Program-made: the position numbers and the translations under genes
IMG/VR virus record: IMGVR_UViG_3300047476_002078
Location: 106,802 to 170,801 of that record
Source of the DNA: a virus
Length of the DNA: 64,000 nt
Strand: one strand, 5' to 3'
The notes under the pieces: generated by a model
What the model was told of the DNA's origin: nothing
The model's database searches: none
Seen by the model: only the letters and a program-made list of their open reading frames with translations
Part shown: positions 1-64,000 of the stretch, one piece after another
How the letters are laid out: each line of letters starts with the position of its first letter
How positions within the stretch are numbered: position 1 is the first letter of the stretch

Positions 1-465
1 TCCTGCAATAACGTCTATTTTTGGATATTTCTTTTTTACGTAATCAAGAACTTCTAACATCATAACAGAATTTCCGTGAGCAATATCAATAGTTAAAATA
101 TCAACTCCAAAATCTGCTAAAAAGTCTGCACGTCTCATACCTTCGTCTTTGACTCCAATACTGGCGGCTTTTAAACCTTTTATTTGTTTAAGTTGATTGA
201 TCTGTTCCTCAATGGTCATAAACCTATGTAAAATTCCCAATCCGCCTAATTCGTGCATTTTATTTGCCATTTGGTACTCGGTTACGGTGTCCATGTTGGC
301 AGATATGATAGGAGTATCTAAATGGTAATTTTTTGTAACTCTGCTTTTAAGTGAGGGTGTTAAACGAGAATCAATCTCACTGTATCTAGGCATCAACAAA
401 ACATCATTAAATGTTAATCCTTTGTTTCTTTCTAAAACTTGACTAGGATAAAAAATTAAACTCAT
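1..465 (-). CDS. GMP reductase / IMP dehydrogenase family protein (partial, N-terminal part)
   Basis: The frame runs off the left edge; about 155 N-terminal residues are visible. GLTFNDVLLMPRYSEI, ISANMDTVTE and TIDIAHGNS are signature blocks of the IMPDH/GMP reductase TIM-barrel family, which interconverts GMP and IMP or makes XMP with NAD(P). No CBS insertion appears between the HRF and TIDIAHG blocks, and the TIDIAHG form resembles class II GMP reductases, so GMP reductase is the better guess. The catalytic Cys loop is outside the window. The start ATG (465-463) overlaps the stop of the upstream gene (ATGA), so the two are probably translationally coupled. A nucleotide-pool role during phage growth is inferred. 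Confidence 0.85.
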   Translation of the reverse strand, partial: MSLIFYPSQVLERNKGLTFNDVLLMPRYSEIDSRLTPSLKSRVTKNYHLDTPIISANMDTVTEYQMANKMHELGGLGILHRFMTIEEQINQLKQIKGLKAASIGVKDEGMRRADFLADFGVDILTIDIAHGNSVMMLEVLDYVKKKYPKIDVIAG

Positions 466-1424
466 GTCACCTCTTTAATTTTGTCGTAATTACGGACGTG
501 AGGCTTGATATAAATATGCTTTACTAAGCTTCTTGCAGGTCCGTGTGGTTGCCATCTAAAATGCCCTGTTACACCAACTACACCACAAGAAAATTCTTTC
601 GGAAACACAAAATTTTGACCAACGAGAGAAAATTCTTTTTTAGTATATACTTTCTCCTGCCCTTCTCTTTTACTTTTTTTATCAGCAAAAACATTTGTTG
701 TTTTGACACAAGACTCAACTGAGTTATGAATAAAAAGAATGATATTAAAAATAACTTGAATGTGCTTATGAAATGAAGCTTCTGTGACTTTTTCCACAGC
801 TTTTAAATTTGGTACTTCTTCACCATTTTTAATTTTTTGATAATCTTCATCTGCTAAAATACGGTAGATTTCTTTTTGTTTTAGAATAATATCTTCAATG
901 GTCGATTCAGTATCTTCGAGAGGAATATTCAAATGGGAAATCGTGTAAGAATTTAATTCTGTATTAAACGCTAACATTCCCATAGTGAAGCAGTATTTTT
1001 CTTGTATCGTTCGGATGTCAACAAAGACTCCTTGTATAAGTTCCCCATCTTGATCTTTTAGACCTTTTAAATCTAAAAAAGCTTTAAAATCTTTTGGCAA
1101 ATATTTAACTTTAATATCAAGGCTTGTATGGAACATAGCCTCAATTAAATTTTTGCCGACAATATAATTGTTAGGAGATTCAAGATAGCCTTTGTAAGCT
1201 CTTAAAAAAACTTTTAGACTCTCGTCACTGTTGATGAACTCAACTAGAGAACTTACAGGAATTCCGTTAAGATAATCAGTAGGTTCGTAATTAATTTTGA
1301 TTAGAACGTCATCAACTAATTCCATGTAGTCAGTAATCATGCAAAATTTAGAGAGTAAATTTAAGTTTTCATTTTTGGAAACTTTAGAGCCATCTAAATA
1401 ATCAGGAAGAATAAATGTTTGCAT
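462..1424 (-). CDS. AcrVA2-like conserved phage protein (320 aa)
   Basis: Soluble 320-residue protein; GGAG sits 6 bases before the ATG. From memory its architecture matches the AcrVA2 anti-CRISPR family (about 322 aa): a GVFVDI block in the middle, a hydrophobic helix (VIFNIILFIHN) in the second half, and a C-terminal GH(F/W)R...G...R...I.P block (VTGHFRWQPHG...IYIKPHVRN). AcrVA2 lowers Cas12a expression, but relatives are widespread in phages whose hosts need not have Cas12a, so the target here is unknown. The gene is coupled to the GMP reductase-like gene. An alternative is a generic phage protein that shares only the C-terminal GHWR-type block. Confidence 0.5.
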   Translation of the reverse strand: MQTFILPDYLDGSKVSKNENLNLLSKFCMITDYMELVDDVLIKINYEPTDYLNGIPVSSLVEFINSDESLKVFLRAYKGYLESPNNYIVGKNLIEAMFHTSLDIKVKYLPKDFKAFLDLKGLKDQDGELIQGVFVDIRTIQEKYCFTMGMLAFNTELNSYTISHLNIPLEDTESTIEDIILKQKEIYRILADEDYQKIKNGEEVPNLKAVEKVTEASFHKHIQVIFNIILFIHNSVESCVKTTNVFADKKSKREGQEKVYTKKEFSLVGQNFVFPKEFSCGVVGVTGHFRWQPHGPARSLVKHIYIKPHVRNYDKIKEVT

Positions 1425-1517
1425 AACTACTCCGTATTTTGGAGATTAATACTATGCACAATATAAAAATACAAGTTTTAAAATTACAAACATGATTAGG
1501 AAATCTAAAATACTTTT

Positions 1518-1877
1518 ATGAATGTATTTACGGCTAAAGTTAAAGACCTTGATAAAATTAATTTACTCAGACTGATCTTATATTACCCTAAAGGAAATAC
1601 TATATTTGAAGTCCAATTTTGCGGTCTTGTCGATAAAAGTGATGTGGGATTTTTTTACACATCGGATGAAAAAGATTACATGGTAGCTGTAAATGAAAAT
1701 TGGTTTCTTAATGAGGTTGTGGAATCTGTAAAATCGGGTCGTTATGCCATTTTAGAGGGTGATTTAGAGCAGATTGAACATCAAGTAAGGCTTAAATCTA
1801 TTCTCAAGGATTACTATGAAGAACAGATTGGAACAAGTCCTAGAAAAGTTCTTGGAAGAAAAAATAAGACTGCCTAA
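1518..1877 (+). CDS. hypothetical protein (119 aa)
   Basis: Not recognised. A soluble, mixed alpha/beta composition with an acidic middle and a basic tail (PRKVLGRKNKT). It is divergent from the AcrVA2-like gene, so the 93-base gap probably carries promoters in both directions. Only a weak AGGAAA lies upstream of the ATG. Confidence 0.7.
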   Translation: MNVFTAKVKDLDKINLLRLILYYPKGNTIFEVQFCGLVDKSDVGFFYTSDEKDYMVAVNENWFLNEVVESVKSGRYAILEGDLEQIEHQVRLKSILKDYYEEQIGTSPRKVLGRKNKTA

Positions 1878-1921
1878 TTGTTAATTAATACCCTTCAATA
1901 GTTATAGTAAAGGGATGAAAA

Positions 1922-2962
1922 ATGGCACATACAAATTACACAATACCTACGAGTGTTTGGAGCATTAGTTCTGGAAATTTAGTGAACTCTACTTTATTTT
2001 CTTTTAACACTCCATGTTATATAATTAATCCTACTACATTGAACAATTTAGGACTTACATACAACTCAAGTTTATCGGAAGCTCAATTTCAAAATTTGAA
2101 ATCAACTTTGTCTTCACCTGTAAGTTTTGAGGCATCTGACTACTTAATTTCAAACTGGATAAGTTGTGGTTGGGGTTCAAACGCTAGTGAAGTTTTAGCT
2201 AATTATAACTCTTTCGTTAATAACCATTTAGAGCTTGGTGGAAGTTTAAGAGAGCAATTAAATAAAGCCTCTATACCTTTGACAAGTGTTGTAACTTTAG
2301 GCGAGCTTTCTAGCTCAAATTATTTCCTACCTATTTTAGTTTTTTCAAACCAAACAGACGCAGACCCTTTGGCAGGAAATTCTGAGCAAAATGAAAACGG
2401 TTCTATGGTAGCCGTTCAAAGCATTAACATATCTACTCCATTTGAAAGCAATATTATGTTTTCACATGATAACCCTGTGGAAAATGCAGGCTCATACAAG
2501 TATGAAGTTTATAGATCACTTTTAGGGAACCATTCATTAGAAAGAAGCTTTACAGTGAGCGGTTATTTTGATGAACCTATTTCAAACACTGTAAATGTTT
2601 ATGGAGGAGGGGATTACTTTATTAAAGTTTATCCACTAACTCTGCCCGACACTTTAGGACCATCAACAACTTCTAATACAGTCTATGTAGATTCAAGTCT
2701 TCCTCAAAAACCTACAATATTTTCTGCGATTTGGGAGGGAACAGGCATTTCTTTGAACTGGTCTTCAGCTTTTTATCCAGACATAACAGCTTTTAACATA
2801 TACAGAGACAATGTTTTAATCGCTACAATTAATGAGCCTGCCTTTGACACAACATATTTGGATACTACTGCCGAGGAATTTGGTTCTTATTATTATGAAG
2901 TAGAGGCTTCTGTAAATTTTGCCGTAGAAAAGAGTGATCTTTTCTATTATCCAACATTATGA
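1922..2962 (+). CDS. probable virion protein with C-terminal fibronectin type III-like domains
   Basis: 346 residues, rich in Ser, Asn and Thr and low in Lys, unlike its neighbours. Residues from about 165 to 345 read as two Ig/FN3-like beta sandwiches: the last one has the KPTIFSAIWEGTGISLNWSS...ITAFNIYRDNVLIATI...YLDTT...YYYEVEA pattern typical of FN3. The N-terminal 150 residues are unfamiliar. FN3 and Ig modules are common on phage surface proteins, so a capsid or tail decoration or host-attachment role is inferred. AAGGGATG precedes the start. It overlaps the next gene by ATGA. Confidence 0.6.
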   Translation: MAHTNYTIPTSVWSISSGNLVNSTLFSFNTPCYIINPTTLNNLGLTYNSSLSEAQFQNLKSTLSSPVSFEASDYLISNWISCGWGSNASEVLANYNSFVNNHLELGGSLREQLNKASIPLTSVVTLGELSSSNYFLPILVFSNQTDADPLAGNSEQNENGSMVAVQSINISTPFESNIMFSHDNPVENAGSYKYEVYRSLLGNHSLERSFTVSGYFDEPISNTVNVYGGGDYFIKVYPLTLPDTLGPSTTSNTVYVDSSLPQKPTIFSAIWEGTGISLNWSSAFYPDITAFNIYRDNVLIATINEPAFDTTYLDTTAEEFGSYYYEVEASVNFAVEKSDLFYYPTL

Positions 2963-3384
2963 AAATAACAAATAAACTAATTAAAATTTCAAACTACTTA
3001 GATAAAATTGCCAAGTCAGGTTCAGTTTCACTGAATTATGAGTTTGATTACGATGATTTCAACTTAGATAAACTTGAAGAACTTCTTAAAAAATCTGGAA
3101 TTAGATTATCAGAAATAGCTGAATTGGATAGCGAAGGGAACATTGAGGAACTAAAGAAAATTTTTTGGGATGCTTTGGATTCTTTTGAAATTGAAGCGGA
3201 ATGTTCTTTTTATAAATCTAGTGATTCTGAAGGTTATCCAGAACCAAACGAAACAGAGATTGAAACTACTTATCCAAAGCTAAAAATTTTAGGAAAATCA
3301 ATTGATATTGAGTCTGTCATAATTAAAAGAACCAAAGAAAAAATTGAAGATAAGCTTTTTGAAAAGTTTATGGATGAATACTAA
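2959..3384 (+). CDS. leader-family protein 1 (141 aa, putative internal virion protein)
   Basis: Begins with an amphipathic helix (MKITNKLIKISNYLDKIAK) of the type shared by about ten proteins in this window; the remainder is acidic and unrelated to them. Such conserved N-termini on otherwise different proteins recall the capsid-targeting sequences of T4 internal proteins, removed by the prohead protease, so packaging into the capsid is inferred. The start overlaps the stop of the FN3 protein (ATGA). Confidence 0.65.
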   Translation: MKITNKLIKISNYLDKIAKSGSVSLNYEFDYDDFNLDKLEELLKKSGIRLSEIAELDSEGNIEELKKIFWDALDSFEIEAECSFYKSSDSEGYPEPNETEIETTYPKLKILGKSIDIESVIIKRTKEKIEDKLFEKFMDEY

Positions 3385-3977
3385 AATTTTTTATTAGGAG
3401 CTTTCCAGCTCAAATCGTTTTCTTTTCCGCTAAATTGCACTTCTTCCCAAATATCAGCAAATTTTTCTACAGTAGGATTTATCGAGCCAGAAAAATTAAT
3501 ATCTCTGTTTCTTATATTCTGAACTAATGAATGGTAACTTTCACTCTTTTCTAATCTTTCAAACTGAGAAAAAAGATTAATAACTAAAGAGCAATATTGA
3601 AATTTTCTAGCTTTTCTTGAAGCATTAGAATGAAGACCTACTATGAACAATTGCTCGTTTTTGTACTTTACTGGCATCTCCTGACAAAAAGAATTAATTT
3701 CAGCCCATAACCTTTCTTCAAATTCTTCTTCAGAGTATTCCCCTATTTCCCAAGACAGCCATAAAGAAAGAAAAGGTTCTTTTTGTGCCTCATATCTTGC
3801 AATAAGCTCATCTAAATATTGCGATATGTTTTCTTCTGCTTTTCCAAATTCCGAATTGAAATACTTAGTAATTATGCTCCCATTTTTCAAAGCAAAGATG
3901 GCAGGAATACAAGGATAATCAATTGTTATAAATTTCTCTATTTTGTCTAAAAGACTATCTGTTTGGGCGAGGCTCAT
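3381..3977 (-). CDS. hypothetical protein (198 aa)
   Basis: Not recognised. Residues 15-35 (KFITIDYPCIPAIFALKNGSII) look faintly like the cis-Pro strand of a thioredoxin fold, but no CXXC is present. It converges on the plus-strand gene 2959-3384, sharing the stop region. The start lies inside the coding region of the small lipoprotein upstream in another frame, and only a weak Shine-Dalgarno is visible. Confidence 0.6.
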   Translation of the reverse strand: MSLAQTDSLLDKIEKFITIDYPCIPAIFALKNGSIITKYFNSEFGKAEENISQYLDELIARYEAQKEPFLSLWLSWEIGEYSEEEFEERLWAEINSFCQEMPVKYKNEQLFIVGLHSNASRKARKFQYCSLVINLFSQFERLEKSESYHSLVQNIRNRDINFSGSINPTVEKFADIWEEVQFSGKENDLSWKAPNKKF

Positions 3978-4083
3978 AAAACTGATCTCTTTGGTCTTCT
4001 TTCAAATCAAATCTATAATCTGAAGTTGTTGAACAAGAAATAGTGGTGAAAAGAAGCAGAAAAAGAGAAATCAAACGCAACAT
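3955..4083 (-). CDS. small lipoprotein (42 aa)
   Basis: Short gene: a hydrophobic signal (LRLISLFLLLFTTIS) ends in a lipobox-like TISC, so Cys17 would be lipidated and the mature part is only 26 hydrophilic residues. A strong AGGAGG stands 4 bases before the ATG. It overlaps the start of gene 3381-3977 in another frame. Small outer-membrane lipoproteins in phages include o-spanins and superinfection-exclusion proteins; neither can be assigned, and no i-spanin partner is visible nearby. Confidence 0.65.
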   Translation of the reverse strand: MLRLISLFLLLFTTISCSTTSDYRFDLKEDQRDQFYEPRPNR

Positions 4084-4259
4084 AAAACCTCCTATGTGCT
4101 TTTTGATTAGTCTCGCCTTCTATGTTTTTAACCGGACTTTTGGTCGTGTTGACGATTAAAAAAATCTTTTTAAAGACAGGCTACTCCCCAATACTTATCT
4201 AAAGAAATAAATTAAATCATTAATCTTTTGCCTAAAATATACCTATATTTAGGAGATTT

Positions 4260-4631
4260 ATGAAAAAGATAGCATCAAAACTAATTGAAATCGCAGACCG
4301 GTTAAAGTTTGCGTATGAATCCAAAAAAGATCAAGAGAATTATTTAAAGCCCGACGAAGCTAAAAAACTCGAAGACTTCTTCAAGTCAGAACAACATAAA
4401 GTTGAAAACTTAGTTACTCCAGATGTAGGAACTTCAGTTCTAGGTAACGGTATTTCTGTTTATGTAATCCCATCACCTCGTCATAAAAAACCTGAAAAAA
4501 GATATGTTTTCAGAAATCCTTGGACTCAAGCGGAACAGCCAAGAGCTATCGAAGAAATGATTAGCAGGGCGGAGAGAAAATTTCCAGAATTTAAAGGTCG
4601 TATTCAGTATGAATGGGGAAGGATGGATTAA
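4260..4631 (+). CDS. leader-family protein 2 (123 aa)
   Basis: The N-terminus MKKIASKLIEIADRLK is the shared amphipathic leader; the rest is basic and charged with no known domain. AGGAG precedes the ATG. First of four consecutive leader-bearing genes after a 176-base gap (4084-4259) that holds no gene and should carry divergent promoters. Confidence 0.65.
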   Translation: MKKIASKLIEIADRLKFAYESKKDQENYLKPDEAKKLEDFFKSEQHKVENLVTPDVGTSVLGNGISVYVIPSPRHKKPEKRYVFRNPWTQAEQPRAIEEMISRAERKFPEFKGRIQYEWGRMD

Positions 4632-4632
4632 T

Positions 4633-5130
4633 ATGAGTACCGTTAAAAATCTTTTGAAAGTTGCTTCTTTTTTAGAAAAAATCGCAGAAAAAAAGAATAT
4701 ATACTTAGTTTCTTCAGAAGGTAATTTTTCTTATGAAAGAGTTGTAGGTATTTCAACTCCAGACATGGAAAAAACTGATAGCGTTGATGGAGATGTTAGA
4801 TATGAGCTTGAAAAAGCTATTCAAGACGATTTGAGAGGTTTTCCTCTTCACAAGTACGTGGCGAATGATACAAATCTACCTATTACTAAAATTCAATTAA
4901 AAGAAGTGAATAACGATGGAGTTGCTGTATATGAACTTCATTGTGAAAAAGACTTGTCTAAAGAAGAAATGGAAAAATTAAAAAGTGCTTTTTCTGGACA
5001 ACTATCGGATGGTTGGGGAGAAGGGTTCGAGCAGAATGAATTCTATGTTAAAGATACTGCCAGAAGCACGACTACTTACTACTATAGCCCGTGGACTCGA
5101 AACGGAAAAATAACAATTAAAAAAGCTTAA
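4633..5130 (+). CDS. leader-family protein 3 (165 aa)
   Basis: Start set at 4633 (MSTVKNLLKVASFLEKIAEKK) rather than an upstream in-frame ATG at 4609, because GGATGGA spaces correctly and the leader then sits exactly at the N-terminus. The IAE at the leader end fits the (L/I)-X-E type cleavage site of T4-like prohead proteases. Body of unknown function, rich in charged residues and a Tyr/Thr cluster near the C-terminus. Confidence 0.65.
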   Translation: MSTVKNLLKVASFLEKIAEKKNIYLVSSEGNFSYERVVGISTPDMEKTDSVDGDVRYELEKAIQDDLRGFPLHKYVANDTNLPITKIQLKEVNNDGVAVYELHCEKDLSKEEMEKLKSAFSGQLSDGWGEGFEQNEFYVKDTARSTTTYYYSPWTRNGKITIKKA

Positions 5131-5134
5131 TCTT

Positions 5135-5587
5135 ATGAAAAAAGTATTATCAGAAATTGCTAATTTAGAATCTAAACTATCCTCTGAAAAAAAAGCCAAA
5201 TATAATCCAGACGGTGCTTGGTATTATTATGGTTTCGGTGGAGGTGGTCTTGAGCATCCCATTTATCATGATGAGGGTCGGTACATAGATGTTCACAAAT
5301 ACATCAATACTCCATCTACAACAAAAGGGTTGGTTGAGATCAGTCAATTTGAGCAAGCTATTAAAAAACTTTTAAGTAATATCAATTCAGCTTCTTCTAA
5401 AAATGCAAATTATGTAAACCTTGGATGGAGAGTCGATAAAGAAGTCCTTGATGCTTTACTTAATCCTGTTTTTTTAGACACTAATGACCAATTCAAAGAC
5501 TATGAGCGTTGGGAGAAAAAGTGGAAAGAAGAGAACAATACTACTAGCAATCCTACACAAGAACAAATAATTAAAAACTACAGGTAA
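5135..5587 (+). CDS. leader-family protein 4 (150 aa)
   Basis: Begins MKKVLSEIANLESKLSSEKKAK, the leader again; then a Gly/Tyr-rich stretch (WYYYGFGGGG) and an alpha-helical tail. No recognised domain. Four bases after the previous stop. Confidence 0.65.
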   Translation: MKKVLSEIANLESKLSSEKKAKYNPDGAWYYYGFGGGGLEHPIYHDEGRYIDVHKYINTPSTTKGLVEISQFEQAIKKLLSNINSASSKNANYVNLGWRVDKEVLDALLNPVFLDTNDQFKDYERWEKKWKEENNTTSNPTQEQIIKNYR

Positions 5588-5593
5588 AAAATT

Positions 5594-5890
5594 ATGAACA
5601 TCAAAGAAGAAATTAAAAAACTTGAAGACAAAATAAGCTCAGAAAAGAAAGCCTCAGACTCTACTCTTCAACAAGTAGCGGAGGCAGTTAAAGGTCACAA
5701 TTTAATGTCTATGAGAAAACCTTTAGAAACCATATTCAAGAAAAAAGACATTGATTTTTCGTTTGAGCCGATTCCAGCTTTCCATATCAAACATAAAGGA
5801 AAAACAATTCTCATTGTAAATAAAAATAATGTTGAAGAAGTAGATTCTTCGGATGTGGTCGTAGGAAATGTTGTAATTGGCTATCTTTAA
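5594..5890 (+). CDS. leader-family protein 5 (98 aa)
   Basis: Leader MNIKEEIKKLEDKISSEKKAS followed by a small alpha/beta body with IKHKGKTILIVNKNN. The LESKLSSEKKA / LEDKISSEKKA leaders of this and the preceding protein are nearly the same, showing recent duplication of the leader on unrelated bodies. Last gene of the run before the terminator. Confidence 0.65.
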   Translation: MNIKEEIKKLEDKISSEKKASDSTLQQVAEAVKGHNLMSMRKPLETIFKKKDIDFSFEPIPAFHIKHKGKTILIVNKNNVEEVDSSDVVVGNVVIGYL

Positions 5891-5944
5891 TACACAGCAT
5901 AATAAAATCATCCTTTCTTTTTTACATTTTAAAAATTCATTGAT

Positions 5945-5983
5945 ACCGTAACTAAAAGCTAACACCTTTAGTTACGGTTTTTT
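5945..5983 (+). terminator. rho-independent terminator
   Basis: A 12-bp perfect stem (ACCGTAACTAAA with TTTAGTTACGGT), a 10-base loop and a run of six T. It closes the 4260-5890 operon. Confidence 0.85.
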
Positions 5984-6002
5984 AAATTTTAAAGGAAGGG
6001 TT

Positions 6003-6473
6003 ATGGATATTCAACTAGGTCAAAAAGTAGTAGATAAAGTTACTGGGTTTAAAGGGGTTGTAGAACATATTTATTATCCTCTTCATGACAGTATTAAAGT
6101 CGGTATTCAAGCTCCTATTGGTAAAGATGGAAAAATGGGGGAGTGCTATACTGTGGACGTAGTAGGTGTTCAAATTTTAGATAAAAAACCAATAGTAAAA
6201 GCAGTCAAGTCACAACCAAAATATAAACTAGGTTCAAAAGCAAAATGCACAATTACTGGAGTAGAAGGAACAATTGTAGCCTACATACTTTATTTGAATG
6301 GGTGTGTTCATTACAGAGTTCAACCAAAAGTTCCAAAAGGTGAAAAGCCTGAAGACTACACAGTACAAAAATTTCCCGAAGGCTCATTAAAAGTTGAGGA
6401 GCCGAAAACAGTACATGCTCCAACTAGCACAGGCGGACCAAAAGAAAAAATAACCAAACAACGTCTGGGGTAA
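6003..6473 (+). CDS. duplicated SH3-like/KOW-type small beta-domain protein (156 aa)
   Basis: Two copies of one module: residues 3-38 (LGQKVVDKVTGFKGVVEHI) and about 75-110 (LGSKAKCTITGVEGTIVAYI). The pattern LGxK(x5)TGxxGx is like small beta-barrel KOW/SH3 modules seen in phage proteins; function unknown. AAGGAAGGG Shine-Dalgarno. Pro/Lys-rich tail. Confidence 0.6.
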   Translation: MDIQLGQKVVDKVTGFKGVVEHIYYPLHDSIKVGIQAPIGKDGKMGECYTVDVVGVQILDKKPIVKAVKSQPKYKLGSKAKCTITGVEGTIVAYILYLNGCVHYRVQPKVPKGEKPEDYTVQKFPEGSLKVEEPKTVHAPTSTGGPKEKITKQRLG

Positions 6474-6476
6474 TTT

Positions 6477-6623
6477 ATGTACGGGAATCTCGGTGATGCG
6501 ATAAAAAATTTAGTGGTATTTTTAGTAGTGTCTTTAGTTATAACATTTCCACTGGCTCTTTGGAAATTATACGACATCTTTATCTGGTTTAAGAATCATA
6601 TTCATTTTGGAGTTTATCCATGA
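6477..6623 (+). CDS. small membrane protein (48 aa)
   Basis: A single transmembrane helix (about residues 11-34, NLVVFLVVSLVITFPLALW) with an aromatic tail. Stop overlaps the next start (ATGA). Not recognised. Confidence 0.6.
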   Translation: MYGNLGDAIKNLVVFLVVSLVITFPLALWKLYDIFIWFKNHIHFGVYP

Positions 6624-6940
6624 TTGAAATGAGCAAGGAAGATTTGGTTAGTGAATTAATCAAACAAAAAAATTTAATAGAAAGGATGAAGAAAGATTAT
6701 CACGAAGACATGGAGAGAAAAAATAAAGAAATAAACTTTTTAAAATCTGAATGTAAAAGAGTTTATGACCCAATCAGGGAATTTTGGAACATGGAAAAAA
6801 ATGAAGAAGCCGAACAAATGAAGAAAAAATTAACTGCTATTGAAAGTGAACTTCGCCACATATATGACTACTCAGTAGGAGAATCCGAAGTTCAAGCAGG
6901 TATTAGTAATATCCTATCAGATCACTTTAAAAAGGCGTGA
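6620..6940 (+). CDS. coiled-coil protein (106 aa)
   Basis: Nearly all helical and highly charged, with heptad-like leucines (LVSELIKQKNLIERMKK); no known domain. Internal ATG at 6629 is an alternative start. Coupled to the membrane peptide before it. Confidence 0.6.
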   Translation: MIEMSKEDLVSELIKQKNLIERMKKDYHEDMERKNKEINFLKSECKRVYDPIREFWNMEKNEEAEQMKKKLTAIESELRHIYDYSVGESEVQAGISNILSDHFKKA

Positions 6941-6943
6941 AAT

Positions 6944-7150
6944 ATGACAGCAAATGAATTTAAAGAACTATCTAATTGGCAAAAAATTAGAACCTTGTCT
7001 GGAGTTGTACCTCAGACAGGTAGCTTAGAAACAGATGTTAAAATATTAACTGACCGTTTAGCAATATGTTGTCTTATTTCAAGAGTTGAAGAAGGTGATG
7101 CAACAGAAGAATTTTTAAACGAAATCATAGATAAAGCCTTTGGAGTATAA
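6944..7150 (+). CDS. hypothetical protein (68 aa)
   Basis: Small acidic helical protein, not recognised. GTGAAATATG context; three bases after the previous stop. Confidence 0.6.
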   Translation: MTANEFKELSNWQKIRTLSGVVPQTGSLETDVKILTDRLAICCLISRVEEGDATEEFLNEIIDKAFGV

Positions 7151-7151
7151 T

Positions 7152-7385
7152 GTGAAAATTGCAGAAGCTATGACTTCTAACAAACCTTTTAAAAGACCAG
7201 AAAGTGATGAAATAGTTCAATGGTTTTTAGGAGGAACAGGACCTTTTTCAGACTTAGTACAGTGTGATTATTTTACCGTAAATGGAGAATTTACAACTGA
7301 CTTATCGTTATATGCTTCAGATATTTTAGCAACAGATTGGCAAATAATAGGCACGACCGAAGCGAACGAGGCTGAAGAAGAGTAG
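7152..7385 (+). CDS. hypothetical protein (77 aa)
   Basis: GTG at 7152 is preferred because GGAG lies 6 bases upstream; an in-frame TTG at 7140 has none. Acidic C-terminus. Its last codons lie inside the structured element 7377-7458. Confidence 0.55.
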   Translation: MKIAEAMTSNKPFKRPESDEIVQWFLGGTGPFSDLVQCDYFTVNGEFTTDLSLYASDILATDWQIIGTTEANEAEEE

Positions 7386-7458
7386 CTAGGTGGAAGCGAG
7401 ATGACTGTGTTGACCCGAACGGTATGCGAGCCTTGAAATAATCGGGTCCCGCCTCTTC
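7377..7458 (+). ncRNA. structured RNA leader with a split copy of the start-associated element
   Basis: Nested pairing is visible: GAAGA 7377-7381 with TCTTC 7454-7458, GGTGG 7389-7393 with CCGCC 7449-7453, and GACCCGA 7412-7418 with TCGGGTC 7442-7448. It ends 12 bases before the ATG of the next gene. Pieces of the 16-mer element occur in order, GTGGAAGCG ... CGGTAT ... AGC-CTT-GAAA, as if extra bases had been inserted. It does not fold as a tRNA. Confidence 0.4.
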
Positions 7459-7470
7459 AAAGGAAAAATT

Positions 7471-7878
7471 ATGAGTGAAGAAAAGTTTAGAAGGTATTTA
7501 GAACTCAATTACAATATTGAAAAAATTAAACACGAAAATACTTTTGAATGGGCTGTAAATGCTTTGGAAGATATGGACATACAATTAGGTATGGAATCTC
7601 ATAGAATAAGCAGACTTGAAGAGTTTTGTAAGGAGTTTGTTTACGGTGAAGAAAATCCCCAATATTACAAAACAATGACAGAAAAAGTTGAAAGCTTAGA
7701 ACATAAATTGAAAAAGGCACTCGAAGTTATTAAATTTTATGCAGAACATCATAACTGGGATTTTAGCTGTACTATTTGGGATGGTGATTGGGAGCCATTA
7801 AATTCTAATGCTCTTACAAAAAATCTTCTCGTAGGGGGCAAAAAAGCTAGAGACTTTTTAAAAGAAGAAAACAAATGA
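7471..7878 (+). CDS. hypothetical coiled-coil protein (135 aa)
   Basis: Helical; the C-terminal half (LKKALEVIKFYAEHHNWDF...KARDFLKEENK) matches the tails of the proteins at 27983 and 28358 (ALEFYADEAH..., KAREALAKV), so it belongs to that paralogous family. Translated from AAAGGA just after the structured leader. Confidence 0.6.
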   Translation: MSEEKFRRYLELNYNIEKIKHENTFEWAVNALEDMDIQLGMESHRISRLEEFCKEFVYGEENPQYYKTMTEKVESLEHKLKKALEVIKFYAEHHNWDFSCTIWDGDWEPLNSNALTKNLLVGGKKARDFLKEENK

Positions 7879-8114
7879 GTATCGCTTTATTAATTGTGTT
7901 TCTATTCGGTATGTTAATTTACTGTTTCTCTGTGGCTTCAAAAATAGAAGAGGATTATGTGCCATTTAAAGAGTCTTACACTCTAGGAGAATTTTTAATA
8001 TCAATTTTAACTTTTCCTTATTACATATTTCATAAAATTTCTTTTATATCGCTTAAATCAGTTTTTTCATTTTTAGAATTTATATTCAACTTAGAAATAA
8101 GAAAAAGAAAATGA
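7875..8114 (+). CDS. membrane protein, two segments (79 aa)
   Basis: Hydrophobic helix at residues 2-21 and a second Phe/Ile-rich stretch at about 40-72, with a basic end (EIRKRK). Overlaps both neighbours by four bases (ATGA). Function unknown. Confidence 0.6.
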   Translation: MSIALLIVFLFGMLIYCFSVASKIEEDYVPFKESYTLGEFLISILTFPYYIFHKISFISLKSVFSFLEFIFNLEIRKRK

Positions 8115-8284
8115 TCGAAAATAATAATCAACTACAGGTAGCCTATAATAAAATAAAGTCATTGGAGAAATCTCTTGATGAGATGAAGGTTGAATCAGTG
8201 TTTGATAAAACTTCTCAAATGCAAATAAAATCTCTGATTGATGAAATAAAATCAGAAATTAAAGAGTATTTAAAAAAAGGATAA
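8111..8284 (+). CDS. small coiled-coil protein (57 aa)
   Basis: Short helical protein (AYNKIKSLEKSLDEMK) that overlaps the preceding membrane-protein stop by ATGA. Not recognised. Confidence 0.55.
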   Translation: MIENNNQLQVAYNKIKSLEKSLDEMKVESVFDKTSQMQIKSLIDEIKSEIKEYLKKG

Positions 8285-8285
8285 A

Positions 8286-8486
8286 ATGATTTATTTTTTT
8301 ATTTGGATGTTTGTAGGCTCTTTTGCCATGAACTTAGCATGGATAGAAGAACATCAAAAAACTCTCAATGATTTTGATTACTGGAAAGAATCAAAATATC
8401 GAAAACATGAGTATGTGAAAAGTTTAATACTTGGATTAATTTTAGGACCCCTTATGTTAAAAGGTCTTTTCAGTGAAAAAAAGTGA
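8286..8486 (+). CDS. small membrane protein (66 aa)
   Basis: Two hydrophobic helices, residues 2-20 and about 45-60, separated by a charged segment (a hairpin topology). AAAAAGGATAA precedes the start. Unknown function. Confidence 0.6.
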   Translation: MIYFFIWMFVGSFAMNLAWIEEHQKTLNDFDYWKESKYRKHEYVKSLILGLILGPLMLKGLFSEKK

Positions 8487-8673
8487 AGCTGTCATAGCAT
8501 TAAGCGAAAAATTACAAAAAAGTAAAAATTTATTCGACGGTTATAAAAAAGGAAGTATTACTTTAAAATGCCTCTGTGACAATTTAGCTGATAGAGCTTT
8601 GAATTTTTCAACTGATAAAATTTACAAGGTTCCTCCCGATGGAAAATGGGAAGATGAATATCTCGAAGAATAA
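8473..8673 (+). CDS. hypothetical protein (66 aa)
   Basis: GTG start at 8473 inside the end of the previous gene, with AAAGGT upstream. Helical N-terminus, acidic C-terminus. Not recognised. Confidence 0.5.
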   Translation: MKKSEAVIALSEKLQKSKNLFDGYKKGSITLKCLCDNLADRALNFSTDKIYKVPPDGKWEDEYLEE

Positions 8674-8701
8674 TTGACTTTAAATACTCTTAATTTATAC
8701 T
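8674..8701 (+). promoter_or_regulatory. sigma70-like promoter
   Basis: TTGACT (8674-8679), a 16-base spacer and TATACT (8696-8701). The predicted transcript would start about 4 bases before the ATG at 8712, so the message would be leaderless or nearly so. Confidence 0.6.
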
Positions 8702-8711
8702 TGTTATTGAA

Positions 8712-8963
8712 ATGAATGATATACAAAACATCATAGATACATTTTTGTTAAAAAATCCGAGGAAAAGGTTTCCAGACAAGAGTTGGAAAATGTGTAATCC
8801 TGAAAAGTTTAAAGCTTCTGTTGAACTTTATAAAATGGGATATTGTATCGCAGACATAGCCAAACATGTTGGATGTACCTATGATACTTTAAGAAAAACT
8901 TTCGCAAGAGAAAAAATTTATAAACCTTCGCAATATAGACAAAAACACAGAATTTTAAAATGA
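8712..8963 (+). CDS. helix-turn-helix DNA-binding protein (83 aa)
   Basis: Residues 37-66 (ELYKMGYCIADIAKHVGCTYDTLRKTF) form a resolvase/Hin-type HTH. Basic ends support DNA binding. It follows its own sigma70-like promoter with almost no leader, which suggests early expression by host RNA polymerase, and it may regulate neighbouring genes. No catalytic domain is attached. Confidence 0.65.
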   Translation: MNDIQNIIDTFLLKNPRKRFPDKSWKMCNPEKFKASVELYKMGYCIADIAKHVGCTYDTLRKTFAREKIYKPSQYRQKHRILK

Positions 8964-9328
8964 ACGAAAATACAGAAATAGATGAAGAACAGTGTTTATC
9001 TGATTGGAAAAGCCATAACTTATCCTGTGACGAATCTATTAGAATCCACGACTACTGCGAAAGAGCTTTTCGACACGCTTGGAAATTAAAACAAGGTGAG
9101 GTGGATTTGTATAAAAACAAATTAAAAAATACCCAATCATATTCATGCCAATTAAACAACATAGCTCAAGATTTGTTGTTGGAAATATCAAAACAACTAA
9201 TAGAGTTTAGCCACATTGGAAAAATTGAATACATAAGAAAAGAGATTAAGAGAGCGTTAGAGGAGTTGGAGAATGAGTATGATTATGAACAACAATTCTA
9301 TGACAGCACAAAAAAAGTCGGTTGGTAA
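8960..9328 (+). CDS. hypothetical protein (122 aa), W...A paralogue family
   Basis: CLSDWKSHNLS...YCERAFRHAWKLKQGEV resembles the F/C-x2-W ... AW-x2-A/K pattern found in several proteins here (23433, 27983, 28358, 29010, 52223), followed by a coiled-coil tail. Overlaps the HTH gene (ATGA). Confidence 0.55.
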   Translation: MNENTEIDEEQCLSDWKSHNLSCDESIRIHDYCERAFRHAWKLKQGEVDLYKNKLKNTQSYSCQLNNIAQDLLLEISKQLIEFSHIGKIEYIRKEIKRALEELENEYDYEQQFYDSTKKVGW

Positions 9329-9668
9329 AGCAGACAACATTTTAGTTACAAAAGAGTTTTTAGATAAAAGAGCTTCATACTCCATCAATAAGGGATACGG
9401 TAAACAAAAGTGGATAATTTTTTGTGAGGCTTTACTTCTTGAAGGTTATTCAATAAGGCTTTATGAAGCCAAAAATACTTTTTCTAAATACGTTACGGTT
9501 ATTAAAGATAAAAAACAGTTCAAAGTAAGATTTAGTAACCATAAACCGATATATCAAAGAGAAATAAAAAAAGACTGCGACTTTTTTGTAGGGGTAACTC
9601 ATACAGGAGTTAGAACGACAGAAGATGCTTTAATTAAAATCAAAAATTATTTCAAAGGGTTACATTAA
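9273..9668 (+). CDS. hypothetical protein (131 aa)
   Basis: Basic protein with a Lys-rich core. The start is uncertain: ATG at 9273 after GGAGA would overlap the previous gene by 56 bases, and an internal ATG further on is possible. Not recognised. Confidence 0.5.
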   Translation: MSMIMNNNSMTAQKKSVGKADNILVTKEFLDKRASYSINKGYGKQKWIIFCEALLLEGYSIRLYEAKNTFSKYVTVIKDKKQFKVRFSNHKPIYQREIKKDCDFFVGVTHTGVRTTEDALIKIKNYFKGLH

Positions 9669-9729
9669 TTATAAATAAATTTTATTTTCGTAATTAACGT
9701 ACACTAAATATTTCATGTACATAAAACAA

Positions 9730-9745
9730 GTGGATTCGGTAAAGC
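9730..9745 (+). repeat. start-associated element, variant copy
   Basis: GTGGATTCGGTAAAGC, 33 bases before the ATG at 9763; first copy in the window. The downstream YGA is missing. GGAG lies between it and the start. Confidence 0.75.
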
Positions 9746-9762
9746 CTATACAGGAGAATTTT

Positions 9763-9930
9763 ATGAATTTCATTTGGGTACAATATGGAAGCGAACAGTG
9801 GAAAAGAATGACAAATGTTGTTTATTTAGACTACATGGGGAATAAGGTTCCTTATGGTTGGATTACGTGGGAAACGGAAGTAATGCAAGACGGAACTAAG
9901 ATGGCAAAAATGGTTTGGACTCGGTTTTAA
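9763..9930 (+). CDS. hypothetical protein (55 aa)
   Basis: Start at 9763 after CAGGAG; the in-frame ATG at 9715 would translate through the element and is rejected. Trp/Tyr-rich (NFIWVQYGSEQWKRM), small beta-type protein of unknown role. Confidence 0.6.
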   Translation: MNFIWVQYGSEQWKRMTNVVYLDYMGNKVPYGWITWETEVMQDGTKMAKMVWTRF

Positions 9931-9967
9931 TTTTGCCAAACACTATTCCGAAATGTAGCATTTATTC

Positions 9968-10180
9968 ATGGAAAAACTAAGACTATTTGCTAAAAAAGAT
10001 ATTAAGGTCGTTGAAAGTTTCATCAAAGCAGGACAAGAAGTAAGGATAGGAAAAATATCCCAATCGCAATCAAAGTTCATGCTCATTTGTGCAGAAGATA
10101 ATTTGCATAAATGGTGTGAAATGTCTGAGTATGAAGAATTAGTGGAGGATAGAATTATTTATGACGAACACAAATATTGA
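9968..10180 (+). CDS. hypothetical protein (70 aa)
   Basis: Small beta-rich protein (FIKAGQEVRIGKISQSQSKFML), possibly an SH3-like barrel. Overlaps the next gene by 20 bases. Confidence 0.55.
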   Translation: MEKLRLFAKKDIKVVESFIKAGQEVRIGKISQSQSKFMLICAEDNLHKWCEMSEYEELVEDRIIYDEHKY

Positions 10181-10430
10181 TACTTTTCAGTCAACGAGAG
10201 TTTTTCTCACTCCTAGCGGTGAGTATGTTTTGGCTTTACCTATTTTTGCCGATGAGAAAGGCTCTATATTTAATAAATCAGACATGGAGAAAATGACTGG
10301 TGTTTCTGTTTCAGTCGGGTTTTATGACCATATAGGATACATCATTTATCACCCAGAATTCGGAGAGCATTTAATGAACAGAGAAGTGACAGATTCGTTC
10401 TTTGAAGACTTAGGTTCATTAAATGAATAA
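10161..10430 (+). CDS. hypothetical protein (89 aa)
   Basis: Start after GGAGGA inside the previous gene. Not recognised; acidic C-terminus. Confidence 0.55.
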   Translation: MTNTNIDTFQSTRVFLTPSGEYVLALPIFADEKGSIFNKSDMEKMTGVSVSVGFYDHIGYIIYHPEFGEHLMNREVTDSFFEDLGSLNE

Positions 10431-10671
10431 GGTTTTAGATATTCTAAAAGGTTTTTCATTTTGGCAAAAAACTAACATTAAAGAAAGTCGAGTCCTTATT
10501 GCTTTCCACCATCCAAGAAGCATTACTTGGCTTTTTACAGTTTGGGTCGGCAGAGAAAGATTTGGTTCAAAATTTAAGTTAGCCTGCCATAATGGGAATT
10601 TTTTAATTGTGTTGTTTGGATATTATTTATCTTTGGACACTCAAAAACAAATGTGGAGAGAATATGAATAA
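10423..10671 (+). CDS. hypothetical protein (82 aa)
   Basis: Aromatic, basic small protein; overlaps neighbours on both sides by 8 bases, as is usual in this operon. Not recognised. Confidence 0.55.
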   Translation: MNKVLDILKGFSFWQKTNIKESRVLIAFHHPRSITWLFTVWVGRERFGSKFKLACHNGNFLIVLFGYYLSLDTQKQMWREYE

Positions 10672-10969
10672 CCTTCGGTATATCATTAGAAATGGAGAAA
10701 AAGTTCTTCAATTTTCTGAAACAGTTCCGGAGTATGGCAGAACTGAAGATAACCAATTAGTAGTCATAGGCATGAATACTAATTGGCAGGATGTCCCTCT
10801 ATGCGAAGATGAAAACCAAATTTTCAATACTAAAATAAGTGTGGATGCTAAATACAAAGAAGCTTTATCCATTTTAAAAGACATGGTTGATGATGAATGG
10901 GGAACTGACTATTGTGACGGCTTTACAATGAGAGCTAAAGAGTTTTTAGAAAAATTTGAAGAGGGGTAA
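10664..10969 (+). CDS. hypothetical protein (101 aa)
   Basis: ATG at 10664 after GGAGAG. Acidic; the C-terminal half is helical. Its stop codon lies inside the terminator hairpin that follows. Confidence 0.6.
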   Translation: MNNLRYIIRNGEKVLQFSETVPEYGRTEDNQLVVIGMNTNWQDVPLCEDENQIFNTKISVDAKYKEALSILKDMVDDEWGTDYCDGFTMRAKEFLEKFEEG

Positions 10970-10985
10970 AGACCTCTCTTTTTAT
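10961..10985. terminator. terminator between convergent genes
   Basis: GAGGGGT / ACCTCTC 7-bp stem with an AAAG loop, then a T-rich run. The stop codon of 10664-10969 is part of the stem. Confidence 0.7.
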
Positions 10986-11287
10986 TTTAAAAGAGTCATA
11001 AAATCCATATTATCCATTAGAGTAGCGTATGGGCTAAAATTATCAAAAACTGCTCCCATATAACTTGTCATTCCATAACCATTTTTATGACATTTATAAA
11101 CACTTCCGCTGTAACCATGAAAAAGATAATACTCGCCTTCTTCTTCCACTTTAGTCACACCGCTATTTAATTTCCACGATTGACCTCCGAGATAACTCCC
11201 TGCCCAACCAGCAAAAACTTTATAAACTTCTTCTTTATCATTTTTTAGTTTTAACATTACCCAACGATCAGGAATATAAGTGCTCAT
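10982..11287 (-). CDS. hypothetical protein (101 aa)
   Basis: Start at 11287 (MSTYIPDRWVML) because AGAGG precedes it; an upstream ATG at 11305 lacks a site. Gly/Tyr/Trp-rich beta protein (FAGWAGSYLGGQSWKLNSG, VYKCHKNG). Minus-strand singleton inside a plus-strand operon. Confidence 0.6.
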   Translation of the reverse strand: MSTYIPDRWVMLKLKNDKEEVYKVFAGWAGSYLGGQSWKLNSGVTKVEEEGEYYLFHGYSGSVYKCHKNGYGMTSYMGAVFDNFSPYATLMDNMDFMTLLK

Positions 11288-11336
11288 AAAAACCTCTTTT
11301 AACATTATAGACTGTTTGCCATAATGAATATTTTAT

Positions 11337-11350
11337 TTTACGGTAAAATA
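11337..11350 (+). promoter_or_regulatory. TTTACGGTA box
   Basis: TTTTACGGTAAAAT, 15 bases before the ATG at 11365, in the divergent gap. One of about twelve such boxes; AGAGG follows. Promoter role inferred. Confidence 0.4.
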
Positions 11351-11364
11351 AAGTAAGAGGTCAA

Positions 11365-11622
11365 ATGAAATACGCTAAAGATTATGCAGAAGATTGTTAT
11401 GAGCATATTAAAAATTTTGATTTGCAGTCGAAGGAAATAATAGTTAGTGCTATAGAATTAGCTATTTTGAGAAGACTAGAAGATTACAAGAATAAAGTTT
11501 ATTTTCCTCTGTTGGAAGAAAACAAGCTTTTAAAAAATTTAGTACATATTGCAGGAGAAGATTTAAAAGCTGGGGAAATTGTTACACTATCAGACAATAA
11601 AGTTTATAAAGGAATAAAATGA
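11365..11622 (+). CDS. hypothetical protein (85 aa)
   Basis: Helical N-terminal two thirds, then LKAGEIVTLSDNKVYKG, a small barrel-like end seen in phage proteins. Starts a new plus-strand run. Function unknown. Confidence 0.6.
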   Translation: MKYAKDYAEDCYEHIKNFDLQSKEIIVSAIELAILRRLEDYKNKVYFPLLEENKLLKNLVHIAGEDLKAGEIVTLSDNKVYKGIK

Positions 11623-11864
11623 AAGATTTGCTTTTACAAGCACCAGATTCTCAAATTGACGCTCAATTAAAAAATCTAATAGGTAAATGGAGTGAACCTC
11701 CTAAGTCTATCGAAGTTTTAGAGTCTCTCGATCATTGTGTTAGGTACTCTTCAGGTAGTGATTTTGTTGTTTCTGTTTTGAGAGCAATTCTTGAACAATC
11801 TATGAAAGTAGAAAATACAGATTATGATACAGTAGTGTCACAAGCCACTTGGAGAAATATTTAA
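11619..11864 (+). CDS. hypothetical protein (81 aa)
   Basis: Helical, no recognised domain; overlaps by ATGA upstream and TAATG downstream. Confidence 0.6.
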   Translation: MKDLLLQAPDSQIDAQLKNLIGKWSEPPKSIEVLESLDHCVRYSSGSDFVVSVLRAILEQSMKVENTDYDTVVSQATWRNI

Positions 11865-12172
11865 TGGAATGGATAATGCTTGCACATTTTATAGGAGATT
11901 TTGTCGCACAAACTGACTGGCAGGCAAAGAATAAAAGCAAAAGCAACAAAGCTCTTTTGTCACACACTTCAATATACACTTTGTTTTTAATTCCCTTCGG
12001 TTTAAAATACGCCATAGTAAATGGTTTAGCCCATACAGTAATTGATTTTTTTACTTCCAGAGAATCCTCAAAAAGATGGTCTAATGGAGAAGTACACAAT
12101 TTCTTTGTTGTGATAGGTTTTGACCAATATCTTCATTTTCTAACTTTATATTTAACTTGGAAACAGTTTTAA
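11864..12172 (+). CDS. DUF3307 family membrane protein (102 aa)
   Basis: HFIGDFVAQTDWQAKNKSKS...HTSIYT and the following hydrophobic segments match the DUF3307 family of phage and bacterial membrane proteins (pattern HxxGDFxxQxDWxAxxK). Three hydrophobic helices. ATG at 11864 after GGAGAAA; the upstream TTG is rejected. The biochemical role of the family is unknown. Confidence 0.7.
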   Translation: MEWIMLAHFIGDFVAQTDWQAKNKSKSNKALLSHTSIYTLFLIPFGLKYAIVNGLAHTVIDFFTSRESSKRWSNGEVHNFFVVIGFDQYLHFLTLYLTWKQF

Positions 12173-12182
12173 GGAGGTTGTA

Positions 12183-12506
12183 ATGAAACTATCGGAAGTA
12201 ATTAAAAAAGCCAGAGTTGGTGGATATTTCAGAAGACCTTGTTGGTCTGGAGAAAGCTGGCTAGTAGTTAAAGAAGATAATTCTATTAAATTTAGGTCAA
12301 CTGGAAATAAATGGACACCTAAGTTGGAAGACTTGGATGCAGATGACTATCAGTATCAAGTTCAAAATGAAATGTGGGAAATTTGGTGTGAAAATGAAAA
12401 TGGTGAAATTTGTATTCATCCAAAACTCATTACTGAAAATCAAAAAAGTGAATTTAATAACATTGTAATCAGTAAAAAGCATATCATCACAAGAGGCTTA
12501 AATTGA
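12183..12506 (+). CDS. Tad2/DUF2829-like protein, possible Thoeris anti-defence
   Basis: Residues 1-60 follow the DUF2829 layout: a helix (LSEVIKKARVGG), then an R-R-P-C-W strand (YFRRPCWSGESWLVV), then W-x-P-x3-D-L-x-A-x-D (WTPKLEDLDADDY). In known members (Tad2) this fold sequesters the Thoeris cyclic ADP-ribose signal. The C-terminal 45 residues are extra. AAGGAGG precedes the start. The adjacent Lar-like gene supports an anti-defence patch; the assignment rests on a short motif match. Confidence 0.5.
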   Translation: MKLSEVIKKARVGGYFRRPCWSGESWLVVKEDNSIKFRSTGNKWTPKLEDLDADDYQYQVQNEMWEIWCENENGEICIHPKLITENQKSEFNNIVISKKHIITRGLN

Positions 12507-12721
12507 GTCAAAATTTCGTGATACCCTTTGGTAAATATAAAAATTACGATTTACTTCATGTGGCTGAAAGTGAACCAAAATATTTAATTTGGCTTGATTC
12601 AGTAGCGGAAGGTAATTTGAAAGTTGCTTTAGAATCATTTTTAAATTCTAAGTATTTTAAAGACTGCTTGATTGAACATGAGTACGAAGATAACGAAGAA
12701 GATATGTGGGATTGGAATTAA
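12503..12721 (+). CDS. DUF3820 / ExoX C-terminal-like protein (72 aa)
   Basis: IPFGKYKNYDLLHVAESEPKYLIWL is the conserved FGKYKG...YLxWL motif of DUF3820, also found after the exonuclease domain of ExoX and alone in phages. No nuclease domain is attached. A nucleic-acid-processing accessory role is only a guess. Begins with TTG overlapping the preceding stop. Confidence 0.65.
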   Translation: MSQNFVIPFGKYKNYDLLHVAESEPKYLIWLDSVAEGNLKVALESFLNSKYFKDCLIEHEYEDNEEDMWDWN

Positions 12722-12906
12722 TGGAAATTAAAAAATGCCCTGAATGTGGAAATGATTCTGGAGACGTAGAATTTGAGGATAGAATAAGCCATTTTGCTTT
12801 TGTTGAATGTTTGACTTGCAGACACAGATCAGACTCTATTGAAGGTCGAACAAAAGAGGAAGCGATAGAAAAAGCTATAGACCTTTGGAATAAAGAGAGG
12901 AAATAA
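12721..12906 (+). CDS. Lar-like zinc-ribbon protein, possible restriction alleviation
   Basis: 61 residues: CPECGND near the N-terminus, CLTC in the middle and an EEAIEKAIDLWNKE tail reproduce the Lar family layout (CPxCG ... C..C ... EAI..WN). Lar modulates type I restriction in Rac/lambdoid phages. TAATG overlap with the previous gene; start set at 12721 rather than an upstream GTG. Confidence 0.6.
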   Translation: MEIKKCPECGNDSGDVEFEDRISHFAFVECLTCRHRSDSIEGRTKEEAIEKAIDLWNKERK

Positions 12907-13169
12907 TGAAACCTTTTGAAATAAAAGTTGTAACAGACGGTGGTCTTTGGGTTGAACATAATTACCCTTGCCCTATTTATTCAAATTTAAACAGTGTTTA
13001 TGATATGGATAAAGGCATTTTTAAGCCATCTTGGGTTGCTCAAAAAAGAGGCTGGAATATCGTGTGTGCTGACACTTGGTTTAAGAGAATGATTTTGAGA
13101 TACTTATTTAAAACAGATAATGTTCCAAGTTCACTCTATAAAGAGCAACTTAAAAAGTTAAAAGATTGA
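12906..13169 (+). CDS. hypothetical protein (87 aa)
   Basis: Trp-rich small protein, no known domain; GAGGAAATAATG start, one-base overlap with the Lar-like gene. Confidence 0.6.
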   Translation: MKPFEIKVVTDGGLWVEHNYPCPIYSNLNSVYDMDKGIFKPSWVAQKRGWNIVCADTWFKRMILRYLFKTDNVPSSLYKEQLKKLKD

Positions 13170-13510
13170 AATTATTTAATTTTTCACGAATTTTTGAATT
13201 TTTCATTCCAATGAAAAATGAAAACAAGTGCAAAATACACAAATGGAATTTTGAAACAGTATCTTGTGGGTATTGTTTGTTAGAAAAATTATTCGGAGAT
13301 GTAAAAATGCAAGATCAAGTCACAGGAACATTTTATCTTGTAAAAAATAAAAATATTGTTGGTGAAGCCGTTGTAATGAGTTTAACCAATGTTGTTTTTC
13401 ATCTTTATTCAGATATAAGAAACACACAAAATACGACTTACGAACAAATAACTAAAAAGTATAAACTTGAAAGAGTCATTGGGAATTCTTTCTTAAAAGG
13501 AAAACAGTGA
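13166..13510 (+). CDS. hypothetical protein with zinc-binding-like cluster (114 aa)
   Basis: CKIHKWNFETVSCGYC gives a C-x2-H ... C-x2-C cluster at about residues 22-37. The TTG at 13166 overlaps the preceding TGA but has no clear Shine-Dalgarno; ATG at 13211 is an alternative that would keep the cluster. Confidence 0.5.
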   Translation: MKLFNFSRIFEFFIPMKNENKCKIHKWNFETVSCGYCLLEKLFGDVKMQDQVTGTFYLVKNKNIVGEAVVMSLTNVVFHLYSDIRNTQNTTYEQITKKYKLERVIGNSFLKGKQ

Positions 13511-13698
13511 TTCAATATTTTAAAGAAGGTTCAAAAGTATATTTCAAAGAAGGGCAGTATCAAGGACTCATAGGTGAAGTCTTAGGAGATGATTGTGTTT
13601 TGCTTACAGTAAAAGTAAAACTGACAGATGATAAAATTGTAGAGGTTCAAAATTTAGTTCTTCAAAAAGCTCCTGAAATAAAGAAAGAATATTTATGA
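13507..13698 (+). CDS. small SH3-like/KOW-type protein (63 aa)
   Basis: KEGSKVYFKEGQYQGLIGEVLGDD reads as a small beta barrel with the G-x-x-G turn of KOW modules. GTG start overlapping TGA. Function unknown. Confidence 0.5.
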   Translation: MIQYFKEGSKVYFKEGQYQGLIGEVLGDDCVLLTVKVKLTDDKIVEVQNLVLQKAPEIKKEYL

Positions 13699-13895
13699 AA
13701 ATAAAGCAATCCGAAGTTATACAAAAACTTGCTAAACTATTCGATTCTATACCAGAAGAAGCGAGCAGTTATCATGTATGTGACATGCTTATGTATAAAG
13801 CAGAAAAAATGGGACTACTTATTAAAGAGGAACATGATGAGGAGTATTATTACATATTACAAACTGTAATAAAAACAGATGAAAAAAATATTTAA
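13695..13895 (+). CDS. hypothetical protein (66 aa)
   Basis: Acidic helical protein ending 17 bases inside the next gene. Not recognised. Confidence 0.55.
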   Translation: MKIKQSEVIQKLAKLFDSIPEEASSYHVCDMLMYKAEKMGLLIKEEHDEEYYYILQTVIKTDEKNI

Positions 13896-14496
13896 AGCAA
13901 TATCAAAATTAGAGAAGAAAATTTCTGGTCTTTCTTATCAAGAGTATAAGAAAAAATATCCAAAGACTAAGAAACAGCAAAATGACCTTCTATTTACTGA
14001 ACCTTCTAAACTTGTTCGTAATCCAAACACTGACGGTTTAAAAGAATTGATTACTCAAGACTACGCAGACAGATTGGATAAAAAACCTATTAAGGAAAAA
14101 ATACAACCCACAATAAATCCAATTTTTAAAAATGTTGATGTGGAAGAAGAACACGATGAAATTTACCGTGCTGCCAGTGAACTTGGGGTTAATGGAGAAG
14201 AATTAAAAAGCAAAATTAAGTCTGCAAAACCTCAACGCCTATCTAATGAAATTTGGAGTCAATTACAGAACACAGATAGTTGGGAAATTTCAAGTAAAGA
14301 AGACGTTGATAAACTTTCCAAAAAATATAACAGAGACGCTGATAGTATTAGAGACGCTTTTAAAAATGGTAAAGCCTTGCCTACTCCCATGATTGCTAAA
14401 AAAGGCAATGAATATGTTTTAATCGGTGGGAACACTCGATTAATGGTATCTAAAGAAATGGGAATAAAGCCTTTTGTTGTAATAGCCGAAGTCTAA
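13879..14496 (+). CDS. leader-family protein with ParB-like C-terminal domain (205 aa)
   Basis: Residues 1-15 (MKKIFKAISKLEKKI) are the shared leader, followed by SYQEYKKKYPKTKK, a linker almost repeated in the protein at 61141. The C-terminal third has a ParB/Srx-type fold: PTPMIAKKGNEYVLIGGNTRLMVSKEMG...FVVIAEV, with the GGNTRL helix that corresponds to the G-x-x-R nucleotide-binding motif. Phage proteins of this type are annotated as ParB-like nucleases; DNA binding or CTPase activity is untested. Leader plus ParB-like domain suggests a protein packaged with DNA. Confidence 0.65.
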   Translation: MKKIFKAISKLEKKISGLSYQEYKKKYPKTKKQQNDLLFTEPSKLVRNPNTDGLKELITQDYADRLDKKPIKEKIQPTINPIFKNVDVEEEHDEIYRAASELGVNGEELKSKIKSAKPQRLSNEIWSQLQNTDSWEISSKEDVDKLSKKYNRDADSIRDAFKNGKALPTPMIAKKGNEYVLIGGNTRLMVSKEMGIKPFVVIAEV

Positions 14497-14515
14497 TTAT
14501 CCTTTATTTAATGCG

Positions 14516-14531
14516 GTGGAATCGGTATAGC
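14516..14531 (+). repeat. start-associated element
   Basis: Perfect 16-mer, followed by CTC-TGA and GGGAGG; 42 bases before the ATG at 14558. Confidence 0.9.
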
Positions 14532-14557
14532 CTCTGAACTTACAAAGGGAGGGCTTT

Positions 14558-14755
14558 ATGATGCCTGATTTTACAAGACTTATGGCTTTTGAAAACGGTG
14601 AGTTAAATAATGAAGAAACTGTTGAATTATTCTCAGAGCTAGTTAAATCTGGCATGGCATGGCAATTACAAGGGTTCTATGGAAGAACTGCAAAAAGTAT
14701 GATCGAACAAGGGTATTTAGACGGGGAAGGTAACATCCTCAGTTATGGAGAATAG
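14558..14755 (+). CDS. conserved small phage protein (65 aa)
   Basis: FENGELNNEETVELFSELVKSGMAW-QLQGFYGRTA is a widely distributed phage family pattern (E-x-GEL...LF..L...G.AW.LQG.YGR.A). Function unknown. ATG at 14558 or 14561. The G of its TAG stop is the first base of the next element. Confidence 0.7.
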   Translation: MMPDFTRLMAFENGELNNEETVELFSELVKSGMAWQLQGFYGRTAKSMIEQGYLDGEGNILSYGE

Positions 14756-14770
14756 TGGAATCGGTATAGC
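14755..14770 (+). repeat. start-associated element
   Basis: Perfect 16-mer overlapping the upstream stop by one base; followed by CTT-TGA; 37 bases before the ATG at 14792. Confidence 0.9.
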
Positions 14771-14791
14771 CTTTGAAAACAAGGGGAATCT

Positions 14792-15604
14792 ATGAAACTT
14801 TCTCAAAAATATATCGAAACCATTAAAGCCGAAATGAAAGGCAAACGCTTAGAGAAATTTTTAGCGTCTGTCCAAAGCATAAATGACTCACTGGATGCAG
14901 GAGGATGGCTTCCAAAAACCTCCAGATCAGCCGATTCAGGCTTCTACCAAGGTAGCGGTATTGATGCCAGACATATCGAAAGAGAACACCGAGAATTCTT
15001 TCCACTCTATATGACACTAGCTTACGGCGGAGCGTTTGAGAAAAGGAAAGAGGGTAAATCCTTAGAAGATTTGCTTCCACTACTCGATAAGAAAACTCTC
15101 AAAAAACACTCAATACAATTTGTTAAATCATGGGTAGCTCTTTGTGGAGAAAAGGATAAAGCTGTAGCCTACCTCAATAGCCTACGCCCTTTACCAGTTA
15201 AAACAGAAATTGGTCTATCGCCAAAAGTGACTACAACCCTCAAAGAAATGAATCTCGACATTGATCTTCCATCCATTAAGATGGCAAAAATCAACTACTT
15301 CTTTATTCCAAAAAGAAACCTCAAAACAGGTGAACAAATATACGGTCAAAACGGTGAATGTCTCCTTGACCACGAATACTACGTAGAATGGTCAGAAGGT
15401 ATCGTACACAACCAATCAAGGTTCAATCGCTTTGGATACTGTCAAGCTTGCGGTAAAAACATCCCTTCTGGAAGGTTCGTGCCAATCGAAGCCAAAGATA
15501 AAAAATCGAACAATCTAGTATCTTTCTGGGTCGGGTGCGACTGTGCCAAAAACATCTTCGGTATCAAAGACGAAGGTATCAAACAGGGAGTGGAATCGGT
15601 ATAG
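14792..15604 (+). CDS. zinc-finger protein ending in VESV (270 aa)
   Basis: C-terminal zinc cluster: CQACGKNIPSGRF (residues about 218-230) and VGCDCAKNIFG (about 249-259), a C-x2-C ... C-x-C arrangement seen in phage proteins. The N-terminal 200 residues are helical and unrecognised. The codons use more C in third positions than neighbours, which suggests a separate origin. The last four residues and stop are encoded by the next element (GTG GAA TCG GTA TAG). Starts 22 bases after its own element. Confidence 0.65.
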   Translation: MKLSQKYIETIKAEMKGKRLEKFLASVQSINDSLDAGGWLPKTSRSADSGFYQGSGIDARHIEREHREFFPLYMTLAYGGAFEKRKEGKSLEDLLPLLDKKTLKKHSIQFVKSWVALCGEKDKAVAYLNSLRPLPVKTEIGLSPKVTTTLKEMNLDIDLPSIKMAKINYFFIPKRNLKTGEQIYGQNGECLLDHEYYVEWSEGIVHNQSRFNRFGYCQACGKNIPSGRFVPIEAKDKKSNNLVSFWVGCDCAKNIFGIKDEGIKQGVESV

Positions 15605-15605
15605 C
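15590..15605 (+). repeat. start-associated element used as coding sequence
   Basis: Perfect 16-mer lying in frame at the end of the zinc-finger gene so that it encodes VESV-stop; followed by ATT-TGA and GGGAG; 40 bases before the ATG at 15630. Confidence 0.9.
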
Positions 15606-15629
15606 ATTTGAAACAAAAAGGGAGAGGTT

Positions 15630-16019
15630 ATGAAAGAGCTTGTTGAAATAAAATCGGAAGAATTATTTTTAATCAATTATAAGAGCAAATGGAGCGAGTA
15701 CCAAGAAATAGTAGCTCAATCCACTTTGGATTATTACAAACAATGGCATAAAGAAGCAGAAGTAAAAATTTTAGAAAATTTAGGTAAATCTGTTCCAGAA
15801 GTAGAAGTTTATAAAACAGATTATAAAACATCAAGATGCTATGTAAGGATTGAATATGAAGTTCATAGCAAATCTGAATTGAGCGAAAAAGACTTTGAAG
15901 TTTTACGTGCTCTTAAAACTTTTATGTCTGGTCAAAGAACAGGACATGTTAATCGAACAGAAAATGTTAATGGCACATATATTTACCACTTAATCTCAGA
16001 GTGTGATAGCGGTGACTAA
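15630..16019 (+). CDS. hypothetical protein (129 aa)
   Basis: Alpha/beta protein without a recognised domain; GGGAGAGG Shine-Dalgarno after an element copy. Confidence 0.6.
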   Translation: MKELVEIKSEELFLINYKSKWSEYQEIVAQSTLDYYKQWHKEAEVKILENLGKSVPEVEVYKTDYKTSRCYVRIEYEVHSKSELSEKDFEVLRALKTFMSGQRTGHVNRTENVNGTYIYHLISECDSGD

Positions 16020-16033
16020 AATAGGAGGAATTT

Positions 16034-16348
16034 ATGAACTACAGATCAAACCATAATGTAGCTACAGATAACTTTAAAGACCATTACGTAAGCTTTAACT
16101 GGAGAGATACTGATATTTATGGTCAAGAAACTACTGCTATTGTTATTGGACAGATGCAACGATTTTATATCTTGAACGGTAATCATTTTGAAAATTTAAA
16201 AGAATTAAACACTCAAGAAGCTTTTGATTATTTTTTGAATAATCAAAAACATGTTAATGCAAAATCAAATAAGTTTGACCTTGATGACGCTTTAAAAGTA
16301 ATTACAGAATATCGAGAATTTAAAAAACTTCATGGGTACGATGTATGA
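16034..16348 (+). CDS. hypothetical protein (104 aa)
   Basis: Beta-rich N-terminal half (YVSFNWRDTDIYGQETTAIVIG), helical end. AGGAGG precedes the start. Not recognised. Confidence 0.6.
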   Translation: MNYRSNHNVATDNFKDHYVSFNWRDTDIYGQETTAIVIGQMQRFYILNGNHFENLKELNTQEAFDYFLNNQKHVNAKSNKFDLDDALKVITEYREFKKLHGYDV

Positions 16349-16515
16349 ATGACAAGGAATTAGTAGCGAAGTACATTAGAGATGCTTTATCTGAATTATA
16401 TTGGGTAACTTCATCTCTTGATGAAAATTGTGAATTTGTTGAAAAAGAAGAGATAGAAAAAATTGAAGAACTACAGAATTTACTAAAATCTATTTATCTT
16501 CGCATAAACAAATAA
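16345..16515 (+). CDS. small helical protein (56 aa)
   Basis: Acidic helical protein that overlaps the previous stop (ATGA). Not recognised. A TTTTACGGTATT box follows at 16517-16528. Confidence 0.55.
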   Translation: MNDKELVAKYIRDALSELYWVTSSLDENCEFVEKEEIEKIEELQNLLKSIYLRINK

Positions 16516-16516
16516 A

Positions 16517-16528
16517 TTTTACGGTATT
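16517..16528 (+). promoter_or_regulatory. TTTACGGTA box
   Basis: TTTTACGGTATT in the 61-base gap before the gene at 16577; same box as at 11337. Confidence 0.4.
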
Positions 16529-16576
16529 TACATAACAATAAACTCCTTGGTAAATTGAACTATCAAGGGGTGAATC

Positions 16577-16867
16577 ATGTCTGTTTCATTAAAAGGATAC
16601 CAGTCAACAATAACCAAACAAGAAAGAATTCTTGAAGAGTTATCAAAAGTTAAGAAAGCTTCAGCTAATCAAATAATTGACGCTTTGTACAAATATGATT
16701 TGGAAAACCTGACCCCAAAAGAAAGGTTAGAAAGAGGTTGGAGATACTACGTTCACTTAAATAAACAATTTTCTCCGCTCGAAAAACAAAACAAAATATT
16801 TTTCACAGGTGAGACTACATTAGGTGATTTAGGCAGAGACGAAAAATTATGGGCTATCCGAGATTAA
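16577..16867 (+). CDS. winged-helix-like protein (96 aa)
   Basis: QERILEELSKVKKASANQIIDALYKYD...RGWRYYVHLNKQFSPLEKQNKIFFTGE follows a winged-helix layout (helix, recognition helix, wing). AAGGGGTG Shine-Dalgarno. A transcription regulator of nearby genes is plausible but unproven. Confidence 0.5.
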   Translation: MSVSLKGYQSTITKQERILEELSKVKKASANQIIDALYKYDLENLTPKERLERGWRYYVHLNKQFSPLEKQNKIFFTGETTLGDLGRDEKLWAIRD

Positions 16868-16870
16868 AGT

Positions 16871-17491
16871 ATGGAATTAGACATTGAATCAATAAATGCT
16901 AATTGCCCTGAATTACCGAAAATTTTAAATTTCGATGATATAGTTAATCCTTTGACGGACAAGTTTATCGTTATTCAATTCTTTGAAGACGAAATAACAC
17001 ATATTAGAAATTTTGCTAAAAATATTCCGCAACAAAAACTAAAAGAAAAGCACTATCGAATAGATGATGATTCACTAGAAAAAAGATTCTTTACAGGTTT
17101 TCTAGGAGAGTTAGCTGTAAATCTCTTATTGGGAAATCTATCTCTTGATTTAACTATAGGTGACTCAAAAGATTTTAATGTTCCGGACCTTCCAAAATTA
17201 AACATCGGTATAAAAACTGTTGAGTGGGGTAAATTTCCAATAGTTTCAAAAAACCCAAGAAATTCGGAAATAATAAACATAGTTAAAGGTAACACTGTTT
17301 TTGTATGCGGAATAGCTACCATTGATAATTTGAAGAAAAATTCCTCAGATGATTTGGTTTTGTCTCGTAAGCTTGTTCAAAGAAATGTTAAGACAGGTTT
17401 CTATGGATTTAACGAACTTAAATTTTTCACTAAAGAAAAATTTGAAAAAGTTATTAGTCAAAACCTTGTTCGGAAACATCTGAACAAGTAA
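16871..17491 (+). CDS. PD-(D/E)XK nuclease-like protein (206 aa)
   Basis: FFTGFLGELAVNLLLG (residues 72-87), then D96-region TIGDSKDFNVPDLPKLNIGIKTVEWGKF: a Glu-bearing helix, acidic residues and a beta strand with Lys (GIKTVE) match the order of the PD-(D/E)XK fold. The rest is unassigned. It could be a phage DNA endonuclease or a relative of type II restriction enzymes. The protein at 57576 has a similar layout. The operator-like repeat overlaps its 3' end. Confidence 0.45.
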   Translation: MELDIESINANCPELPKILNFDDIVNPLTDKFIVIQFFEDEITHIRNFAKNIPQQKLKEKHYRIDDDSLEKRFFTGFLGELAVNLLLGNLSLDLTIGDSKDFNVPDLPKLNIGIKTVEWGKFPIVSKNPRNSEIINIVKGNTVFVCGIATIDNLKKNSSDDLVLSRKLVQRNVKTGFYGFNELKFFTKEKFEKVISQNLVRKHLNK

Positions 17492-17532
17492 AAACGTCTC
17501 TTGAATACAGCATGTTCGGAAATAACCGAACA
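17466..17532. promoter_or_regulatory. pair of TGTTCGG-N6-CCGAACA operator-like palindromes
   Basis: 17466-17487: TTGTTCGG-AAACAT-CTGAACAA (one mismatch), and 17513-17532: TGTTCGG-AAATAA-CCGAACA (perfect 7-bp arms). Both have a 6-base spacer and start 46-47 bases apart, as expected for a dimeric repressor. The first lies in the end of the nuclease-like gene. Confidence 0.55.
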
Positions 17533-17567
17533 GCGAGTGTAATATGAACAACAGGGAGCATTAGGAA

Positions 17568-17732
17568 ATGAAAACCTCAAACTTTCAGGTTATAGAAAAT
17601 TGGATAGTGAATTGTCCTGAGTGTGATATGACAATGACTGCTCCGTTTAACGAAGATAACCCTATGCAGCCCATGAAAGTCTGTTGTGAATATTGTGCGG
17701 AATATTTTATTGTTACCTACGAAAGGGAATAG
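17568..17732 (+). CDS. zinc-ribbon protein (54 aa)
   Basis: CPECDM at residue 16 and CCEYCAEYF at residue 39 make a two-knuckle zinc ribbon. TAGGA precedes the ATG. Downstream of the two operator-like palindromes, so possibly controlled by them. Confidence 0.6.
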   Translation: MKTSNFQVIENWIVNCPECDMTMTAPFNEDNPMQPMKVCCEYCAEYFIVTYERE

Positions 17733-17734
17733 TT

Positions 17735-18064
17735 ATGAAAAATTTAATACAGTCTTTTGAAGAATACAGAAAATCAAAGCCTGAATACTATGTAGGTTTA
17801 GACAAATATAGCATAGAACATGACTTACATGTGTGGTTAGACGCTATAAAGTGGCAAACTGGAGAAAATTACGATTCTCTCGAAGACAAGATAAGTCACT
17901 TAAACGATCTTACTTATGAGTTAGAGCAAAACTATTTAGTGGAAAAAGAAAAGAATTTAAAATTAATTTCGGCTGTAAAATACGCTCTAGGCGTTTTAAA
18001 TTCAGGGCTTCCTATAAGTCCCAACAAAGACACTCACGATATATTAAAAAAGGCTATTGAATAA
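17735..18064 (+). CDS. hypothetical protein (109 aa)
   Basis: ATG at 17735 after AAAGGG; the upstream in-frame ATG would overlap the zinc-ribbon gene and is rejected. Helical with a coiled-coil segment (LEDKISHLNDLTYELEQNY) and a family tail similar to those at 7471 and 27983 (AVKYALGVLNSG). Confidence 0.6.
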   Translation: MKNLIQSFEEYRKSKPEYYVGLDKYSIEHDLHVWLDAIKWQTGENYDSLEDKISHLNDLTYELEQNYLVEKEKNLKLISAVKYALGVLNSGLPISPNKDTHDILKKAIE

Positions 18065-18310
18065 ATGAAACAGGCTGAATGGAAGGATGCTATTGAATAT
18101 GCCATAAAAAGAGTAGAAGATATGCGAGAACTAGGCTCTATAAATGAAACTCAAGCATTACAAATTATCCACGCCATAAAAAATCCTACTTTTATTCCCT
18201 ACATAGAAAATAAACAAAATAATGTTAAAATTACAAGTTCTGGAATTTCTGTAGAATCTTACAACAAAGAACTTATAAAACAAGAGTTGCTAAAAATATC
18301 TAAAGCATAG
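18065..18310 (+). CDS. hypothetical protein (81 aa)
   Basis: Helical; begins immediately after the preceding stop. Not recognised. Confidence 0.55.
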   Translation: MKQAEWKDAIEYAIKRVEDMRELGSINETQALQIIHAIKNPTFIPYIENKQNNVKITSSGISVESYNKELIKQELLKISKA

Positions 18311-18330
18311 CGTTATTGGAAACTATACAA

Positions 18331-18348
18331 ACCGTAAATCATGCGGTA
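18331..18348 (+). promoter_or_regulatory. CGGTA box (ACCGTAAATCATGCGGTA)
   Basis: Imperfect inverted repeat 11 bases before the ATG at 18359, at a break in the operon. Almost the same sequence as at 22400. Confidence 0.45.
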
Positions 18349-18358
18349 GATATTTTGC

Positions 18359-18595
18359 ATGATATTCAAAACATTAGAAATAGACAATATTTACCGTACA
18401 ATCAAACGTGCCTCTAAGTGGCAACATAACTCTTATCATTGGAATGAAGAGTGGGATTGGATTGAGAAAGAACTTCAAAAAGCAGAAGACTTAATACTCA
18501 AGCAACAAGAAAAAATTCAAGACCTTGAAATGCAAAACATAGAATATCAAGAACGGTTTGATGACCTATTCAATTCTTTACCGAGGATAGATTAA
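18359..18595 (+). CDS. coiled-coil protein (78 aa)
   Basis: N-terminal YRTIKRASKWQHNSYHW..., then a coiled coil (KAEDLILKQQEKIQDLEMQN). No Shine-Dalgarno; the short distance to the box may mean a leaderless message. TAATG overlap downstream. Confidence 0.55.
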   Translation: MIFKTLEIDNIYRTIKRASKWQHNSYHWNEEWDWIEKELQKAEDLILKQQEKIQDLEMQNIEYQERFDDLFNSLPRID

Positions 18596-18879
18596 TGAGT
18601 GAATTCATAAACTACGTTATAAAAGATTATACCGAACATGATTTTTCTTCGACTTGGAAAACCAATAAAATCGTTCATGAAGATAATTTAGAATATCACG
18701 CACAAGACATTGCAGAAGAACATTTTCAAGATGACCCTTGTAATCCAGAAGACTTTGAATGTGTTGTAGGCGTTCAATGGAATGGATACACAAAATGGTT
18801 CCAAGTTACTGCACAAATAGATGTTGATTTCTTTAGTGATGAAATTGAGTGCCCTTTGATAGATAAGGAAAATATATGA
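18595..18879 (+). CDS. hypothetical protein (94 aa)
   Basis: HDFSSTWKTNKIVHEDNLEYHAQDIAEEHF...FECVVGVQWNG-YTKWFQVTAQIDVDF: a small alpha/beta protein of unknown function, acidic. Confidence 0.6.
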   Translation: MSEFINYVIKDYTEHDFSSTWKTNKIVHEDNLEYHAQDIAEEHFQDDPCNPEDFECVVGVQWNGYTKWFQVTAQIDVDFFSDEIECPLIDKENI

Positions 18880-19049
18880 AAAAGATGATTATTGAAGTTA
18901 AAATTAATGAAGCTGATTTTGAGCATATTATGAAAGAAGATAATTTAACTCTCGAAGAAGCGATTCATCAAGAAATAGAAGATGGTAACTTAGACTTTAA
19001 TGAGTTGTGTTTCTATGACATTAAAATCGAAGACTTTGTAGCTCAATGA
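18876..19049 (+). CDS. small acidic protein (57 aa)
   Basis: Short gene with ATGA overlaps on both sides. MKKMIIEVKINEADFEHIMKE start; acidic (about one third Asp/Glu). Confidence 0.55.
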   Translation: MKKMIIEVKINEADFEHIMKEDNLTLEEAIHQEIEDGNLDFNELCFYDIKIEDFVAQ

Positions 19050-19249
19050 AATATCGAATAACTTATTACGAACCTTTAAGATGGGTTGATGAATACTACA
19101 CAATATATGCCGAAACTGAAGAGGAAGCCAGAGAACACCTTAAAGTTTTATTGGCTACATATCCTCCGAAATATCACTCAAGTTATGTGAAAATAGAAAA
19201 AGTTGAACTGATAGAAAAAATTGAATTAATTGAGAAAATGGATTTATAA
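19046..19249 (+). CDS. hypothetical protein (67 aa)
   Basis: YTIYAETEEEAREHLKVLLA is the small beta-alpha module found in many phage proteins, followed by a repetitive tail in which VELIEKI/IELIEKM repeats three times. Function unknown. Confidence 0.6.
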   Translation: MKYRITYYEPLRWVDEYYTIYAETEEEAREHLKVLLATYPPKYHSSYVKIEKVELIEKIELIEKMDL

Positions 19250-19259
19250 AGGAAAAAAT

Positions 19260-19478
19260 ATGATTTATTCAAATCCTTACAAAGATGACAATAAAACATT
19301 TCCGCAAATCATCAAAGAAAGAATTGAATATTACGATTTTTATAGCGGTGGTCAGCTAGAACAATTGGAACAGCAATTAAAAAGCACTCAAGCAGTTATT
19401 ATGCTTATCTCCGAAGTTCTCACAGATGAACAGAAAAAAGTGATAGCTGAAAACCTGAACTATTTTCCTAAGAGGTAG
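19260..19478 (+). CDS. hypothetical protein (72 aa)
   Basis: ATG at 19260 after AAAGGAAAA; the TTG at 19230 is rejected. Helical with a coiled coil (GGQLEQLEQQLKST). Confidence 0.55.
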   Translation: MIYSNPYKDDNKTFPQIIKERIEYYDFYSGGQLEQLEQQLKSTQAVIMLISEVLTDEQKKVIAENLNYFPKR

Positions 19479-19480
19479 AA

Positions 19481-19675
19481 ATGGAATGGGATAAGACCGT
19501 TGAACCTACAAAAAAGAAAACTGTAATCGTAAGAGTACAAGTTGAGGTTGAAGATTACAAAAATGCTAAAGAGCTTTGTAAACTCACTCATGCTGAAATT
19601 GTAGAAATGATTGCCGAAGATGGAACATGCGGTTTAAGCAATTATGTCGCAAACACAGACAATTGGATAAGCTAA
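19481..19675 (+). CDS. hypothetical protein (64 aa)
   Basis: Single small alpha/beta domain beginning with a strand (KKTVIVRVQVEVEDYKNAKELCKL). AGAGG start signal; TAATG overlap with the next gene. Confidence 0.6.
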   Translation: MEWDKTVEPTKKKTVIVRVQVEVEDYKNAKELCKLTHAEIVEMIAEDGTCGLSNYVANTDNWIS

Positions 19676-19911
19676 TGAAGCCAAAAATGTTTTTATCTCC
19701 ACAGACTTATAACTCTATATACTCCGAAAGCTCCGGAATACTTATAACTACAAAACTTCCTCCAGAACCTACTGAGCACGTTAAAGCTAAGAATAAAAAG
19801 CTTCGGGAAGAAAATTCCAAAATGAAAAGAACTCTCGAATTTCTTGCAGAACAATATAAAGATACCGCCATTGGAGCCTTGGCAAGAGAAGCCATAAAGG
19901 AACAAACATGA
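19675..19911 (+). CDS. coiled-coil protein (78 aa)
   Basis: ATG at 19675. N-terminal unstructured part, then a charged coiled coil (HVKAKNKKLREENSKMKRTL). Not recognised. Confidence 0.55.
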   Translation: MKPKMFLSPQTYNSIYSESSGILITTKLPPEPTEHVKAKNKKLREENSKMKRTLEFLAEQYKDTAIGALAREAIKEQT

Positions 19912-20189
19912 AAGTAAAAGAATTGATTAATTGGCTTGATGGCTGGGACAATCAAATGTCTATTTATGACAAAGACCTTCAAGAAGCTTTTTCAACAGAA
20001 CTGGGAATACAGATAAGTAAGCCAACAAAGAAGGAAGTTAAAGAAACTCTCGAAGAACTTCAATGGGCTTATCACACCATAGACGCTCGATTATCATTTG
20101 GATTAGAAGAATCCCAAGCAATCATAGCCAGAGAAAGAAGAATTAAAAGCGTGTTGTTAGATGCAATAGAGTCTTTAAAGGAAATTTAA
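19908..20189 (+). CDS. hypothetical protein (93 aa)
   Basis: MKVKELINWLDGWDNQMSIYDKDL followed by a long helix. ATGA overlap upstream. Unknown function. Confidence 0.6.
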   Translation: MKVKELINWLDGWDNQMSIYDKDLQEAFSTELGIQISKPTKKEVKETLEELQWAYHTIDARLSFGLEESQAIIARERRIKSVLLDAIESLKEI

Positions 20190-20191
20190 AA

Positions 20192-20605
20192 ATGGAAACA
20201 TTGTTAATTATATTTGGGGTAGTAGCCCTTTGTGTAGGACTATTTGTTTGGGGTTGGAAATATGAAAAGAAATGGTTAAAAATAAACCACGATAAAACTG
20301 TACAACAAGCACAGAAATGGTTGGAAAGAGAACATCAAAAGAAGATGTCCAAAGTCGTAATCAAGACAAAATCAGGATTTACATTCACCACAACCGAAAT
20401 TGCTCCCCACTATGAAATTCATTCTAACTGGTCATTAGAAGCTGACCACGAAAAAAGATATGAATTCTCAAGACACTCGTCAAAGCAAAATGCCAAAAAA
20501 GCCATAGAAGATTGGATAGATAATGACCGATTCTACGATGTAGAAACATGCACTTATATTCCAATGTGTGAAATAGAATCTTTTAAAGTAGTGGTTGAAG
20601 AATGA
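20192..20605 (+). CDS. single-pass membrane protein (137 aa)
   Basis: A transmembrane helix at residues 3-22, then a basic helix (KYEKKWLKIN) and a soluble alpha/beta domain of about 90 residues that ends in a strand (ESFKVVVEE). Unknown role. Confidence 0.6.
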   Translation: METLLIIFGVVALCVGLFVWGWKYEKKWLKINHDKTVQQAQKWLEREHQKKMSKVVIKTKSGFTFTTTEIAPHYEIHSNWSLEADHEKRYEFSRHSSKQNAKKAIEDWIDNDRFYDVETCTYIPMCEIESFKVVVEE

Positions 20606-20799
20606 AAACGCTAGAAGACTTCATTGGCTTGATGAACTTTTATAAAGGGCAAGCCGATGATGGAAGATACTACAATCCTCACGAAGTTGAAGAAGAGTTA
20701 AGTGCAATACTGAGAGACATAAAATTTAAAGACCGAGATGAATGGCAAAAATATAAAGACATGGCTCATGATACAGGCTTACTCTTTTGGGATATGTAA
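20602..20799 (+). CDS. hypothetical protein (65 aa)
   Basis: Small helical protein, ATGA overlap upstream. Not recognised. Confidence 0.55.
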   Translation: MKTLEDFIGLMNFYKGQADDGRYYNPHEVEEELSAILRDIKFKDRDEWQKYKDMAHDTGLLFWDM

Positions 20800-20800
20800 A

Positions 20801-21037
20801 ATGGAAAATTTAAAATCAAAAACTCTTTTCAAGGTAAGTCTTCAAACTAGAAAGTTTGAATTTGAAGTTTATGGTGAAAATGAAGACGAAATCATCAAAA
20901 TATTAGAAAAAGGTGTCAGGAAACATTGTAAGCAATATGAAGTAAGCGTGGATGAGTTTTGGAAAGAATACAAACGAGATACTCAGATCACTCAAATACA
21001 ATTGAATAAAGCCTACAGAGACTTGGAAGAAATATGA
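20801..21037 (+). CDS. hypothetical protein (78 aa)
   Basis: ATG at 20801, one base after the previous stop. TLFKVSLQTRKFEFEVYGENEDEIIKILEKG is a small beta-beta-alpha module. Not recognised. Confidence 0.55.
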   Translation: MENLKSKTLFKVSLQTRKFEFEVYGENEDEIIKILEKGVRKHCKQYEVSVDEFWKEYKRDTQITQIQLNKAYRDLEEI

Positions 21038-21231
21038 ATCCTTATAAAACTGCACAAACCGTAAGAGCTACATACAATCACTTAAACACATTTGCTTATC
21101 AAGCCTTCGATAACATCAATCCGCAAATGCGAAAAGATTTAAGCACTATATTGAACCGATTGAATGAATTAGCTTCTAACATCGAACATGAAGCAGATAA
21201 AGAAATAGAAGGGGATAACAGTGATTCCTGA
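21034..21231 (+). CDS. hypothetical protein (65 aa)
   Basis: All-helical, no Cys; acidic C-terminus overlapping the next gene. Confidence 0.55.
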   Translation: MNPYKTAQTVRATYNHLNTFAYQAFDNINPQMRKDLSTILNRLNELASNIEHEADKEIEGDNSDS

Positions 21232-21406
21232 AAAGTATTATGTCATCTCTGCGGTAATCGTTATATTTTGGATATTTTTTTCAGGCAAAATTAAATGTTG
21301 GTTCATGGAAAAGCACCAATGGTCTTCTTCTGTTCTACAGAGAACCTGTAAATCATGCGGTAAAACTCAATATTTAAACATGAAAATGGGCAGGTACGTG
21401 GATTAA
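21221..21406 (+). CDS. membrane-anchored zinc-knuckle protein (61 aa)
   Basis: GTG start after GGGG. A transmembrane helix (residues 7-22, YVISAVIVIFWIFFSG), then a small domain with HQW...CKSCGKTQYL, which could bind zinc with a nearby Cys/His. Function unknown. Confidence 0.6.
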   Translation: MIPEKYYVISAVIVIFWIFFSGKIKCWFMEKHQWSSSVLQRTCKSCGKTQYLNMKMGRYVD

Positions 21407-21449
21407 TAACCTATAATTATATGTTTATAGTAAATGGAGTTCAATAAAC

Positions 21450-22370
21450 ATGAAAAAGTCAGATAAGAAATGTTGGGAAGGATACGAAAGAGTGCCCGGA
21501 ACAAAGCCCGGTGAAAAAGGCTCTTGTAGAAAAAAATCACAAACCAAAGTAAGTAGTGATTTTAATTCCGATGAAATGGAAATGATAAAGAAAATGAAAG
21601 AGTACCAAGCTCAAGGAAAAACTCTTATCACAAATATGAAACCTTCAGTATTCAAACAAAAACTTCCTAATCTTTATAAAGTGATTGATAAAGGGCTACT
21701 CAAGTTCACCGGAGCAGTAAAGCTCGTAAACAAAGTAGCAAACTCAAAACTTCAAGATTATCGCAAAGCTCTTGAACTACTCAGCCAACTTGAAAAACTA
21801 GATGGTATGCAGGATGAATACAGTGAGAAGATTCAAAACGCTTACGACAATCCTAACTCCGCTAAATCAGCACTAGAAAAACTTATCAAATCTCTTACCA
21901 AAGAAATTGAAAAGAAAAAGAAAAAAGCTAGTCAGCCATCTTACGAAGAATGGCTCAAACAAAAAAATGAACTGCAAGATGAAGTGGATAAAACTTCCGA
22001 AGCACTCAATAAGATCACGGGTAAAGGTGGAGGATTAACCCCAGATTCCATCAAAAACACTCCAGAGTATAAGAAAGCCAAGAAAGACTACAATGATGCC
22101 TTTGAGAAATTGAGAAACTTTAATGGAAAATCCCCTGCCGAGTACATGAAGAGAAAAAGAAGAGGGAGCACCCATATTGCAAAAAGCCCTACATTAACTA
22201 TCAGCATAAAAGACCCTAAAGCAAAAGAAATTATTGCTATCTCCGAAAAAGCAAATCTTGATTGGTCTATGTCAGGCAAAAATATGCAATTCAGTAGCGA
22301 TGGTAGCAAGTCACAAAATGACGCAATGGTTAAAATAATGGAAATCGCTACAGATTATTCTTTGCGTTAA
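21450..22370 (+). CDS. large helical phage protein with CWEGYE...GSCRKK N-terminus (306 aa)
   Basis: Residues 7-27 hold a short Cys-bounded motif (CWEGYERVPGTKPGEKGSC) that recurs at the ends of many large-phage structural or internal proteins. The middle is a Lys-rich coiled-coil region; the C-terminal 50 residues form a small alpha/beta module. Preceded by a 43-base gap with TATAATTATATG and GGAG. A virion-associated role is inferred weakly. Confidence 0.55.
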   Translation: MKKSDKKCWEGYERVPGTKPGEKGSCRKKSQTKVSSDFNSDEMEMIKKMKEYQAQGKTLITNMKPSVFKQKLPNLYKVIDKGLLKFTGAVKLVNKVANSKLQDYRKALELLSQLEKLDGMQDEYSEKIQNAYDNPNSAKSALEKLIKSLTKEIEKKKKKASQPSYEEWLKQKNELQDEVDKTSEALNKITGKGGGLTPDSIKNTPEYKKAKKDYNDAFEKLRNFNGKSPAEYMKRKRRGSTHIAKSPTLTISIKDPKAKEIIAISEKANLDWSMSGKNMQFSSDGSKSQNDAMVKIMEIATDYSLR

Positions 22371-22399
22371 ATATTTACAATTTGCAAACTGTGTAAGTA

Positions 22400-22418
22400 A
22401 CCGTAAATCTGTGCGGTA
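22400..22418 (+). promoter_or_regulatory. CGGTA box (ACCGTAAATCTGTGCGGTA)
   Basis: Second near-identical copy of the 18331 box; continued by AAAAT, so TAAAAT would be a -10-like hexamer. It lies 62 bases before the ATG at 22481 in a 110-base gap without genes. Confidence 0.45.
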
Positions 22419-22480
22419 AAATTCATTTTTCAAACTACGGAAAAATAGGGTATAAATTCCTGCAAAGGAAACACCCTGTT

Positions 22481-23044
22481 ATGAAGACCCTAGAAGAAGC
22501 CCTTAAAATACTACTAAATGACGCATTTAGTCTTCAGCTTAACATAAACGACACCTTCTATTGGGCGTGTGCCGATGCCGAAGAAATAAGCGGTGATGAC
22601 GCTCTTGACCTAATCCCATACATTCAAAAATATGACTACCATGCAATTACAGCCTTCGTAGCTGCCAAACGAGAATTACTCCATAACGATAACGCTCAAC
22701 CAATGCTCATGGATAAAAGATATGAGAAATACTTCGGAGAAAACCCACAAGAAAAAAGAGACATGTATCAGAAAGCTAGATTAGAAATCATAAACGCTAT
22801 AAAAAATCCTTCTATGGAAGAGTTCACAGATGTTGCCTTTGAGTACCGTCAAATCCAAAACGAAGAAGAAGAATTTGGAGAGAAAATAAAATGGAGTAGC
22901 AAATCCCTCGAAGGTATGACTTATGTAACTCAGATTGCATACCTACCAAAGATGGGAATTTCCGGAACTGGCTCCAACATGGAACAGGCTCGAAAAAATC
23001 TCAAGCTCCAGTACGACGAAATGGTAAGTCGAAGAGGTAAATGA
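22481..23044 (+). CDS. hypothetical protein (187 aa)
   Basis: Acidic helical protein; the C-terminal 45 residues (YVTQIAYLPKMGISGTGSNMEQARKNLKLQYDEM) resemble a HicB-like or dsRBD-like strand-strand-helix. No catalytic motif. First gene after the CGGTA box. Confidence 0.55.
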   Translation: MKTLEEALKILLNDAFSLQLNINDTFYWACADAEEISGDDALDLIPYIQKYDYHAITAFVAAKRELLHNDNAQPMLMDKRYEKYFGENPQEKRDMYQKARLEIINAIKNPSMEEFTDVAFEYRQIQNEEEEFGEKIKWSSKSLEGMTYVTQIAYLPKMGISGTGSNMEQARKNLKLQYDEMVSRRGK

Positions 23045-23436
23045 TGAAAACGAAACTTATCAATAAAGACAAACCTGAAAGATGCTCCACAAAACCTTTC
23101 TGTCCATTTTTAATGAAACATAAAGGAACTTACCATTGCACCATAACAGCGGAAGAAGTTGACCATGGTGATGAGGAAGATGGTAGCGATTACATTTTTA
23201 TCCGAACAAAATCTTGTCTTGAAGAAACTTTTAAGTCTATGGAGACACATGACCAACAAGAAGCCCTAAAATCCGCTCAAAAAGCAATCGAAGCGTACAA
23301 CAGTCACGAATTATGTGGTGATGTAGGAACCTTCGCAGGGATAAACAGTATGTCTCCAGAAGACGTTGCAAAATATTTCTATACCGAAGGGTACTGCCAA
23401 GCAGAAAAAGACTTGGGGCAAAGGAGTAAGACGTGA
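23041..23436 (+). CDS. Cys-rich hypothetical protein (131 aa)
   Basis: CSTKPFCPFLMKHKGTYHC at residues 14-32 could hold a metal; the C-terminal half is helical. ATGATGA junction with the preceding gene. Not recognised. Confidence 0.55.
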   Translation: MMKTKLINKDKPERCSTKPFCPFLMKHKGTYHCTITAEEVDHGDEEDGSDYIFIRTKSCLEETFKSMETHDQQEALKSAQKAIEAYNSHELCGDVGTFAGINSMSPEDVAKYFYTEGYCQAEKDLGQRSKT

Positions 23437-23600
23437 ACCTAAAAGATGAACTCGCATTTGAAAAGTGGTGGAACGAAAACAATGAAGATACAGACGAGGA
23501 AGAAAAACAAACTAAATCATACAATTTTTTAAAAGAGCAGTTTAAAAGAGCGTGGACAAAAGCTTGTAAATATAAAGAAGAATCAAAAGAGGTTGAATGA
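23433..23600 (+). CDS. W...A paralogue family protein (55 aa)
   Basis: GTG start overlapping TGA, with AAGGAG. LAFEKWWNENNED ... FKRAWTKACKYKEE is the F-E-K-W ... AW-x2-A-C-x-YK pattern shared with the proteins at 27983, 28358, 29010 and 52223. Confidence 0.6.
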   Translation: MNLKDELAFEKWWNENNEDTDEEEKQTKSYNFLKEQFKRAWTKACKYKEESKEVE

Positions 23601-23767
23601 AACAGGGATTCTATCTAAGCCCATGTGGAAAACACATCATCGAACTCATTAGAAGTGGAAAAACATGGGATAATAACATTGTCTTCAATAAGCATGGACA
23701 CGGATGGTTTTATCTATCAAAACCAAAAGTAGAAATCATGCTGTCTGCATGGATACCACTAGAATGA
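23597..23767 (+). CDS. hypothetical protein (56 aa)
   Basis: Short gene with ATGA overlaps at both ends. MKQGFYLSPCGKHIIELIRSG start, aromatic C-terminus. Not recognised. Confidence 0.55.
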   Translation: MKQGFYLSPCGKHIIELIRSGKTWDNNIVFNKHGHGWFYLSKPKVEIMLSAWIPLE

Positions 23768-23994
23768 GTCAAAATGAAATGTTCTGGTATCTCCAATTGC
23801 AATTCCTAGCTCGAAGCTCGATGTGCCTCGCTGATACCTTTAATGGCATAAGATATGGTGGAATGTATAAGGAAAATGCCCACAGTCGGAAAATGATCGC
23901 CTTACTAGGGAAAGACCCTTACTCATGGACAGAAGAAGAACATGACTGTCTCGCTACACATATTGCAATACAGTTATCAGGAATAGAAACATGA
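23764..23994 (+). CDS. hypothetical protein (76 aa)
   Basis: ATG at 23764, overlapping the previous stop; the longer frame from 23704 is rejected. Helical (MFWYLQLQFLARSSMCLADTF). Confidence 0.55.
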   Translation: MSQNEMFWYLQLQFLARSSMCLADTFNGIRYGGMYKENAHSRKMIALLGKDPYSWTEEEHDCLATHIAIQLSGIET

Positions 23995-24296
23995 GTTGGG
24001 ATGTTTGTATTGTCGATAGTCAAGGAAACGAAGTCGAACTCGTTCGTAATGTGACATACAACAATAGCCAAATCTTTCAAGCTATTGGATGCTATTACAA
24101 AGAAGCCTCCACAAACTGTTGTGTTTGGGTTGAACTTTGTAATCAGGGAATCAAAGAGCTTCAAGCTAACCGATTAAAGTACACTCATCTTGAGCCTGAT
24201 AATAAATGGGGCGGAATTAATGACACAATTGATTTTCTGACTCAACTTCGTGAAAAATGTCAGATGCACCATGATCTATATGTAGAGTGGAGATAA
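23991..24296 (+). CDS. conserved-looking phage protein (101 aa)
   Basis: MSWDVCIVDSQGNEVELVRNVTYNNSQIF... followed by a helical part and FLTQLREKCQMHHDLYVEWR resembles a phage family with the MSWD(I/V)xI.D..G pattern; the role is unknown. ATGA overlap upstream. Confidence 0.6.
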   Translation: MSWDVCIVDSQGNEVELVRNVTYNNSQIFQAIGCYYKEASTNCCVWVELCNQGIKELQANRLKYTHLEPDNKWGGINDTIDFLTQLREKCQMHHDLYVEWR

Positions 24297-24297
24297 T

Positions 24298-24651
24298 ATG
24301 AACAAAAAAGACTTGGACGCTTTTGAAAAGTATGAAGGGCACGGTGCGGTAGTTTACCCACTAGATTCAGATAACATTAGAGAGATTGAACAAGATGCTT
24401 TTGAAGCAGGAGCCATACATGGTCGATCTCAACTCAATGAACTTCGTGACGCTAACATGGCAGAGCTTTATCAGATGATAGAAAAGCTCCAGAAAGAAAT
24501 AGAACAAGAACACGAAAAAAGTAAAATTCTTTTAGAGGCTTTGAAGATAAACTTGCCTCCGATTTTTGATAACACCTGCGAAGGGTGTCGAGAGGCAGAA
24601 AGAATAAGCAAAAAATCAATAGCCCAGTATAACAAATTGGAGAACCTATGA
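24298..24651 (+). CDS. coiled-coil protein of the W...A family (117 aa)
   Basis: LDAFEKYEGHG...DAFEAGAIHG, then a coiled coil (LYQMIEKLQKEIEQEHEKS) and a Cys pair (CEGCREAE). Distant member of the F-E-K-W group. Confidence 0.55.
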   Translation: MNKKDLDAFEKYEGHGAVVYPLDSDNIREIEQDAFEAGAIHGRSQLNELRDANMAELYQMIEKLQKEIEQEHEKSKILLEALKINLPPIFDNTCEGCREAERISKKSIAQYNKLENL

Positions 24652-25145
24652 GCTTAGGACAGTTTTACACTAGAAAAGAAGATAGCAAACAATTCAAAAT
24701 GTATAAGAAAATTCTTAATGGTATCATCCTGACTGAATTCGATAAAAAAACAGGTGTGCCTTATAGCAATGATTCTTATCAAATTTTTGTAACAAAAGAT
24801 GAACTTGAAAACAGTTTCACAAACTTTGATTTTAAATTAGATACCACAGAATCCATGAACCGAATTGTTTCAAAAGCTTTAAAAGAAATTTTATATCAGT
24901 TACAGAATCATGGAATAGAAGAAAACAAATCAAGAAGCTTTGACGAATTCATGGGACACTCTCCTGTATCATGTAGCGTTTTGAGCGATATGGTAAAAAA
25001 TCCTAAATGTGAATTCAAAGATTTTTTCAGCAATTCAGATGATGAATGGGAAATGGGAGAAGCCGAAGATATTTTCTATTTTCTAAAAGATGGAGTAACA
25101 CCTATCCTGAAAAAAATGCTATTAGAGGCTCAAAATGAAATTTAG
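24648..25145 (+). CDS. hypothetical protein (165 aa)
   Basis: Soluble, acidic, mostly helical; no familiar motif. ATGA overlap upstream, 11 bases overlap downstream. Confidence 0.6.
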   Translation: MSLGQFYTRKEDSKQFKMYKKILNGIILTEFDKKTGVPYSNDSYQIFVTKDELENSFTNFDFKLDTTESMNRIVSKALKEILYQLQNHGIEENKSRSFDEFMGHSPVSCSVLSDMVKNPKCEFKDFFSNSDDEWEMGEAEDIFYFLKDGVTPILKKMLLEAQNEI

Positions 25146-25464
25146 GAAAAAGCCTGTCATTGTAGAAGCAGTACAGTGGAAAAGTAACAACCTAGAAGAG
25201 TTAAAAGCCTTCGTTCCAAAAGAATTTAGACGGAGGCTACATGCCCTACATAACAAAATACACAAACCTATGGGTATCATAACTCGCAAAGGAGTAATGA
25301 CTATTTCCGAAGGAGATTGGATAATAAAAGGCGTACACGGTGAATTCTATCCATGTAAACCTGACATCTTTGAAAAAACCTACGAAGCTGTAATAGAAAA
25401 ACCAAAACCTCTATCACTCAAAGAAAGCTTCAAATTATTTCTCGCAGACTGGAAAGCAAAATGA
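25135..25464 (+). CDS. conserved phage KFRKKPV family protein (109 aa)
   Basis: KFRKKPVIVEAVQW at the N-terminus and EGDWIIKGVHGEFYPCKPDIFEKTYE near residues 59-84 are the two blocks of a very widespread phage protein family of unknown function. The intact pattern argues that the gene is functional. C-terminus extended by about 20 residues. Confidence 0.8.
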   Translation: MKFRKKPVIVEAVQWKSNNLEELKAFVPKEFRRRLHALHNKIHKPMGIITRKGVMTISEGDWIIKGVHGEFYPCKPDIFEKTYEAVIEKPKPLSLKESFKLFLADWKAK

Positions 25465-25706
25465 AAAGACTTACCCCAGAGCAAAAAGAACAAGCTATCA
25501 AAGCCTACATTAAGCATAACACCAAACCCATTACATGCTCTAAATGTAAAACCGCAGAAAATCTCATCGAAGATATAAACTACGGTTCTTATACAGATAA
25601 AACAGAGCACCAAGATATATTCTGCGGAAAATGCCTCCACAAAAGCCTACTCAAAGATAGAGCAACTCTAGTGCAAACATTTATCGAACACTATCAAAAG
25701 GAGTAA
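25461..25706 (+). CDS. zinc-ribbon protein (81 aa)
   Basis: CSKCKTAENL (residues 26-35) and CGKCLHKSL (55-63) form a C-x2-C ... C-x2-C ribbon between helical arms. ATGA overlap. Not assigned further. Confidence 0.6.
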   Translation: MKRLTPEQKEQAIKAYIKHNTKPITCSKCKTAENLIEDINYGSYTDKTEHQDIFCGKCLHKSLLKDRATLVQTFIEHYQKE

Positions 25707-25712
25707 CCTCTA

Positions 25713-25922
25713 ATGGAAGCAATCGAAATAATCAAAGCCATAGCACTCCTATGTCAAATAACAGTAGCAACTTCCGGAGTAGCTAGAGACGCAAGGTTAA
25801 GCTCAGAAGAAGCTCAAAAAGAATGTCACAAGTATTATGCCAAGTGCATCCATAGCCCTAGAGCAAGAATGTCATACGATATGGCAGATGACCTTAGAAA
25901 GTGCATGGAAAATAGAAAATGA
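25713..25922 (+). CDS. hypothetical protein (69 aa)
   Basis: Helical, with a modestly hydrophobic N-terminus (IIKAIALLCQITVATSG) too weak to call as a membrane segment. AAGGAG start. Confidence 0.55.
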   Translation: MEAIEIIKAIALLCQITVATSGVARDARLSSEEAQKECHKYYAKCIHSPRARMSYDMADDLRKCMENRK

Positions 25923-26149
25923 AAATACCAAAGATTCCTGACATCATGGGAACCCACAGGCTAGACACTCCCACAAAATGTAAAACCTGTGCCTATCATA
26001 CCCCAAGCACGGAAGACGAAGACGAAATGACAAAAATGTACCACGCAGAAAAACCTCTACCTCACCCCTGTCACGAAAGAAAAAACGGATGGGTGTGTAA
26101 AGGCTCATTAGAATCATTCCAACGATTAGGACTGGAAATACAACTATGA
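25919..26149 (+). CDS. Cys/His-rich protein (76 aa)
   Basis: CKTCAYHTPSTEDED...PHPCHERKNGWVCKGS contains C-x2-C, C-H and C ligands, the layout of a zinc-binding phage protein family with 'CxxCxxH...HPCHE' sequence. Function unknown. Confidence 0.6.
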   Translation: MKIPKIPDIMGTHRLDTPTKCKTCAYHTPSTEDEDEMTKMYHAEKPLPHPCHERKNGWVCKGSLESFQRLGLEIQL

Positions 26150-26385
26150 AAAAACAAATACAAGAATACTTAATGAGCGGTGGACTGTTTAACCCAGAAC
26201 TCATGGAACACCAAAAAGTACAAAAACTCATCCTAGACTGCCAAAAAGAACTCGAAGAAAAAGATAAGAAAATAAACTTCCTGATAAAACAAATCAAAAA
26301 AGCTAATGATCTCCTAGCGGTAAAAAGCGGATATGAATTCTACGATGAAGAGTTTGAAGAAGCCCTTTCAATGGAACAAACATGA
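26146..26385 (+). CDS. coiled-coil protein (79 aa)
   Basis: Central coiled coil (LILDCQKELEEKDKKINFLI). ATGA overlaps both sides. Unknown. Confidence 0.55.
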   Translation: MKKQIQEYLMSGGLFNPELMEHQKVQKLILDCQKELEEKDKKINFLIKQIKKANDLLAVKSGYEFYDEEFEEALSMEQT

Positions 26386-26639
26386 AAAAACTCCTGTGCT
26401 ATGTGGGAATCAATAACAAATTTGTCATGTGTGAACACTTCCCAGACGACGAAGAACACGCCGGACTACACGACATGCTACAAGATTTTTTAGACTACGA
26501 TGACGCACTAGCGGATGAACCTGTACCGCAAGGCTTTTATATGCTAGAATTTGAAATCGAGTACAGTGAACACGCATGGGATGGAGAACAAGAAGCCTAC
26601 CTTCAATTAAAGGCGTACACTCCTCACAAAGGAATATAA
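26382..26639 (+). CDS. hypothetical acidic protein (85 aa)
   Basis: Strongly acidic (FPDDEEHAGLHDMLQDFLDYDD) alpha/beta protein ending in a strand-rich part. Acidic phage proteins of this size sometimes mimic DNA, but no evidence beyond composition supports that. Confidence 0.55.
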   Translation: MKKLLCYVGINNKFVMCEHFPDDEEHAGLHDMLQDFLDYDDALADEPVPQGFYMLEFEIEYSEHAWDGEQEAYLQLKAYTPHKGI

Positions 26640-26641
26640 GA

Positions 26642-26977
26642 ATGAAACGGAAAACTTACAGCTTAAACCAGTTCGACAAACAATTAGAAGACTTAGCAAA
26701 AGTCTATATGGACCACTACATACAACTCAATCAAAACACCTATGCGGTAATCTCCTTACCAAAAACCATAGACGGAACACGAGCCTATACATATTCCCTA
26801 GTAAACATCGAAACAGGAAAAGCTGAAAGCTCATTCTGCCAATTCGCTGACTATAGCGATATGCTACTCAATATGAGCCTGCACCATAAACTTGGATTTG
26901 AAGACGAAATGCTATGGAACGCCACAGTATGCCTTATAGAAGGAAGGAAAAAGAATACAATGGTGGAATCGGTATAG
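26642..26977 (+). CDS. hypothetical protein ending in VESV (111 aa)
   Basis: ATG at 26642; the long in-frame extension to 26576 overlaps the previous gene and is rejected. Alpha/beta protein, unknown. Its last four codons and stop are the 5' part of the following element (VESV-stop). Confidence 0.6.
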   Translation: MKRKTYSLNQFDKQLEDLAKVYMDHYIQLNQNTYAVISLPKTIDGTRAYTYSLVNIETGKAESSFCQFADYSDMLLNMSLHHKLGFEDEMLWNATVCLIEGRKKNTMVESV

Positions 26978-26978
26978 C
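26963..26978 (+). repeat. start-associated element used as coding sequence
   Basis: Perfect 16-mer encoding VESV-stop of the upstream gene; followed by CTC-CGA and GGAGG; 43 bases before the ATG at 27006. Confidence 0.9.
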
Positions 26979-27005
26979 CTCCGAAAACTTATGGAGGATA
27001 CCAAA

Positions 27006-27245
27006 ATGGACTCAATCGAAAAAAACTGGACAGATAAAGCAAAAAACCTACTTTTAGGAAGAAAAATCGTTGCAGTAAGATATATGACGCAAAAGGAAGC
27101 CGATTCATTAGGATGGCATAGCCGTGGAGTAGTCATTCAACTAGACAATGGACTTTTGATATACCCTAGCCGAGACGACGAAGGAAACGACTCTGGAGCA
27201 TTATTTACCTCAGACGAAAATGAACCTACCCTACCAGTTCTCTAA
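27006..27245 (+). CDS. hypothetical protein (79 aa)
   Basis: ATG at 27006 with GGAGG at 26994; the in-frame ATG at 26991 overlaps the Shine-Dalgarno and is rejected. Contains KIVAVRYMTQKEADSLGWHSRGVVIQLDNG-LLIYPSRDDEGNDSGAL, a pattern met in phage and bacterial small proteins of unknown role. Confidence 0.65.
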   Translation: MDSIEKNWTDKAKNLLLGRKIVAVRYMTQKEADSLGWHSRGVVIQLDNGLLIYPSRDDEGNDSGALFTSDENEPTLPVL

Positions 27246-27261
27246 GTGGATTCGGTAAAGC
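27246..27261 (+). repeat. start-associated element, variant
   Basis: GTGGATTCGGTAAAGC followed by ACC-TGA and GGAG; 42 bases before the ATG at 27288. Confidence 0.8.
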
Positions 27262-27287
27262 ACCTGAAAAAACAGGAGAACCTTCCC

Positions 27288-27479
27288 ATGAAAGAAATAG
27301 ACACCGCACTAAAAGCCTACATGAAAGAAAACAACGTGGATAAAAATGAACTTTTAGATGATATGGAAAATCAATCACACGGTTATAAATTAGCGATAGA
27401 AGCCTCTAACTATATCAAAATGTTCACAGGCACATCCTCTTTCTCCATGAAAGACTTGGAAACCCTACTAAAGAGATAA
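27288..27479 (+). CDS. hypothetical protein (63 aa)
   Basis: ATG at 27288 after GGAGAA; the in-frame GTG of the element is rejected as a start. Helical, no known domain. Confidence 0.6.
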   Translation: MKEIDTALKAYMKENNVDKNELLDDMENQSHGYKLAIEASNYIKMFTGTSSFSMKDLETLLKR

Positions 27480-27501
27480 ACACCAATACCCTAAAAGTAA
27501 C

Positions 27502-27513
27502 GCCGTGCGGTAG
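27502..27513 (+). promoter_or_regulatory. CGGTA box
   Basis: GCCGTGCGGTAG in the 92-base gap before 27572. Partial copy of the 18331/22400 box. Confidence 0.35.
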
Positions 27514-27571
27514 CAAAAATAAAACATATAGCGTATAACACCTATCTATCCTCAATAGAAAAGGAAACCAA

Positions 27572-27973
27572 ATGTTTTATTACAAAGATTCCGAAAAGCA
27601 GATGAAACTTGGGAAGTTAATCACTGAGCTTGAATCTATAAAAGATAAAACAAAAGAAGTTATATTCGACTTCGGTTACTTTATTCCAAACGACTTCATA
27701 AGTTGGAGAGGTAGTTACGATTTACTTAGCCTAACCTATGTGCCTGTTTTTGAAGCATCCGAACGAACAACAGTTGAAATTCTTTTAAAGAAAGCTAAAG
27801 ATTCTGTTGGTAAAGAGTTTTACGGTTATAAAGGGGGAGAATACGTCATGAGCGAATATTCACCTATATGGATTTCAAACTACGGACATTCAAATTCTAC
27901 AGGTCTGTTATCGGTAAGTGAGAAAAAATATAATGTTGTTTTGAATACTTTTTATTGCGAGTACGGCAGTTAA
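27572..27973 (+). CDS. hypothetical protein (133 aa)
   Basis: VIFDFGYFIPNDFISWRGSYDLLSLTYVP ... KEFYGYKGGEYVMSE...PIWISNYGHSNSTGL follows a phage family often seen near replication or accessory genes (pattern SWRG.Y..L.L.Y), function unknown. AAGGAAACC start signal. Confidence 0.6.
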   Translation: MFYYKDSEKQMKLGKLITELESIKDKTKEVIFDFGYFIPNDFISWRGSYDLLSLTYVPVFEASERTTVEILLKKAKDSVGKEFYGYKGGEYVMSEYSPIWISNYGHSNSTGLLSVSEKKYNVVLNTFYCEYGS

Positions 27974-27982
27974 GGAAAGACA

Positions 27983-28354
27983 ATGAGCTTGAATGAAGAC
28001 AACCTAGAATTTGAAAAATGGTTTGAACAGTACCGTAGCGGCGGTTCAATATACGACCACATGAAAACTGCATGGGATACCGCCTGCAAATACAAAAATA
28101 AAGAACACTTCAATTTAATTGACGCAATGACTCAAACCAGTCAGAACAACGCTCAATTAAAAGAAATGCTTAAAGAAGAACAGGAAAAAATTAAGATCAT
28201 TATCGAAGCACTAGAATTTTATGCCGATGAAGCTCACCTCGAAATGAAATACTCTATCGGTAATGAAGGAAACTACCCCCTCGGAGAATACTGGAATGAT
28301 ACCATGTGTTCCGAAAATGGAAGAAAAGCCAGAGAAGCTCTTGCCAAGGTATAA
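27983..28354 (+). CDS. W...A paralogue family protein (123 aa)
   Basis: LEFEKWFEQYRSGGSIYDHMKTAWDTACKYKNKE gives the F-E-K-W ... AW-x2-AC-x-YK signature, followed by a coiled coil and ALEFYADEAHLEMKYS plus a KAREALAKV end. Closest to the next gene; tandem duplication is likely. Confidence 0.65.
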   Translation: MSLNEDNLEFEKWFEQYRSGGSIYDHMKTAWDTACKYKNKEHFNLIDAMTQTSQNNAQLKEMLKEEQEKIKIIIEALEFYADEAHLEMKYSIGNEGNYPLGEYWNDTMCSENGRKAREALAKV

Positions 28355-28357
28355 AGC

Positions 28358-28756
28358 ATGAATAAACAAGATCAAGATAATTTTGACAAGTGGTGGCACT
28401 CAACAGGATTCCCAAACGCTAAACCATCTGAAACATGGCAAGCAGCATTAGAGGATGAACGAAATAGACTAACCCCCATAATGAAAGGATTAGCCGATGT
28501 TAATGAAGCCTTATCCATGGAACTATACAAAAAACAAGAAAAAATTAAAGCCCTAATAAAGGCACTAGAATTTTATGCGGATGAAAACAATTGGCAAAGC
28601 ATACAAGTTGGATACGGCTCAAGATCACAAATAAAACACTACGACCTCTTTGATACATCAACCGATGATACACAAAGATTAGTGGGAGGATTTAAAGCCA
28701 GAGAAATCCTCAAGGAATACAAAGAACATGGGAATGAAAACCCTCCAAGAATTTAA
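28358..28756 (+). CDS. W...A paralogue family protein (132 aa)
   Basis: QDNFDKWWHSTGFPNAKPSETWQAALEDE, a coiled coil, ALEFYADENNWQSIQ and GGFKAREILKEY: the same three-part plan as the preceding gene. Function unknown. Confidence 0.65.
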   Translation: MNKQDQDNFDKWWHSTGFPNAKPSETWQAALEDERNRLTPIMKGLADVNEALSMELYKKQEKIKALIKALEFYADENNWQSIQVGYGSRSQIKHYDLFDTSTDDTQRLVGGFKAREILKEYKEHGNENPPRI

Positions 28757-29009
28757 AGATGAAGTATTAAGCTACTTCGATGACAACATGAGAACTTACT
28801 GCCCCCTATGTTACGGAGCATTAGCTATCCTAAACAGCCACAAATGCAATGAAGGATGGGAAATGTATTACAAAGCAGAAAACCTATCCTACGAACAAAA
28901 AGTAAAAGCCTGTGTGGGAGCATTAAGGGCAAAAAAGTTCTCAAAACGTAGAGGATTTCTGGAAAAAGCACACTTCTTCTATGGTCCAGAATGGGATAAG
29001 GATGAATAA
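28728..29009 (+). CDS. Cys-containing protein (93 aa)
   Basis: CPLCYGALAILNSHKC at residues 25-40 is a possible zinc site. Overlaps the previous gene by 29 bases; the start could also be the next ATG two codons on. Confidence 0.55.
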   Translation: MGMKTLQEFKDEVLSYFDDNMRTYCPLCYGALAILNSHKCNEGWEMYYKAENLSYEQKVKACVGALRAKKFSKRRGFLEKAHFFYGPEWDKDE

Positions 29010-29381
29010 ATGGATATAAGAGAATTAATAGAAGGGAAATCTTTCGACCAATGGTATAAAAACGCCTGTTACGATACAAACGACGAACTCTTGAGACTTC
29101 GGATGTTAGAATGTTGGCAAGCCTCTGCTCAAGTGAAAGATAAAGAGTGGGAAACAAAAATGTGGAGATTACGGTACTTCACCTTCGCTCACGCATTACA
29201 CTACTTTGAACAAAAAACAGGAGAAAAAAGAGAAGCTATCAAAAAAGTAAGATCAGTAAGTGACTTCGGATATGTTCTATGTGAAGTCATAACCGCATCA
29301 AACACCCATTATATCAGTGATGAGATGGAAGCAGGATTCCTGCTCGATTGGGCTGAAACACAAGGAAAAATATGTATTTAG
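29010..29381 (+). CDS. W...A paralogue family protein (123 aa)
   Basis: SFDQWYKNACYDTNDELLRLRMLECWQASAQVKDKE matches the family; the C-terminal half is new (alpha/beta). Starts directly after the preceding stop. Confidence 0.6.
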   Translation: MDIRELIEGKSFDQWYKNACYDTNDELLRLRMLECWQASAQVKDKEWETKMWRLRYFTFAHALHYFEQKTGEKREAIKKVRSVSDFGYVLCEVITASNTHYISDEMEAGFLLDWAETQGKICI

Positions 29382-29590
29382 TAACAACACCAACTCAAAT
29401 TGATACCTCTTTCGATGTGTATTATCACAAGATCAATCCCAAGGATAAAACATGGAAAAGCGTTTTAGAGGCTATTGAGAGAGAACTTGAGAGTCAGTAT
29501 TTTGCTAACGATGAAAAGCTAAATGGAATATCTTTCAATATCAGAATAACCAATAAGCTCCCCGATGATGTTTACATGGAAGAGGATTAG
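29372..29590 (+). CDS. hypothetical protein (72 aa)
   Basis: Short alpha/beta protein; GGAAAAAT precedes the ATG; overlaps by 10 bases. Not recognised. Confidence 0.55.
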   Translation: MYLVTTPTQIDTSFDVYYHKINPKDKTWKSVLEAIERELESQYFANDEKLNGISFNIRITNKLPDDVYMEED

Positions 29591-29670
29591 AGGAAATCGT
29601 TCTGTAACCGAAATGGAAACGTAGGCATTAAAACAAGTAAAAGAGAACCGTGGAATATAAGGTAGAAACC

Positions 29671-29877
29671 ATGTGGAAAATAATCGCAACCATAATAAGA
29701 ACAATCATACTAGGAATAAGCCTCATCATATTTACCCCATGGTGGATTGGACGCTTCATAGAATACCTAGTCAAAAACATCAACAATACATACGATAAAA
29801 CACTCCTAGTAAAAATAAGAACAGTCATACATAAATGGCTCAAAATCACTCAAAACCTTTACAAAAAAGAAGAATAA
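29671..29877 (+). CDS. small membrane protein (68 aa)
   Basis: ATG at 29671 after AAGG; GTG at 29650 is an alternative giving 75 residues. Hydrophobic helix at residues 2-25 (KIIATIIRTIILGISLIIF) and a basic amphipathic tail. Unknown function. Confidence 0.55.
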   Translation: MWKIIATIIRTIILGISLIIFTPWWIGRFIEYLVKNINNTYDKTLLVKIRTVIHKWLKITQNLYKKEE

Positions 29878-29878
29878 A

Positions 29879-30031
29879 ATGGGAGCACCCGACAGAATCA
29901 CCATAAATACAAACAAATTTATCGGAATAGGTATAGGATTCGATACCTTCCCCTACACCATAACCATATACATAAACATACCATTCCTATGTATCCAAAT
30001 CGGATTAGGGAAACCATATACACAAAAGTAA
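29879..30031 (+). CDS. hypothetical protein (50 aa)
   Basis: Short Ile-rich beta-type peptide (GIGIGFDTFPYTITIYINIP), one base after the previous stop. Could be membrane-associated. Confidence 0.45.
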   Translation: MGAPDRITINTNKFIGIGIGFDTFPYTITIYINIPFLCIQIGLGKPYTQK

Positions 30032-30047
30032 AACCTTGCGGTAAAAC

Positions 30048-30209
30048 ATGAAAACAAATGACCAAAACTTCCTACTCGCCACTAAAGAAGATATGTTTAT
30101 CAAAATCTTATGGAGATTCTACCGCTTCAATCACGAAGAATTCTCAAACGAATGTCTCTACATATTAGATAAAACACCCCCAAACTTTATGGGAGTATAT
30201 TTTATATGA
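30048..30209 (+). CDS. hypothetical protein (53 aa)
   Basis: Short gene directly after a TTGCGGTAAAAC box (30037-30048) and with ATGA overlap downstream. Aromatic, helical. Not recognised. Confidence 0.5.
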   Translation: MKTNDQNFLLATKEDMFIKILWRFYRFNHEEFSNECLYILDKTPPNFMGVYFI

Positions 30210-30439
30210 ACAAAAAAGAACTAGCCAAAGAACTCTTCAAAGTAGAACTCAATATAGGGCAAAACAAAAACTCCCTACAACTATACATAGATAAGAAAGG
30301 TGAACTACATACCATCAAACGACTCAATACCTACTTGATAGAGGTAAGAACAAAAGATAAAGCAGGATGGGCTACAGGCAATATATCAAAGGTAAAGAAA
30401 GCACTCAATCTAACCTATATCACCACTATAAAGATATGA
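30206..30439 (+). CDS. hypothetical protein (77 aa)
   Basis: Lys-rich alpha/beta protein (LQLYIDKKGELHTIKRLNTYLIEVRTKDK). Unknown. Confidence 0.55.
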   Translation: MNKKELAKELFKVELNIGQNKNSLQLYIDKKGELHTIKRLNTYLIEVRTKDKAGWATGNISKVKKALNLTYITTIKI

Positions 30440-30558
30440 ACAAAAATCACAAAAAGAAAATCAAAGAGTTTGATGAAAAATCTAAGAAAAGAAAAGACCT
30501 AAACCTATTAGCACGTATGTTCTATTTCTACCTTGTATATTCCTCTATAGGTATTTAA
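30436..30558 (+). CDS. small basic protein (40 aa)
   Basis: ATG at 30436 overlapping TGA; very basic first half (NKNHKKKIKEFDEKSKKRK) and hydrophobic aromatic end (MFYFYLVYSSIGI). Last gene of this plus-strand run. Confidence 0.45.
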   Translation: MNKNHKKKIKEFDEKSKKRKDLNLLARMFYFYLVYSSIGI

Positions 30559-30623
30559 GGTCTTTTATATCCTTTATACCCTATTCTTCTTTTCTGTATT
30601 CCCACAAGAGAAAGATAGAAATA

Positions 30624-31100
30624 CCCATATAGGAACATATAAAGGGTAAAGACATGACATATATCAAGACTTCCATAAAAGAAAAGGAACCTGTGATATA
30701 GCCATTCAGAACGAACACCCATAGGAACATATATGGGAAGTAATCAGACTGTGATCTGTGTGGGAGAAACCTAAAGAGATTTGAGGTAATCCTCACCCTC
30801 ACCCGTAATAACATACTGCCTTGAAGCCTGTTTAATATCAGCCGTACCCTTATTAGCAAGCCCTAACTTCACAAGTACGTTAGCGTCTTTAATCTCAGCA
30901 CTATCCATTAAAAACCTTTCAAGCGGACCCTTCTCTAAAACTCGTAAAAGTTTTAACTGGGAAGGAGATAATTTAGTAGAAGATACCCTACGCTCTAAAT
31001 CCGCTATCTTTGACTTAATACTCATATAGAACCCCTTAATACAGTATAGAACATATAAAAGAAAAACAGGAGGGAAATACCCTATAGGAACATATATGGA
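30624..31100. repeat. three CCCATAGGAACATATATGGG-like sites flanking a minus-strand gene
   Basis: Copies at 30624-30646, 30718-30737 and 31080-31100; the second is CCCATAGGAACATATATGGG, with CCCATA/TATGGG arms. A shorter TATAGAACATATAAAAG occurs at 31045. They bracket the winged-helix gene at 30771-31025, so autoregulation is a natural guess. Confidence 0.5.
30771..31025 (-). CDS. winged-helix protein with leader-like N-terminus (84 aa)
   Basis: MSIKSKIADLERRVSS resembles the shared leader; SPSQLKLLRVLEKG...IKDANVLVKLGLANKG...RQYVITGEGEDYLKSL is a MarR/PadR-like winged helix. Similar to the protein at 63015. The CCCATAGGAAC sites lie on both sides. Lone minus-strand gene next to a large non-coding gap. 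Confidence 0.6.
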   Translation of the reverse strand: MSIKSKIADLERRVSSTKLSPSQLKLLRVLEKGPLERFLMDSAEIKDANVLVKLGLANKGTADIKQASRQYVITGEGEDYLKSL

Positions 31101-31974
31101 GCCATACAGTGAATCTGTGCGGTAGGATAGGATAAAGGATAAGGCGGTAAGATAGATAAGCAGTAAGGCGGTATAAGGAGCGGTAGGAAGTGAAACCGTG
31201 AATCCGTGGAGTACAAGAAGTCTTAATACAAAAAACAGTGTTTTGAACGTATAAAAGTATTATAACAAGTGGTGTTCATTATTGAAACCCTGTGTTAAAA
31301 GACCATTTTTGATACTAATGAATTGAAATCAGCGTATTTTTTGTTTTTTCAGCGTTATAGCCTCCTGAAATCTATTAAAAGTCTCAAAAACCCATAAAAA
31401 TACCCTTAAAATGCCGTTTTTAGGCAAAACTTCGTGAGCGAATTTTTTTTGGAAATTTTAAAAAGTCAAGGATTATTTTACGGTAAATTTTACGGTGAAC
31501 TTTACGGTGCATTTGTCAAGCGAAAAATTTTATTTTTTTTGTCAACTAAATTTTCTCCCGAACAGATTCACGGAATCCGAAACTCCCGAACGGTTTCACG
31601 GAATCCGAAACTCCCGAACGGTTTCACGGAATCCGAAACTCCCGAACGGTTTCACGGAATCCGAAACTTCACGGAATCCGAAACTCCCGAACGGTTTCAC
31701 GGAATCCGAAACTCCCGAACGGTTTCACGGTTTACTTCGCCTCGACTTCGGAATCCTTCGACAGGCGGATATATACGGAAAGCGGATATATGGTTCGGAA
31801 TCCAATATTCATACGCATGTTATCGTTTGTAGCCTGTATAGGGTTTTAAACGTGAATCTGTGTGGGTGTTTTTAGATATTCATACGCAGAGGTGAATCTG
31901 TGTGGGTGTATATTGTAATGTGCTTTAAGGGCGGTAAAGTAAATTATAATTGCAACTACCAAGGATGCAATATC
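31026..31974. other. non-coding, repeat-rich gap (about 950 bases)
   Basis: No believable gene. It holds TAAGGCGGTA twice (around 31141 and 31165), GTGAATCTGTGCGGTA at 31109, three TTTACGGTRAA-type boxes at about 31478-31510, the 28-bp tandem repeat (31557-31730), and CGTGAATCTGTGTGGG twice (31850 and 31891). The density of iteron-like sites fits an origin or regulatory hub; neither is shown. Confidence 0.6.
31557..31730. repeat. 28-bp tandem repeat array
   Basis: About six units beginning CCCGAACGGTTTCACGGAAT followed by CCGAAACT; units start at 31557 (diverged), 31585, 31613 and 31641, then a partial unit and two more. CGGAATCCG inside the unit is self-complementary. Open frames through it are repeat artefacts. 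Confidence 0.85.
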
Positions 31975-32002
31975 AATTAAAAAAGCCTCCCTAAGCGGAG
32001 GC
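31975..32002 (-). terminator. terminator for the minus-strand gene 32032-32430
   Basis: GCCTCC (31985-31990) pairs with GGAGGC (31997-32002); read on the minus strand a run of T follows. Confidence 0.75.
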
Positions 32003-32030
32003 TTGTTGGCAATCCTGCCTTTGGTTATCT

Positions 32031-32046
32031 TCTATACCGATTCCAC
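32031..32046 (-). repeat. start-associated element at a gene's 3' end, no gene after it
   Basis: GTGGAATCGGTATAGA on the minus strand; encodes VESV-stop of gene 32032-32430 and is followed by the terminator, not by a gene. The only copy in this position. Confidence 0.75.
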
Positions 32047-32430
32047 TATTTTTTCGTATCTGTATTTTTGGCTTTCTTCATTCCATCCAACTTTAAACTC
32101 TACTTGTATCATTAAGTTTCCATTTTCTTCCCACAAATAATAGGAGTAGTGTGTTTGTTGGGCTTCCTCAGAAAAATCTGGAATAATACGAACTTCTGTC
32201 CATTTTCCAGAGTTTTCTGGAGCAAAAGATTTCTCCATAAGTTTTCCGACTATATAAGACCCTAAACAATCTGCATCTAAAGTCGGGCTTCCTTCCTTAA
32301 AGTCTTTGACAAGTGCTCTGAGTTCTTGCCCTAGAGATTTAGGGTGTCCATCACTACGGCGGTACACTGTAGTTAAAATCTCTTCTGTTTTTTTGTCACG
32401 GTAAATAACAATTTTAGCATCTGTTGACAT
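32032..32430 (-). CDS. phage protein of the 'yRhwDGyP' type, ending in VESV (132 aa)
   Basis: KIVIYRDKKTEEILTTVYRRSDGHPKSLGQELRALV ... YYLWEENGNLMIQVEFKVG: a pattern found in many phage and bacterial small proteins (R..DG.P..LG..L). Start at 32430 after GAGGAAG; the upstream frame contains the element and is rejected. The element copy is 70 bases upstream, farther than usual, with a hairpin between. Confidence 0.6.
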   Translation of the reverse strand: MSTDAKIVIYRDKKTEEILTTVYRRSDGHPKSLGQELRALVKDFKEGSPTLDADCLGSYIVGKLMEKSFAPENSGKWTEVRIIPDFSEEAQQTHYSYYLWEENGNLMIQVEFKVGWNEESQKYRYEKIVESV

Positions 32431-32446
32431 ATATCTTCCTCTGTGT

Positions 32447-32500
32447 GATGGAGTAGTCAGTTCTCCATCTTTGTTTCTCGGAGGGCTATACCGATTCCAC
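32447..32500 (-). promoter_or_regulatory. start-associated element with a downstream hairpin (minus strand)
   Basis: Perfect 16-mer at 32500-32485 on the minus strand, followed by CCTC-CGA. A GATGGAG/CTCCATC hairpin (32447-32469) separates it from the Shine-Dalgarno. A GGTGGAATAATAC half-copy precedes it. Confidence 0.75.
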
Positions 32501-32799
32501 CATAGTATTATTCCACCCTTGTACTCCATAGTTTCACCTTGGACTCCGTTTCGGATTCCAGTCTCACCTTGGACTCCAGTATTCTTGATTTTAGTAACAA
32601 TTTTTGTTTAGCGGAAATTCCTGATTAAAATCGTTGACATGATGCGTCCGAGAATAGTTCTTTTAGGTAGGGTTATCTAAGCATAAATAAAATCCAGTTA
32701 TCTGGAATTTCCGTATAACTGCTTTTTGTTTAGCTTCCCAACAGGGACAGTTTTTGTCTTTCTGTTGCTGCGGATGGTTGGGTTACTCCGGGCAAAATG
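32501..32799. other. gap of about 300 bases between divergent genes
   Basis: No gene. TCACCTTGGACTCC occurs twice (about 32534 and 32562). TTGACATGATG at 32634 could be a -35, but no good -10 is visible. Confidence 0.4.
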
Positions 32800-32815
32800 G
32801 TGGAATCGGTATAGC
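32800..32815 (+). repeat. start-associated element
   Basis: Perfect 16-mer, then ACT-CGA and GGGAGG; 42 bases before the ATG at 32842. Confidence 0.9.
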
Positions 32816-32841
32816 ACTCGAAACGATAACGGGAGGAACCC

Positions 32842-33135
32842 ATGTTAAAGACAATCAGAAGAGACAAGTTAAAAAGGGATATAGCGAAGGGCTTGTATGT
32901 TTGTAAGTGTAACTACCACTTTTCAGACGACGCTAGGTACGACTACATTTCGGATGAGAATACCGCCTATAAACAGATTAACCTCATTTCTGAGGGCAAT
33001 AAAAGGGACTACGACAAGATCAACTTGAGGGATGATGATTTCTCTAGTCAGGTTGGTAGGGCGTGGGAAAATGCGGATGGGAGCGTGACTTTGGTTATCC
33101 ACTCGAATCTTTCTTATGACTTTAAAAAGGTATAA
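32842..33135 (+). CDS. hypothetical protein (97 aa)
   Basis: Basic N-terminus (LKTIRRDKLKRDIAKG), then YVCKCNYHFSDDARYDY and a strand-rich end (GSVTLVIHSNLSYDF). Monocistronic: element upstream, terminator downstream. Unknown function. Confidence 0.6.
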   Translation: MLKTIRRDKLKRDIAKGLYVCKCNYHFSDDARYDYISDENTAYKQINLISEGNKRDYDKINLRDDDFSSQVGRAWENADGSVTLVIHSNLSYDFKKV

Positions 33136-33148
33136 ATAAAAATTGATT

Positions 33149-33172
33149 GCCTCCCGTTTTGGGAGGCTTTTT
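33149..33172 (+). terminator. rho-independent terminator
   Basis: GCCTCCC-GTTTT-GGGAGGC followed by T5. Immediately before another element copy, so that copy must act with new transcription or read-through. Confidence 0.85.
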
Positions 33173-33179
33173 ATTTGGG

Positions 33180-33260
33180 GTGGAATCGGTATAGCGGTTG
33201 AGTGCGAAAAGGGAACGCTGACCTGACTCTACCATGGTAGGGGGAGGTACATACAGGGAG
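33180..33260 (+). promoter_or_regulatory. start-associated element with long leader, copy A
   Basis: Perfect 16-mer at 33180-33195 (GGT-TGA after it), not followed by a start codon. Instead GAGTGCG...CGC...GACTC pairing and the 12-bp palindrome CTACCATGGTAG (33229-33240), then GGGGGAGG. The same leader recurs at 33866. It lies 8 bases after a terminator, which favours a promoter function. Confidence 0.6.
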
Positions 33261-33282
33261 GGGGGAGGAGAAATGGAATTGG

Positions 33283-33298
33283 GTGGAATCGGTATAGC
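33283..33298 (+). repeat. start-associated element
   Basis: Perfect 16-mer, then ATC-TGA and GGAGGAG; 45 bases before the ATG at 33328. Confidence 0.9.
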
Positions 33299-33327
33299 AT
33301 CTGAAACCAACAACGGAGGAGATTCCA

Positions 33328-33612
33328 ATGAAACTTACCCCTGCCCAAAAGAAACTTGAAAACTTCCTTAAAGAGAAGGGAGGAACTGTTTATGGTCCAG
33401 AAGTGAACAGGATGTTTGATAAGCGTGTGGTTGACTCAATGGTGTCTAAAGGTGTGGTAGAAAGCGTAGGTCGCTCTTACCTCAGACAGGACGATATGGA
33501 GATGGTTTACTACCACGAATACCGCCTTGTGGAAAAGACAGCGGAATTGAAGGCACGTAAAGAGGCTTTGTTGGCGGAACTTAAAAAGGTCGAAGAGGAA
33601 TTGGCAGCTTAA
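33328..33612 (+). CDS. winged-helix-like protein (94 aa)
   Basis: LTPAQKKLENFLKEKGGTVYGPEVNRMFDKRVVDSMVSKGVVESVG: short helices and a recognition-helix-like segment, then a coiled-coil end (ARKEALLAELKKVEEELA). DNA binding is plausible. GGAGGAG start. Confidence 0.5.
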   Translation: MKLTPAQKKLENFLKEKGGTVYGPEVNRMFDKRVVDSMVSKGVVESVGRSYLRQDDMEMVYYHEYRLVEKTAELKARKEALLAELKKVEEELAA

Positions 33613-33629
33613 TATAACGGAGGGGAGGC

Positions 33630-33815
33630 ATGAAAGACTATAGAGTGTGGCTACGTTCCGTACCGAGCTTTTACGCTCAATATGATGGGTATGTGGATGT
33701 TTGGGCGGAGGATGAGGAGGAAGCGGTGGAGAAGGCTTTAAGAAAGATTCAGCGTGAATCCTTTCCTGATCGTGGTAGAGGGATGTGGAAAGTGGAGAAA
33801 GTAGAGCGGATGTGA
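33630..33815 (+). CDS. small beta-alpha protein (61 aa)
   Basis: KDYRVWLRSVPSFYAQYDGYVDVWAEDEEEAVEKALRKI: the strand-strand-helix module common in phages, with a basic tail. GGAGGGGAGG Shine-Dalgarno. Same transcription unit as 33328. Confidence 0.6.
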   Translation: MKDYRVWLRSVPSFYAQYDGYVDVWAEDEEEAVEKALRKIQRESFPDRGRGMWKVEKVERM

Positions 33816-33865
33816 TACACATGCGTAGCACATGTGGCACACATCTTGCAGAAAAAAGAGTTAGA

Positions 33866-33945
33866 GTGGAATCGGTATAGCCTTCGAGACGGCGAAAGGG
33901 CAACGCAGATACCCGACTCTACCATGGTAGGGGGAGGAGCTACCG
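33866..33945 (+). promoter_or_regulatory. start-associated element with long leader, copy B
   Basis: Perfect 16-mer at 33866-33881 (CTT-CGA after it), then GCGAAAGGGCAACGC, GACTC and CTACCATGGTAG (33919-33930) followed by GGGGGAGG, aligned with copy A at 33180. The palindrome contains an ATG from which a 15-residue frame runs to the TAG of the next element. Confidence 0.6.
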
Positions 33946-33956
33946 CTCGGAGTACG

Positions 33957-33972
33957 GTGGAATCGGTATAGC
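33957..33972 (+). repeat. start-associated element
   Basis: Perfect 16-mer, then CTC-TGA and GGAGG; 41 bases before the ATG at 33998. Confidence 0.9.
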
Positions 33973-33997
33973 CTCTGAGAGAAAAACGGAGGTTGTC

Positions 33998-34381
33998 ATG
34001 AAAAAGAAAAGCAAACAATTAAAGAACAAAGATATGAATAATGAGGTGTATGCCTTACGTCGTAGGGTAATGAACTTCATTTATGAGGCTAGGGAGTTGG
34101 CGGAGATGCCGAGGGTTGAGGTAAGGATTACCGATAACCACGAAAGGATTTTGGGGCAGGCTCGGATGAGTGGGAACATCATTTGGATTACTGAAAGGGC
34201 TGTGACTTATTCCGACTTTGACTTGAGAACGATTGTGTTCCATGAGTTACTTCATGCGGTGTTTGGGGTGGAGCATGATGAGGGCTGTAAACTAATGAAG
34301 GCGATACATGAGCCTTTAACCAAATCGGAAGTACATAAACTGTTTAAGGGTTGGGTTAAGAAATCTAGTTTAGCTGCTTAG
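33998..34381 (+). CDS. zinc metalloprotease-like protein (127 aa)
   Basis: Contains HELLH (residues 82-86), the HExxH zinc motif with catalytic Glu83; His93 in VEHDEGC is a candidate third ligand. Upstream residues 38-70 (RVEVRITDNHERILGQARMSGNIIWITERAV) match the strand layout of small SprT/WLM-type phage metallopeptidases. Substrate unknown; a role in DNA-protein or host-protein cleavage is inferred. Single gene between two elements. Confidence 0.7.
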   Translation: MKKKSKQLKNKDMNNEVYALRRRVMNFIYEARELAEMPRVEVRITDNHERILGQARMSGNIIWITERAVTYSDFDLRTIVFHELLHAVFGVEHDEGCKLMKAIHEPLTKSEVHKLFKGWVKKSSLAA

Positions 34382-34397
34382 GTGGAATCGGTATAGC
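34382..34397 (+). repeat. start-associated element
   Basis: Perfect 16-mer immediately after the TAG stop at 34381; CAG-TGA and GGAGG follow; 39 bases before the ATG at 34421. Confidence 0.9.
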
Positions 34398-34420
34398 CAG
34401 TGAAAGAAACTGGAGGGTTT

Positions 34421-34675
34421 ATGAAATCTCAAAAAGACAAAGACTTTGTGGAATACGTGATGAGCTTCTATGGAGCAGGAGGATTGTATCAGGAATTTTT
34501 TGGTACAGGTGTTTCTGAATCGGAAGTTAAGAAGGCTTTGAGAATCCGTAAGAAGAACAAGAAGTTTGCGTTTGACGGAGATTCCATGGATAGGGAGATT
34601 GTTCGAGATATTATGTTGTATCAGCGTGGCGACAGAAATCTTGAATGTAACATGAAACCTTACTTTGGGGCTTAA
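34421..34675 (+). CDS. hypothetical protein (84 aa)
   Basis: ATG at 34421 after GGAGG. Sequence FVEYVMSFYGAGGLY...EVKKALRIRKKN: helical, basic; pattern of small phage proteins of unknown role. Confidence 0.6.
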   Translation: MKSQKDKDFVEYVMSFYGAGGLYQEFFGTGVSESEVKKALRIRKKNKKFAFDGDSMDREIVRDIMLYQRGDRNLECNMKPYFGA

Positions 34676-34676
34676 T

Positions 34677-34913
34677 ATGAATGACTTTGATTTTCATTAT
34701 CTATATATCAGTTCAAAAACTATCAAGCCGTTGAAAGACTTCGGCGTGGAGCGTGAGCGTATCCACGGTAGGGTAGAGTATCGGCGTGGTCAGTATCCTA
34801 AGAAATTCTATGAGACTTCCATCCATGGCACGGTATCGGAGTTGGAAGAGAAAATGTCGGAAGCTAGGAAGCATGGGCTTTTGGCGGTAATGAAATACCA
34901 CTGTGCGGATTAG
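34677..34913 (+). CDS. hypothetical protein (78 aa)
   Basis: ATG at 34677, one base after the previous stop; the upstream TTG is rejected. Basic, with FGVERERIHGRVEYRRGQYP. Unknown. Confidence 0.55.
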   Translation: MNDFDFHYLYISSKTIKPLKDFGVERERIHGRVEYRRGQYPKKFYETSIHGTVSELEEKMSEARKHGLLAVMKYHCAD

Positions 34914-34922
34914 GAAGGTTGT

Positions 34923-35138
34923 ATGAAATTGGATGTAAATTTTGTTGGAAGGCGTAGTGGTGCTTTGGGAGTTACCTACGAGATTAGGGAGACTTTGGAA
35001 GTACCAGATAACATCACTTTTGAAGAGTTTCGTATGAAACTTTACGAAGTTGGTTATGAGTGTATCAATCTTGACGTGCGAGATGTTTACGTATCAGGAA
35101 CGAACGACCGTCATTTTTATGATAGGGCAAGAGCATAG
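34923..35138 (+). CDS. hypothetical protein (71 aa)
   Basis: Beta-alpha module (EIRETLEVPDNITFEEFRMKLYEVGYE). The final G of its TAG is the first base of the next element. Confidence 0.6.
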   Translation: MKLDVNFVGRRSGALGVTYEIRETLEVPDNITFEEFRMKLYEVGYECINLDVRDVYVSGTNDRHFYDRARA

Positions 35139-35153
35139 TGGAATCGGTATAGC
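35138..35153 (+). repeat. start-associated element
   Basis: Perfect 16-mer overlapping the preceding stop by one base; CTT-CGA and GGAGG follow; 41 bases before the ATG at 35179. Confidence 0.9.
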
Positions 35154-35178
35154 CTTCGAGGAAACTTTGGAGGCTTTC

Positions 35179-35406
35179 ATGAGTTACCGAAACAGTTACA
35201 AAAATCTAAAACATATCCCGACTAAAAAACTTCAGGAAATCCTTGATTCCAACCATTGTACTGGAATCGACGGTGCGGATTACGAGCCTGTGAAAGAAGA
35301 GTTGGAACATATTTTGTGGGAACGTCAGAACCGTCAAGCCGAGGCAGAGATGAAGCGGATGGAAAAAGAGTGGGAAGCCTACGAACAATATTTAGAAGTA
35401 GCATAG
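35179..35406 (+). CDS. hypothetical protein (75 aa)
   Basis: ATG at 35179 after GGAGG; the longer frame from 35050 is rejected. Helical with a coiled-coil end (AEAEMKRMEKEWEAYEQY). Confidence 0.6.
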   Translation: MSYRNSYKNLKHIPTKKLQEILDSNHCTGIDGADYEPVKEELEHILWERQNRQAEAEMKRMEKEWEAYEQYLEVA

Positions 35407-35414
35407 GAGAATAT

Positions 35415-35660
35415 ATGGAAAAGTTACGAAACTTACATGCCAAGTACGTTGTTGAGATGACTGAAAGAAACACAATGGCTCAGAAGAAACTTGAGGCTTT
35501 GCACAAAGAGGATTGGGAAACGGCTCAACATTTTGTGGGGTTACAATGTTATCACCAAGGGCGTGCGGAAGTTTTTGCGGAACTGCTCAAAGAGATGGGA
35601 GTTGTTGTAAACGTGGGTTCCCAAATCACAGAACTTTTTAACGAAGGTATGAGACAATAG
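35415..35660 (+). CDS. helical protein (81 aa)
   Basis: ATG at 35415 after AGGAGA. Entirely helical (EKLRNLHAKYVVEMTERN...). Second gene of the unit begun at 35179. Confidence 0.6.
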   Translation: MEKLRNLHAKYVVEMTERNTMAQKKLEALHKEDWETAQHFVGLQCYHQGRAEVFAELLKEMGVVVNVGSQITELFNEGMRQ

Positions 35661-35687
35661 ACCGTAGGTTGTACTACAATTTACGGT

Positions 35688-36059
35688 ATGTTTGGAGCCA
35701 TTGAGATAAAAGACAACTTTGCAAAATTTTCTACCACTTCATTGGAGGGGTTAGACTTTTTAAAGGGCAGGAATGATGTTCCTGTTTATAAAACCGTAAA
35801 AGTTCCCCGACCGACACACCCAACTTCAGAGATTTATGAGATACGTAATGGAGAGTTCTGGGTTCAGACTTCGGAAGTTTTGTATTACAAGGTTGAGATT
35901 GACTTAGAGAGCTTTGAGGATTCCTTTTTCAAACAGGTTTTCATGGGTTTTTGTAAATTTGTTATTCCTGTATTTTTTAATTGGGTAGTACAACGTCGGA
36001 TTAGAAGACTTTATGTTTGGTTCAACTCGCATTTGCACAACAAACAAACCCATTTGTAA
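35688..36059 (+). CDS. hypothetical protein (123 aa)
   Basis: Starts immediately after a TTTACGGT box (35679-35687) with no Shine-Dalgarno, so possibly leaderless. Contains FFKQVFMGFCKFVIPVFFNWVV, an amphipathic or membrane-associating helix near residue 85-105. Not recognised. Confidence 0.5.
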   Translation: MFGAIEIKDNFAKFSTTSLEGLDFLKGRNDVPVYKTVKVPRPTHPTSEIYEIRNGEFWVQTSEVLYYKVEIDLESFEDSFFKQVFMGFCKFVIPVFFNWVVQRRIRRLYVWFNSHLHNKQTHL

Positions 36060-36570
36060 GGATTTATACCCTCAAATAGAAAAAGGTGTGTTGGAATTGG
36101 TTCTCACTTTCATTAGAGCCGGTTTTTTCACTATTTCTTCTTGTGAAGGTCATCGAAAGCTTGAAAATCAGTGGAGATATGTGACTTTGGCGTTCCCGAA
36201 GCGGTGGATGGCAGAGAGATTTTTGCGTTTGGAGCCGCCTTCTGGAGTGTTTTTCGAGGAAACTTTGTGGTCAGACTCTTATTACATGAGTTCGGAGCTT
36301 CCAGATGGTGTGTATAAGATGCGTGGGGAGCATTTTAGTAGCAAGACAGAGGGTTTTCAGGTGAGTGAGAGGTGTAAAAAGCTCTTTAAGGTCGATTCTA
36401 ATGATTGGGTTTTGGTACAGGTGTCGGTATATCCGATTACGGAGCGTCCAACTAACCTTTATGAGGTGTGGATGTCAGCACTTTGCCGTCATTTTCCTTC
36501 TTTTTTCTATAAATTCTTTGAATATCAAAGCACGAAACGTCTTATTAAGTGGTTAAAAGCCTTGGAATAA
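36013..36570 (+). CDS. phage protein with FTISSCEGHR motif (185 aa)
   Basis: GVLELVLTFIRAGFFTISSCEGHRK (residues 26-50) matches a family of phage proteins with an SCEGH/SCQGH signature of unknown activity; conserved Cys and His suggest a metal or catalytic site. The remainder is basic and aromatic. The start overlaps the previous gene by 47 bases and is uncertain. Confidence 0.55.
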   Translation: MFGSTRICTTNKPICKDLYPQIEKGVLELVLTFIRAGFFTISSCEGHRKLENQWRYVTLAFPKRWMAERFLRLEPPSGVFFEETLWSDSYYMSSELPDGVYKMRGEHFSSKTEGFQVSERCKKLFKVDSNDWVLVQVSVYPITERPTNLYEVWMSALCRHFPSFFYKFFEYQSTKRLIKWLKALE

Positions 36571-36573
36571 AAA

Positions 36574-36623
36574 CTACAGCCGTCATTGAAGGTTTCTGGG
36601 AGGAAATTTAGTGACGGCTGTAG
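36574..36623. terminator. long inverted repeat, probable terminator
   Basis: CTACAGCCGTCA and TGACGGCTGTAG, perfect 12-bp arms 26 bases apart, just after a stop codon. It lacks a long T-run (CTTTATG follows), so it may instead be an operator or processing site. Confidence 0.5.
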
Positions 36624-36839
36624 CTTTATGATACGGAGGAATGGTTCCGATCAATTATGGCTAGGCTACATTCTAGTGAAAATGCGTAAAGTCATTCAAT
36701 AAAATTAAGCCTTTTCCTTTTTAACCGCAAATTTCCTTTAAAATTCAACATATTAGCGTCAACAGGAAGCTTCCCGGCTTTGTTCCCGGTTTGTATCCCA
36801 AAGTTAGTCCGAAAAAATTCCCCAAAATCGGAATAACGG
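36624..36839. other. non-coding gap (about 215 bases)
   Basis: No gene. The only clear feature is the element copy at its right end (36840). Confidence 0.5.
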
Positions 36840-36855
36840 GTGGAATCGGTATAGC
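36840..36855 (+). repeat. start-associated element
   Basis: Perfect 16-mer, then AGG-TGA and GGAGG; 41 bases before the ATG at 36881. It follows a 270-base gap without genes, so it cannot serve only translational coupling. Confidence 0.9.
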
Positions 36856-36880
36856 AGGTGAAAGGAAAACGGAGGTTTTT

Positions 36881-37168
36881 ATGGAAACAATGTTCAGAAT
36901 GTCGGTGTTTGTTGTGGGAGTCAAAAAGAGATGTCGCAAAGTTGATCGACATCATTTGAATGGAGGCTACATGCCCTACAACGATGGAGTTTTTGACAGA
37001 TGCGAAGTCGAGCAGAAGGCAAGAGATATGGTTGATACCAACATGAAGTCAGCAAACAAGATTCATGTAAAACTTACGAAAGTCGAGTTCAAAGAAGACA
37101 ACGGAATCACAATCGAGAGCTTTCTAATGTTCGACGATGCTCACGTAGCGTTCGATATAGCTGCCTAA
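36881..37168 (+). CDS. hypothetical protein (95 aa)
   Basis: ATG at 36881 after GGAGG. Basic N-terminal half (VGVKKRCRKVDRHH), strand-rich C-terminal half. Not recognised. Confidence 0.6.
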   Translation: METMFRMSVFVVGVKKRCRKVDRHHLNGGYMPYNDGVFDRCEVEQKARDMVDTNMKSANKIHVKLTKVEFKEDNGITIESFLMFDDAHVAFDIAA

Positions 37169-37177
37169 ACATCCGAA

Positions 37178-37193
37178 GTGGAATCGGTATAGC
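37178..37193 (+). repeat. start-associated element
   Basis: Perfect 16-mer, then AGG-CGA and GGGAG; 35 bases before the ATG at 37213. Confidence 0.9.
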
Positions 37194-37212
37194 AGGCGAG
37201 AGGGAGAAACTT

Positions 37213-37821
37213 ATGAAAACAATGATGATTATGAAGACGACAATTGTAATAGTGCTCATGCTTAATCTTGTAAGCTGTGCAAGTAAAAAGACATTCGGAG
37301 ATGGAGCCTATGAGACTGCGGATTATTCCGAACAACCTACCCACTGGGAAGACAGGTTCAATGAGTGGGATAGCCGAGAGCTTATCAAAGGTTCACTGGA
37401 ATCTTTCGGAGTGTGTGGTTTACGGAAAAATCACATCTATATGATTGCAAACTTTGAGAACCAGACTTCAGAAGAACTTGATATGGCTCAACTGAAGCGA
37501 GAAATGATCGACCAGATTCAGCTTCGAGGTTTATCGGTTGTGGATAAAGATTCCCGACCTGATATTCATCAAGAGCATGAATACAATGCGACAGGATACG
37601 TGAACCCTACCAAAGCCGCCGTAAAAGGTAAGCAGGAAGGAGTGGAGATTCTTTTGAGAGTGGCAGTATCTTCTAAAACTCAGGTATCCCCAGATCGAAA
37701 TGAAAAGACTGTCAGATACAAACTATCAGTACAAGGAGTTGATATGGAATCAGCACTTGTGAAATGTACAGGGTTAGCGGAAGTTAAAAAACGCTACCAA
37801 CGTGTACGTGAGGCTTTTTAG
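37213..37821 (+). CDS. LpoB-like outer-membrane lipoprotein (202 aa)
   Basis: Signal peptide with lipobox LVSC (residues 19-22). The mature part has the LpoB/PBP-activator plan: WDSRELIKGSLESF, IANFENQTSEELDMAQLKREMIDQI, VDKDSRPD, then QEGVEILLRVAVSSK and YKLSVQGVDMESALVKCTG. In enterobacteria LpoB is an outer-membrane activator of penicillin-binding protein 1B. A phage copy might alter host peptidoglycan synthesis, or it may be virion- or lysis-related. Family assignment rests on motif order. Confidence 0.6.
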   Translation: MKTMMIMKTTIVIVLMLNLVSCASKKTFGDGAYETADYSEQPTHWEDRFNEWDSRELIKGSLESFGVCGLRKNHIYMIANFENQTSEELDMAQLKREMIDQIQLRGLSVVDKDSRPDIHQEHEYNATGYVNPTKAAVKGKQEGVEILLRVAVSSKTQVSPDRNEKTVRYKLSVQGVDMESALVKCTGLAEVKKRYQRVREAF

Positions 37822-37835
37822 CATGGAAGGTAAAT

Positions 37836-38024
37836 ATGAACTACGAACAACTAAGTGAGTTAGCAAGATTATACGCAAAAGACGATTGTTTCAGAAGCGA
37901 GATTTTAAAAAGGGTAGCGAAACTACCGAAAGAGCAAAGAGAGACTTTTGAAACTATGAAGAACCTCTACTGCATTTTACAAAATTCAGGAGAGTTAAAG
38001 GAAAGAAAGAAATGCGAACAGTAA
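37836..38024 (+). CDS. hypothetical helical protein (62 aa)
   Basis: Helical, basic; GGAAGG precedes the ATG. Overlaps the next gene by 13 bases. Confidence 0.55.
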   Translation: MNYEQLSELARLYAKDDCFRSEILKRVAKLPKEQRETFETMKNLYCILQNSGELKERKKCEQ

Positions 38025-38686
38025 TAGCCCTTATCTTTATGTTAGTCAGCACTCAAACCCATGCTGAAAGAAAAGTTGAATGGGTTAGAGTTTTCAACGA
38101 AGCTGAAAGTGTTACCGATCTTGAAAGGTCTGCGGTTTTAATGGAGCAAGACGATTACATCCGCCACAGAGAAGACTTGAAAGGTCACTTGGATAAAGAC
38201 CACGGTACGAATCCTCCTAGCGACTTGGAGCGAGAATACGTGTACTGGAAAATCGCTCACTCTTATCTGTTCTTTTACGAGAGATACCATGAAAAAGAAA
38301 ATCTGATTAAGATGAATATCTACATGCGTAAACTTCTTGAGATTCCAAACCGTCATTTGTTTAGCGAGTATCTGATTGCAAGGATACAGGAGCACAATGG
38401 GGAGAGTTACTCTTCAAAAGTGAAAGTACCGAGAGGGACAACTTTTTGGGAGTTTGACAGATTTCAGGATACGCATGGATTTTTTCTCGATGACGTAAGT
38501 AAAGAGTACAAAGAGATTGCGGATAAGAAGCGTATGGGATTTTTCAAGACGGTATGTTGGGTTTTAATGATTTGTGTTGGGGGAGCAAAGTTTGACAATG
38601 AAGTTATCTTGAAAGATTTGCACAAACCTTTTTATGTCACGATTCATACAAAAGACGGTTACTACAAACCAGAGGAGGTAAAATGA
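38012..38686 (+). CDS. exported protein with signal peptide (224 aa)
   Basis: Residues 1-18 (RTVIALIFMLVSTQTHA) form a signal peptide with an A-x-A-like cut after THA. The mature protein is mostly helical and charged, with a hydrophobic patch at about 176-190 (FFKTVCWVLMICVGGAKF). Probably periplasmic or envelope-associated; follows the LpoB-like gene in one unit. No enzyme motif. Confidence 0.6.
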   Translation: MRTVIALIFMLVSTQTHAERKVEWVRVFNEAESVTDLERSAVLMEQDDYIRHREDLKGHLDKDHGTNPPSDLEREYVYWKIAHSYLFFYERYHEKENLIKMNIYMRKLLEIPNRHLFSEYLIARIQEHNGESYSSKVKVPRGTTFWEFDRFQDTHGFFLDDVSKEYKEIADKKRMGFFKTVCWVLMICVGGAKFDNEVILKDLHKPFYVTIHTKDGYYKPEEVK

Positions 38687-38892
38687 GGCATGAACTTTTA
38701 CACTATGCGATATACCATGGTTTTAAAATGCCACGATTTGATATGAGCGTACTAGAATATAAGGAGAAATTGAAACAACAGTACGAGTTCACGGATGAAG
38801 AAGCTGATATGTATATGGAAGAACTTTTGGAAGATGAAGTTAAAAACTTTTATTGGGAAAAGTTTGGTAAAGGTAAGGTCGGCAATGGATGA
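38683..38892 (+). CDS. hypothetical protein (69 aa)
   Basis: Acidic and helical; ATGA overlap with the exported protein. Contains RHELLHYAIYHGFKMP, which superficially looks like HExxH but is HELLH near the N-terminus without further ligands, so protease activity is unlikely. Confidence 0.5.
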   Translation: MRHELLHYAIYHGFKMPRFDMSVLEYKEKLKQQYEFTDEEADMYMEELLEDEVKNFYWEKFGKGKVGNG

Positions 38893-39085
38893 TTTTTTTA
38901 AAAAAGAAAAATGTGACAGGTGCGGCAAAAAATTAGATACTCGTATTCAGAGTTGGTTTACGGAAGAAGTTATTTGTATGGATTGTAGTGATGTTGAAAA
39001 AGATATTAAACATCGGGCAATCAATAGTGGGCACGGAGACATGGAGGGTTGCGGTTATGTTCCTGAGTTTAAAAAAGTTGATTAG
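38885..39085 (+). CDS. zinc-ribbon protein (66 aa)
   Basis: CDRCGKKLDTRIQSWFTEEVICMDCS: a C-x2-C ... C-x2-C ribbon at residues 10-34. ATG at 38885. Unknown role. Confidence 0.6.
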   Translation: MDDFFKKEKCDRCGKKLDTRIQSWFTEEVICMDCSDVEKDIKHRAINSGHGDMEGCGYVPEFKKVD

Positions 39086-39251
39086 AAAGATTCTATCTGT
39101 TCGTATTCGATATATGCCTCCTGATAAATCTGAGAATTGGTATTTTTGGTTAGCCTTTAATCCTACCTCCCGTGGAAGACAAAAAGGTTTCTTTTTGGAA
39201 ATCTTCAAGCGTCGCTTTGAGCTTATGTGGTTGAGCAAGTTTCGAGACTAA
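39057..39251 (+). CDS. basic hypothetical protein (64 aa)
   Basis: ATG at 39057 with GGAGG 9 bases upstream, so it starts inside the zinc-ribbon gene. Strongly basic and aromatic; contains a cluster of Lys/Arg at both ends. Confidence 0.5.
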   Translation: MFLSLKKLIRKILSVRIRYMPPDKSENWYFWLAFNPTSRGRQKGFFLEIFKRRFELMWLSKFRD

Positions 39252-39255
39252 TAAT

Positions 39256-39441
39256 ATGAAGAAAGTAGTTGAACTTAAAAAAGACGAAGATGGGAATAGT
39301 TACTTCGATCTTCAAAATCTTTCGGACTTGTTTGATATTGAAAAAATTGACAGTTATGAAATAATCGAAAAAGACGGTGGAATCATCGTTTCTTTTTTCG
39401 ATAAAGACGGGAACCCTGTTCTACCTAATGTCAGTCCGTGA
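39256..39441 (+). CDS. hypothetical protein (61 aa)
   Basis: Small alpha/beta protein (DSYEIIEKDGGIIVSFFDKDGNPV). Unknown. Confidence 0.55.
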   Translation: MKKVVELKKDEDGNSYFDLQNLSDLFDIEKIDSYEIIEKDGGIIVSFFDKDGNPVLPNVSP

Positions 39442-39468
39442 CAAAATGTCACGACTTGGAGAAACACA

Positions 39469-39885
39469 TTGCCTACACATTATTGGGGTGACAAAGATTT
39501 TGATTGGGAAGCACTTGATGAAGCCATGTATGAGGGAGCCTCTATCATGCGGAAGTATGGTAAGGTGTGGGTTTCTACCAAAGAGAAATACGGAACGGCT
39601 CGCTGGGATATTTATCTTTATTATTCGTCAAAGTACCCTTTTATAAATGGAATTGTTCAAGCGTGGCAAAAAATAGTTATCCACTATGCGTTTACACATA
39701 TCTGTAAAAAGTATCCGCATATAAGAGATGAGTTGTTGAGTGATGCACCTTCCGAACTTCTTCCGCCTGATTTGGCTTTGATTACTGCGAAAATGTGGAG
39801 TAATACTTGTGACCATTGCGGTGAGTGGTCAACCACAGATCACTATAAATGCCATTCGTGTGGTGAAATTAAAAAGAAGTCATAG
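39469..39885 (+). CDS. zinc-knuckle protein (138 aa)
   Basis: TTG start at 39469 with GGAG 8 bases upstream. C-terminal CDHCGEWSTTDHYKCHSCGE forms a C-x2-C ... C-x2-C site. The N-terminal 110 residues are helical. It converges on minus-strand genes, overlapping the first by 6 bases. Confidence 0.55.
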   Translation: MPTHYWGDKDFDWEALDEAMYEGASIMRKYGKVWVSTKEKYGTARWDIYLYYSSKYPFINGIVQAWQKIVIHYAFTHICKKYPHIRDELLSDAPSELLPPDLALITAKMWSNTCDHCGEWSTTDHYKCHSCGEIKKKS

Positions 39886-40116
39886 TTCGACTATTTCAAA
39901 CTTTCTCATAATTTCTAATTGAGTTTCCATCTGTTCTAAAGTCATCAACGGAGCGACACGTTTCCCTTGACGTTTTTGGTCGATATAATTTTCCATCTTT
40001 TGAACTAGCATATCAATGTAAGATTGAGCGTAGTCTTTGCTGTAGTGATATTCCTGAATAAGGTACTTAATACCTTCAGGTTGTTTAATTTTAACTTTAG
40101 GTTCGTGCAAGCCCAT
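39880..40116 (-). CDS. hypothetical helical protein (78 aa)
   Basis: Last gene of a five-gene minus-strand operon (41295 to 39880). Helical, basic. AGGAGTAA upstream of the ATG. Confidence 0.55.
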   Translation of the reverse strand: MGLHEPKVKIKQPEGIKYLIQEYHYSKDYAQSYIDMLVQKMENYIDQKRQGKRVAPLMTLEQMETQLEIMRKFEIVEL

Positions 40117-40120
40117 ATAG

Positions 40121-40384
40121 TTACTCCTCGATTTTTGTAATGTCTTCTTTGGAAAAATAAAGCACTCTATCTAATTCCAGTATCCGCACGGCGTACATAT
40201 AATAGCTGTTATCTTGTAAAGTTATAGCATCGACTCTCTCATATTTATGTAAGTCTCCAAGCCATCCTTCGCCCATTGGTGTCATAACTCTATCGCCTAA
40301 GCTCATGAGTTTTTCGCCACAGTGGATACAGTGTCCAATGTTTCCGCCTCTTCCTCTCCATGGTACGCAGTAGTGATTATTCAT
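40121..40384 (-). CDS. hypothetical protein (87 aa)
   Basis: ATG at 40384 after GAGGAG; the longer frame to 40462 is rejected. CVPWRGRGGNIGHCIHCGEKL could bind zinc; the rest is strand-rich. Confidence 0.55.
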   Translation of the reverse strand: MNNHYCVPWRGRGGNIGHCIHCGEKLMSLGDRVMTPMGEGWLGDLHKYERVDAITLQDNSYYMYAVRILELDRVLYFSKEDITKIEE

Positions 40385-40901
40385 TTTTATTCTCCTCATA
40401 TTCTTCAATCCAAAACTGATCGGATAAATCTTTTCCGCTATCCATACTTGCACATTCAGCATAATACTCTTTAATCTGATTCAGCATATTTTCTGCGGTT
40501 TTAATATTCTTTGCTTTCCAAAAGTTTGATTGGGAGTAATTTACAGATTCAATGATAGTCCGAAATTTTTTAAATCCTGTGAACCAATGTGGAGCAGTAA
40601 AGTTTTTTCCATATCTGATTCTATACAATTTCTGTATATATCCATTTTCCGTATAGGTACGATTTTTTAAATATTCTTTGATGTTATCGTGGTATTTTTT
40701 AAAGAATTGTTCGTGACTGTTCATTGGGTGAATAAAGTCTTTAAGTCTATTTTCCAAATCTTGTAAGTAAGCTGTTTCTTCTTTATCTCCTATGCGGAAG
40801 TAAGAGCCTTTTCTATCTCGAACCATTCCAACGATTTTTTCCAAATCGTATAAGGAGAGTTTTAAATTTCTGAATAATCTTTGTTTATCTTCTTCGTTCA
40901 T
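40377..40901 (-). CDS. hypothetical protein (174 aa)
   Basis: All-helical, charged; no recognised domain. Overlaps both neighbours in the minus-strand operon. Confidence 0.55.
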   Translation of the reverse strand: MNEEDKQRLFRNLKLSLYDLEKIVGMVRDRKGSYFRIGDKEETAYLQDLENRLKDFIHPMNSHEQFFKKYHDNIKEYLKNRTYTENGYIQKLYRIRYGKNFTAPHWFTGFKKFRTIIESVNYSQSNFWKAKNIKTAENMLNQIKEYYAECASMDSGKDLSDQFWIEEYEENKNE

Positions 40902-41104
40902 TAGTTACCTTTCAATTTTTTCTCGTATTCTTTAATCCATTCTTCAAGAGTAAGCTCATTCAAGCGAAACACATACACACTTTGACAAGAAAAGTTCCAA
41001 GCCTCTTTTCCAACGAAGTAAAAGTATCCTTCGCCTTTCACCAACGTAGTATCGTATCCTTGTTTTTTCAATTCTTTGTTTACTTTATCAAGAGTCAGTT
41101 TCAT
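40901..41104 (-). CDS. hypothetical protein (67 aa)
   Basis: Small alpha/beta protein (LKKQGYDTTLVKGEGYFYFVG...) in the minus-strand operon. Pattern known from phages; function unknown. Confidence 0.55.
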   Translation of the reverse strand: MKLTLDKVNKELKKQGYDTTLVKGEGYFYFVGKEAWNFSCQSVYVFRLNELTLEEWIKEYEKKLKGN

Positions 41105-41295
41105 CCTGCCTCCTTCTCGTTATCTTCCATCATCATTGCAACTTCCATGTCGAAATGGTCGCTCATTGCCTCCATTCTACCTTCCATCTGATTTTCAAGA
41201 GCTTGCATCTCCCATTCGTCGTGCTCGAACTGGCACATTGGGCATAAGTCCTCGATTTTCTTAACGTGGTTTGGGCAACTGCATTTCCATTCCAT
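41101..41295 (-). CDS. zinc-binding acidic protein (64 aa)
   Basis: First gene of the minus-strand operon. CSCPNHVKKIEDLCPMC provides a C-x-C ... C-x2-C site; an acidic Met-rich tail follows. GGAGG before the ATG, with an element copy 42 bases upstream on the same strand. Confidence 0.6.
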   Translation of the reverse strand: MEWKCSCPNHVKKIEDLCPMCQFEHDEWEMQALENQMEGRMEAMSDHFDMEVAMMMEDNEKEAG

Positions 41296-41321
41296 AACTT
41301 CCTCCGTTTTGTCTCTCGGTT

Positions 41322-41337
41322 GCTATACCGAATCCAC
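41322..41337 (-). repeat. start-associated element (minus strand)
   Basis: GTGGATTCGGTATAGC reading leftward, then AAC-CGA and GGAGG; 42 bases before the ATG at 41295. Back to back with the plus-strand copy at 41356. Confidence 0.85.
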
Positions 41338-41355
41338 TACTTGAAATCCGAGAGG

Positions 41356-41371
41356 GTGGAATCGGTATAGC
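41356..41371 (+). repeat. start-associated element
   Basis: Perfect 16-mer, then CAT-TGA and GGAG; 38 bases before the ATG at 41394. It is divergent from the minus copy 18 bases to its left. Confidence 0.9.
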
Positions 41372-41393
41372 CATTGAAAGCAAGGAGAACGAA

Positions 41394-41711
41394 ATGCAAA
41401 AGTTTGGAAAATTTAAAGTCGATAATACAAGTGTGAACCTTCAGTTAGTTACTAAGGAAGGCATGAAGCAGGTCGAGGTTCATGTAGGTGACAGGATTTG
41501 GTTTAATTGGGGTGGGTATCATTCTGGGGACGCAGGGACGGTTCAAGAGTTTCAATGGAATGAATTTTATGAGCGATACGAAGCCATTGTGAAAATAGAC
41601 GAGGATGGAGCCAACGGTCTGACAAACCATGTGACTGATAGGATTGTTGAATACGGTATCGGAGGATACTTGGAGCGTCTAGGAGGGGAGGGAATTTATG
41701 CGAAAAAATAA
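41394..41711 (+). CDS. hypothetical beta-rich protein (105 aa)
   Basis: VGDRIWFNWGGYHSGDAGTVQEFQWNEFYERYEAIVKIDEDG is a small SH3/KOW-like barrel. Unknown role. Confidence 0.55.
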   Translation: MQKFGKFKVDNTSVNLQLVTKEGMKQVEVHVGDRIWFNWGGYHSGDAGTVQEFQWNEFYERYEAIVKIDEDGANGLTNHVTDRIVEYGIGGYLERLGGEGIYAKK

Positions 41712-41781
41712 GAAAACAAAAACCGTAAAAGTTTCCGCTATTGATGTAACGAGAGCTATGGGAATTGATGTTCTGTTCTAG
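41698..41781 (+). CDS. small basic peptide (27 aa)
   Basis: AGGAGGGGAGG before the ATG; overlaps the previous gene by 14 bases. Lys-rich first half (MRKNKKTKTVKV), then AIDVTRAMG. Short but with a very good translation signal. Confidence 0.45.
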   Translation: MRKNKKTKTVKVSAIDVTRAMGIDVLF

Positions 41782-41836
41782 TTTTTACAAATGGAAGCCT
41801 GACTCCAAAAAAACTTAAAGGCAAAAAGAAGAAATA

Positions 41837-41852
41837 GTGGAATCGGTATAAC
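41837..41852 (+). repeat. start-associated element, variant
   Basis: GTGGAATCGGTATAAC; CAA-CGT replaces the usual YGA. GGAG follows; 42 bases before the ATG at 41879. Confidence 0.8.
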
Positions 41853-41878
41853 CAACGTAACCAAACAACGGAGAATAT

Positions 41879-43024
41879 ATGATTGATAGAATTTTTGTTC
41901 ACATGGAATCAAAAGGTATGTACAAAGTGGTCGAGGTATCAGAAGACCCATATACAGGTAAACAAACCGTAAAATACGAAAGACTTGGTGACGGTTATTC
42001 AGCACAGTTACCAATGTCAAGTTTCCACCAAAAACTTCGCCCTGCCGAACAGGATGAACTTGAAGCCCTTAATGCTGTACTGCCTAGACTTCAAGCAATG
42101 GGCAAGGGAGCTTTCGTTGATAAGGTAATGCAAATCTCTACGAACCCAGAACAAATGGAAGAACAACAGGGACAATCGCAAGTCGGTATCCTTGTAACGC
42201 CTACAGAAGAACATGACTTTTCAAGAATCATTGTTCACGACGATGTGAAAAAATCTATCGAAATGGGATTGACCAAAATCACGAAGGGAGAGTTACTGAC
42301 AAATCTCTTCGGAATGAAATCAAATCAAGGTCGCTGTATCATGAACTTTTACGGTGCACCGGGCACAGGTAAAACAATGTCGGCACTTGCACTCGCAAAA
42401 CAACTTAACAAAAAATTGTATCAAGTGGACTACTCACAGATTATTTCAAAATGGGTAGGTGATACAGGTAAGCACATTAAAGCCACCTTCATGGAAGCAC
42501 AAAGATTAGATGCGATTCTGTTCTTCGATGAAGCTGATTCACTACTTTCAAAACGTATCTCAATGAGTGACGATGCCGTATCGAACTCAGTAAACCAAAA
42601 CCGAAACATTCTTATGCAAGAGCTTGATCGGTTCAACGGTATCGTGCTCATGGCAACAAACTTTTTCCAAAACTACGACGAAGCTATCCTTCGCCGTATC
42701 GCTCAACACGTAAAATTTGAACTTCCAAATCAGGAAATGAGAGTGAAAATTCTTGAGGCTCACTTCCCTGTAATGGATAGAGTGACTGCTGACTTCACAG
42801 TAGTTTCAAAAAACATCCAAGGTTTTTCAGGTGGAGATATTAAAACACTTGTCGAAAACTCAGCACTAAACGCAGTAGTGACCATGGGTGAAGACGCAAA
42901 AATTACAACCGAGACAATGCTTCAAGAAGCACAGAAAATCATGCTCGGAAAACAAACCCACAAAGCAGGAGGCACTTTGAAAAAACCTCTAGGACTGGCG
43001 AGTGGGAACAACATGAGAGAGTAA
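41879..43024 (+). CDS. AAA+ ATPase (381 aa)
   Basis: Walker A GAPGTGKT (residues 159-166), Walker B ILFFDEAD (213-220), sensor 1 ATN (259-261) and the RR arginine-finger pair (272-273) place it in the classical FtsH/spastin/katanin-like AAA clade. The N-terminal 110 residues (a strand-rich part, then a helical Gln-rich linker) would be the substrate-binding region; no protease domain is present. It probably remodels or unfolds a protein during infection, partner unknown. It begins a three-gene unit after an element copy. Confidence 0.85.
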   Translation: MIDRIFVHMESKGMYKVVEVSEDPYTGKQTVKYERLGDGYSAQLPMSSFHQKLRPAEQDELEALNAVLPRLQAMGKGAFVDKVMQISTNPEQMEEQQGQSQVGILVTPTEEHDFSRIIVHDDVKKSIEMGLTKITKGELLTNLFGMKSNQGRCIMNFYGAPGTGKTMSALALAKQLNKKLYQVDYSQIISKWVGDTGKHIKATFMEAQRLDAILFFDEADSLLSKRISMSDDAVSNSVNQNRNILMQELDRFNGIVLMATNFFQNYDEAILRRIAQHVKFELPNQEMRVKILEAHFPVMDRVTADFTVVSKNIQGFSGGDIKTLVENSALNAVVTMGEDAKITTETMLQEAQKIMLGKQTHKAGGTLKKPLGLASGNNMRE

Positions 43025-43026
43025 TT

Positions 43027-43317
43027 ATGAACAGTGGCAAAATACGGTTCTTAATTCAAGTAGGTAAAGATAAACACGAAGAAGAAAATGGAGTGTGTAC
43101 TCTCAGAATCACGGAAGACTACATAGATGTGATTTTAGAAGTTGAATACGATTGGGAGCGGAACTATAAGGTTCGATGTGAGAAACAAACCAAGGGATTT
43201 TACGGAGATGATAAACAAGGCGTTCAAGCTTCCATCAATTTTATCAATCCAAAAACTCTCATGGGATATTGGAGAGAAGACGGTTTACTCATGCCGATCA
43301 TTATAACCTTGGATTAG
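43027..43317 (+). CDS. hypothetical protein (96 aa)
   Basis: Strand-rich, acidic; two bases after the ATPase stop, so cotranslated and possibly a partner of the ATPase. No known domain. Confidence 0.55.
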   Translation: MNSGKIRFLIQVGKDKHEEENGVCTLRITEDYIDVILEVEYDWERNYKVRCEKQTKGFYGDDKQGVQASINFINPKTLMGYWREDGLLMPIIITLD

Positions 43318-43318
43318 A

Positions 43319-43334
43319 GTGGAAGCGGTATCAA
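43319..43334 (+). repeat. start-associated element, degenerate
   Basis: GTGGAAGCGGTATCAA, 38 bases before the ATG at 43357; the position is conserved though the last bases and YGA are lost. Confidence 0.6.
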
Positions 43335-43356
43335 GAAGTAAAAGGGAGAAAATTAT

Positions 43357-44088
43357 ATGTGTGGTTTAATTGGATACGTAGGACTAGGTAAAAAAGAAAA
43401 TCTCGCTCGTCGTCTTCTTATCGCAGGACAAAGACGAGGCACTCATGCCACAGGATACATCGAAGTCGCAAATGATGGAGGATTCCTGTTATCTAAAAAA
43501 GCAGTATCAGCGAAAGATTTTACGGAAAAATTTTCCCTGACAAGCAAAGCCGTGACCTTCCTTGGGCATACCCGATACGCTACATGTGGGGACCCAACGA
43601 ACCCAAAACAGGCTCATCCATTTAATGCTCAGAGGTACGCTCTTATGCACAACGGTTGGTTATCTCAAACAGATTGGAGAATGTTTGAAAAGAAATTCGG
43701 TATCCGCTCACCAAATGGAGTGGATTCAGAAATGTTTCTTTCCTTCCTCGAAAAATACGGTGAAATTGACATTTTGCGAGATGAAATGTTACCATTAGTG
43801 AGTGAGTCGTCTCGATATATGTTAATCATTTACGATAAACAATTGAAAAGATTGCATTTTATGAAGGACAATCAACAAGACTTCTGTTTCACCAAGCTCG
43901 ACCAAGGCGGATTCATTTACGCCTCCACCGAAGCTATCTTATTAAACGCTAGTGAAAAATACTTAGACATAAATCCACAGATTTTACGGTTTAATCCGTT
44001 CACTCATTGGGAAATCAATCCGTACAATGGAGAAATTCTTTCACGTAATTCAATCGTCAATCAAAAAAAGTTGATATTAGCTGTCTGA
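43357..44088 (+). CDS. class II glutamine amidotransferase (243 aa)
   Basis: MCG N-terminus gives the nucleophile Cys2 after Met removal. FLGHTRYATCGDP (residues 68-80), MHNGWL and GVDSEMF are the conserved Ntn-hydrolase glutaminase motifs. Only the glutaminase domain is present, so the acceptor is not a sugar-isomerase or synthetase domain in the same chain. Stand-alone GATase II proteins occur in many large phages; ammonia release or amidation of an unknown substrate is inferred. Confidence 0.8.
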   Translation: MCGLIGYVGLGKKENLARRLLIAGQRRGTHATGYIEVANDGGFLLSKKAVSAKDFTEKFSLTSKAVTFLGHTRYATCGDPTNPKQAHPFNAQRYALMHNGWLSQTDWRMFEKKFGIRSPNGVDSEMFLSFLEKYGEIDILRDEMLPLVSESSRYMLIIYDKQLKRLHFMKDNQQDFCFTKLDQGGFIYASTEAILLNASEKYLDINPQILRFNPFTHWEINPYNGEILSRNSIVNQKKLILAV

Positions 44089-44157
44089 TAAAGTATATCG
44101 TGTTTAGTTTCTTACCAGAACGGTAGAGAAAGACTAGAAAAAACAGGAGTAGATTTT

Positions 44158-44616
44158 ATGAGCAAGAAATTAGAACAAGCTCAATTATTAAAAAAAGTGG
44201 ACGAAGCATTAGAGACTTTAAGACAAGCATTAGCTTCTACGGTAGCCGTTGAAGCTGTTAAAAAATCAAAGACTCGTACTATCTCGGCAATTAAAACACG
44301 AAAAAATAAAGCTGAAAGATATGCTAAAGGTCAGCATAAACACGCAAAACGTGGACTACATGTAAGACTTACGCACAATTCGATAGCCGCCAATTGGATT
44401 ATTAAAGCACTCTTAAAACACGGTGCGTTATCTCGCTCAGAACTCCTCACAAAAATGAAGCGTTCAAAACTTGCGAGAACAAAAATGGGAAGCATCAATT
44501 GGTGTCTTGACCAAATGCAGAACGATATGTTAATCACTAAAGAGCAACGTCACGGTGGAAGATATTCCGTGATCGAACAAAATCTAAAAGCTTTAAAAGC
44601 AGATAGAGCATCTTAA
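44158..44616 (+). CDS. basic winged-helix-like protein (152 aa)
   Basis: N-terminal coiled coil, then a very basic patch (KTRKNKAERYAKGQHKHAKRG) and a C-terminal winged-helix-like part (ANWIIKALLKHGALSRSELLTKMKRSK...GRYSVIE). DNA-binding protein or regulator is likely. Preceded by CAGGAG. Its composition resembles the protein at 45056. Confidence 0.55.
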   Translation: MSKKLEQAQLLKKVDEALETLRQALASTVAVEAVKKSKTRTISAIKTRKNKAERYAKGQHKHAKRGLHVRLTHNSIAANWIIKALLKHGALSRSELLTKMKRSKLARTKMGSINWCLDQMQNDMLITKEQRHGGRYSVIEQNLKALKADRAS

Positions 44617-44710
44617 TACATTTTGTCTTGGTCGGCGGTGTATTAAGAGCCACTTTCAAACGAAGTTCACTTAATACGTTCTACTGGTAACGCACGTATT
44701 TTTTGAAGTC

Positions 44711-44745
44711 AGAAAAGGCACTCAAAGTAGTGCCTTTTCTTTTTT
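44711..44745. terminator. bidirectional terminator
   Basis: AGAAAAGGCACT / AGTGCCTTTTCT, perfect 12-bp arms with a 6-base loop, T-rich on both strands, between convergent genes. Confidence 0.9.
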
Positions 44746-44953
44746 AAAACTCATCCTTATTTTTCATCATTTTTTCATAGTCCTCTTTTTTCATACCGCA
44801 CTTTCGGCAGTCAAAAACAGTCGAGAACACTAACAGAATCGGTTTCCACGAGTGGTCGCAATAAATACGATCATATTCCGATTCTAGCTTCGGAAGGGGA
44901 GGCGGAACTTCGCCTTCAAACTCAAAATCATATTCATCGTCAAAATCAAACAT
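44744..44953 (-). CDS. zinc-knuckle protein (69 aa)
   Basis: Acidic Phe/Glu-rich start (FDFDDEYDFEFEGEVPPPLP), then CDHSWKPILLVFSTVFDCRKCGM, a C-x2-H ... C-x2-C site. Minus-strand singleton. Confidence 0.6.
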   Translation of the reverse strand: MFDFDDEYDFEFEGEVPPPLPKLESEYDRIYCDHSWKPILLVFSTVFDCRKCGMKKEDYEKMMKNKDEF

Positions 44954-45018
44954 ACCTTCATTATAGGAGTCGGAGAGTAAAATCTGTTACTCGGAGTTAC
45001 AGGTATTTAGTGCCCGGA

Positions 45019-45034
45019 GTGGAATCGGTATAGC
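45019..45034 (+). repeat. start-associated element
   Basis: Perfect 16-mer with ACC-CGA after it, the best pairing of all copies (TCGG with CCGA); 37 bases before the ATG at 45056. Confidence 0.9.
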
Positions 45035-45055
45035 ACCCGAAACAAGGAGAACGAT

Positions 45056-45586
45056 ATGAGTTACCGATTCCCAAAAATGACCGTGGAACTTATCGAAGAA
45101 CTTCCACAAGAGCACAGAAAAGAACTTCTAAAAGTTCTCATCAAAACATTCAATCTAGCTAACGAGAAACTAGGCTTTAAAGTGACTCCAGAAGCCTTCT
45201 ATGTAAACGAGCCTGAAGTCATGCCACAGGTACGAGAAATACGCTCTATTGAAGAAGCAGACGCTATCCTGAACGCCCTAGCGAACAACGAACCACAGCC
45301 TGCTCAACAACCAAACCCTGAACCTCAAGTGCAAGTCAGACAAAGACTACAGGTACAGGAATCAAATTATAAACCTTCATGTGACGACTTAGTTCTTCAA
45401 AAATTAAACCGAGGGGCATGTCAATTCACAGAGTTATGGGCACACATCCAAGTGGTAAACCCAAAACTAAAAGAAAAAACTTTAAGAGACACACTATGGA
45501 GACTTCGCATGGACGGTAAGTTGTCGAAAGGACAAGGCAAAAGACCGTACTACCGCCTAACAACACAATACGACCAAACCGCCTAA
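45056..45586 (+). CDS. winged-helix-like protein with Pro/Gln linker (176 aa)
   Basis: N-terminal helical domain (residues 1-85), a Pro/Gln-rich linker (QPAQQPNPEPQVQVRQ), and a C-terminal domain CDDLVLQKLNRGACQFTELWAHIQ...LRDTLWRLRMDGKLSKGQ that reads as a winged helix. A two-domain DNA-binding protein, role unknown. Confidence 0.6.
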   Translation: MSYRFPKMTVELIEELPQEHRKELLKVLIKTFNLANEKLGFKVTPEAFYVNEPEVMPQVREIRSIEEADAILNALANNEPQPAQQPNPEPQVQVRQRLQVQESNYKPSCDDLVLQKLNRGACQFTELWAHIQVVNPKLKEKTLRDTLWRLRMDGKLSKGQGKRPYYRLTTQYDQTA

Positions 45587-45588
45587 GA

Positions 45589-45604
45589 GTGGAATCGGTA
45601 TAGC
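45589..45604 (+). repeat. start-associated element
   Basis: Perfect 16-mer, then AAT-TGA and GGAGG; 41 bases before the ATG at 45630. Confidence 0.9.
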
Positions 45605-45629
45605 AATTGAACCTAACAACGGAGGAAAA

Positions 45630-45914
45630 ATGAAAAGCTTCTCACTAAATGTAAAAGGTCAGGAATACGAAGTAAAAGCAGATAACTCAAAATATGGTGA
45701 AGAACTCAGATTGTACGTGGCAAAGCCCGGACAGATGAAACCATACACTGTTACTTATAACCCAAATGCCTATCACGATTCATCACTTCCGCATTGGTCA
45801 TGCTCATGCACAGGATGGATTATGAAAAAAGGTGCAGTCAGAAAATGTAAACACCTTGAGGCAATCGCAGACAAAGCAAGACAAATGGAAAAAGACTACG
45901 CACAAGCCGCCTAA
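45630..45914 (+). CDS. SWIM zinc-finger protein (94 aa)
   Basis: HWSCSCTGWIMKKGAVRKCKHLEAI (residues 51-75) is the C-x-C ... C-x-H SWIM motif. SWIM domains bind DNA or proteins. The N-terminal strand part matches the beginning of other phage SWIM proteins. Single gene between two element copies. Confidence 0.8.
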   Translation: MKSFSLNVKGQEYEVKADNSKYGEELRLYVAKPGQMKPYTVTYNPNAYHDSSLPHWSCSCTGWIMKKGAVRKCKHLEAIADKARQMEKDYAQAA

Positions 45915-45920
45915 TAAGGA

Positions 45921-45936
45921 GTGGAATCGGTATAGC
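45921..45936 (+). repeat. start-associated element
   Basis: Perfect 16-mer, then AAC-CGA and GGGGAAG; 39 bases before the ATG at 45960. Confidence 0.9.
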
Positions 45937-45959
45937 AACCGAAACCAAGGGGAAGAGAT

Positions 45960-46280
45960 ATGGACTTATCATCATTAGCAAGAAACGCAATTATGAGAGA
46001 GCTAGAAAATGCTCAACCACAACAACAAATGCAGAGCACTCCAAAACGTCGAGGAAGACCGAAAAAAGTGACTCCTGAAAGACGCTTGGAAGTGGTGGAC
46101 GGAATTGAATCTTCTGAAGTCGCTATGTTTGAAGACTGTTTCAAACTCAATGACCTGAAGAAACAAAAAAAGCTAATGGAAAATGCCCTACGGTTAGCGG
46201 AACAAAAAATAAAAGAACTCGAAAAGAAAATTAAAGCTCAAAGAGAGTCAGAGTCTATTCCATTTGACTCCCACTTCTAA
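45960..46280 (+). CDS. AT-hook and coiled-coil protein (106 aa)
   Basis: PKRRGRPKKVTPERR (residues 23-37) is an AT-hook (core RGRP) for minor-groove DNA binding. A C-terminal coiled coil (KKQKKLMENALRLAEQKIKELEKKI) suggests oligomerisation. Possibly a nucleoid-like or regulatory protein. Confidence 0.7.
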   Translation: MDLSSLARNAIMRELENAQPQQQMQSTPKRRGRPKKVTPERRLEVVDGIESSEVAMFEDCFKLNDLKKQKKLMENALRLAEQKIKELEKKIKAQRESESIPFDSHF

Positions 46281-46283
46281 ACA

Positions 46284-46299
46284 GTGGAATCGGTATAGC
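46284..46299 (+). repeat. start-associated element
   Basis: Perfect 16-mer, then GAG-TGA and GGAGG; 36 bases before the ATG at 46320. Confidence 0.9.
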
Positions 46300-46319
46300 G
46301 AGTGAAACAGGAGGACGGT

Positions 46320-46649
46320 ATGGGAAAATTAAAAGAATTTTACTTGGAACTTGAAGAACAAATGTTTCACAACGGTGAAACCATGGAAGACGAAGAAATG
46401 GTGGAATACGCCACAGTCATCATGACCGACTATGCACTCGCTATGCAAAAACCTCTCTCACGGCACTTAACAGAAGCCGAACTTCTTAAAGCCGTGCGAG
46501 TAGCGAAAGATGAAACCGAAATGGACGATAACCTATACGAAAAACTTTTTAACTACTATGTGGGAACAGGTGAACTCCCATGCACAGCCGCAGGGGAAGA
46601 CCTATACGCTTGGATAACCGAACAACTAACAAACGAACTCATTGGATAA
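46320..46649 (+). CDS. hypothetical acidic protein (109 aa)
   Basis: ATG at 46320 after GGAGG; the GTG at 46302 is rejected. Acidic helical protein with no known domain. First gene of a three-gene unit ending at the terminator 47467. Confidence 0.6.
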   Translation: MGKLKEFYLELEEQMFHNGETMEDEEMVEYATVIMTDYALAMQKPLSRHLTEAELLKAVRVAKDETEMDDNLYEKLFNYYVGTGELPCTAAGEDLYAWITEQLTNELIG

Positions 46650-46664
46650 AACAGGAGACAAAAC

Positions 46665-47024
46665 ATGAAAACACTAATCTTGATCTTTACACTCGGAACC
46701 CTAGTATCATGCTCTAGCACAACGAAAGTAAAAACTTTCAAGGAAGCTATCGCAGAAAATGATACACTCGAAAGTGGAATCTATAACCGCCCGAACGGAG
46801 AAAATGTACAAGTACACGTACAATCTCTCAAGGCACGTATCGAAGAACTTGAGAAAGAAAAACTAGACGCTATCAAGGAAGCGAACTACTACAAGCGAAC
46901 AAACGAAGAACTCAAGTATGAGAACATGACTCTAAGAGTACGCTCAAACATGGAACTCGAAAAACAACCGAAAGTGACAGGATTCGACAAGGAAGCAAAC
47001 CCTATCACAGAAAAAGCGGAGTAA
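46665..47024 (+). CDS. coiled-coil lipoprotein (119 aa)
   Basis: Signal peptide with lipobox LVSC (residues 13-16), then a coiled coil at about 50-98 (VQSLKARIEELEKEKLDAIKEA). An outer-membrane-anchored periplasmic rod; o-spanin-like shape but longer than usual, and no adjacent i-spanin. Function unknown. GGAG before the ATG. Confidence 0.65.
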   Translation: MKTLILIFTLGTLVSCSSTTKVKTFKEAIAENDTLESGIYNRPNGENVQVHVQSLKARIEELEKEKLDAIKEANYYKRTNEELKYENMTLRVRSNMELEKQPKVTGFDKEANPITEKAE

Positions 47025-47031
47025 AACTACT

Positions 47032-47466
47032 ATGAGAACGAAAGTAGAAACAACCGTAACAATAGATGATATAAGTCTATTCGATATAGAGGAACTCAAA
47101 AAAGTTCTTGCAAAACACGGAATAGATTTTGAAAGAGCAGTAAACATCCAAGAAGACGGAGAAATGGAACTCACTAAGGAACTTGATGGGAAGGAAATCA
47201 TAGTAGAGGGACAAGCGACCGAAGGATTTTCTGGAAGCTATTGGGACCCTCCAGAAGACCCAGAAATGGATATATCGAAAGTTTCAAAGATAACATTCGC
47301 AGATAAGGAAATTGCAATCGACGAAGCCTTCACAGAAAAAACTTGGGAATGGATAACCGAACAGTTATGGGAAAATAAAAGTGACCAATACGAAGCCTAC
47401 TTGGAAGAAAAAGCCGAACACGATAGAGAAATGGCATGGGAGCGAAGACTAGAAAATGATGAGTAA
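47032..47466 (+). CDS. hypothetical acidic protein (144 aa)
   Basis: Strongly acidic. Segments FDIEELKKVLAKHGIDFE and a strand-rich centre; unknown. Its stop codon abuts the terminator. Confidence 0.6.
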   Translation: MRTKVETTVTIDDISLFDIEELKKVLAKHGIDFERAVNIQEDGEMELTKELDGKEIIVEGQATEGFSGSYWDPPEDPEMDISKVSKITFADKEIAIDEAFTEKTWEWITEQLWENKSDQYEAYLEEKAEHDREMAWERRLENDE

Positions 47467-47503
47467 CCGCTCAAAAACAATAACGTAAACGAGCGGATTT
47501 TTT
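47467..47503 (+). terminator. rho-independent terminator
   Basis: CCGCTC / GAGCGG 6-bp stem with an 18-base loop and a T-run (ATTTTTTAT). The long loop makes it weaker than others here. Confidence 0.65.
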
Positions 47504-47516
47504 ATAGGAGAACTTT

Positions 47517-47585
47517 ATGGCTAAGAAAGCAACAAAGAAAGTAGCAAAGAAAAAAGTAGCAAAGAAAGCGAAAGCAAAGAAGTAA
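47517..47585 (+). CDS. Lys/Ala-rich histone-H1-like mini-protein (22 aa)
   Basis: TAGGAG precedes the ATG. The product consists only of Met, Ala, Lys, Val and one Thr (AKKATKKVAKKKVAKK...), 13 lysines in 22 residues, like the C-terminal tails of H1-like bacterial proteins. It sits between two terminators as an isolated unit. A DNA- or RNA-compacting peptide is a natural guess. Confidence 0.6.
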   Translation: MAKKATKKVAKKKVAKKAKAKK

Positions 47586-47600
47586 CATGCTACCGCACTA

Positions 47601-47627
47601 AAGCAGGGGTGAAAAACTCCTGCTTTT
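47601..47627 (+). terminator. rho-independent terminator
   Basis: AAGCAGG / CCTGCTT stem with an 11-base loop (further pairing possible) and TTTT. Confidence 0.75.
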
Positions 47628-47655
47628 GTACATTCAGACACTTACACCCTCCAGA

Positions 47656-47671
47656 GTGGAATCGGTATAGC
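47656..47671 (+). repeat. start-associated element
   Basis: Perfect 16-mer, then ATC-CGA and GGAGG; 44 bases before the ATG at 47700 and 28 bases after a terminator. Confidence 0.9.
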
Positions 47672-47699
47672 ATCCGAGAGACAAAACGGAGGATTTTTT

Positions 47700-48074
47700 A
47701 TGGCGTACATATCAACAGAAGAAATCAAAGAAATGAGAGATGCCCTTAAAAATGAATTTAATGGCAAAAATAACCGTAAACTGAAACTATCTGTAACTAG
47801 ACGACACTACTCAACCGTAGTCGTTTCCATCATGGAAGGGGACTTGGAATTCAAAGAAGGTTACATCCAATTAAACCCATACTACCTCAAAGAACATTGG
47901 AAAGATCATCCCGAAGAACTTGCGGTACTTCAAAAAATCTCTGAAATCGTCAACGGAATCAAAAAAGAAGAAAATCGAAACGCAGGCGACCCATACGCAG
48001 ACTATAGCGACTATAACTACTACTTCGACCTACACGTAGGAAAATGGGATAAACCTTACAAAAAAGTAGCCTAG
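47700..48074 (+). CDS. hypothetical protein (124 aa)
   Basis: Alpha/beta protein: STEEIKEMRDALKNEFNGKN, then KLKLSVTRRHYSTVVVSIMEGDLEF and a C-terminal aromatic part (YADYSDYNYYFDLHVG) resembling a phage/bacterial family with the NYYFDLHVG end. Function unknown. The G of TAG starts the next element. Confidence 0.65.
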   Translation: MAYISTEEIKEMRDALKNEFNGKNNRKLKLSVTRRHYSTVVVSIMEGDLEFKEGYIQLNPYYLKEHWKDHPEELAVLQKISEIVNGIKKEENRNAGDPYADYSDYNYYFDLHVGKWDKPYKKVA

Positions 48075-48089
48075 TGGAAGCGGTATAGC
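48074..48089 (+). repeat. start-associated element, variant
   Basis: GTGGAAGCGGTATAGC, then CGA-CGA and GGAG; overlaps the previous stop by one base; 32 bases before the ATG at 48106, the shortest distance found. Confidence 0.8.
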
Positions 48090-48105
48090 CGACGAGGAGA
48101 AACCA

Positions 48106-48471
48106 ATGAAAGAACTATTCCAATTCAAAGAGTTTGATTTATCAGGTAAAGGAAATACACTCGAAATCGGCTTAAAACGAGTCCTGTTTCTAATCGCACT
48201 CTTTGTCATACCAATGCTCTTAGGAATCCTATCAGTCGTGTTTTTAAACCTTCCTATCGTGGGATATGTCGTGGGAGCTTTAATCCTTTGCTACCTACCG
48301 CTTTACTTCAAAAAAGGTAAGCCTACCGTAAAAATAAACGATAACTTCCAAGTAGCCTACACCGCACCGAAAGGCGTAAACAGAGAACTTCTGACTAAAT
48401 CAATTTCAAGTATTATCGTCTTCTGTATCTTGTTCACTTTTGGCTTTTATGCCCTGTACGACCGATTCTAA
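48106..48471 (+). CDS. membrane protein, three segments (121 aa)
   Basis: Hydrophobic helices at about residues 28-48, 50-68 and 98-117; a short N-terminal cytoplasmic part and a charged loop. Unknown function; holin-like topology cannot be excluded. Confidence 0.6.
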   Translation: MKELFQFKEFDLSGKGNTLEIGLKRVLFLIALFVIPMLLGILSVVFLNLPIVGYVVGALILCYLPLYFKKGKPTVKINDNFQVAYTAPKGVNRELLTKSISSIIVFCILFTFGFYALYDRF

Positions 48472-48473
48472 AA

Positions 48474-48489
48474 GTGGAATCGGTATAGC
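48474..48489 (+). repeat. start-associated element
   Basis: Perfect 16-mer, then AAG-TGA and GGGG; 34 bases before the ATG at 48508. Confidence 0.9.
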
Positions 48490-48507
48490 AAGTGAAAAGG
48501 GGAAAAT

Positions 48508-48906
48508 ATGGAACAGCCAGTATATCAAAGACTTTTAGACCACGTAACCGAACTCGCTTCCACAGGTCTGTTCGGAGTCGTGGCAGTATTTATTAGTTTT
48601 GCAGTTATCGCTCTGATCTTTTATACCGCTATCGGTATGCCTCTATCGTTCTTATATCACCAAATAAAAAATCTCGTAGCCCTTTATTCACACTCCAAAG
48701 AATATGAATTGGAAGTGCATCCGTACACTCACTCAATACTGAATAACACTTGTCCAGAATTAAAAGAACTTGCACGTCTCAAAAAACTTGGTAAAACTTC
48801 TGAAATGAAAGATATTTTAAGAGATATGATAAGCACCGTAAAATCGAAAGAAACTAACAAAGAAGTGAGAACAGAAATTGTAAAATCACTACAATCATTA
48901 GTATGA
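48508..48906 (+). CDS. membrane protein (132 aa)
   Basis: One long hydrophobic region at residues 20-50 (LFGVVAVFISFAVIALIFYT), then a soluble helical C-terminal half. Coupled to the next peptide (ATGA). Confidence 0.6.
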   Translation: MEQPVYQRLLDHVTELASTGLFGVVAVFISFAVIALIFYTAIGMPLSFLYHQIKNLVALYSHSKEYELEVHPYTHSILNNTCPELKELARLKKLGKTSEMKDILRDMISTVKSKETNKEVRTEIVKSLQSLV

Positions 48907-48986
48907 GAATGTCACACTTCTTTTTCTTAATCACTGTATTCTTAACCGCACTCTATCTCCTGAAAATGGCAAAAATACCAGTCTAA
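48903..48986 (+). CDS. small membrane peptide (27 aa)
   Basis: One transmembrane helix (HFFFLITVFLTALYLL) with a short tail; overlaps the previous stop and the stop of the converging minus gene. Confidence 0.5.
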   Translation: MRMSHFFFLITVFLTALYLLKMAKIPV

Positions 48987-49228
48987 GCGTCTTTTGTTTC
49001 TTCCAAAATTTTGAGCACATCATTCATTATTTTTCGTATTCCCAAATTGCTTCGTTGTAGCCCTTGAGCGTACACTTCCAAACTCATGAGCAATAGACCT
49101 TCCCGAAGACTATCAATTATTTTTTTGCTTGTGTTATATCCGCTATCGTAACCGATTTTGAACATCTCTTTTTCGTTAGCAGTTAATTCAGGATGTTTAC
49201 TAATGTACTCGGTAATTGCTTTTTGCAT
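48983..49228 (-). CDS. hypothetical helical protein (81 aa)
   Basis: ATG at 49228 after AGGAG; the longer frame to 49252 is rejected. Helical, no known domain. The tandem array lies just upstream, which would place it in or near this gene's promoter. Confidence 0.55.
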   Translation of the reverse strand: MQKAITEYISKHPELTANEKEMFKIGYDSGYNTSKKIIDSLREGLLLMSLEVYAQGLQRSNLGIRKIMNDVLKILEETKDA

Positions 49229-49274
49229 GGTATTTCTCCTGTTACGTTCCAATAGAGGCTAACTCCTGAAACAT

Positions 49275-49410
49275 GATACGGGAACCGATACGGGAACCGA
49301 TACGGGAACCGATACGGGAACCGATACGGGAACCGATACGGGAACTCAGATACGGGAACTCAGATACGGGAACTCAGATACGGGAACTCAGATACGGGAA
49401 CTCAGATACA
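49275..49410. repeat. two-phase tandem array on the core GATACGGGAAC
   Basis: Six starts 12 bases apart (GATACGGGAACC, from 49275 to 49335), then units of 14 bases (GATACGGGAACTCA, from 49335 to 49404), ending in a partial GATACA. The core is constant and only the spacer changes from C to TCA. No spacers, so not CRISPR. It sits between a minus-strand and a plus-strand gene. Confidence 0.9.
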
Positions 49411-49446
49411 CAGAACAACTTTCCGGACTAACTCCTATAATAACTA

Positions 49447-49866
49447 ATGATGCTTAATGTTTATTTTTTGCTACTACACAGACGCATTGACTTCGACAAC
49501 ACGGTGAGTCGAGATCATGCTATAAGTGCATTGGCAATGAGAGAGGAGTTTGCTTCTGAAAGAGGAGCAATGAGTTTCCAGTACGGCAACGGTCGTACAT
49601 ACATTGACTTTGCCTTGGAGGATAGTGCCGAGCTTGCATACTCAACACTTCTTGAACTCAATAAACAGTACGCTCAAGTGATGAACCCTCTATATGTGAG
49701 AGCTAGGAGAGTGAACAGACTTCAATCTCCTATGGAAGTGCCTCTTGATAAGCAAGTGGTAGCACTTCAACTCAATTCAATGAGCTTAAAAGACCTTGAA
49801 GAGTTGACGGCTATAGAGGGGAGATTCAATGATGAGCAACCATTTTTTAAAGTGTTAGAGTTATAG
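49447..49866 (+). CDS. hypothetical protein (139 aa)
   Basis: ATG at 49447 or 49450; no Shine-Dalgarno. Alpha/beta with LALEDSAELAYSTLLELNKQYAQ..., a helical C-terminus (MSLKDLEELTAIEGRF). Not recognised. Confidence 0.5.
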   Translation: MMLNVYFLLLHRRIDFDNTVSRDHAISALAMREEFASERGAMSFQYGNGRTYIDFALEDSAELAYSTLLELNKQYAQVMNPLYVRARRVNRLQSPMEVPLDKQVVALQLNSMSLKDLEELTAIEGRFNDEQPFFKVLEL

Positions 49867-50166
49867 TTTTTACCGTAACACTTTCCGTAAGAAATCGGTT
49901 GTCATTTTTTACTCGATTAAGGTTTTCAAACCTACACATACCCTATAAAAGGCATGGTAAGGGTCTTCGTTGTTTCTGATAAAAAATGATTTTGAGAAAT
50001 TCGGTGCGTTGAAATTGAAAATACGTGTAATAAATTTTTTGAAAAATGAATTTAGGGGTCGTTTTTTCTCGATTTGGCTATGAAAAATTTTTAGCAAAAT
50101 GAATTTCGGGTGAAGTCTTGACGTTTAGTAAGTAACAAGGTTTCATTTTACGGTAGAAGGATAAAC
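49867..50166. other. non-coding gap (300 bases)
   Basis: No gene. AT-rich with several runs (ATTTTTTGAAAAATG). A TTTACGGTA-type sequence lies at each end: 49867-49875 (TTTTTACCGTAA, reverse orientation) and 50147-50157 (TTTTACGGTAG) next to the gene at 50167. Confidence 0.5.
50147..50157 (+). promoter_or_regulatory. TTTACGGTA box
   Basis: TTTTACGGTAG 10 bases before the ATG at 50167; AGAAGGA lies between. Confidence 0.4.
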
Positions 50167-50379
50167 ATGAATGATGGAATCGTAGAAGCTTTGGTTAGAA
50201 CTTATGAACGTCAAATAAAAGAAAACCTGCGTCCTAAGATTCAGGAACTATTATTAAAAGTTCAAAACAATGAAATGGCGATTGATAGGAATTATGTTTT
50301 ATCAATCAACATCAATATCAACTCTGAATCATTATTATTAATGCAGGAAATGTTAAATGCAGAAAACAACAAATACTAA
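50167..50379 (+). CDS. hypothetical protein (70 aa)
   Basis: Helical with an Asn/Ile-rich part (LSININININSES-like). AAGGAT start signal. Not recognised. Confidence 0.55.
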   Translation: MNDGIVEALVRTYERQIKENLRPKIQELLLKVQNNEMAIDRNYVLSINININSESLLLMQEMLNAENNKY

Positions 50380-50533
50380 AACTGTAGTTGATGTGATTTT
50401 TATACTTGATAAAGCCTATTTGATATATGCAGACTATTCAACAGAACGGGTTTCAATAGATGAGGCTTGGAAGTATATCGACAAAATATCAGATCAGTTA
50501 GAAAAGACTGGTCATTCTGGAGTGAAGAGGTAA
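50357..50533 (+). CDS. hypothetical protein (58 aa)
   Basis: Starts inside the previous gene (ATG 50357). Helical (VVDVIFILDKAYLIYADYS). Not recognised. Confidence 0.45.
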   Translation: MQKTTNTKTVVDVIFILDKAYLIYADYSTERVSIDEAWKYIDKISDQLEKTGHSGVKR

Positions 50534-50538
50534 ATGTC

Positions 50539-50763
50539 ATGAAAAAGATTGCAGTCGTAAAACTTATCGGTGGAGAAGAAAGACTTTATAGGGGCTTTTT
50601 TAAAGAAAGACCTGTGCAAGGTAAATGCTTTCATTTATTAGCGGAAAAAGTTGATGATGATGCTAACTATCTTTCAACTGAAGTTATTCAAGCGGTAGAG
50701 CAAATCGAAAACGGCTTTATCATTAGAGACTCACAAAAAACTTACGAAGTTCATGTCGAGTGA
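50539..50763 (+). CDS. hypothetical protein (74 aa)
   Basis: ATG at 50539 after GAGG; the long upstream frame is rejected. Beta-rich (KKIAVVKLIGGEERLYRGFF). Overlaps the phosphatase start by 11 bases. Confidence 0.55.
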   Translation: MKKIAVVKLIGGEERLYRGFFKERPVQGKCFHLLAEKVDDDANYLSTEVIQAVEQIENGFIIRDSQKTYEVHVE

Positions 50764-51322
50764 ATGGTGGAATCAAGAAAAAGATAAAATTTGGGGAACT
50801 TGGTTAAAAGCTCCTTGTTCAAAATCATTTTGCAGTATTTTTGTCGGAAGTAATCCTGCGGAAGGTATGACAAAAAACACAGCATCAAGATTTGACGTGT
50901 TCTTAAATGTCTCTGATACTGCTTGTATAACTTTTGAACCTTATCCTTATAAACGGACATATCATTATTGGTATCCTGTTGCGGAGTGGGAGGATTGGAC
51001 ATACGGGCTTTTTTATAAGGTCTTTAAAACGCTCGATCATCACACAGATCAAGGTCATGTGATCTATCATCACTGTCATGCAGGGTATCATAGAAGTGCT
51101 TTAACGATGCTCTACTACTTGATGTACAAAGGTGAATCAAAAGAAGCTGCGTGGGAGATGTTAGGCAAAGAAGCACGACCTGATTTAATGACATTAGAAA
51201 AAAATGATTATAAGGCAAAGAGTTTACCTGACAATTTAGAACAGTTTATTGAACTCATGCGGAAGATGCCTGATATGAGCTTAGGAGATATTTTGTGGGA
51301 ATTAAAGAATACATCGAAATAG
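50753..51322 (+). CDS. dual-specificity-type protein phosphatase (189 aa)
   Basis: HCHAGYHRS (residues 107-115) is the HC-x5-R-S P-loop of Cys-dependent phosphatases, with Cys108 and Arg114; FDVFLNVSD and YPVAEWED upstream resemble the strand and Asp general-acid loop of DSPs. A C-terminal helical extension follows. It could dephosphorylate host proteins or act on RNA 5' ends like RNA triphosphatases of the same fold; the substrate is unknown. Confidence 0.7.
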   Translation: MSSEWWNQEKDKIWGTWLKAPCSKSFCSIFVGSNPAEGMTKNTASRFDVFLNVSDTACITFEPYPYKRTYHYWYPVAEWEDWTYGLFYKVFKTLDHHTDQGHVIYHHCHAGYHRSALTMLYYLMYKGESKEAAWEMLGKEARPDLMTLEKNDYKAKSLPDNLEQFIELMRKMPDMSLGDILWELKNTSK

Positions 51323-51480
51323 ATGGTTTGATATGTAAAGAAGGCGGATGGTCTGAAGAAGAGTATGCAAACTTCATGGACAAGATCATCGAAGTTGTTG
51401 AAAGTTACGGTGCTCAAATGGCTGGTAGCTTCAAATTAAAATCAGAAGAAGATTTAGAAGAAAACGAACTCGAATACTAG
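51295..51480 (+). CDS. hypothetical acidic protein (61 aa)
   Basis: GTG start with TAGGAG 8 bases upstream; overlaps the phosphatase gene by 28 bases. Acidic helical. Confidence 0.5.
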   Translation: MGIKEYIEIDGLICKEGGWSEEEYANFMDKIIEVVESYGAQMAGSFKLKSEEDLEENELEY

Positions 51481-51488
51481 CATTTGAC

Positions 51489-51500
51489 TTTTACGGTAAA
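51489..51500 (+). promoter_or_regulatory. TTTACGGTA box with TTGACT
   Basis: TTGACT-TTTACGGTAAAAATAGC-AAAAAT: a -35-like TTGACT at 51484 precedes the box, and AT-rich sequence follows, 36 bases before the ATG at 51536. Confidence 0.45.
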
Positions 51501-51535
51501 AATAGCAAAAATAATAACAAGCATGGAGGCTTGTT

Positions 51536-51907
51536 ATGAAAACTATTGCGTCAATCAAAGGCGAAACCTTTGTAAAAATTAAATTACCTGCGATAAGTAA
51601 ATTCAAAGGCACAAAGAAATTGAGTCCTTATGAAAAATTTCATCTGTGGGTCGGACAGCAATTTGGCGAAATCAAAGATCGAAGAATCAATGTCTCTGCA
51701 AGTTGGATAATGAAAGAAGACGATACTAAATTAAGAGAACTAATGAAAGAGTGGCTACAACGAGTGCATGGAATCGGTAGAAAAAAAGTGGCAGAGCACT
51801 TGTCTTGGATTGCTTTGGACATTGGACCTGCAATCTTCTTTGAAGAAAAATTAGATGAAGGATTTGTGTATGTTAAAAAAGAAGAACTCTTCAAAGTTGA
51901 AAACTAA
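51536..51907 (+). CDS. hypothetical protein (123 aa)
   Basis: Basic helical protein; contains WLQRVHGIGRKKVAEHLSWIALDIGPAIFF, reminiscent of a helix-hairpin-helix (GIGRKKV) DNA-binding turn. GGAGG start. Function unknown. Confidence 0.55.
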   Translation: MKTIASIKGETFVKIKLPAISKFKGTKKLSPYEKFHLWVGQQFGEIKDRRINVSASWIMKEDDTKLRELMKEWLQRVHGIGRKKVAEHLSWIALDIGPAIFFEEKLDEGFVYVKKEELFKVEN

Positions 51908-52103
51908 ACTCGTCACGATCAGCATACAAGGTAACGGTATCCTTTGTATTGATGTGAACTGGAAGAGATTTTATAAGTTGGAAAGAAAAACTTGGGACAT
52001 GTTAAGGCATGAAATCATTCCATGGTTATATTTCAAGTACATGGAGAAAAAGTATGAAAAACGAAATGGTAAAAAAGAAGAACAGATACATCGACCCTCC
52101 TAG
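51870..52103 (+). CDS. hypothetical basic protein (77 aa)
   Basis: ATG at 51870 preferred (AAGGA upstream). Strand-rich centre (LVTISIQGNGILCIDVNWKRF), basic ends. Overlaps both neighbours. Confidence 0.45.
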   Translation: MLKKKNSSKLKTKLVTISIQGNGILCIDVNWKRFYKLERKTWDMLRHEIIPWLYFKYMEKKYEKRNGKKEEQIHRPS

Positions 52104-52233
52104 CGGTTGGCAGTTTGGGTTTCCTAAGATCGTGCCTGAAGATGTGGTGACTCCTGAAGATTTTAAAAAATGGTTTATAGAATCAGGATACCCTGAAAAA
52201 GATATAGAGTCATGGGAAGAAGATGGGAACTGA
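52054..52233 (+). CDS. hypothetical protein (59 aa)
   Basis: ATG at 52054 after GGAGA. Sequence DPPSGWQFGFPKIVPEDVVTPEDFKKWFIESGYPEKDI is a known small phage/bacterial pattern (PSGW.YGFPK), often a short stand-alone protein; function unknown. Confidence 0.6.
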   Translation: MKNEMVKKKNRYIDPPSGWQFGFPKIVPEDVVTPEDFKKWFIESGYPEKDIESWEEDGN

Positions 52234-52552
52234 AGAGGACAAAAAGAAATACGAGGAATGGCTGGAAAAGCGTGATTACTATTTCGATCACGATAATGAC
52301 TGTTGGTTAGATAAAAAAATTGTGAGCATCTATTCAGAAACGGAAGATGCGTGGCTGGCAGCATGTGAATACAAAAATGAAATGGAAAGAGCTTATCTGA
52401 ATCATTTAAAAGATTGGGATGATGAGATAGGAAGGCTGAAAAAAGAAAATGAAAAACTAAAAGAAGCCTTGAATAAAATCGCTCATGATTATGAACGTCC
52501 TGCGGATATGATGAAACTAGCAAGGCAAGCATTGAGAGAGTCAAATGGATAA
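52223..52552 (+). CDS. W...A paralogue family protein (109 aa)
   Basis: KKKYEEWLEKRDYYFDHDNDCW...EDAWLAACEYKNEMERAY, then a coiled coil (IGRLKKENEKLKEALNKI). Member of the F/Y-E-x-W ... AW-x-A-C-x-YK family. Confidence 0.6.
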   Translation: MGTEEDKKKYEEWLEKRDYYFDHDNDCWLDKKIVSIYSETEDAWLAACEYKNEMERAYLNHLKDWDDEIGRLKKENEKLKEALNKIAHDYERPADMMKLARQALRESNG

Positions 52553-52865
52553 AATCGGATGTAGTCACACGGAGTATTGCATGAAATGTGACACTTACAC
52601 CTGTAACTTCTGCGGTTGTAAATGCAAAGATGAAGACCCTTATCGGCATCTGTATCCTAAGTGGAACTGTAACAAATGCGGTGATTGGTTTCACATGCCT
52701 TACAAGTTCTGCAAATGTGAAACTGAGCGGTTGAATAAAACGATAAAAGCTTCAAAGCCTGAAAAAGAGGTAGCTCCTATCAAAGAGGTGGAAAAACCTG
52801 CGAGCAAGTGCCCTTACTGCGTGGAACCTTGCGGTAATGAGTGGTGTGCATGGAGAAAAGAATGA
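52545..52865 (+). CDS. Cys-rich zinc protein (106 aa)
   Basis: At least three C-x2-C knuckles (CMKC, CNFCGCKC, CNKCGDWFH, CPYC), with a Lys/Pro/Glu linker (EKEVAPIKEVEKPASK). Probably binds three zinc ions; function unknown. Confidence 0.65.
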   Translation: MDKIGCSHTEYCMKCDTYTCNFCGCKCKDEDPYRHLYPKWNCNKCGDWFHMPYKFCKCETERLNKTIKASKPEKEVAPIKEVEKPASKCPYCVEPCGNEWCAWRKE

Positions 52866-53149
52866 AAAGAACTGAAGCAGTAGCCCTGATATTTAGAAGT
52901 ATCGAGCCTTACATAAATCCAGAGTATGAAGCGAAAGTGATAATGCAAGTCGCTGACACTGTTTTGGACAATTTAGAAAAATCAGGAATGTTCTACTGTC
53001 CTGTGGAAGACCTTGGCGAGATCACACTCAGAACGCCTAAAGGTTTTGAGATGGAAGAAACACTGAGTCCGGCGGAAGCGGAAAAAATCAGTAAATACAT
53101 CGAAGAAGAGATCGTGCTGCTTACAAAACTTCAGGAAGAAGGTGACTAA
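52862..53149 (+). CDS. hypothetical protein (95 aa)
   Basis: ATG at 52862 overlapping the preceding stop; the longer frame is rejected. Helical, acidic (TEAVALIFRSIEPYINPEYEAKVIMQVADTVLDNLEKSG). Confidence 0.6.
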   Translation: MKRTEAVALIFRSIEPYINPEYEAKVIMQVADTVLDNLEKSGMFYCPVEDLGEITLRTPKGFEMEETLSPAEAEKISKYIEEEIVLLTKLQEEGD

Positions 53150-53331
53150 TGAAAGTCTATATCTGTAAGGCATTGGAAATTGGTGGATATGGTGAAAGTG
53201 ACTATGTAGTAGGCGTGTATAAAACGAAACAAGGTGCGGAACAAGGTTTTGAGAACTGGCTGGCGGATATATGGGAAGGCGAAGAATCAAGTTGGGCGAT
53301 GCTTTTAGATGAAAGGGACTTGGAGGAATAA
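53149..53331 (+). CDS. hypothetical protein (60 aa)
   Basis: TAATG overlap. YVVGVYKTKQGAEQGFENWLADIW is a small beta-alpha module seen in phage proteins. Confidence 0.6.
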   Translation: MKVYICKALEIGGYGESDYVVGVYKTKQGAEQGFENWLADIWEGEESSWAMLLDERDLEE

Positions 53332-53622
53332 ATGACCTTAGAAGAACTCAAGTTCAAACACATACACTACACGTTAATCAAAAATGGCTACATACGAGCG
53401 TCAACGGCAAAAGAACTTGGAGTGAGTGACAGGAGCCTTAGAAGCTATCTAAAGCAAATGAAAGCCTTGGGCTATGTGGTAGATAAAGACGAAAAAGAAG
53501 AAGTGAATGAATATACGGTAAGTAACTACATCATGCCTACAAACGAACAACGGGTGAACTACATCGACTGGCTCATCAACGCCGACTTTTTAAACAGCTA
53601 CTCAACAAGGCATCAAAGATGA
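53332..53622 (+). CDS. Fis-type helix-turn-helix protein (96 aa)
   Basis: HIHYTLIKNGYIRASTAKELGVSDRSLRSYLKQMKALGY (residues 10-48) matches the Fis/NtrC C-terminal HTH. Likely a small DNA-binding regulator; target unknown. GGAGGAATAA start signal. Confidence 0.65.
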   Translation: MTLEELKFKHIHYTLIKNGYIRASTAKELGVSDRSLRSYLKQMKALGYVVDKDEKEEVNEYTVSNYIMPTNEQRVNYIDWLINADFLNSYSTRHQR

Positions 53623-53792
53623 ACGAAAGAAACGAAAGACTTAAACTGCTACTCGATACACTCGTACAACTGGCAAAGATGTGGAAAGAAGTAGCTCCGG
53701 GGCAAAATGCTCACAGTATCTATGACCAGATACACTTTGTACGAAAACTTATCCGAGAGGAAATGAAATGTGCCGAATCTGCGAAGACCTGA
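53619..53792 (+). CDS. helical protein (57 aa)
   Basis: ATGA overlap with the HTH gene and 25-base overlap with the next gene. Helical (RLKLLLDTLVQLAKMWKEVA). Confidence 0.5.
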   Translation: MNERNERLKLLLDTLVQLAKMWKEVAPGQNAHSIYDQIHFVRKLIREEMKCAESAKT

Positions 53793-53959
53793 TAAAGAAA
53801 ACACTCACAGCGGAAGAGGCGATCAAAAATCTCATGGAACTCCGTGTGGTAGGAGTCATAGACGATGAACACTACTATGAGACGGTAAAAGCTCTGGCAA
53901 ACTTTTACGGTAATAGAGATAGAGAAAAAGTAAGGAGACTTTATGGCGAAAAAGAATAA
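53768..53959 (+). CDS. hypothetical protein (63 aa)
   Basis: GAGAGGAA precedes the ATG. Helical with CRICEDL near the N-terminus. Unknown. Confidence 0.55.
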   Translation: MCRICEDLIKKTLTAEEAIKNLMELRVVGVIDDEHYYETVKALANFYGNRDREKVRRLYGEKE

Positions 53960-54170
53960 ACAGATTTGGGACTACTATCGAACGGGAACAGACTCGGTAT
54001 CGGTAACACTTACAAGAGACGGATTGATTGAACTGGCAAAAAAATCAAACAAAGTGAGTGAGATACTTCGAGATGCGGAAGAAAGGGCGATATTTGGGTA
54101 TGTTCCGACAAAAGAACTAGAGCAAATGCTTGGATATATCTTGGATGAACTGACGGAGCGAAGAGTATGA
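53943..54170 (+). CDS. hypothetical protein (75 aa)
   Basis: Basic N-terminus (AKKNKQIWDYYRTGTDSVSVTLTRDG), helical end. Not recognised. Overlaps neighbours on both sides. Confidence 0.55.
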   Translation: MAKKNKQIWDYYRTGTDSVSVTLTRDGLIELAKKSNKVSEILRDAEERAIFGYVPTKELEQMLGYILDELTERRV

Positions 54171-54586
54171 AGAAAGAGAAAAAAGCCACACCTGAGCAGT
54201 TTATGGCATGGGTGGAAAAGAAGAAAAGCGGTGAACTCCCCAAAAACTTAGGATGTGCTTCACTGGAAACGGCTAAAACCATCACACCGAAACAACTTAT
54301 GGAGTGGGTGAAAACAAACGAGCATCGCACTTGGAGCCTACGCAAAGGTTGGGTTCCGGGCGGAACACACGAAATAAAATACCTGCGGTTCCATCTGGAT
54401 ACACGAGACATGAAAATCTACCGCATCGACGTGGATGGTATGGGAATGGATGAGGCGGCGGATTTTCGAGAAGAGTTTGACGGAACACTACTAGAGCTAT
54501 TGGAACATAAACTAAAAATCTATCGGGAGCGTGGCATGACACCCAAGGAAGATTTCCCGAAAGCATGGAACATGGAGAGTAAATGA
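54167..54586 (+). CDS. hypothetical protein (139 aa)
   Basis: Lys-rich helical start, then YLRFHLDTRDMKIYRIDVDGMGMDEAADF..., alpha/beta. GC content rises from here to about 56 kb, unlike the AT-rich left half of the window. Unknown function. Confidence 0.55.
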   Translation: MKKEKKATPEQFMAWVEKKKSGELPKNLGCASLETAKTITPKQLMEWVKTNEHRTWSLRKGWVPGGTHEIKYLRFHLDTRDMKIYRIDVDGMGMDEAADFREEFDGTLLELLEHKLKIYRERGMTPKEDFPKAWNMESK

Positions 54587-54587
54587 T

Positions 54588-54917
54588 ATGGAAATGAACG
54601 GCATTGACTACACTAAGAAAGAGATCGACTACCACATAGACCGAGTGAAATACTACAACGATCTGCCAAACCGAGACACACTACTACAGCTACTCGAAGA
54701 ATGGAGCCGTGAACTGAGTGGGGATACACAAAAGTTGGAAAACCGTGTGGAAGAACTCGAAGAGGAAAACGAGAAACTGCAAGAGAAGCTAGATGAGTTG
54801 GAAGACGAGGCGGAAGACCTACGGCAGGAAAACCGAGAACTCCTGCAAGAGAACGAAAGGCTAGAGGCGGTAATTTCGGAATTGGAAGAACGTATTGATG
54901 ATATGGAGCAAGCGTGA
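54588..54917 (+). CDS. long coiled-coil protein (109 aa)
   Basis: Residues 40-108 are a continuous coiled coil with EELEEEN/KLDELED repeats. Higher GC codons than most genes. Possibly structural or a dimerising adaptor. Confidence 0.6.
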   Translation: MEMNGIDYTKKEIDYHIDRVKYYNDLPNRDTLLQLLEEWSRELSGDTQKLENRVEELEEENEKLQEKLDELEDEAEDLRQENRELLQENERLEAVISELEERIDDMEQA

Positions 54918-55111
54918 GCATCGGACCATTGTACCAGTATCAAGTGTATTACGATATTCAAAAGGAAGGCGTGTGGAAGTATAACCAAATCTACCGCACG
55001 GATTTACGGTATAAGGGCAAGCATGAACAAGCCACTGGTGAAGCGGAGGAGTGGATACGTGCCAATATTGCCTGTGATGATTATCGGGTAACGAAAGTGG
55101 TATGTGATTAA
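54914..55111 (+). CDS. hypothetical protein (65 aa)
   Basis: GTG start overlapping the previous stop. Aromatic alpha/beta (YQYQVYYDIQKEGVWKYNQIY) with EEWIRANIA. Confidence 0.5.
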   Translation: MSIGPLYQYQVYYDIQKEGVWKYNQIYRTDLRYKGKHEQATGEAEEWIRANIACDDYRVTKVVCD

Positions 55112-55121
55112 GGAGAAGGGC

Positions 55122-55331
55122 ATGAATGATGGAGTGGTAGATAACCAATTACTGTTAATGGCGTTAGCGGCGTTGGTGAACCATAAGCACGGTGGATTAG
55201 TGGAGATACCCAAGGCAGAGCTAGAGGTATTGGATGTGTGTGACGTGGCATGGGGATACGATAGTGAGCGTGAGGTATTGGTATTGAAGGTGAGTAACCG
55301 CACGGAGCACGGTACAGATACAGGCGAATAG
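55122..55331 (+). CDS. hypothetical protein (69 aa)
   Basis: ATG at 55122 after GGAGAAGGGC. Contains LLLMALAALVNHKHGG and a strand-rich C-terminus (VLVLKVSNRTEHG), reminiscent of a small phage family (VxxAxxxLVxxHGG), unknown function. Confidence 0.55.
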   Translation: MNDGVVDNQLLLMALAALVNHKHGGLVEIPKAELEVLDVCDVAWGYDSEREVLVLKVSNRTEHGTDTGE

Positions 55332-55690
55332 TCGAATAGCTTACTCGTGGGAGCTAACGGTGAATGGGTACACCGCACGGTTCACGGTATAATGACTATA
55401 TGCTTTCTTCGCAGAATACATATAGTAGGAAACACGGTGAAACATATTTGTGCGGTGAGAACGTGAACACGGTAACAAGCACTTAGACGTATTAGGGCGA
55501 AAGCCTTTAATAAGTCATTGTGCGTTAATAAGTGAACCGTGCGGATATACGTTGTGAATCACTTGAGTTTGCTAATGACTTTCGCTAGTGTTAGAACAGT
55601 GAATCCGTGCGGTAGTAATTTACGGTGAATCCGTGCGGTAGTAATTTACGGTGAATCCGTGCGGTAGATAATAATTTAAGGAGTATTGAC
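55332..55690. other. non-coding gap rich in CGGTA / CCGTGC half-sites
   Basis: No gene. Half-sites such as ACCGCACGGTTCACGG (55373), AACACGGTGAAAC, GTGCGGTGAG, AACACGGTAAC and ACCGTGCGGAT occur on both strands. TATAAT (55388-55393) gives an extended -10-like GGTATAATG. The three-copy 26-bp repeat ends it. Confidence 0.6.
55599..55676 (+). repeat. three tandem 26-bp repeats
   Basis: Units start at 55599, 55625 and 55651, each GTGAATCCGTGCGGTAGTAA followed by TTTACG; the third diverges at its end. The unit contains the GTGCGGTA box and is 15-92 bases upstream of the ATG at 55691. Confidence 0.85.
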
Positions 55691-55981
55691 ATGGAAATGG
55701 AATCGGCAAAACAACCAGTATTGAATATTTACCCTCCGATGCGTTGGGTACGTTATGAGAATGGCGTGATGATACTACAGGTATTAACGTCGATAGGCGA
55801 AGGTAAGTCTGCGTGGTTAAATGTGCCTACGGTGGACGCTTCCAGCGTGTACCTTGAGAAGAGTGAACCTGTATCTGTGAATCTGGGCGGTAATTCGGAA
55901 GTTAAGGCGGAGAGAGGAACTTTTTCTTTGGATGAGGCGAAGGCGGATAAAAAGAGCAAGTTTTGGGGTCGCAAGAAGTGA
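55691..55981 (+). CDS. hypothetical protein (96 aa)
   Basis: AAGGAGT start. Beta-rich (RWVRYENGVMILQVLTSIGEGKSAWLNVPT), then a charged tail. Directly after the triple repeat; candidate target of whatever binds it. Confidence 0.6.
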   Translation: MEMESAKQPVLNIYPPMRWVRYENGVMILQVLTSIGEGKSAWLNVPTVDASSVYLEKSEPVSVNLGGNSEVKAERGTFSLDEAKADKKSKFWGRKK

Positions 55982-56100
55982 AAGATGTATTCTATTCGGT
56001 AATATTGTTTTTGATTCTTGTGGCATTTTTAGGGAAGAGTGGAGTCACTTTTACGATTAATGATAAGGCTTATTCTGTGAAGATTGGCTTTAATAATTGA
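55978..56100 (+). CDS. small membrane protein (40 aa)
   Basis: GTG start overlapping TGA. One transmembrane helix (YSVILFLILVAFLG) and a short strand-rich tail. Confidence 0.5.
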   Translation: MKDVFYSVILFLILVAFLGKSGVTFTINDKAYSVKIGFNN

Positions 56101-56354
56101 GTAATTTTGGCTTTATTAGGTTTATGAACTGTAATATTTGTGGAAATATTGGTGAAGTTTGGGAGAGACGAGAAGGTTATTTCGAGAATCCCGAACTGAA
56201 GTGGAAATTAATTGAGTGCCCTGCCTGTTTAGGCTCCTGTACTAAGGCTATTATTGAATCCCCCAAAATAATCATCAAACCTAGTTTTTTAATGCGTTTA
56301 AAAATGTATTTTATTTCTATTTACCGTAAATTTCGGCAATTATGTCGTAGATAA
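56097..56354 (+). CDS. zinc-ribbon protein (85 aa)
   Basis: CNICGNIGEVWERREGY...CPACLGSC gives C-x2-C ... C-x2-C; a basic aromatic C-terminus follows. The TTG at 56097 overlaps TGA but lacks a Shine-Dalgarno; ATG at 56124 is an alternative that keeps both knuckles. Confidence 0.55.
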   Translation: MSNFGFIRFMNCNICGNIGEVWERREGYFENPELKWKLIECPACLGSCTKAIIESPKIIIKPSFLMRLKMYFISIYRKFRQLCRR

Positions 56355-56370
56355 ATATTTAGAGGAAAAA

Positions 56371-56727
56371 ATGAATCACTTGATTGAATATTTGAATTTC
56401 AAATTAGAGCAAGCTCGTTACAGTAAGTTAAACCTGACAGAAATACTTTCATTCGTGAAAGAAGAGATTGTTAATTGTCTTTCTGAAGCACAGCGTATTG
56501 AGCAAGAAAGAGATGAGTTATTCAATAAGGTACAAGAACTGCAAAAGCAGAACGATGAATTAGCGAAGCACACTTTGAAGCATCCTAATTCATACAAATC
56601 TCAGTTAGAACGACTCGAAGCTGAGAACACGAGACTTCGTAGTGACAATGAAATGTTGCGATCTGCGAAAGCTGTTCCTACGTCTGCGATCATGCCGACT
56701 AGAAACAGTAGCTCTCGTTGGAATTAG
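56371..56727 (+). CDS. coiled-coil protein (118 aa)
   Basis: Central coiled coil (RIEQERDELFNKVQELQKQNDELA and QLERLEAENTRLRSDNEML), Ser-rich end. AGAGGAAAA start. Unknown. Confidence 0.6.
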   Translation: MNHLIEYLNFKLEQARYSKLNLTEILSFVKEEIVNCLSEAQRIEQERDELFNKVQELQKQNDELAKHTLKHPNSYKSQLERLEAENTRLRSDNEMLRSAKAVPTSAIMPTRNSSSRWN

Positions 56728-56763
56728 TAACAGAATTAACTGTTACTGCAACAAGGAGTTTGA

Positions 56764-57261
56764 ATGAAGTCATTTAGAATTGGAGCAATTGTAGTATTAG
56801 CTTTTTTGCTCAGTGTAAGCAGTTTTGCTATGAGCAAATTTGATATTATAGACGCTATACGCAAAGTTGCAAAAATAAATGATGTAAATGAGACGTTAGC
56901 CCTTTCTATTGCTGAAGTTGAATCTGGATTTAATCCGCAAGCTTTACGATACGAGCCGAAGTTTAAGACTTACAGTGTAGGACTCTTTCAGATTTTTGTT
57001 CCAACTTCGAGAGCACTAGGATTCAAAGGCTCCCACTTAGAACTTCAACAACCAAACATTAACATTGAACTAGGCATTAAACATTTGCGAATATGTACCG
57101 ACCGTTTCAAAGACAATGTAGCTAAAATAGCTTGTTGCCATAATGCAGGTTACGCCGTTAAAGAATCTGTGTGCCGAAACAATGTTCATGTTAAAGAATA
57201 CGTTCGCAAAGTTCTCTATGCTTATCAAAAACGACAAAATAACGCACTTGCTCTAAATTAG
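56764..57261 (+). CDS. exported lytic transglycosylase, SLT family (165 aa)
   Basis: Signal peptide (residues 1-22, ending SSFA). The SLT domain has LALSIAEVESGFNPQALRY, with catalytic Glu53 in VESGFNP, SVGLFQIFVPTSRALGF and AKIACCHNAGYAV. Muramidase-type enzymes of this kind cleave peptidoglycan between MurNAc and GlcNAc in the periplasm, at entry or lysis. Short for the family; the cell-wall-binding part is missing. AAGGAG start. Confidence 0.85.
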   Translation: MKSFRIGAIVVLAFLLSVSSFAMSKFDIIDAIRKVAKINDVNETLALSIAEVESGFNPQALRYEPKFKTYSVGLFQIFVPTSRALGFKGSHLELQQPNINIELGIKHLRICTDRFKDNVAKIACCHNAGYAVKESVCRNNVHVKEYVRKVLYAYQKRQNNALALN

Positions 57262-57575
57262 CGAAATCTCGAAAATGCCCCAAAAAATTTTTTTCCTCTC
57301 AAAGAGGAAAAGATAGAATAGTTGACACATTGCATAAATTAAAAATTTGAATCTACCCTAAAAAAACGGATTTACTATAAAGATTTATGCAATGTGTAAA
57401 ATAAAAATTCGCTATTTCCCTAAAAGAACGGATTCACTCATTTACATCACGACGAACTTGCAATGGAAAACACGACGAACTCGATATACCAACACGACGC
57501 ACACGAAAGAAAAAAATAAAAACAAATTACGGTAAAAAATTGACAGTAACTTGAAATCAACTCAAACTTATAAAC
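57262..57575. other. non-coding gap with inverted and direct repeats
   Basis: 314 bases with no gene. ACACATTGCATAAAT (57325-57339) and ATTTATGCAATGTGT (57383-57397) are a perfect 15-bp inverted repeat 43 bases apart. A 21-base direct repeat (CCCTAAAARAACGGATTYACT) lies at 57356 and 57418. CACGACGAACT-type units occur at 57448, 57471 and 57493. An ATTACGGTAAAA box (57536) and TTGACAG (57541-57547) follow. Origin or operator cluster is the simplest reading. Confidence 0.6.
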
Positions 57576-58268
57576 ATGAGTTACAAAATTAAGTACGGCG
57601 AAAACGGCGAAATAGAATGTGTGTCAGTCCCTCTAAAAAATTCTGAAATTGCGTTTTGTAAAGAGTTCGCACAGAAATGCACAGCGACCAACCAAGACCA
57701 ATACAGATTGAGAAATCAGCACGACCCTGAAATGATTCAGCTTCAAATTTACTTTGGAAAAATAGCCGAGGTTGCGGTTTGCCGTTTTTTACGGAGTCAA
57801 GGCTTGCAAGTTTCCGCACCTGACTTTGGAATATACTCTAAAGAAGCTAAAAGCTGGGCTAGGGACATGGTTTGCATCAAGGACGGCGTTACATACCCAA
57901 TCCATTCAAAATGCACTACGCTCGAAACTAAGAGGCTCTACACGCTGTCTTGGATTGTACAATTCGGAGGCATAGGGCGAGGACACTTAGATAAGGAAAT
58001 CTTTGAGGCAAAAAGTGGCTTGATGGCTTGTTGTTGCCCGAATGAAGAAGACGAGAATGTAATTGATATATACGGCTTTATTCCTGTGTCTGATCTGCAC
58101 GAACACCATTTACTCAAGATGCCCGGAAAAAATGCTCTTAAAGGCACGAAGAGGGCTTTATACTATTGCGATGTGAGAGTAGTAGAGCATAATGAAGAAT
58201 TAAATTTACGGTGGAATTTTGTAACACCAAAAATTCCTATGACCAATCCTCCTGAAATCAGCATTTAA
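57576..58268 (+). CDS. PD-(D/E)XK nuclease-like protein (230 aa)
   Basis: YFGKIAEVAVCRFLRSQGLQVSAPDFGIYS ... WARDMVCIKDGVTYPIHSK: a Glu-bearing helix, acidic residues and a strand ending in Lys fit the restriction-endonuclease fold. A Cys cluster (ACCCPNEED) lies at about 150. Related in layout to 16871. Its promoter is in the repeat-rich gap, which suggests tight control. Confidence 0.45.
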   Translation: MSYKIKYGENGEIECVSVPLKNSEIAFCKEFAQKCTATNQDQYRLRNQHDPEMIQLQIYFGKIAEVAVCRFLRSQGLQVSAPDFGIYSKEAKSWARDMVCIKDGVTYPIHSKCTTLETKRLYTLSWIVQFGGIGRGHLDKEIFEAKSGLMACCCPNEEDENVIDIYGFIPVSDLHEHHLLKMPGKNALKGTKRALYYCDVRVVEHNEELNLRWNFVTPKIPMTNPPEISI

Positions 58269-58276
58269 AATAAATG

Positions 58277-58306
58277 TTGACTGGTAGCGTTAGATTAAGC
58301 TAATAT
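58277..58306 (+). promoter_or_regulatory. sigma70-like promoter
   Basis: TTGACT (58277-58282), 18-base spacer, TAATAT (58301-58306); 200 bases upstream of the ATG at 58508. Confidence 0.55.
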
Positions 58307-58420
58307 AGAGGCATAGTTTTTCACCCGATGGAATCAAGTATTCAAGTAGGGGGAATGGAAAATTGTGTCAAAACCACTTCTTTTTTATTCCCAAATACAT
58401 TCAAATACTTAGCCCTTCGA

Positions 58421-58507
58421 GTGGATTCGGTATAGCCCTTATGAGGTTTAACTGACCTGAAGGTATCAAATAGGTGATACAAGTAAGGTTTTTCCGTAGG
58501 AGGAAAT
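58421..58507 (+). promoter_or_regulatory. start-associated element with long leader
   Basis: GTGGATTCGGTATAGC at 58421-58436; 87 bases to the ATG instead of about 40. Between them GTATCA-AATAGG-TGATAC can fold (58463-58480); AGGAGG precedes the ATG. Together with the sigma70-like promoter this would give two start points or an RNA leader. Confidence 0.65.
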
Positions 58508-59386
58508 ATGAAAGATAAAGACAAGAAAATCGTTTTGTCGTTAGGGACAAAGAAAGTTGAGGAGCCACAACAGCCAAAGCCTGTTGGGGTTGGTGTGAAA
58601 TCAGCACTTGATCTTTTCAACAACGCCCCCACAGTAGAAAAAGTTGAAAAGAAAAAAGCAGGGAAGAAAGAACGAGAAGAAGTAGAGATTGATGATTTAG
58701 ATAAACTAGCTTCGTTCAAAGTGTTAGAAAAAGTTTTAGAGCAAGAAGCTAAAGGTCTTCAAGCGAGAATCAGAGAAGAGGTTGTTAATTTCTTTGCCGA
58801 AAGAATGGCAGAAACAGGACAGACTCTTAGTTCGTTTGTAGGAATTGACGATTGCTCTACTGCATCATGTGAGATTCGCAGAAAAGGTTCTAATATGCCA
58901 TTAGACCCAGAGACAGTTGAAAGACTAATCGGTGCAGGTCTTGAGTCATGTATTAACCGAAATGTAAAAGTTCCTGAGCGTTTGATTCTTAACCCGAACC
59001 TTTCGCAGGATTCTCTGGTACGACTAGCCGAGCTTGTTAAGAACGATGCGGTTTTGAAAAATGAAGTTGTAGTTATGAGACAAGAAGAAGAGTTTACTTG
59101 CGTTGTTTCGGAGTCAGGTCTTGACTTGATTGCAAAATCTCGCAATGCAGAATTGATCTTGAGTGTTATTGAAAAGATGGCTACATTTGCCATCGGAAAG
59201 TTCAAGATTGATGGCGAATCAATCGAGCAAGGTAAAGATGATGACAAGTGCGTTACACCTAATGCGAAGAAACGAGCAATCGAATCACTTATCTCTTTCG
59301 GAGTATTGCCTCAACCTGAAGTTGTTGCAGTAAAAAAGAAAGCTACTAAGAAAAAAGACAATGGTGAAGGTGAAGGTTTACAGTAG
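58508..59386 (+). CDS. hypothetical protein with Lys/Pro-rich ends (292 aa)
   Basis: A charged N-terminal 70 residues, a globular helical middle (residues 75-260) with NFFAERMAETGQTLSSFVGID and FTCVVSESGLDLIAKSRN, and a Lys-rich tail (KKKATKKKDNGEGEG). AGGAGG, its own promoter and a strong terminator suggest high expression. A single-stranded-DNA-binding or scaffold-like role is a guess from the layout only. Confidence 0.6.
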   Translation: MKDKDKKIVLSLGTKKVEEPQQPKPVGVGVKSALDLFNNAPTVEKVEKKKAGKKEREEVEIDDLDKLASFKVLEKVLEQEAKGLQARIREEVVNFFAERMAETGQTLSSFVGIDDCSTASCEIRRKGSNMPLDPETVERLIGAGLESCINRNVKVPERLILNPNLSQDSLVRLAELVKNDAVLKNEVVVMRQEEEFTCVVSESGLDLIAKSRNAELILSVIEKMATFAIGKFKIDGESIEQGKDDDKCVTPNAKKRAIESLISFGVLPQPEVVAVKKKATKKKDNGEGEGLQ

Positions 59387-59396
59387 TAAAATAATG

Positions 59397-59424
59397 TACA
59401 GGGGAGGAAACTCCCCTGTATTTT
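59397..59424 (+). terminator. rho-independent terminator
   Basis: TACAGGGGAG-GAAA-CTCCCCTGTA: a perfect 10-bp stem with a GNRA loop, then TTTT. Strongest hairpin in the window. Confidence 0.9.
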
Positions 59425-59437
59425 AATTGAGGTTTTT

Positions 59438-60070
59438 ATGTGGGAATACAATCAATTCAAATATCTTTATCCTCCACGTCCAGAGTTTGTTTTAACTTCC
59501 GACAGGATTCCTTTTTATGAGAAGGATGGATGGGTAGGTCAATATAAAATGAACGGAACCAATACCATTCTTGCAATGTCTCCCGAAGGCATTTTTACTG
59601 CCATGAATAGACACAACGAAGAACACCGAGCATGGCAATTGACTGAAGAAATAAAAACTTCCTTGCGACAGCTTTTACCGAAAGGTTCATGGACTGTTCT
59701 TGTTGGCGAGATTATGCACTCAAAAACTCCTACTATTAAAAATACAATTTATTTCCATGATGTTTTGGTTCATCAATCAAAGCATTTGGTTGGAATGACT
59801 TTTAAAGATAGGCAAATCCTATTAGAGAAACTTTTACCTTATAATGGCAAAGAAGAGAAATCTCACTATTTTGTTACAGACAGAATATGGAGAGCCAAAC
59901 TTATTACAAAAAATATTCACAAGCACTTTGTTGAAATTGAAGACCCTAAAATACTGGAGGGTTTTGTATTAAAATTGCCGACAGGTAAGTTGAAGCCATG
60001 CTACACTGAGAATAATAATACGTCATGGCAGTACAAGATTCGCTACCCGACGAAAAACTACCAATTTTAG
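59438..60070 (+). CDS. ATP-dependent RNA/DNA ligase (210 aa)
   Basis: Nucleotidyltransferase motifs in order: KMNG (residues 37-40, Lys37 would take AMP), GEI (90-92), EGFVLK (174-179) and YKIR near the C-terminus (199-202). Only the adenylation domain is present, as in small phage RNA ligases; no OB-fold follows. It probably repairs cleaved RNA or seals nicks. Ligase type cannot be decided from sequence. Confidence 0.75.
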   Translation: MWEYNQFKYLYPPRPEFVLTSDRIPFYEKDGWVGQYKMNGTNTILAMSPEGIFTAMNRHNEEHRAWQLTEEIKTSLRQLLPKGSWTVLVGEIMHSKTPTIKNTIYFHDVLVHQSKHLVGMTFKDRQILLEKLLPYNGKEEKSHYFVTDRIWRAKLITKNIHKHFVEIEDPKILEGFVLKLPTGKLKPCYTENNNTSWQYKIRYPTKNYQF

Positions 60071-60078
60071 AGGAAAAT

Positions 60079-60423
60079 ATGATTATTAATAAAACTGAAG
60101 TTGTAGAAAACATAAAAGTTAAATGCACTTTTGATAAAGCTTACGGAGCCACTTCATCTTACTTTTATATTGAGTCTATTTTGACTGGAGAGATATTATT
60201 AGTAGGTTCAGGAAATTGTAATGATGAGATGTCTGAAGAAGCTATGACTAGATACGCTATTACAAAAGCTATCGACTTTATAAAGTCATCTCGATACCAA
60301 GATCATATAAATATGAATATGGGAAAACTGGAAAAAGCAATTAAGATAATAGGTGATATAGGCAGTTCAGATTCTAATTTCAAACAAGCCTGCCTGTTCT
60401 TAGAAGAGATTAAAAATGAGTAA
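60079..60423 (+). CDS. hypothetical protein (114 aa)
   Basis: ATG at 60079 after GAGGAAA; the longer frame within the ligase gene is rejected. Alpha/beta N-terminus, helical C-terminus. Unknown. Confidence 0.6.
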   Translation: MIINKTEVVENIKVKCTFDKAYGATSSYFYIESILTGEILLVGSGNCNDEMSEEAMTRYAITKAIDFIKSSRYQDHINMNMGKLEKAIKIIGDIGSSDSNFKQACLFLEEIKNE

Positions 60424-60556
60424 GAAAAAGTTTACAATAGTTTTAAAAGGAGAGGATGTTAGATTTAAGCCAAGGCATAAACTGAAAGCCTCCAAAAAGC
60501 ATAAGTCTTTAAAAGACTACAGCCGTAAATCAAAACACAAAAAGCCTGAGTTTTAA
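60416..60556 (+). CDS. small basic protein (46 aa)
   Basis: Lys/His-rich (KFTIVLKGEDVRFKPRHKLKASKKHK); overlaps the previous gene by 8 bases. Likely nucleic-acid binding by composition. Converges on the minus-strand cluster. Confidence 0.5.
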   Translation: MSKKKFTIVLKGEDVRFKPRHKLKASKKHKSLKDYSRKSKHKKPEF

Positions 60557-61131
60557 GCGAAATCTTTCCAATCGCTATCGCCATGTTTGTTAAATTCACA
60601 GTAATCTTCGAGATCATCCAAATCTATTCTTCCATGATTGCTAGAAGAATAATAGCCTTGATGCTCATAACCTTGTTTCCACTTTTTGAAAGCTTCTTTT
60701 GCTGCCTTTAAAGAGGGATAACTTGATTTACTGAAATCAATGCGAAAACCATCTGGGGAAATGACTTGATACTTAGAAGCTGTTTTTATTTTATTTTCTA
60801 AATCTTTAATTGTAGCTTTGATGCTTTTGGTACTTAGTTTTAAGAGTTCTTGATAATCTTCTTTCGATATTTTTTTGATGGTTAAACTGTTAGTATATGC
60901 CATCCAGTCACCGCTAAAATCTAGCGACTTTCCGGACAAAGACATAATTTTACCTTTAACTCCCCATTCGGATTTTTTATCCATTTCTTCATCCATTTTT
61001 TCCAAAATCTTAGATGAGTTAAATTTTAAAATTATCTGTTTGTTAGCATTTTTAGATATTTCGACAGTATCTAAAAGGACAGTATTGCTCAAAACTTTAG
61101 GGTCTAATGATACTAATAGTTCTATTTTCAT
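60553..61131 (-). CDS. phage protein with YQVISPDGF / QGYYSS module (192 aa)
   Basis: The C-terminal 75 residues (YQVISPDGFRIDF...LKAAKEAFKKWKQGYEHQGYYSSS-GRIDLDDLEDYC) are a module shared by many large phages and DNA viruses, function unknown. A leader-like TIKDLENKIKTAS precedes it internally, and the N-terminal 100 residues are alpha/beta, as if another protein were fused in front. Confidence 0.65.
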   Translation of the reverse strand: MKIELLVSLDPKVLSNTVLLDTVEISKNANKQIILKFNSSKILEKMDEEMDKKSEWGVKGKIMSLSGKSLDFSGDWMAYTNSLTIKKISKEDYQELLKLSTKSIKATIKDLENKIKTASKYQVISPDGFRIDFSKSSYPSLKAAKEAFKKWKQGYEHQGYYSSSNHGRIDLDDLEDYCEFNKHGDSDWKDFA

Positions 61132-61140
61132 TTATATCTC

Positions 61141-61524
61141 TTATTTTAAATGCTTTAACGCCGCGTCTGCCATATCAGAAAACTCTTCATGAAATCCATG
61201 TGGACTAAAAAATCCATCTGCACCTCTGTCATAATCATACGAAAATGATTTTCCATTAGAGTGATGAACTGTTCCTGAGCCTTTCCCGTCGTGAGTGATT
61301 AAAAGATCATTGTGTTTGCTACCTAAACTTTTCATAGCACCATCATGAACTTTATGATTTTTAGAAACATTTTTTATGGATTTTCCTGAAGGAGTTTGAA
61401 AAATAGGATCGCTTTGAGTCTTTTTTGTGTTAGGGTGTTCTTTTTTATATTCTTCGTAAGAAACAGCTAATTTAGACAAACGATGTTCAATATCATTAAG
61501 TTTTGAAATTATTTTATTTTTCAT
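61141..61524 (-). CDS. leader-family protein (127 aa)
   Basis: MKNKIISKLNDIEHRLSKLA leader, then SYEEYKKEHPNTKKTQSDPIF, the linker also seen at 13879, then a Gly/His/Ser-rich domain (GSGTVHHSNGKSFSYDYDRG). Probably a virion-packaged protein by the leader argument. Confidence 0.65.
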   Translation of the reverse strand: MKNKIISKLNDIEHRLSKLAVSYEEYKKEHPNTKKTQSDPIFQTPSGKSIKNVSKNHKVHDGAMKSLGSKHNDLLITHDGKGSGTVHHSNGKSFSYDYDRGADGFFSPHGFHEEFSDMADAALKHLK

Positions 61525-62023
61525 TTTGTCCTTTCAAAGCGTGTTTTAAATTCGGGTCTATTTTTTTATATGTATTATCTTTAACATCTTTATATTTAAC
61601 TTTATCAAATTTCATCGTCTTCTTTAAAAGTTCTTTAGCTGTCATATCTACACGGATAACTTTGAGCTTTTTATTTTCATCTAGGTTTAAGTTTGCTAAC
61701 CACTTGTGATGCCCATCAATAATGTAATTGTCTTTGGATACAAGTAAAGGCTTGTCTAGCTTGTCTTTACTATCCATGAACTGTTTTACTTTTTTAATGT
61801 TGAAATCTTTTTGGGTTGGCTTTAATTCTTTAGCGAGAATTTTAGTCTCAATAATTTTAACATTGTTGTCTTTAAGCCATTCCATATAATCTTCAAGATG
61901 TTTTTTCTTGATCTGAGGCATATTTCGTCTAGGTATTCCGAGACTGTCTTCAGTAGGGATTTCTATATCCTGAACTATCTTTGCCAAAATTTCTTCCGCT
62001 TGTTTCAATAATCTAATGTTCAT
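61514..62023 (-). CDS. leader-family protein with ParB-like domain (169 aa)
   Basis: Leader-like NIRLLKQAEEILAKIVQD. DKPLLVSKDNYIIDGHHKWLAN...KLKVIRVDM is the ParB/Srx-type strand-helix pattern with the DGHHKW motif seen in phage ParB-like nucleases. Second such protein in the window after 13879. Confidence 0.65.
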   Translation of the reverse strand: MNIRLLKQAEEILAKIVQDIEIPTEDSLGIPRRNMPQIKKKHLEDYMEWLKDNNVKIIETKILAKELKPTQKDFNIKKVKQFMDSKDKLDKPLLVSKDNYIIDGHHKWLANLNLDENKKLKVIRVDMTAKELLKKTMKFDKVKYKDVKDNTYKKIDPNLKHALKGQNEK

Positions 62024-62298
62024 TAAAAATACTTTTGAAGTAGTTTATAATCATCTTGCATATCATTTTTGATATACTTACCTCTTAAAAAGTTTTCATA
62101 CTCTGACTTAACAAATTTTTCAGCTTTATCTTTTTCTACATCTGAAACATCAAGTATTTCTTTTACAGCTTCTTCTTTGCTAAGGTGCTCAAGAGAGTTG
62201 TGCATAATATCTGCGATAACATCCATAGCATTGTATGAAGTTCTTGATATTTTTTCTAATTCGCTACTTACTTTTAAAAGAGTATTAACTATTTTCAT
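62023..62298 (-). CDS. leader-family protein (91 aa)
   Basis: Start at 62298 so the leader MKIVNTLLKVSSELEKISR is N-terminal; an upstream in-frame start exists. Helical body (DIMHNSLEHLSKEEAVKEIL). ATGA-type overlap downstream. Confidence 0.6.
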   Translation of the reverse strand: MKIVNTLLKVSSELEKISRTSYNAMDVIADIMHNSLEHLSKEEAVKEILDVSDVEKDKAEKFVKSEYENFLRGKYIKNDMQDDYKLLQKYF

Positions 62299-62302
62299 AT
62301 CT

Positions 62303-63004
62303 TTAAGGTTTGAAAGCTTTAAAAGCTTGTTCGGCTCCATCTACATTTGAACCGTATCTGCTAATAATTGATTTTAATTTCTTTTCATAATCTTTTTGTG
62401 ACATTTCTACCCTGTACATCTCTTTTCTTTTTCCAGATTGTCCATTTGGATAATGGTATCCTACAACGAAACCTTCCGAGCCTTTTCTTTCATAGCTTAC
62501 TGAGTGATGTTCTGTATCAAAAGGAGAAGATTTAGGTTTATCTTTTTTAATAGCGTCGTATTGACCCATGTCAACATTCGCAGCTTTTGAACTGTTCATC
62601 AAATTATCTACAGCATTTTTAATATTTTGAAGTTTAGTGTAGGTATTAGTTCCGCCTGTATAGTCTTTTTCATTTTTTGCGGTTCTGATTAAAATGTGAT
62701 TGAACCACTCATTTGGAAAATGGCGAACATCTGAAACAGAGAAGTAAACAAACTTGTCGTCTTTCTTTAAAAATCCACTGACATAGAAGTGACCTACATT
62801 CTTATTTACAATTTCATAACCTTCGCAGAGTTTTTTAATATCACTTAAAAAGTCTCTAGCGAATTGTTTGAACTCTGGAGTTTTTGAACTAGAGCTTTCA
62901 AATTCGTGGTTCACCCACTTTTCACTTTTTAAAGCTCCTGCAATTTTTGAAACTATGCCTGATAGGTATGATTCTAATTTTTTTAAAGTGTTTAAAGAAG
63001 CCAT
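62303..63004 (-). CDS. leader-family protein (233 aa)
   Basis: Leader NTLKKLESYLSGIVSKIAGALK. A middle alpha/beta domain (YEIVNKNVGHFYVSGFLKKDDKFVYFSVSDVRHF...HILIRTAKNEKDYTGG) is seen in phage proteins; then MGQYD and a second module (GFVVGYHYPNGQSGKRKEMYRVEMS). Function unknown. Confidence 0.6.
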   Translation of the reverse strand: MASLNTLKKLESYLSGIVSKIAGALKSEKWVNHEFESSSSKTPEFKQFARDFLSDIKKLCEGYEIVNKNVGHFYVSGFLKKDDKFVYFSVSDVRHFPNEWFNHILIRTAKNEKDYTGGTNTYTKLQNIKNAVDNLMNSSKAANVDMGQYDAIKKDKPKSSPFDTEHHSVSYERKGSEGFVVGYHYPNGQSGKRKEMYRVEMSQKDYEKKLKSIISRYGSNVDGAEQAFKAFKP

Positions 63005-63014
63005 GGCTTTTCCT

Positions 63015-63308
63015 TTATATTATTCTTTTCTTGTTAGTTTTAGGATTTCTATATTCACCTGAAGCTAACATATCTTCCAATTTTTTTCTTCCTTCAGAAG
63101 TGATCGAATATTTGTTATCTTCTGTATGCTTGATGTAACCCAACTCTTGTAATTTTTGGACGGATTTTTGTTTTGATGATTTATCTTCTTCTGAAATATG
63201 AATCTCACCCGTAGAATAAGAATCTTTCAAATGTTTAAAATCATAAAGACCTAAACTCGAAAACTTTTGAAGAATATTTGCTAATTTTTTGAGATGTTTT
63301 AATTTCAT
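63015..63308 (-). CDS. winged-helix protein with leader (97 aa)
   Basis: Leader KLKHLKKLANILQKFSSLG; then QKSVQKLQELGYIKHTEDNKYSITSEGRKKLEDML, a winged helix. Same plan as 30771, so a winged helix with a packaging-type leader occurs twice. Confidence 0.6.
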   Translation of the reverse strand: MKLKHLKKLANILQKFSSLGLYDFKHLKDSYSTGEIHISEEDKSSKQKSVQKLQELGYIKHTEDNKYSITSEGRKKLEDMLASGEYRNPKTNKKRII

Positions 63309-63709
63309 AAAAAGTTTTGTTCAAACGTATCAAAGTTACATTTTAAAGTAGCGTATCCGCTAACTCTGTCTCCAGAAATAGCTACTTCATTGTCATTTAA
63401 AGTGTGCTCTTTGGTTTGATTCCCTTCTAAGCCCTTTTGTATATCAGTGATTTGACCATTCTTGATGTTCACTATTACTTGGTAGCTGTAATCAAAGTTA
63501 TCGTATTGAGGAGCGTGTTGGTTTGCGTAAGCTTGGATAGAATTTGATATTTCTAGTTTGATTTCTCTTTTACTGAATCTATTATTTTTTAAAATTCTCT
63601 TTACCTCATTAGGTAAATTTTTAGATTTTATACGCTCATCATTAAACGAAAACTTTAAAAAATTAATTTCCGCTATAGCAATTTTTTTCGCAATTTTATT
63701 CCAGTTCAT
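63305..63709 (-). CDS. leader-family protein (134 aa)
   Basis: NWNKIAKKIAIAEINFLKF leader; alpha/beta body with YQVIVNIKNGQITDIQKG. First of the minus-strand leader cluster. Unknown. Confidence 0.6.
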   Translation of the reverse strand: MNWNKIAKKIAIAEINFLKFSFNDERIKSKNLPNEVKRILKNNRFSKREIKLEISNSIQAYANQHAPQYDNFDYSYQVIVNIKNGQITDIQKGLEGNQTKEHTLNDNEVAISGDRVSGYATLKCNFDTFEQNFL

Positions 63710-63762
63710 ACCTCAAACCTTGATATAAAGGACTATATTTCTGTGCAAAATTAATCAATTAG

Positions 63763-64000
63763 TCACTTAATGAACAAGGTTCTGTGGAGAGGGCAGGAAC
63801 CATATTTTTTTATGGCTTGCCTGTGATCTTCAGTACCGTAGCCTTTGTTTTTATCCCATCCGTACTGAGGATAAATACTCGATTGTTCAACAATTAAACT
63901 ATCTCTATAAACTTTTGCAACAGTTGAGGCACATCCTAAAAGATAGGATTTTGCATCACCTTTTATTATAGTTTCGTGCTCATAGATAGTATTTTGAACT
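63763..64000 (-). CDS. rnhB: ribonuclease HII (partial, C-terminal part)
   Basis: Frame continues past the right edge. IIKGDAKSYLLGCASTVAKVYRDSL...YPQYGWDKNKGYGTEDHRQAIKKYGSCPLHR is the conserved C-terminal half of RNase HII, which cleaves the RNA strand of RNA-DNA hybrids and at single ribonucleotides; the N-terminal catalytic Asp pair is outside the window. A role in primer or ribonucleotide removal is inferred. Confidence 0.9.
   Translation of the reverse strand, partial: VQNTIYEHETIIKGDAKSYLLGCASTVAKVYRDSLIVEQSSIYPQYGWDKNKGYGTEDHRQAIKKYGSCPLHRTLFIK

Follow-up and report, generated by a model that had tools for sequence, protein, structure and literature searches.

A 64,000-nt window of a 355,874-bp phage record carries a 16-letter sequence, GTGGAATCGGTATAGC, that recurs shortly before the starts of many genes, and this raises the question of what such an element does and what might read it. 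In the window, GTGGAATCGGTATAGC has 28 matches with up to three mismatches vs 0.24 expected in shuffles. These matches comprise 21 perfect copies and seven variants, with 25 on the plus strand and three on the minus strand (Table 1). An earlier note on this DNA had counted 29 copies (21 perfect, eight variants; 26 plus, three minus); its numbers of perfect and minus-strand copies are the same, and its 29th copy is probably the sequence GTGGAAGCGGTATCAA at 43319, which has four mismatches and an ATG 38 bases on. As that note claimed, the parts of the window up to 9.7 kb and from 48.5 to 58.4 kb are free of copies. The full-genome scan by strand and distance that it had proposed extended the array beyond the window: the whole record contains 36 copies with up to two mismatches (31 forward and five reverse), 27 of which are concentrated in a single GC-richer island of 45 kb, the others being scattered through the genome, while the reversed pattern has no match in the whole record at the same threshold.

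Alignment of the copies gives the full-length consensus R-GTGGAWTCGGTATAGC-MNNYGARA, in which conservation runs from a purine at -1 to about +24 and no position upstream of -2 is conserved; the tail had previously been given as NNYYGAR. The element holds 33.6 bits of information, where 14.3 bits would be enough, and the TATA inside it reads in both directions. A reading as a mini-ORF (GTG-GAA-TCG-GTA-TAG) was rejected, because two copies lose the stop codon and no ribosome site precedes the putative frame.

The element is closely tied to gene starts. For 29 of the 36 copies, a ribosome site and an ATG start follow 15-29 bases after the element, an arrangement found at 0.8% of 20,000 random positions. 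Measured from the first base of the element, the ATG lies 31-45 bases away for most copies, close to the 32-46 bases stated earlier; that range does not extend to the copies at 32485(-) and 58421(+), whose ATGs lie 70 and 87 bases away, or to the geneless copies, two of which head leaders (33180 and 33866) and one of which, probably a remnant, heads nothing (32031(-)). A collagen-like repeat fragment lies just upstream of the copy at 32485(-). Many copies sit right after a stop codon within strings of genes, and the genes behind the element are mostly small, lineage-specific and non-structural; a search of viral contigs for relatives of two of them found none. That a start-associated element marks a phage regulon, as the earlier note proposed, is well supported.

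Table 1. Copies of the element and neighboring features in the window (positions in the window; mismatches relative to GTGGAATCGGTATAGC).
Feature	Position	Strand	ATG	Remarks
Copy, 2 mismatches	9730..9745	+	9763	
Copy, perfect	14516..14531	+	14558	
Copy, perfect	14755..14770	+	14792	Overlaps stop codon of upstream gene
Copy, perfect	15590..15605	+	15630	
Copy, perfect	26963..26978	+	27006	ATG with ribosome site
Copy, 2 mismatches	27246..27261	+	27288	
Copy, 1 mismatch	32031..32046	-		Geneless; terminator next at 32004-31983
Copy, perfect	32485..32500	-	32430	First ATG with ribosome site
Copy, perfect	32800..32815	+	32842	
Intrinsic-terminator-like hairpin and T run	33149..33167	+		Before copy 33180
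Copy, perfect	33180..33195	+		Upstream member of tandem pair; without own gene
Leader segment GACTCTACCATGGTAGGGGGAGG	33225..33247	+		Identical to 33915-33937
Copy, perfect	33283..33298	+	33328	
Copy, perfect	33866..33881	+		Upstream member of second tandem pair; without own gene
Leader segment GACTCTACCATGGTAGGGGGAGG, second copy	33915..33937	+		
Copy, perfect	33957..33972	+	33998	
Copy, perfect	34382..34397	+	34421	Immediately past stop codon
Copy, perfect	35138..35153	+	35179	Overlaps stop codon
Copy, perfect	36840..36855	+	36881	
Copy, perfect	37178..37193	+	37213	LpoB-like gene
Copy, 1 mismatch	41322..41337	-	41295	Divergent from 41356, 18 bp between
Copy, perfect	41356..41371	+	41394	Divergent from 41322
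Copy, 1 mismatch	41837..41852	+	41879	AAA ATPase gene
Probable degenerate copy GTGGAAGCGGTATCAA, 4 mismatches	43319..43334	+	43357	
Copy, perfect	45019..45034	+	45056	
Copy, perfect	45589..45604	+	45630	
Copy, perfect	45921..45936	+	45960	
Copy, perfect	46284..46299	+	46320	
Copy, perfect	47656..47671	+	47700	Terminator-like hairpin ends 29 bases before
Copy, 1 mismatch	48074..48089	+	48106	Ribosome site 4-5 bases past element
Copy, perfect	48474..48489	+	48508	
Copy, 1 mismatch	58421..58436	+	58508	

The surroundings of individual copies point to what the element may do. In two divergent gene pairs, back-to-back copies are separated by only 14 and 18 bp, which leaves no room for any other promoter; given that the TATA reads both ways, the gene served by each copy of such a pair could in principle be the opposite one. 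Four of the 36 copies (three distinct hairpins) have a terminator no more than 150 bases upstream, compared with seven of 502 control starts (Fisher p 0.004; 0.02 when distinct hairpins are counted), and the closest hairpin stops 12 bases short of the copy at 33180. Between the terminator-like hairpin at 44711-44740 and the copy at 45019, no consensus sigma-70 site was found on the plus strand. At the copies at 48074 and at genome position 19005, the ribosome site begins about 4 bases past the element, so that the RNA would have to begin inside the element or immediately behind it.

Beyond this phage, the element is all but missing from viral contigs and from 84,980 prokaryote genomes, and it is therefore not a general host promoter. 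A relaxed pattern gave single hits in each of five viral contigs and in one genome contig, and these seem to be due to chance. A relative has five near-matches in tandem, which probably belong to coding repeats of the collagen-like kind, and a match of CTTGATTCGGTATAGC in G004/G005 seems to lie within a gene read the opposite way. By 11-mer counts, five other large relatives contain no comparable dispersed array. The nearest named relative, LR745208.1, lacks the element and has an array of its own, namely 49 start-associated TAAA-N15-RCCGATA sites, which was found in none of 10 other phages. As in the present phage, these sites are nearly identical throughout the genome and stand before the starts of mostly small genes, and in both phages (T/G)ATAG is followed by 4-5 bases, YGAR and then the ribosome site. 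The sites of LR745208.1 differ in consisting of two boxes, GATTTCnCTAAA and RCCGATAGGG, with exactly 15 bases from TAAA to RCCGATA. The two phages have portal, major head protein and terminase in common, and no gene common to both regulons was detected.

Judging from the sequence, the element is likely to be a promoter specific to the phage, from which single genes and short operons would be transcribed. We infer this function, in preference to that of a translational or operator element, from the divergent pairs without space for a promoter, the terminators directly upstream and the sigma-28-type array in the related phage. The block GTGGAWTCGG-TATAGC would then occupy about -20 to -5, TATAGC being its -10 region, and the RNA would begin at the conserved purine stretch, Y-G-A-R, at about position 21, to yield a leader of 10-30 bases with a normal ribosome site. 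Specificity would come from the unbroken block adjoining the -10 region, with no conserved -35 box, and the genes of the regulon may resemble early or middle genes of host takeover. Two bacterial promoter classes did not fit the element. TGG-AATCGGTATA-GC matches the GG-N10-GC spacing of sigma-54 promoters exactly; however, a start about 12 bases past the GC would fall in or after the ribosome site at 48074 and at genome position 19005. A sigma-28 promoter (TAAA-N15-GCCGATAA) has no site in the phage vs the 49 sites with RCCGATA in LR745208.1.

The most likely reader, as a best guess, would be the host RNA polymerase combined with a specificity factor made by the phage, which is favored because no T7-type polymerase was found: PF00940 had no match in the phage, and the T7 control matched with an E-value of 9.9e-110. 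Sigma region 2 (PF04542) matched neither this phage nor LR745208.1, and its controls matched; the phage may still encode a divergent sigma factor. A protein with tandem sigma-4-like HTH domains (genome 188546-189178) was rejected as the recognizer, because each of the 16 related phages tested has it, including those that lack the element; its gene lies near the terminase and clamp-loader genes. It is also tempting to suggest, rather tentatively, a new specificity system without recognized relatives, either a phage polymerase or an adaptor of the host polymerase, that needs some 24 bp of unbroken sequence and no -35 box; related huge phages would exchange such systems, which would give every lineage a promoter alphabet of its own for its early genes.

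A special case of the promoter reading, which shares part of its weight, is that a phage RNA polymerase of the phiKZ/AR9 or T7 kind, too divergent to detect, reads the element. The unbroken, near-invariant block with a conserved G five bases downstream and about 36 copies comes close to AR9 early promoters, and the excess information is like that of T7 promoters. On the other hand, beyond the missing T7-type enzyme, no match was found in the phage to RpoB or to a polymerase among the large proteins in PHROGs, and phiKZ proteins gave no polymerase-like hit; an RpoC model likewise gave no match, although it also missed phiKZ itself, so that a divergent polymerase of the phiKZ type may be present. 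The array of the relative resembles a bacterial sigma-28 promoter. On balance, this case seems rather unlikely.

Less probable still is an element of the 5′-leader RNA, made from ordinary promoters farther upstream and recognized as RNA by a small RNA or by a protein of the phage or the host, which would thereby control translation, as has been suggested for the start-associated sequences of cluster K. The single orientation relative to genes, the nearness to starts, the many copies straight after stop codons and an RRM-type RNA-binding protein encoded by the phage would agree with it. Against it, neither the divergent pairs nor the copy that follows a terminator by 12 bases leave space for a separate promoter, the distance to the ATG varies over 15-29 bases, the duplicated leader segment GACTCTACCATGGTAGGGGGAGG folds no better than shuffles, and the -35/-10 spacing of the array in LR745208.1 makes sense on DNA only. 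A search of Rfam found no RNA family match.

It is very unlikely that the element is an operator for a phage repressor or activator, overlapping or adjoining standard promoters as stoperators do. A long asymmetric site in one orientation, with information high enough to suggest a dedicated protein, would suit an operator, as would the phage protein that matches the integrase family, on account of which the phage may be temperate. However, no conserved promoter hexamers lie beside the element, consensus sigma-70 sites between 30 and 49.5 kb do not exceed the shuffle level (30 found vs 42.9 expected), and the element is strictly tied to single start codons. Finally, and least likely, the element could be a mobile or recombination sequence without regulatory function that was copied together with gene cassettes, as the GC-richer island, the common flanks of one tandem pair and the remnant before no gene might suggest. 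Such a sequence can hardly account for the unrelated flanks of most copies, or for a precise spacing from ribosome sites and copies scattered over the rest of the genome, which need a function.

If the element is a promoter, it marks about 33 genes, mostly without relatives, as one regulon, and opens gene timing to study by sequence in huge phages known from metagenomes alone. For their accessory genes, distantly related huge phages would then use promoter alphabets that are dedicated yet unrelated to each other, a reason to look for the recognizing factors and a possible source of orthogonal promoters. A literature search found no published description of the element sequence; the earlier note had known of none either.

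Among known systems, the start-associated sequences of cluster K mycobacteriophages are 13-bp sequences (GGGATAGGAGCCC) located 3-7 bp before the start codon, with an AGGAG Shine-Dalgarno core inside (PMC3203893). The element resembles them as a dispersed, short, asymmetric sequence in one orientation before non-structural genes, and differs in its sequence, in its distance of 15-29 bp from the ATG and in having a separate ribosome site. Stoperators, the transcription-stopping sites bound by the repressor in cluster A, are not known to be tied to individual start codons, whereas the element is tied to single ones, and no repressor was identified in the phage; the two parallels drawn by the earlier note therefore do not seem to fit. 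The early promoters of AR9 have the form AAATATATATTAT-6N-G, with 41 starts (PMC5312081). Like those of the giant phages AR9 and phiKZ, the element has an extended invariant block and a conserved G downstream (the start G after six bases there, a G after five here); copies number about 34-41, each in front of a single gene or short operon. By contrast, their promoters are AT-rich and read by a multisubunit virion RNA polymerase of the phage, and the first half of the element is not AT-rich. With T7-type promoters the element shares an unbroken block, which in them spans about 23 bp and ends at the start, with nothing conserved upstream in the element, and they too carry more information than needed, although no gene for their polymerase was found here. 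The sigma-factor promoters of phiEco32 and phage 7-11 are shorter (TAATGTATA; TGATGT), number about 6-10 copies and have a known sigma factor; like the element, they possess a conserved sequence at the -10 position that ends in TATA, and no -35 box.

The 16-bp element (GTGGAWTCGGTATAGC core) is present in the window in 28 copies at up to three mismatches, against 0.24 expected, and in the whole genome in 36 copies at up to two mismatches (31 forward and 5 reverse), where the reversed pattern gives no match at the same threshold. Alignment of the copies yields the consensus R-GTGGAWTCGGTATAGC-MNNYGARA; over 60 positions, conservation is absent upstream of position -2 of the element. The element carries 33.6 bits of information, where 14.3 would be enough to mark 36 sites in this genome; T7 promoters have a similar information excess. 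A ribosome site and an ATG lie 15-29 bases past the element in 29 of the 36 copies, as compared with 0.8% of random positions. One 45-kb stretch, with a GC content of 38% (33% elsewhere), holds 27 of the 36, and only 4 of the 33 proteins downstream of the element have a detectable relative in the ten other phages searched. The genes under the element include that of an LpoB-like lipoprotein, a peptidoglycan-synthase activator, which suggests a Gram-negative host. Two leaders with tandem elements have GACTCTACCATGGTAGGGGGAGG and GCGAAA-GG-AACGC blocks in common; they neither fold stably nor match an Rfam family. Elsewhere, a small fragment of collagen-like repeats adjoins the copy at 32485.

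Several arrangements favour the reading of the element as a phage-specific promoter. In two divergent gene pairs, the back-to-back copies are so close together that other promoters lack room. The copy at 33180 lies 12 bases past the end of a strong terminator-like hairpin, and that at 47656 lies 29 bases past the end of another; in all, 4 of 36 copies have such a hairpin ahead of them (3 distinct hairpins), versus 7 of 502 other starts. Between the hairpin at 44711 and the copy at 45019, no consensus sigma-70 site is found on that strand. In the shortest leaders (48074; genome 19005), the ribosome site starts about 4 bases past the element, from which we infer that the RNA starts within or just after the element; the block would thus occupy about -20 to -5, with a Y-GAR that resembles an initiator.

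The element is not of the sigma-28 type. An unbiased count of dispersed 11-12-mers picks out the element in the present phage; in LR745208.1, a 485-kb metagenomic phage, it picks out another, which, read toward genes, is GATTTCnCTAAA-N15-RCCGATAGGG, then TGAGG and ATG. TAAA-N15-RCCGATA at this exact spacing occurs at 49 sites in LR745208.1, at no more than 3 for any of ten other spacings, and nowhere in ten other phages. The bacterial sigma-28 consensus is TAAA-N15-GCCGATAA; the LR745208.1 array matches it and, judged by sequence, would be a sigma-28-type promoter array across the 485-kb phage. ATAG followed after 4-5 bases by YGAR is common to this array and the present element, and an approximate test, in which the LR745208.1 starts are uncertain, gave no orthologous gene pair with both elements. 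The sigma-28 type was rejected for the present element, and the same count revealed no comparable array in five other large relatives.

As to what reads the putative promoter, no single-subunit polymerase was found in the present phage by a search that, run identically, is positive for T7, and neither an RpoB match nor sigma region 2 was found. Polymerases of the phiKZ type are only weakly excluded, by searches with phiKZ proteins and PHROGs scans of large proteins, because the RpoC model also misses phiKZ. Two sigma-4-like helix-turn-helix parts occur in a protein whose gene lies near the clamp loader and large terminase genes; this protein was rejected as an element-specific reader because it is present in 16 of the 16 related huge phages tested (LR745208.1 has a second copy); it is a candidate small terminase or late regulator. 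Our best guess is the host polymerase with a phage factor.

The palindrome TTTACSGTAAA, also dispersed, forms a second element with 22 mostly intergenic copies in the whole record, versus 1 in a shuffle and none in four relatives; its sequence looks like that of an operator.

Features discussed in the text, with their coordinates
Feature	Coordinates	Remark
Divergent gene pair, back-to-back element copies	window 41322/41356	18 bp between
Divergent gene pair, back-to-back element copies	genome 206233/206263	14 bp between
LpoB-like lipoprotein gene	window 37213-37818	under element
Tandem-element leaders	window 33180-33282, 33866-33956	
Collagen-like repeat fragment	window 32530-32580	
Collagen-like repeat region	genome 347,600-355,874 and 1-500	long
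Sigma-4-like helix-turn-helix protein (P0001)	genome 188546-189178	L015:17745-18374
289-aa protein	genome 302637-303506	
TTTACSGTAAA, examples	genome 114073 (window 7272), 118138 (window 11337), 158291 (window 51490)	
LR745208.1 array sites, examples	LR745208.1 1609, 12951, 15298, 464699	loci L036-L060; start-associated

The record, which is 355,874 bp long and has the window at bases 106,802-170,801, is that of a huge tailed phage. It codes for a major head protein, tail sheath, baseplate wedge, head protease and large terminase, a probable portal assigned from gene order and conservation, and DNA polymerase A, a clamp loader, ribonucleotide reductase, helicases and sugar-nucleotide genes. 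A 20-kb stretch of the record has no DNA-level match among GenBank phages, and LR745208.1 is the closest named relative of this phage (head protein 33%, portal 43%). Most proteins shared by the two are 25-45% identical, and a 289-aa protein reaches 75%. About 12 of the genome's proteins of 105-250 aa match families of 2OG-Fe(II) oxygenases, which is an unusual expansion. The record may be circularly closed or permuted at its collagen-like repeat region, because the repeats run past both record ends; in another relative (G003), such repeats amount to about 19 kb.

No other IMG/VR contig contains the exact element sequence (records of the same or a very near genome were perhaps left out), which is present in one stretch among 84,980 prokaryote genomes, a match that looks like chance. 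Beyond the 2-3-mismatch background, it is absent from LR745208.1 and 29 related records; the nearest relative fragments (L025 and L026) are without it and carry little weight, both having been recovered via the head-protein region only. No description of the sequence was found in the literature searched. The likeness to the start-associated sequences of cluster K that the earlier note had drawn does not hold, as these differ from the element in both position and ribosome-site content (PMC3203893). Phage-specific promoter arrays are already known from the early promoters of AR9 (PMC5312081) and from phiEco32 and 7-11 (PMC4331800); the present array would be of this known kind, and the variant found here, with no -35 and no polymerase detected, is long and unbroken.
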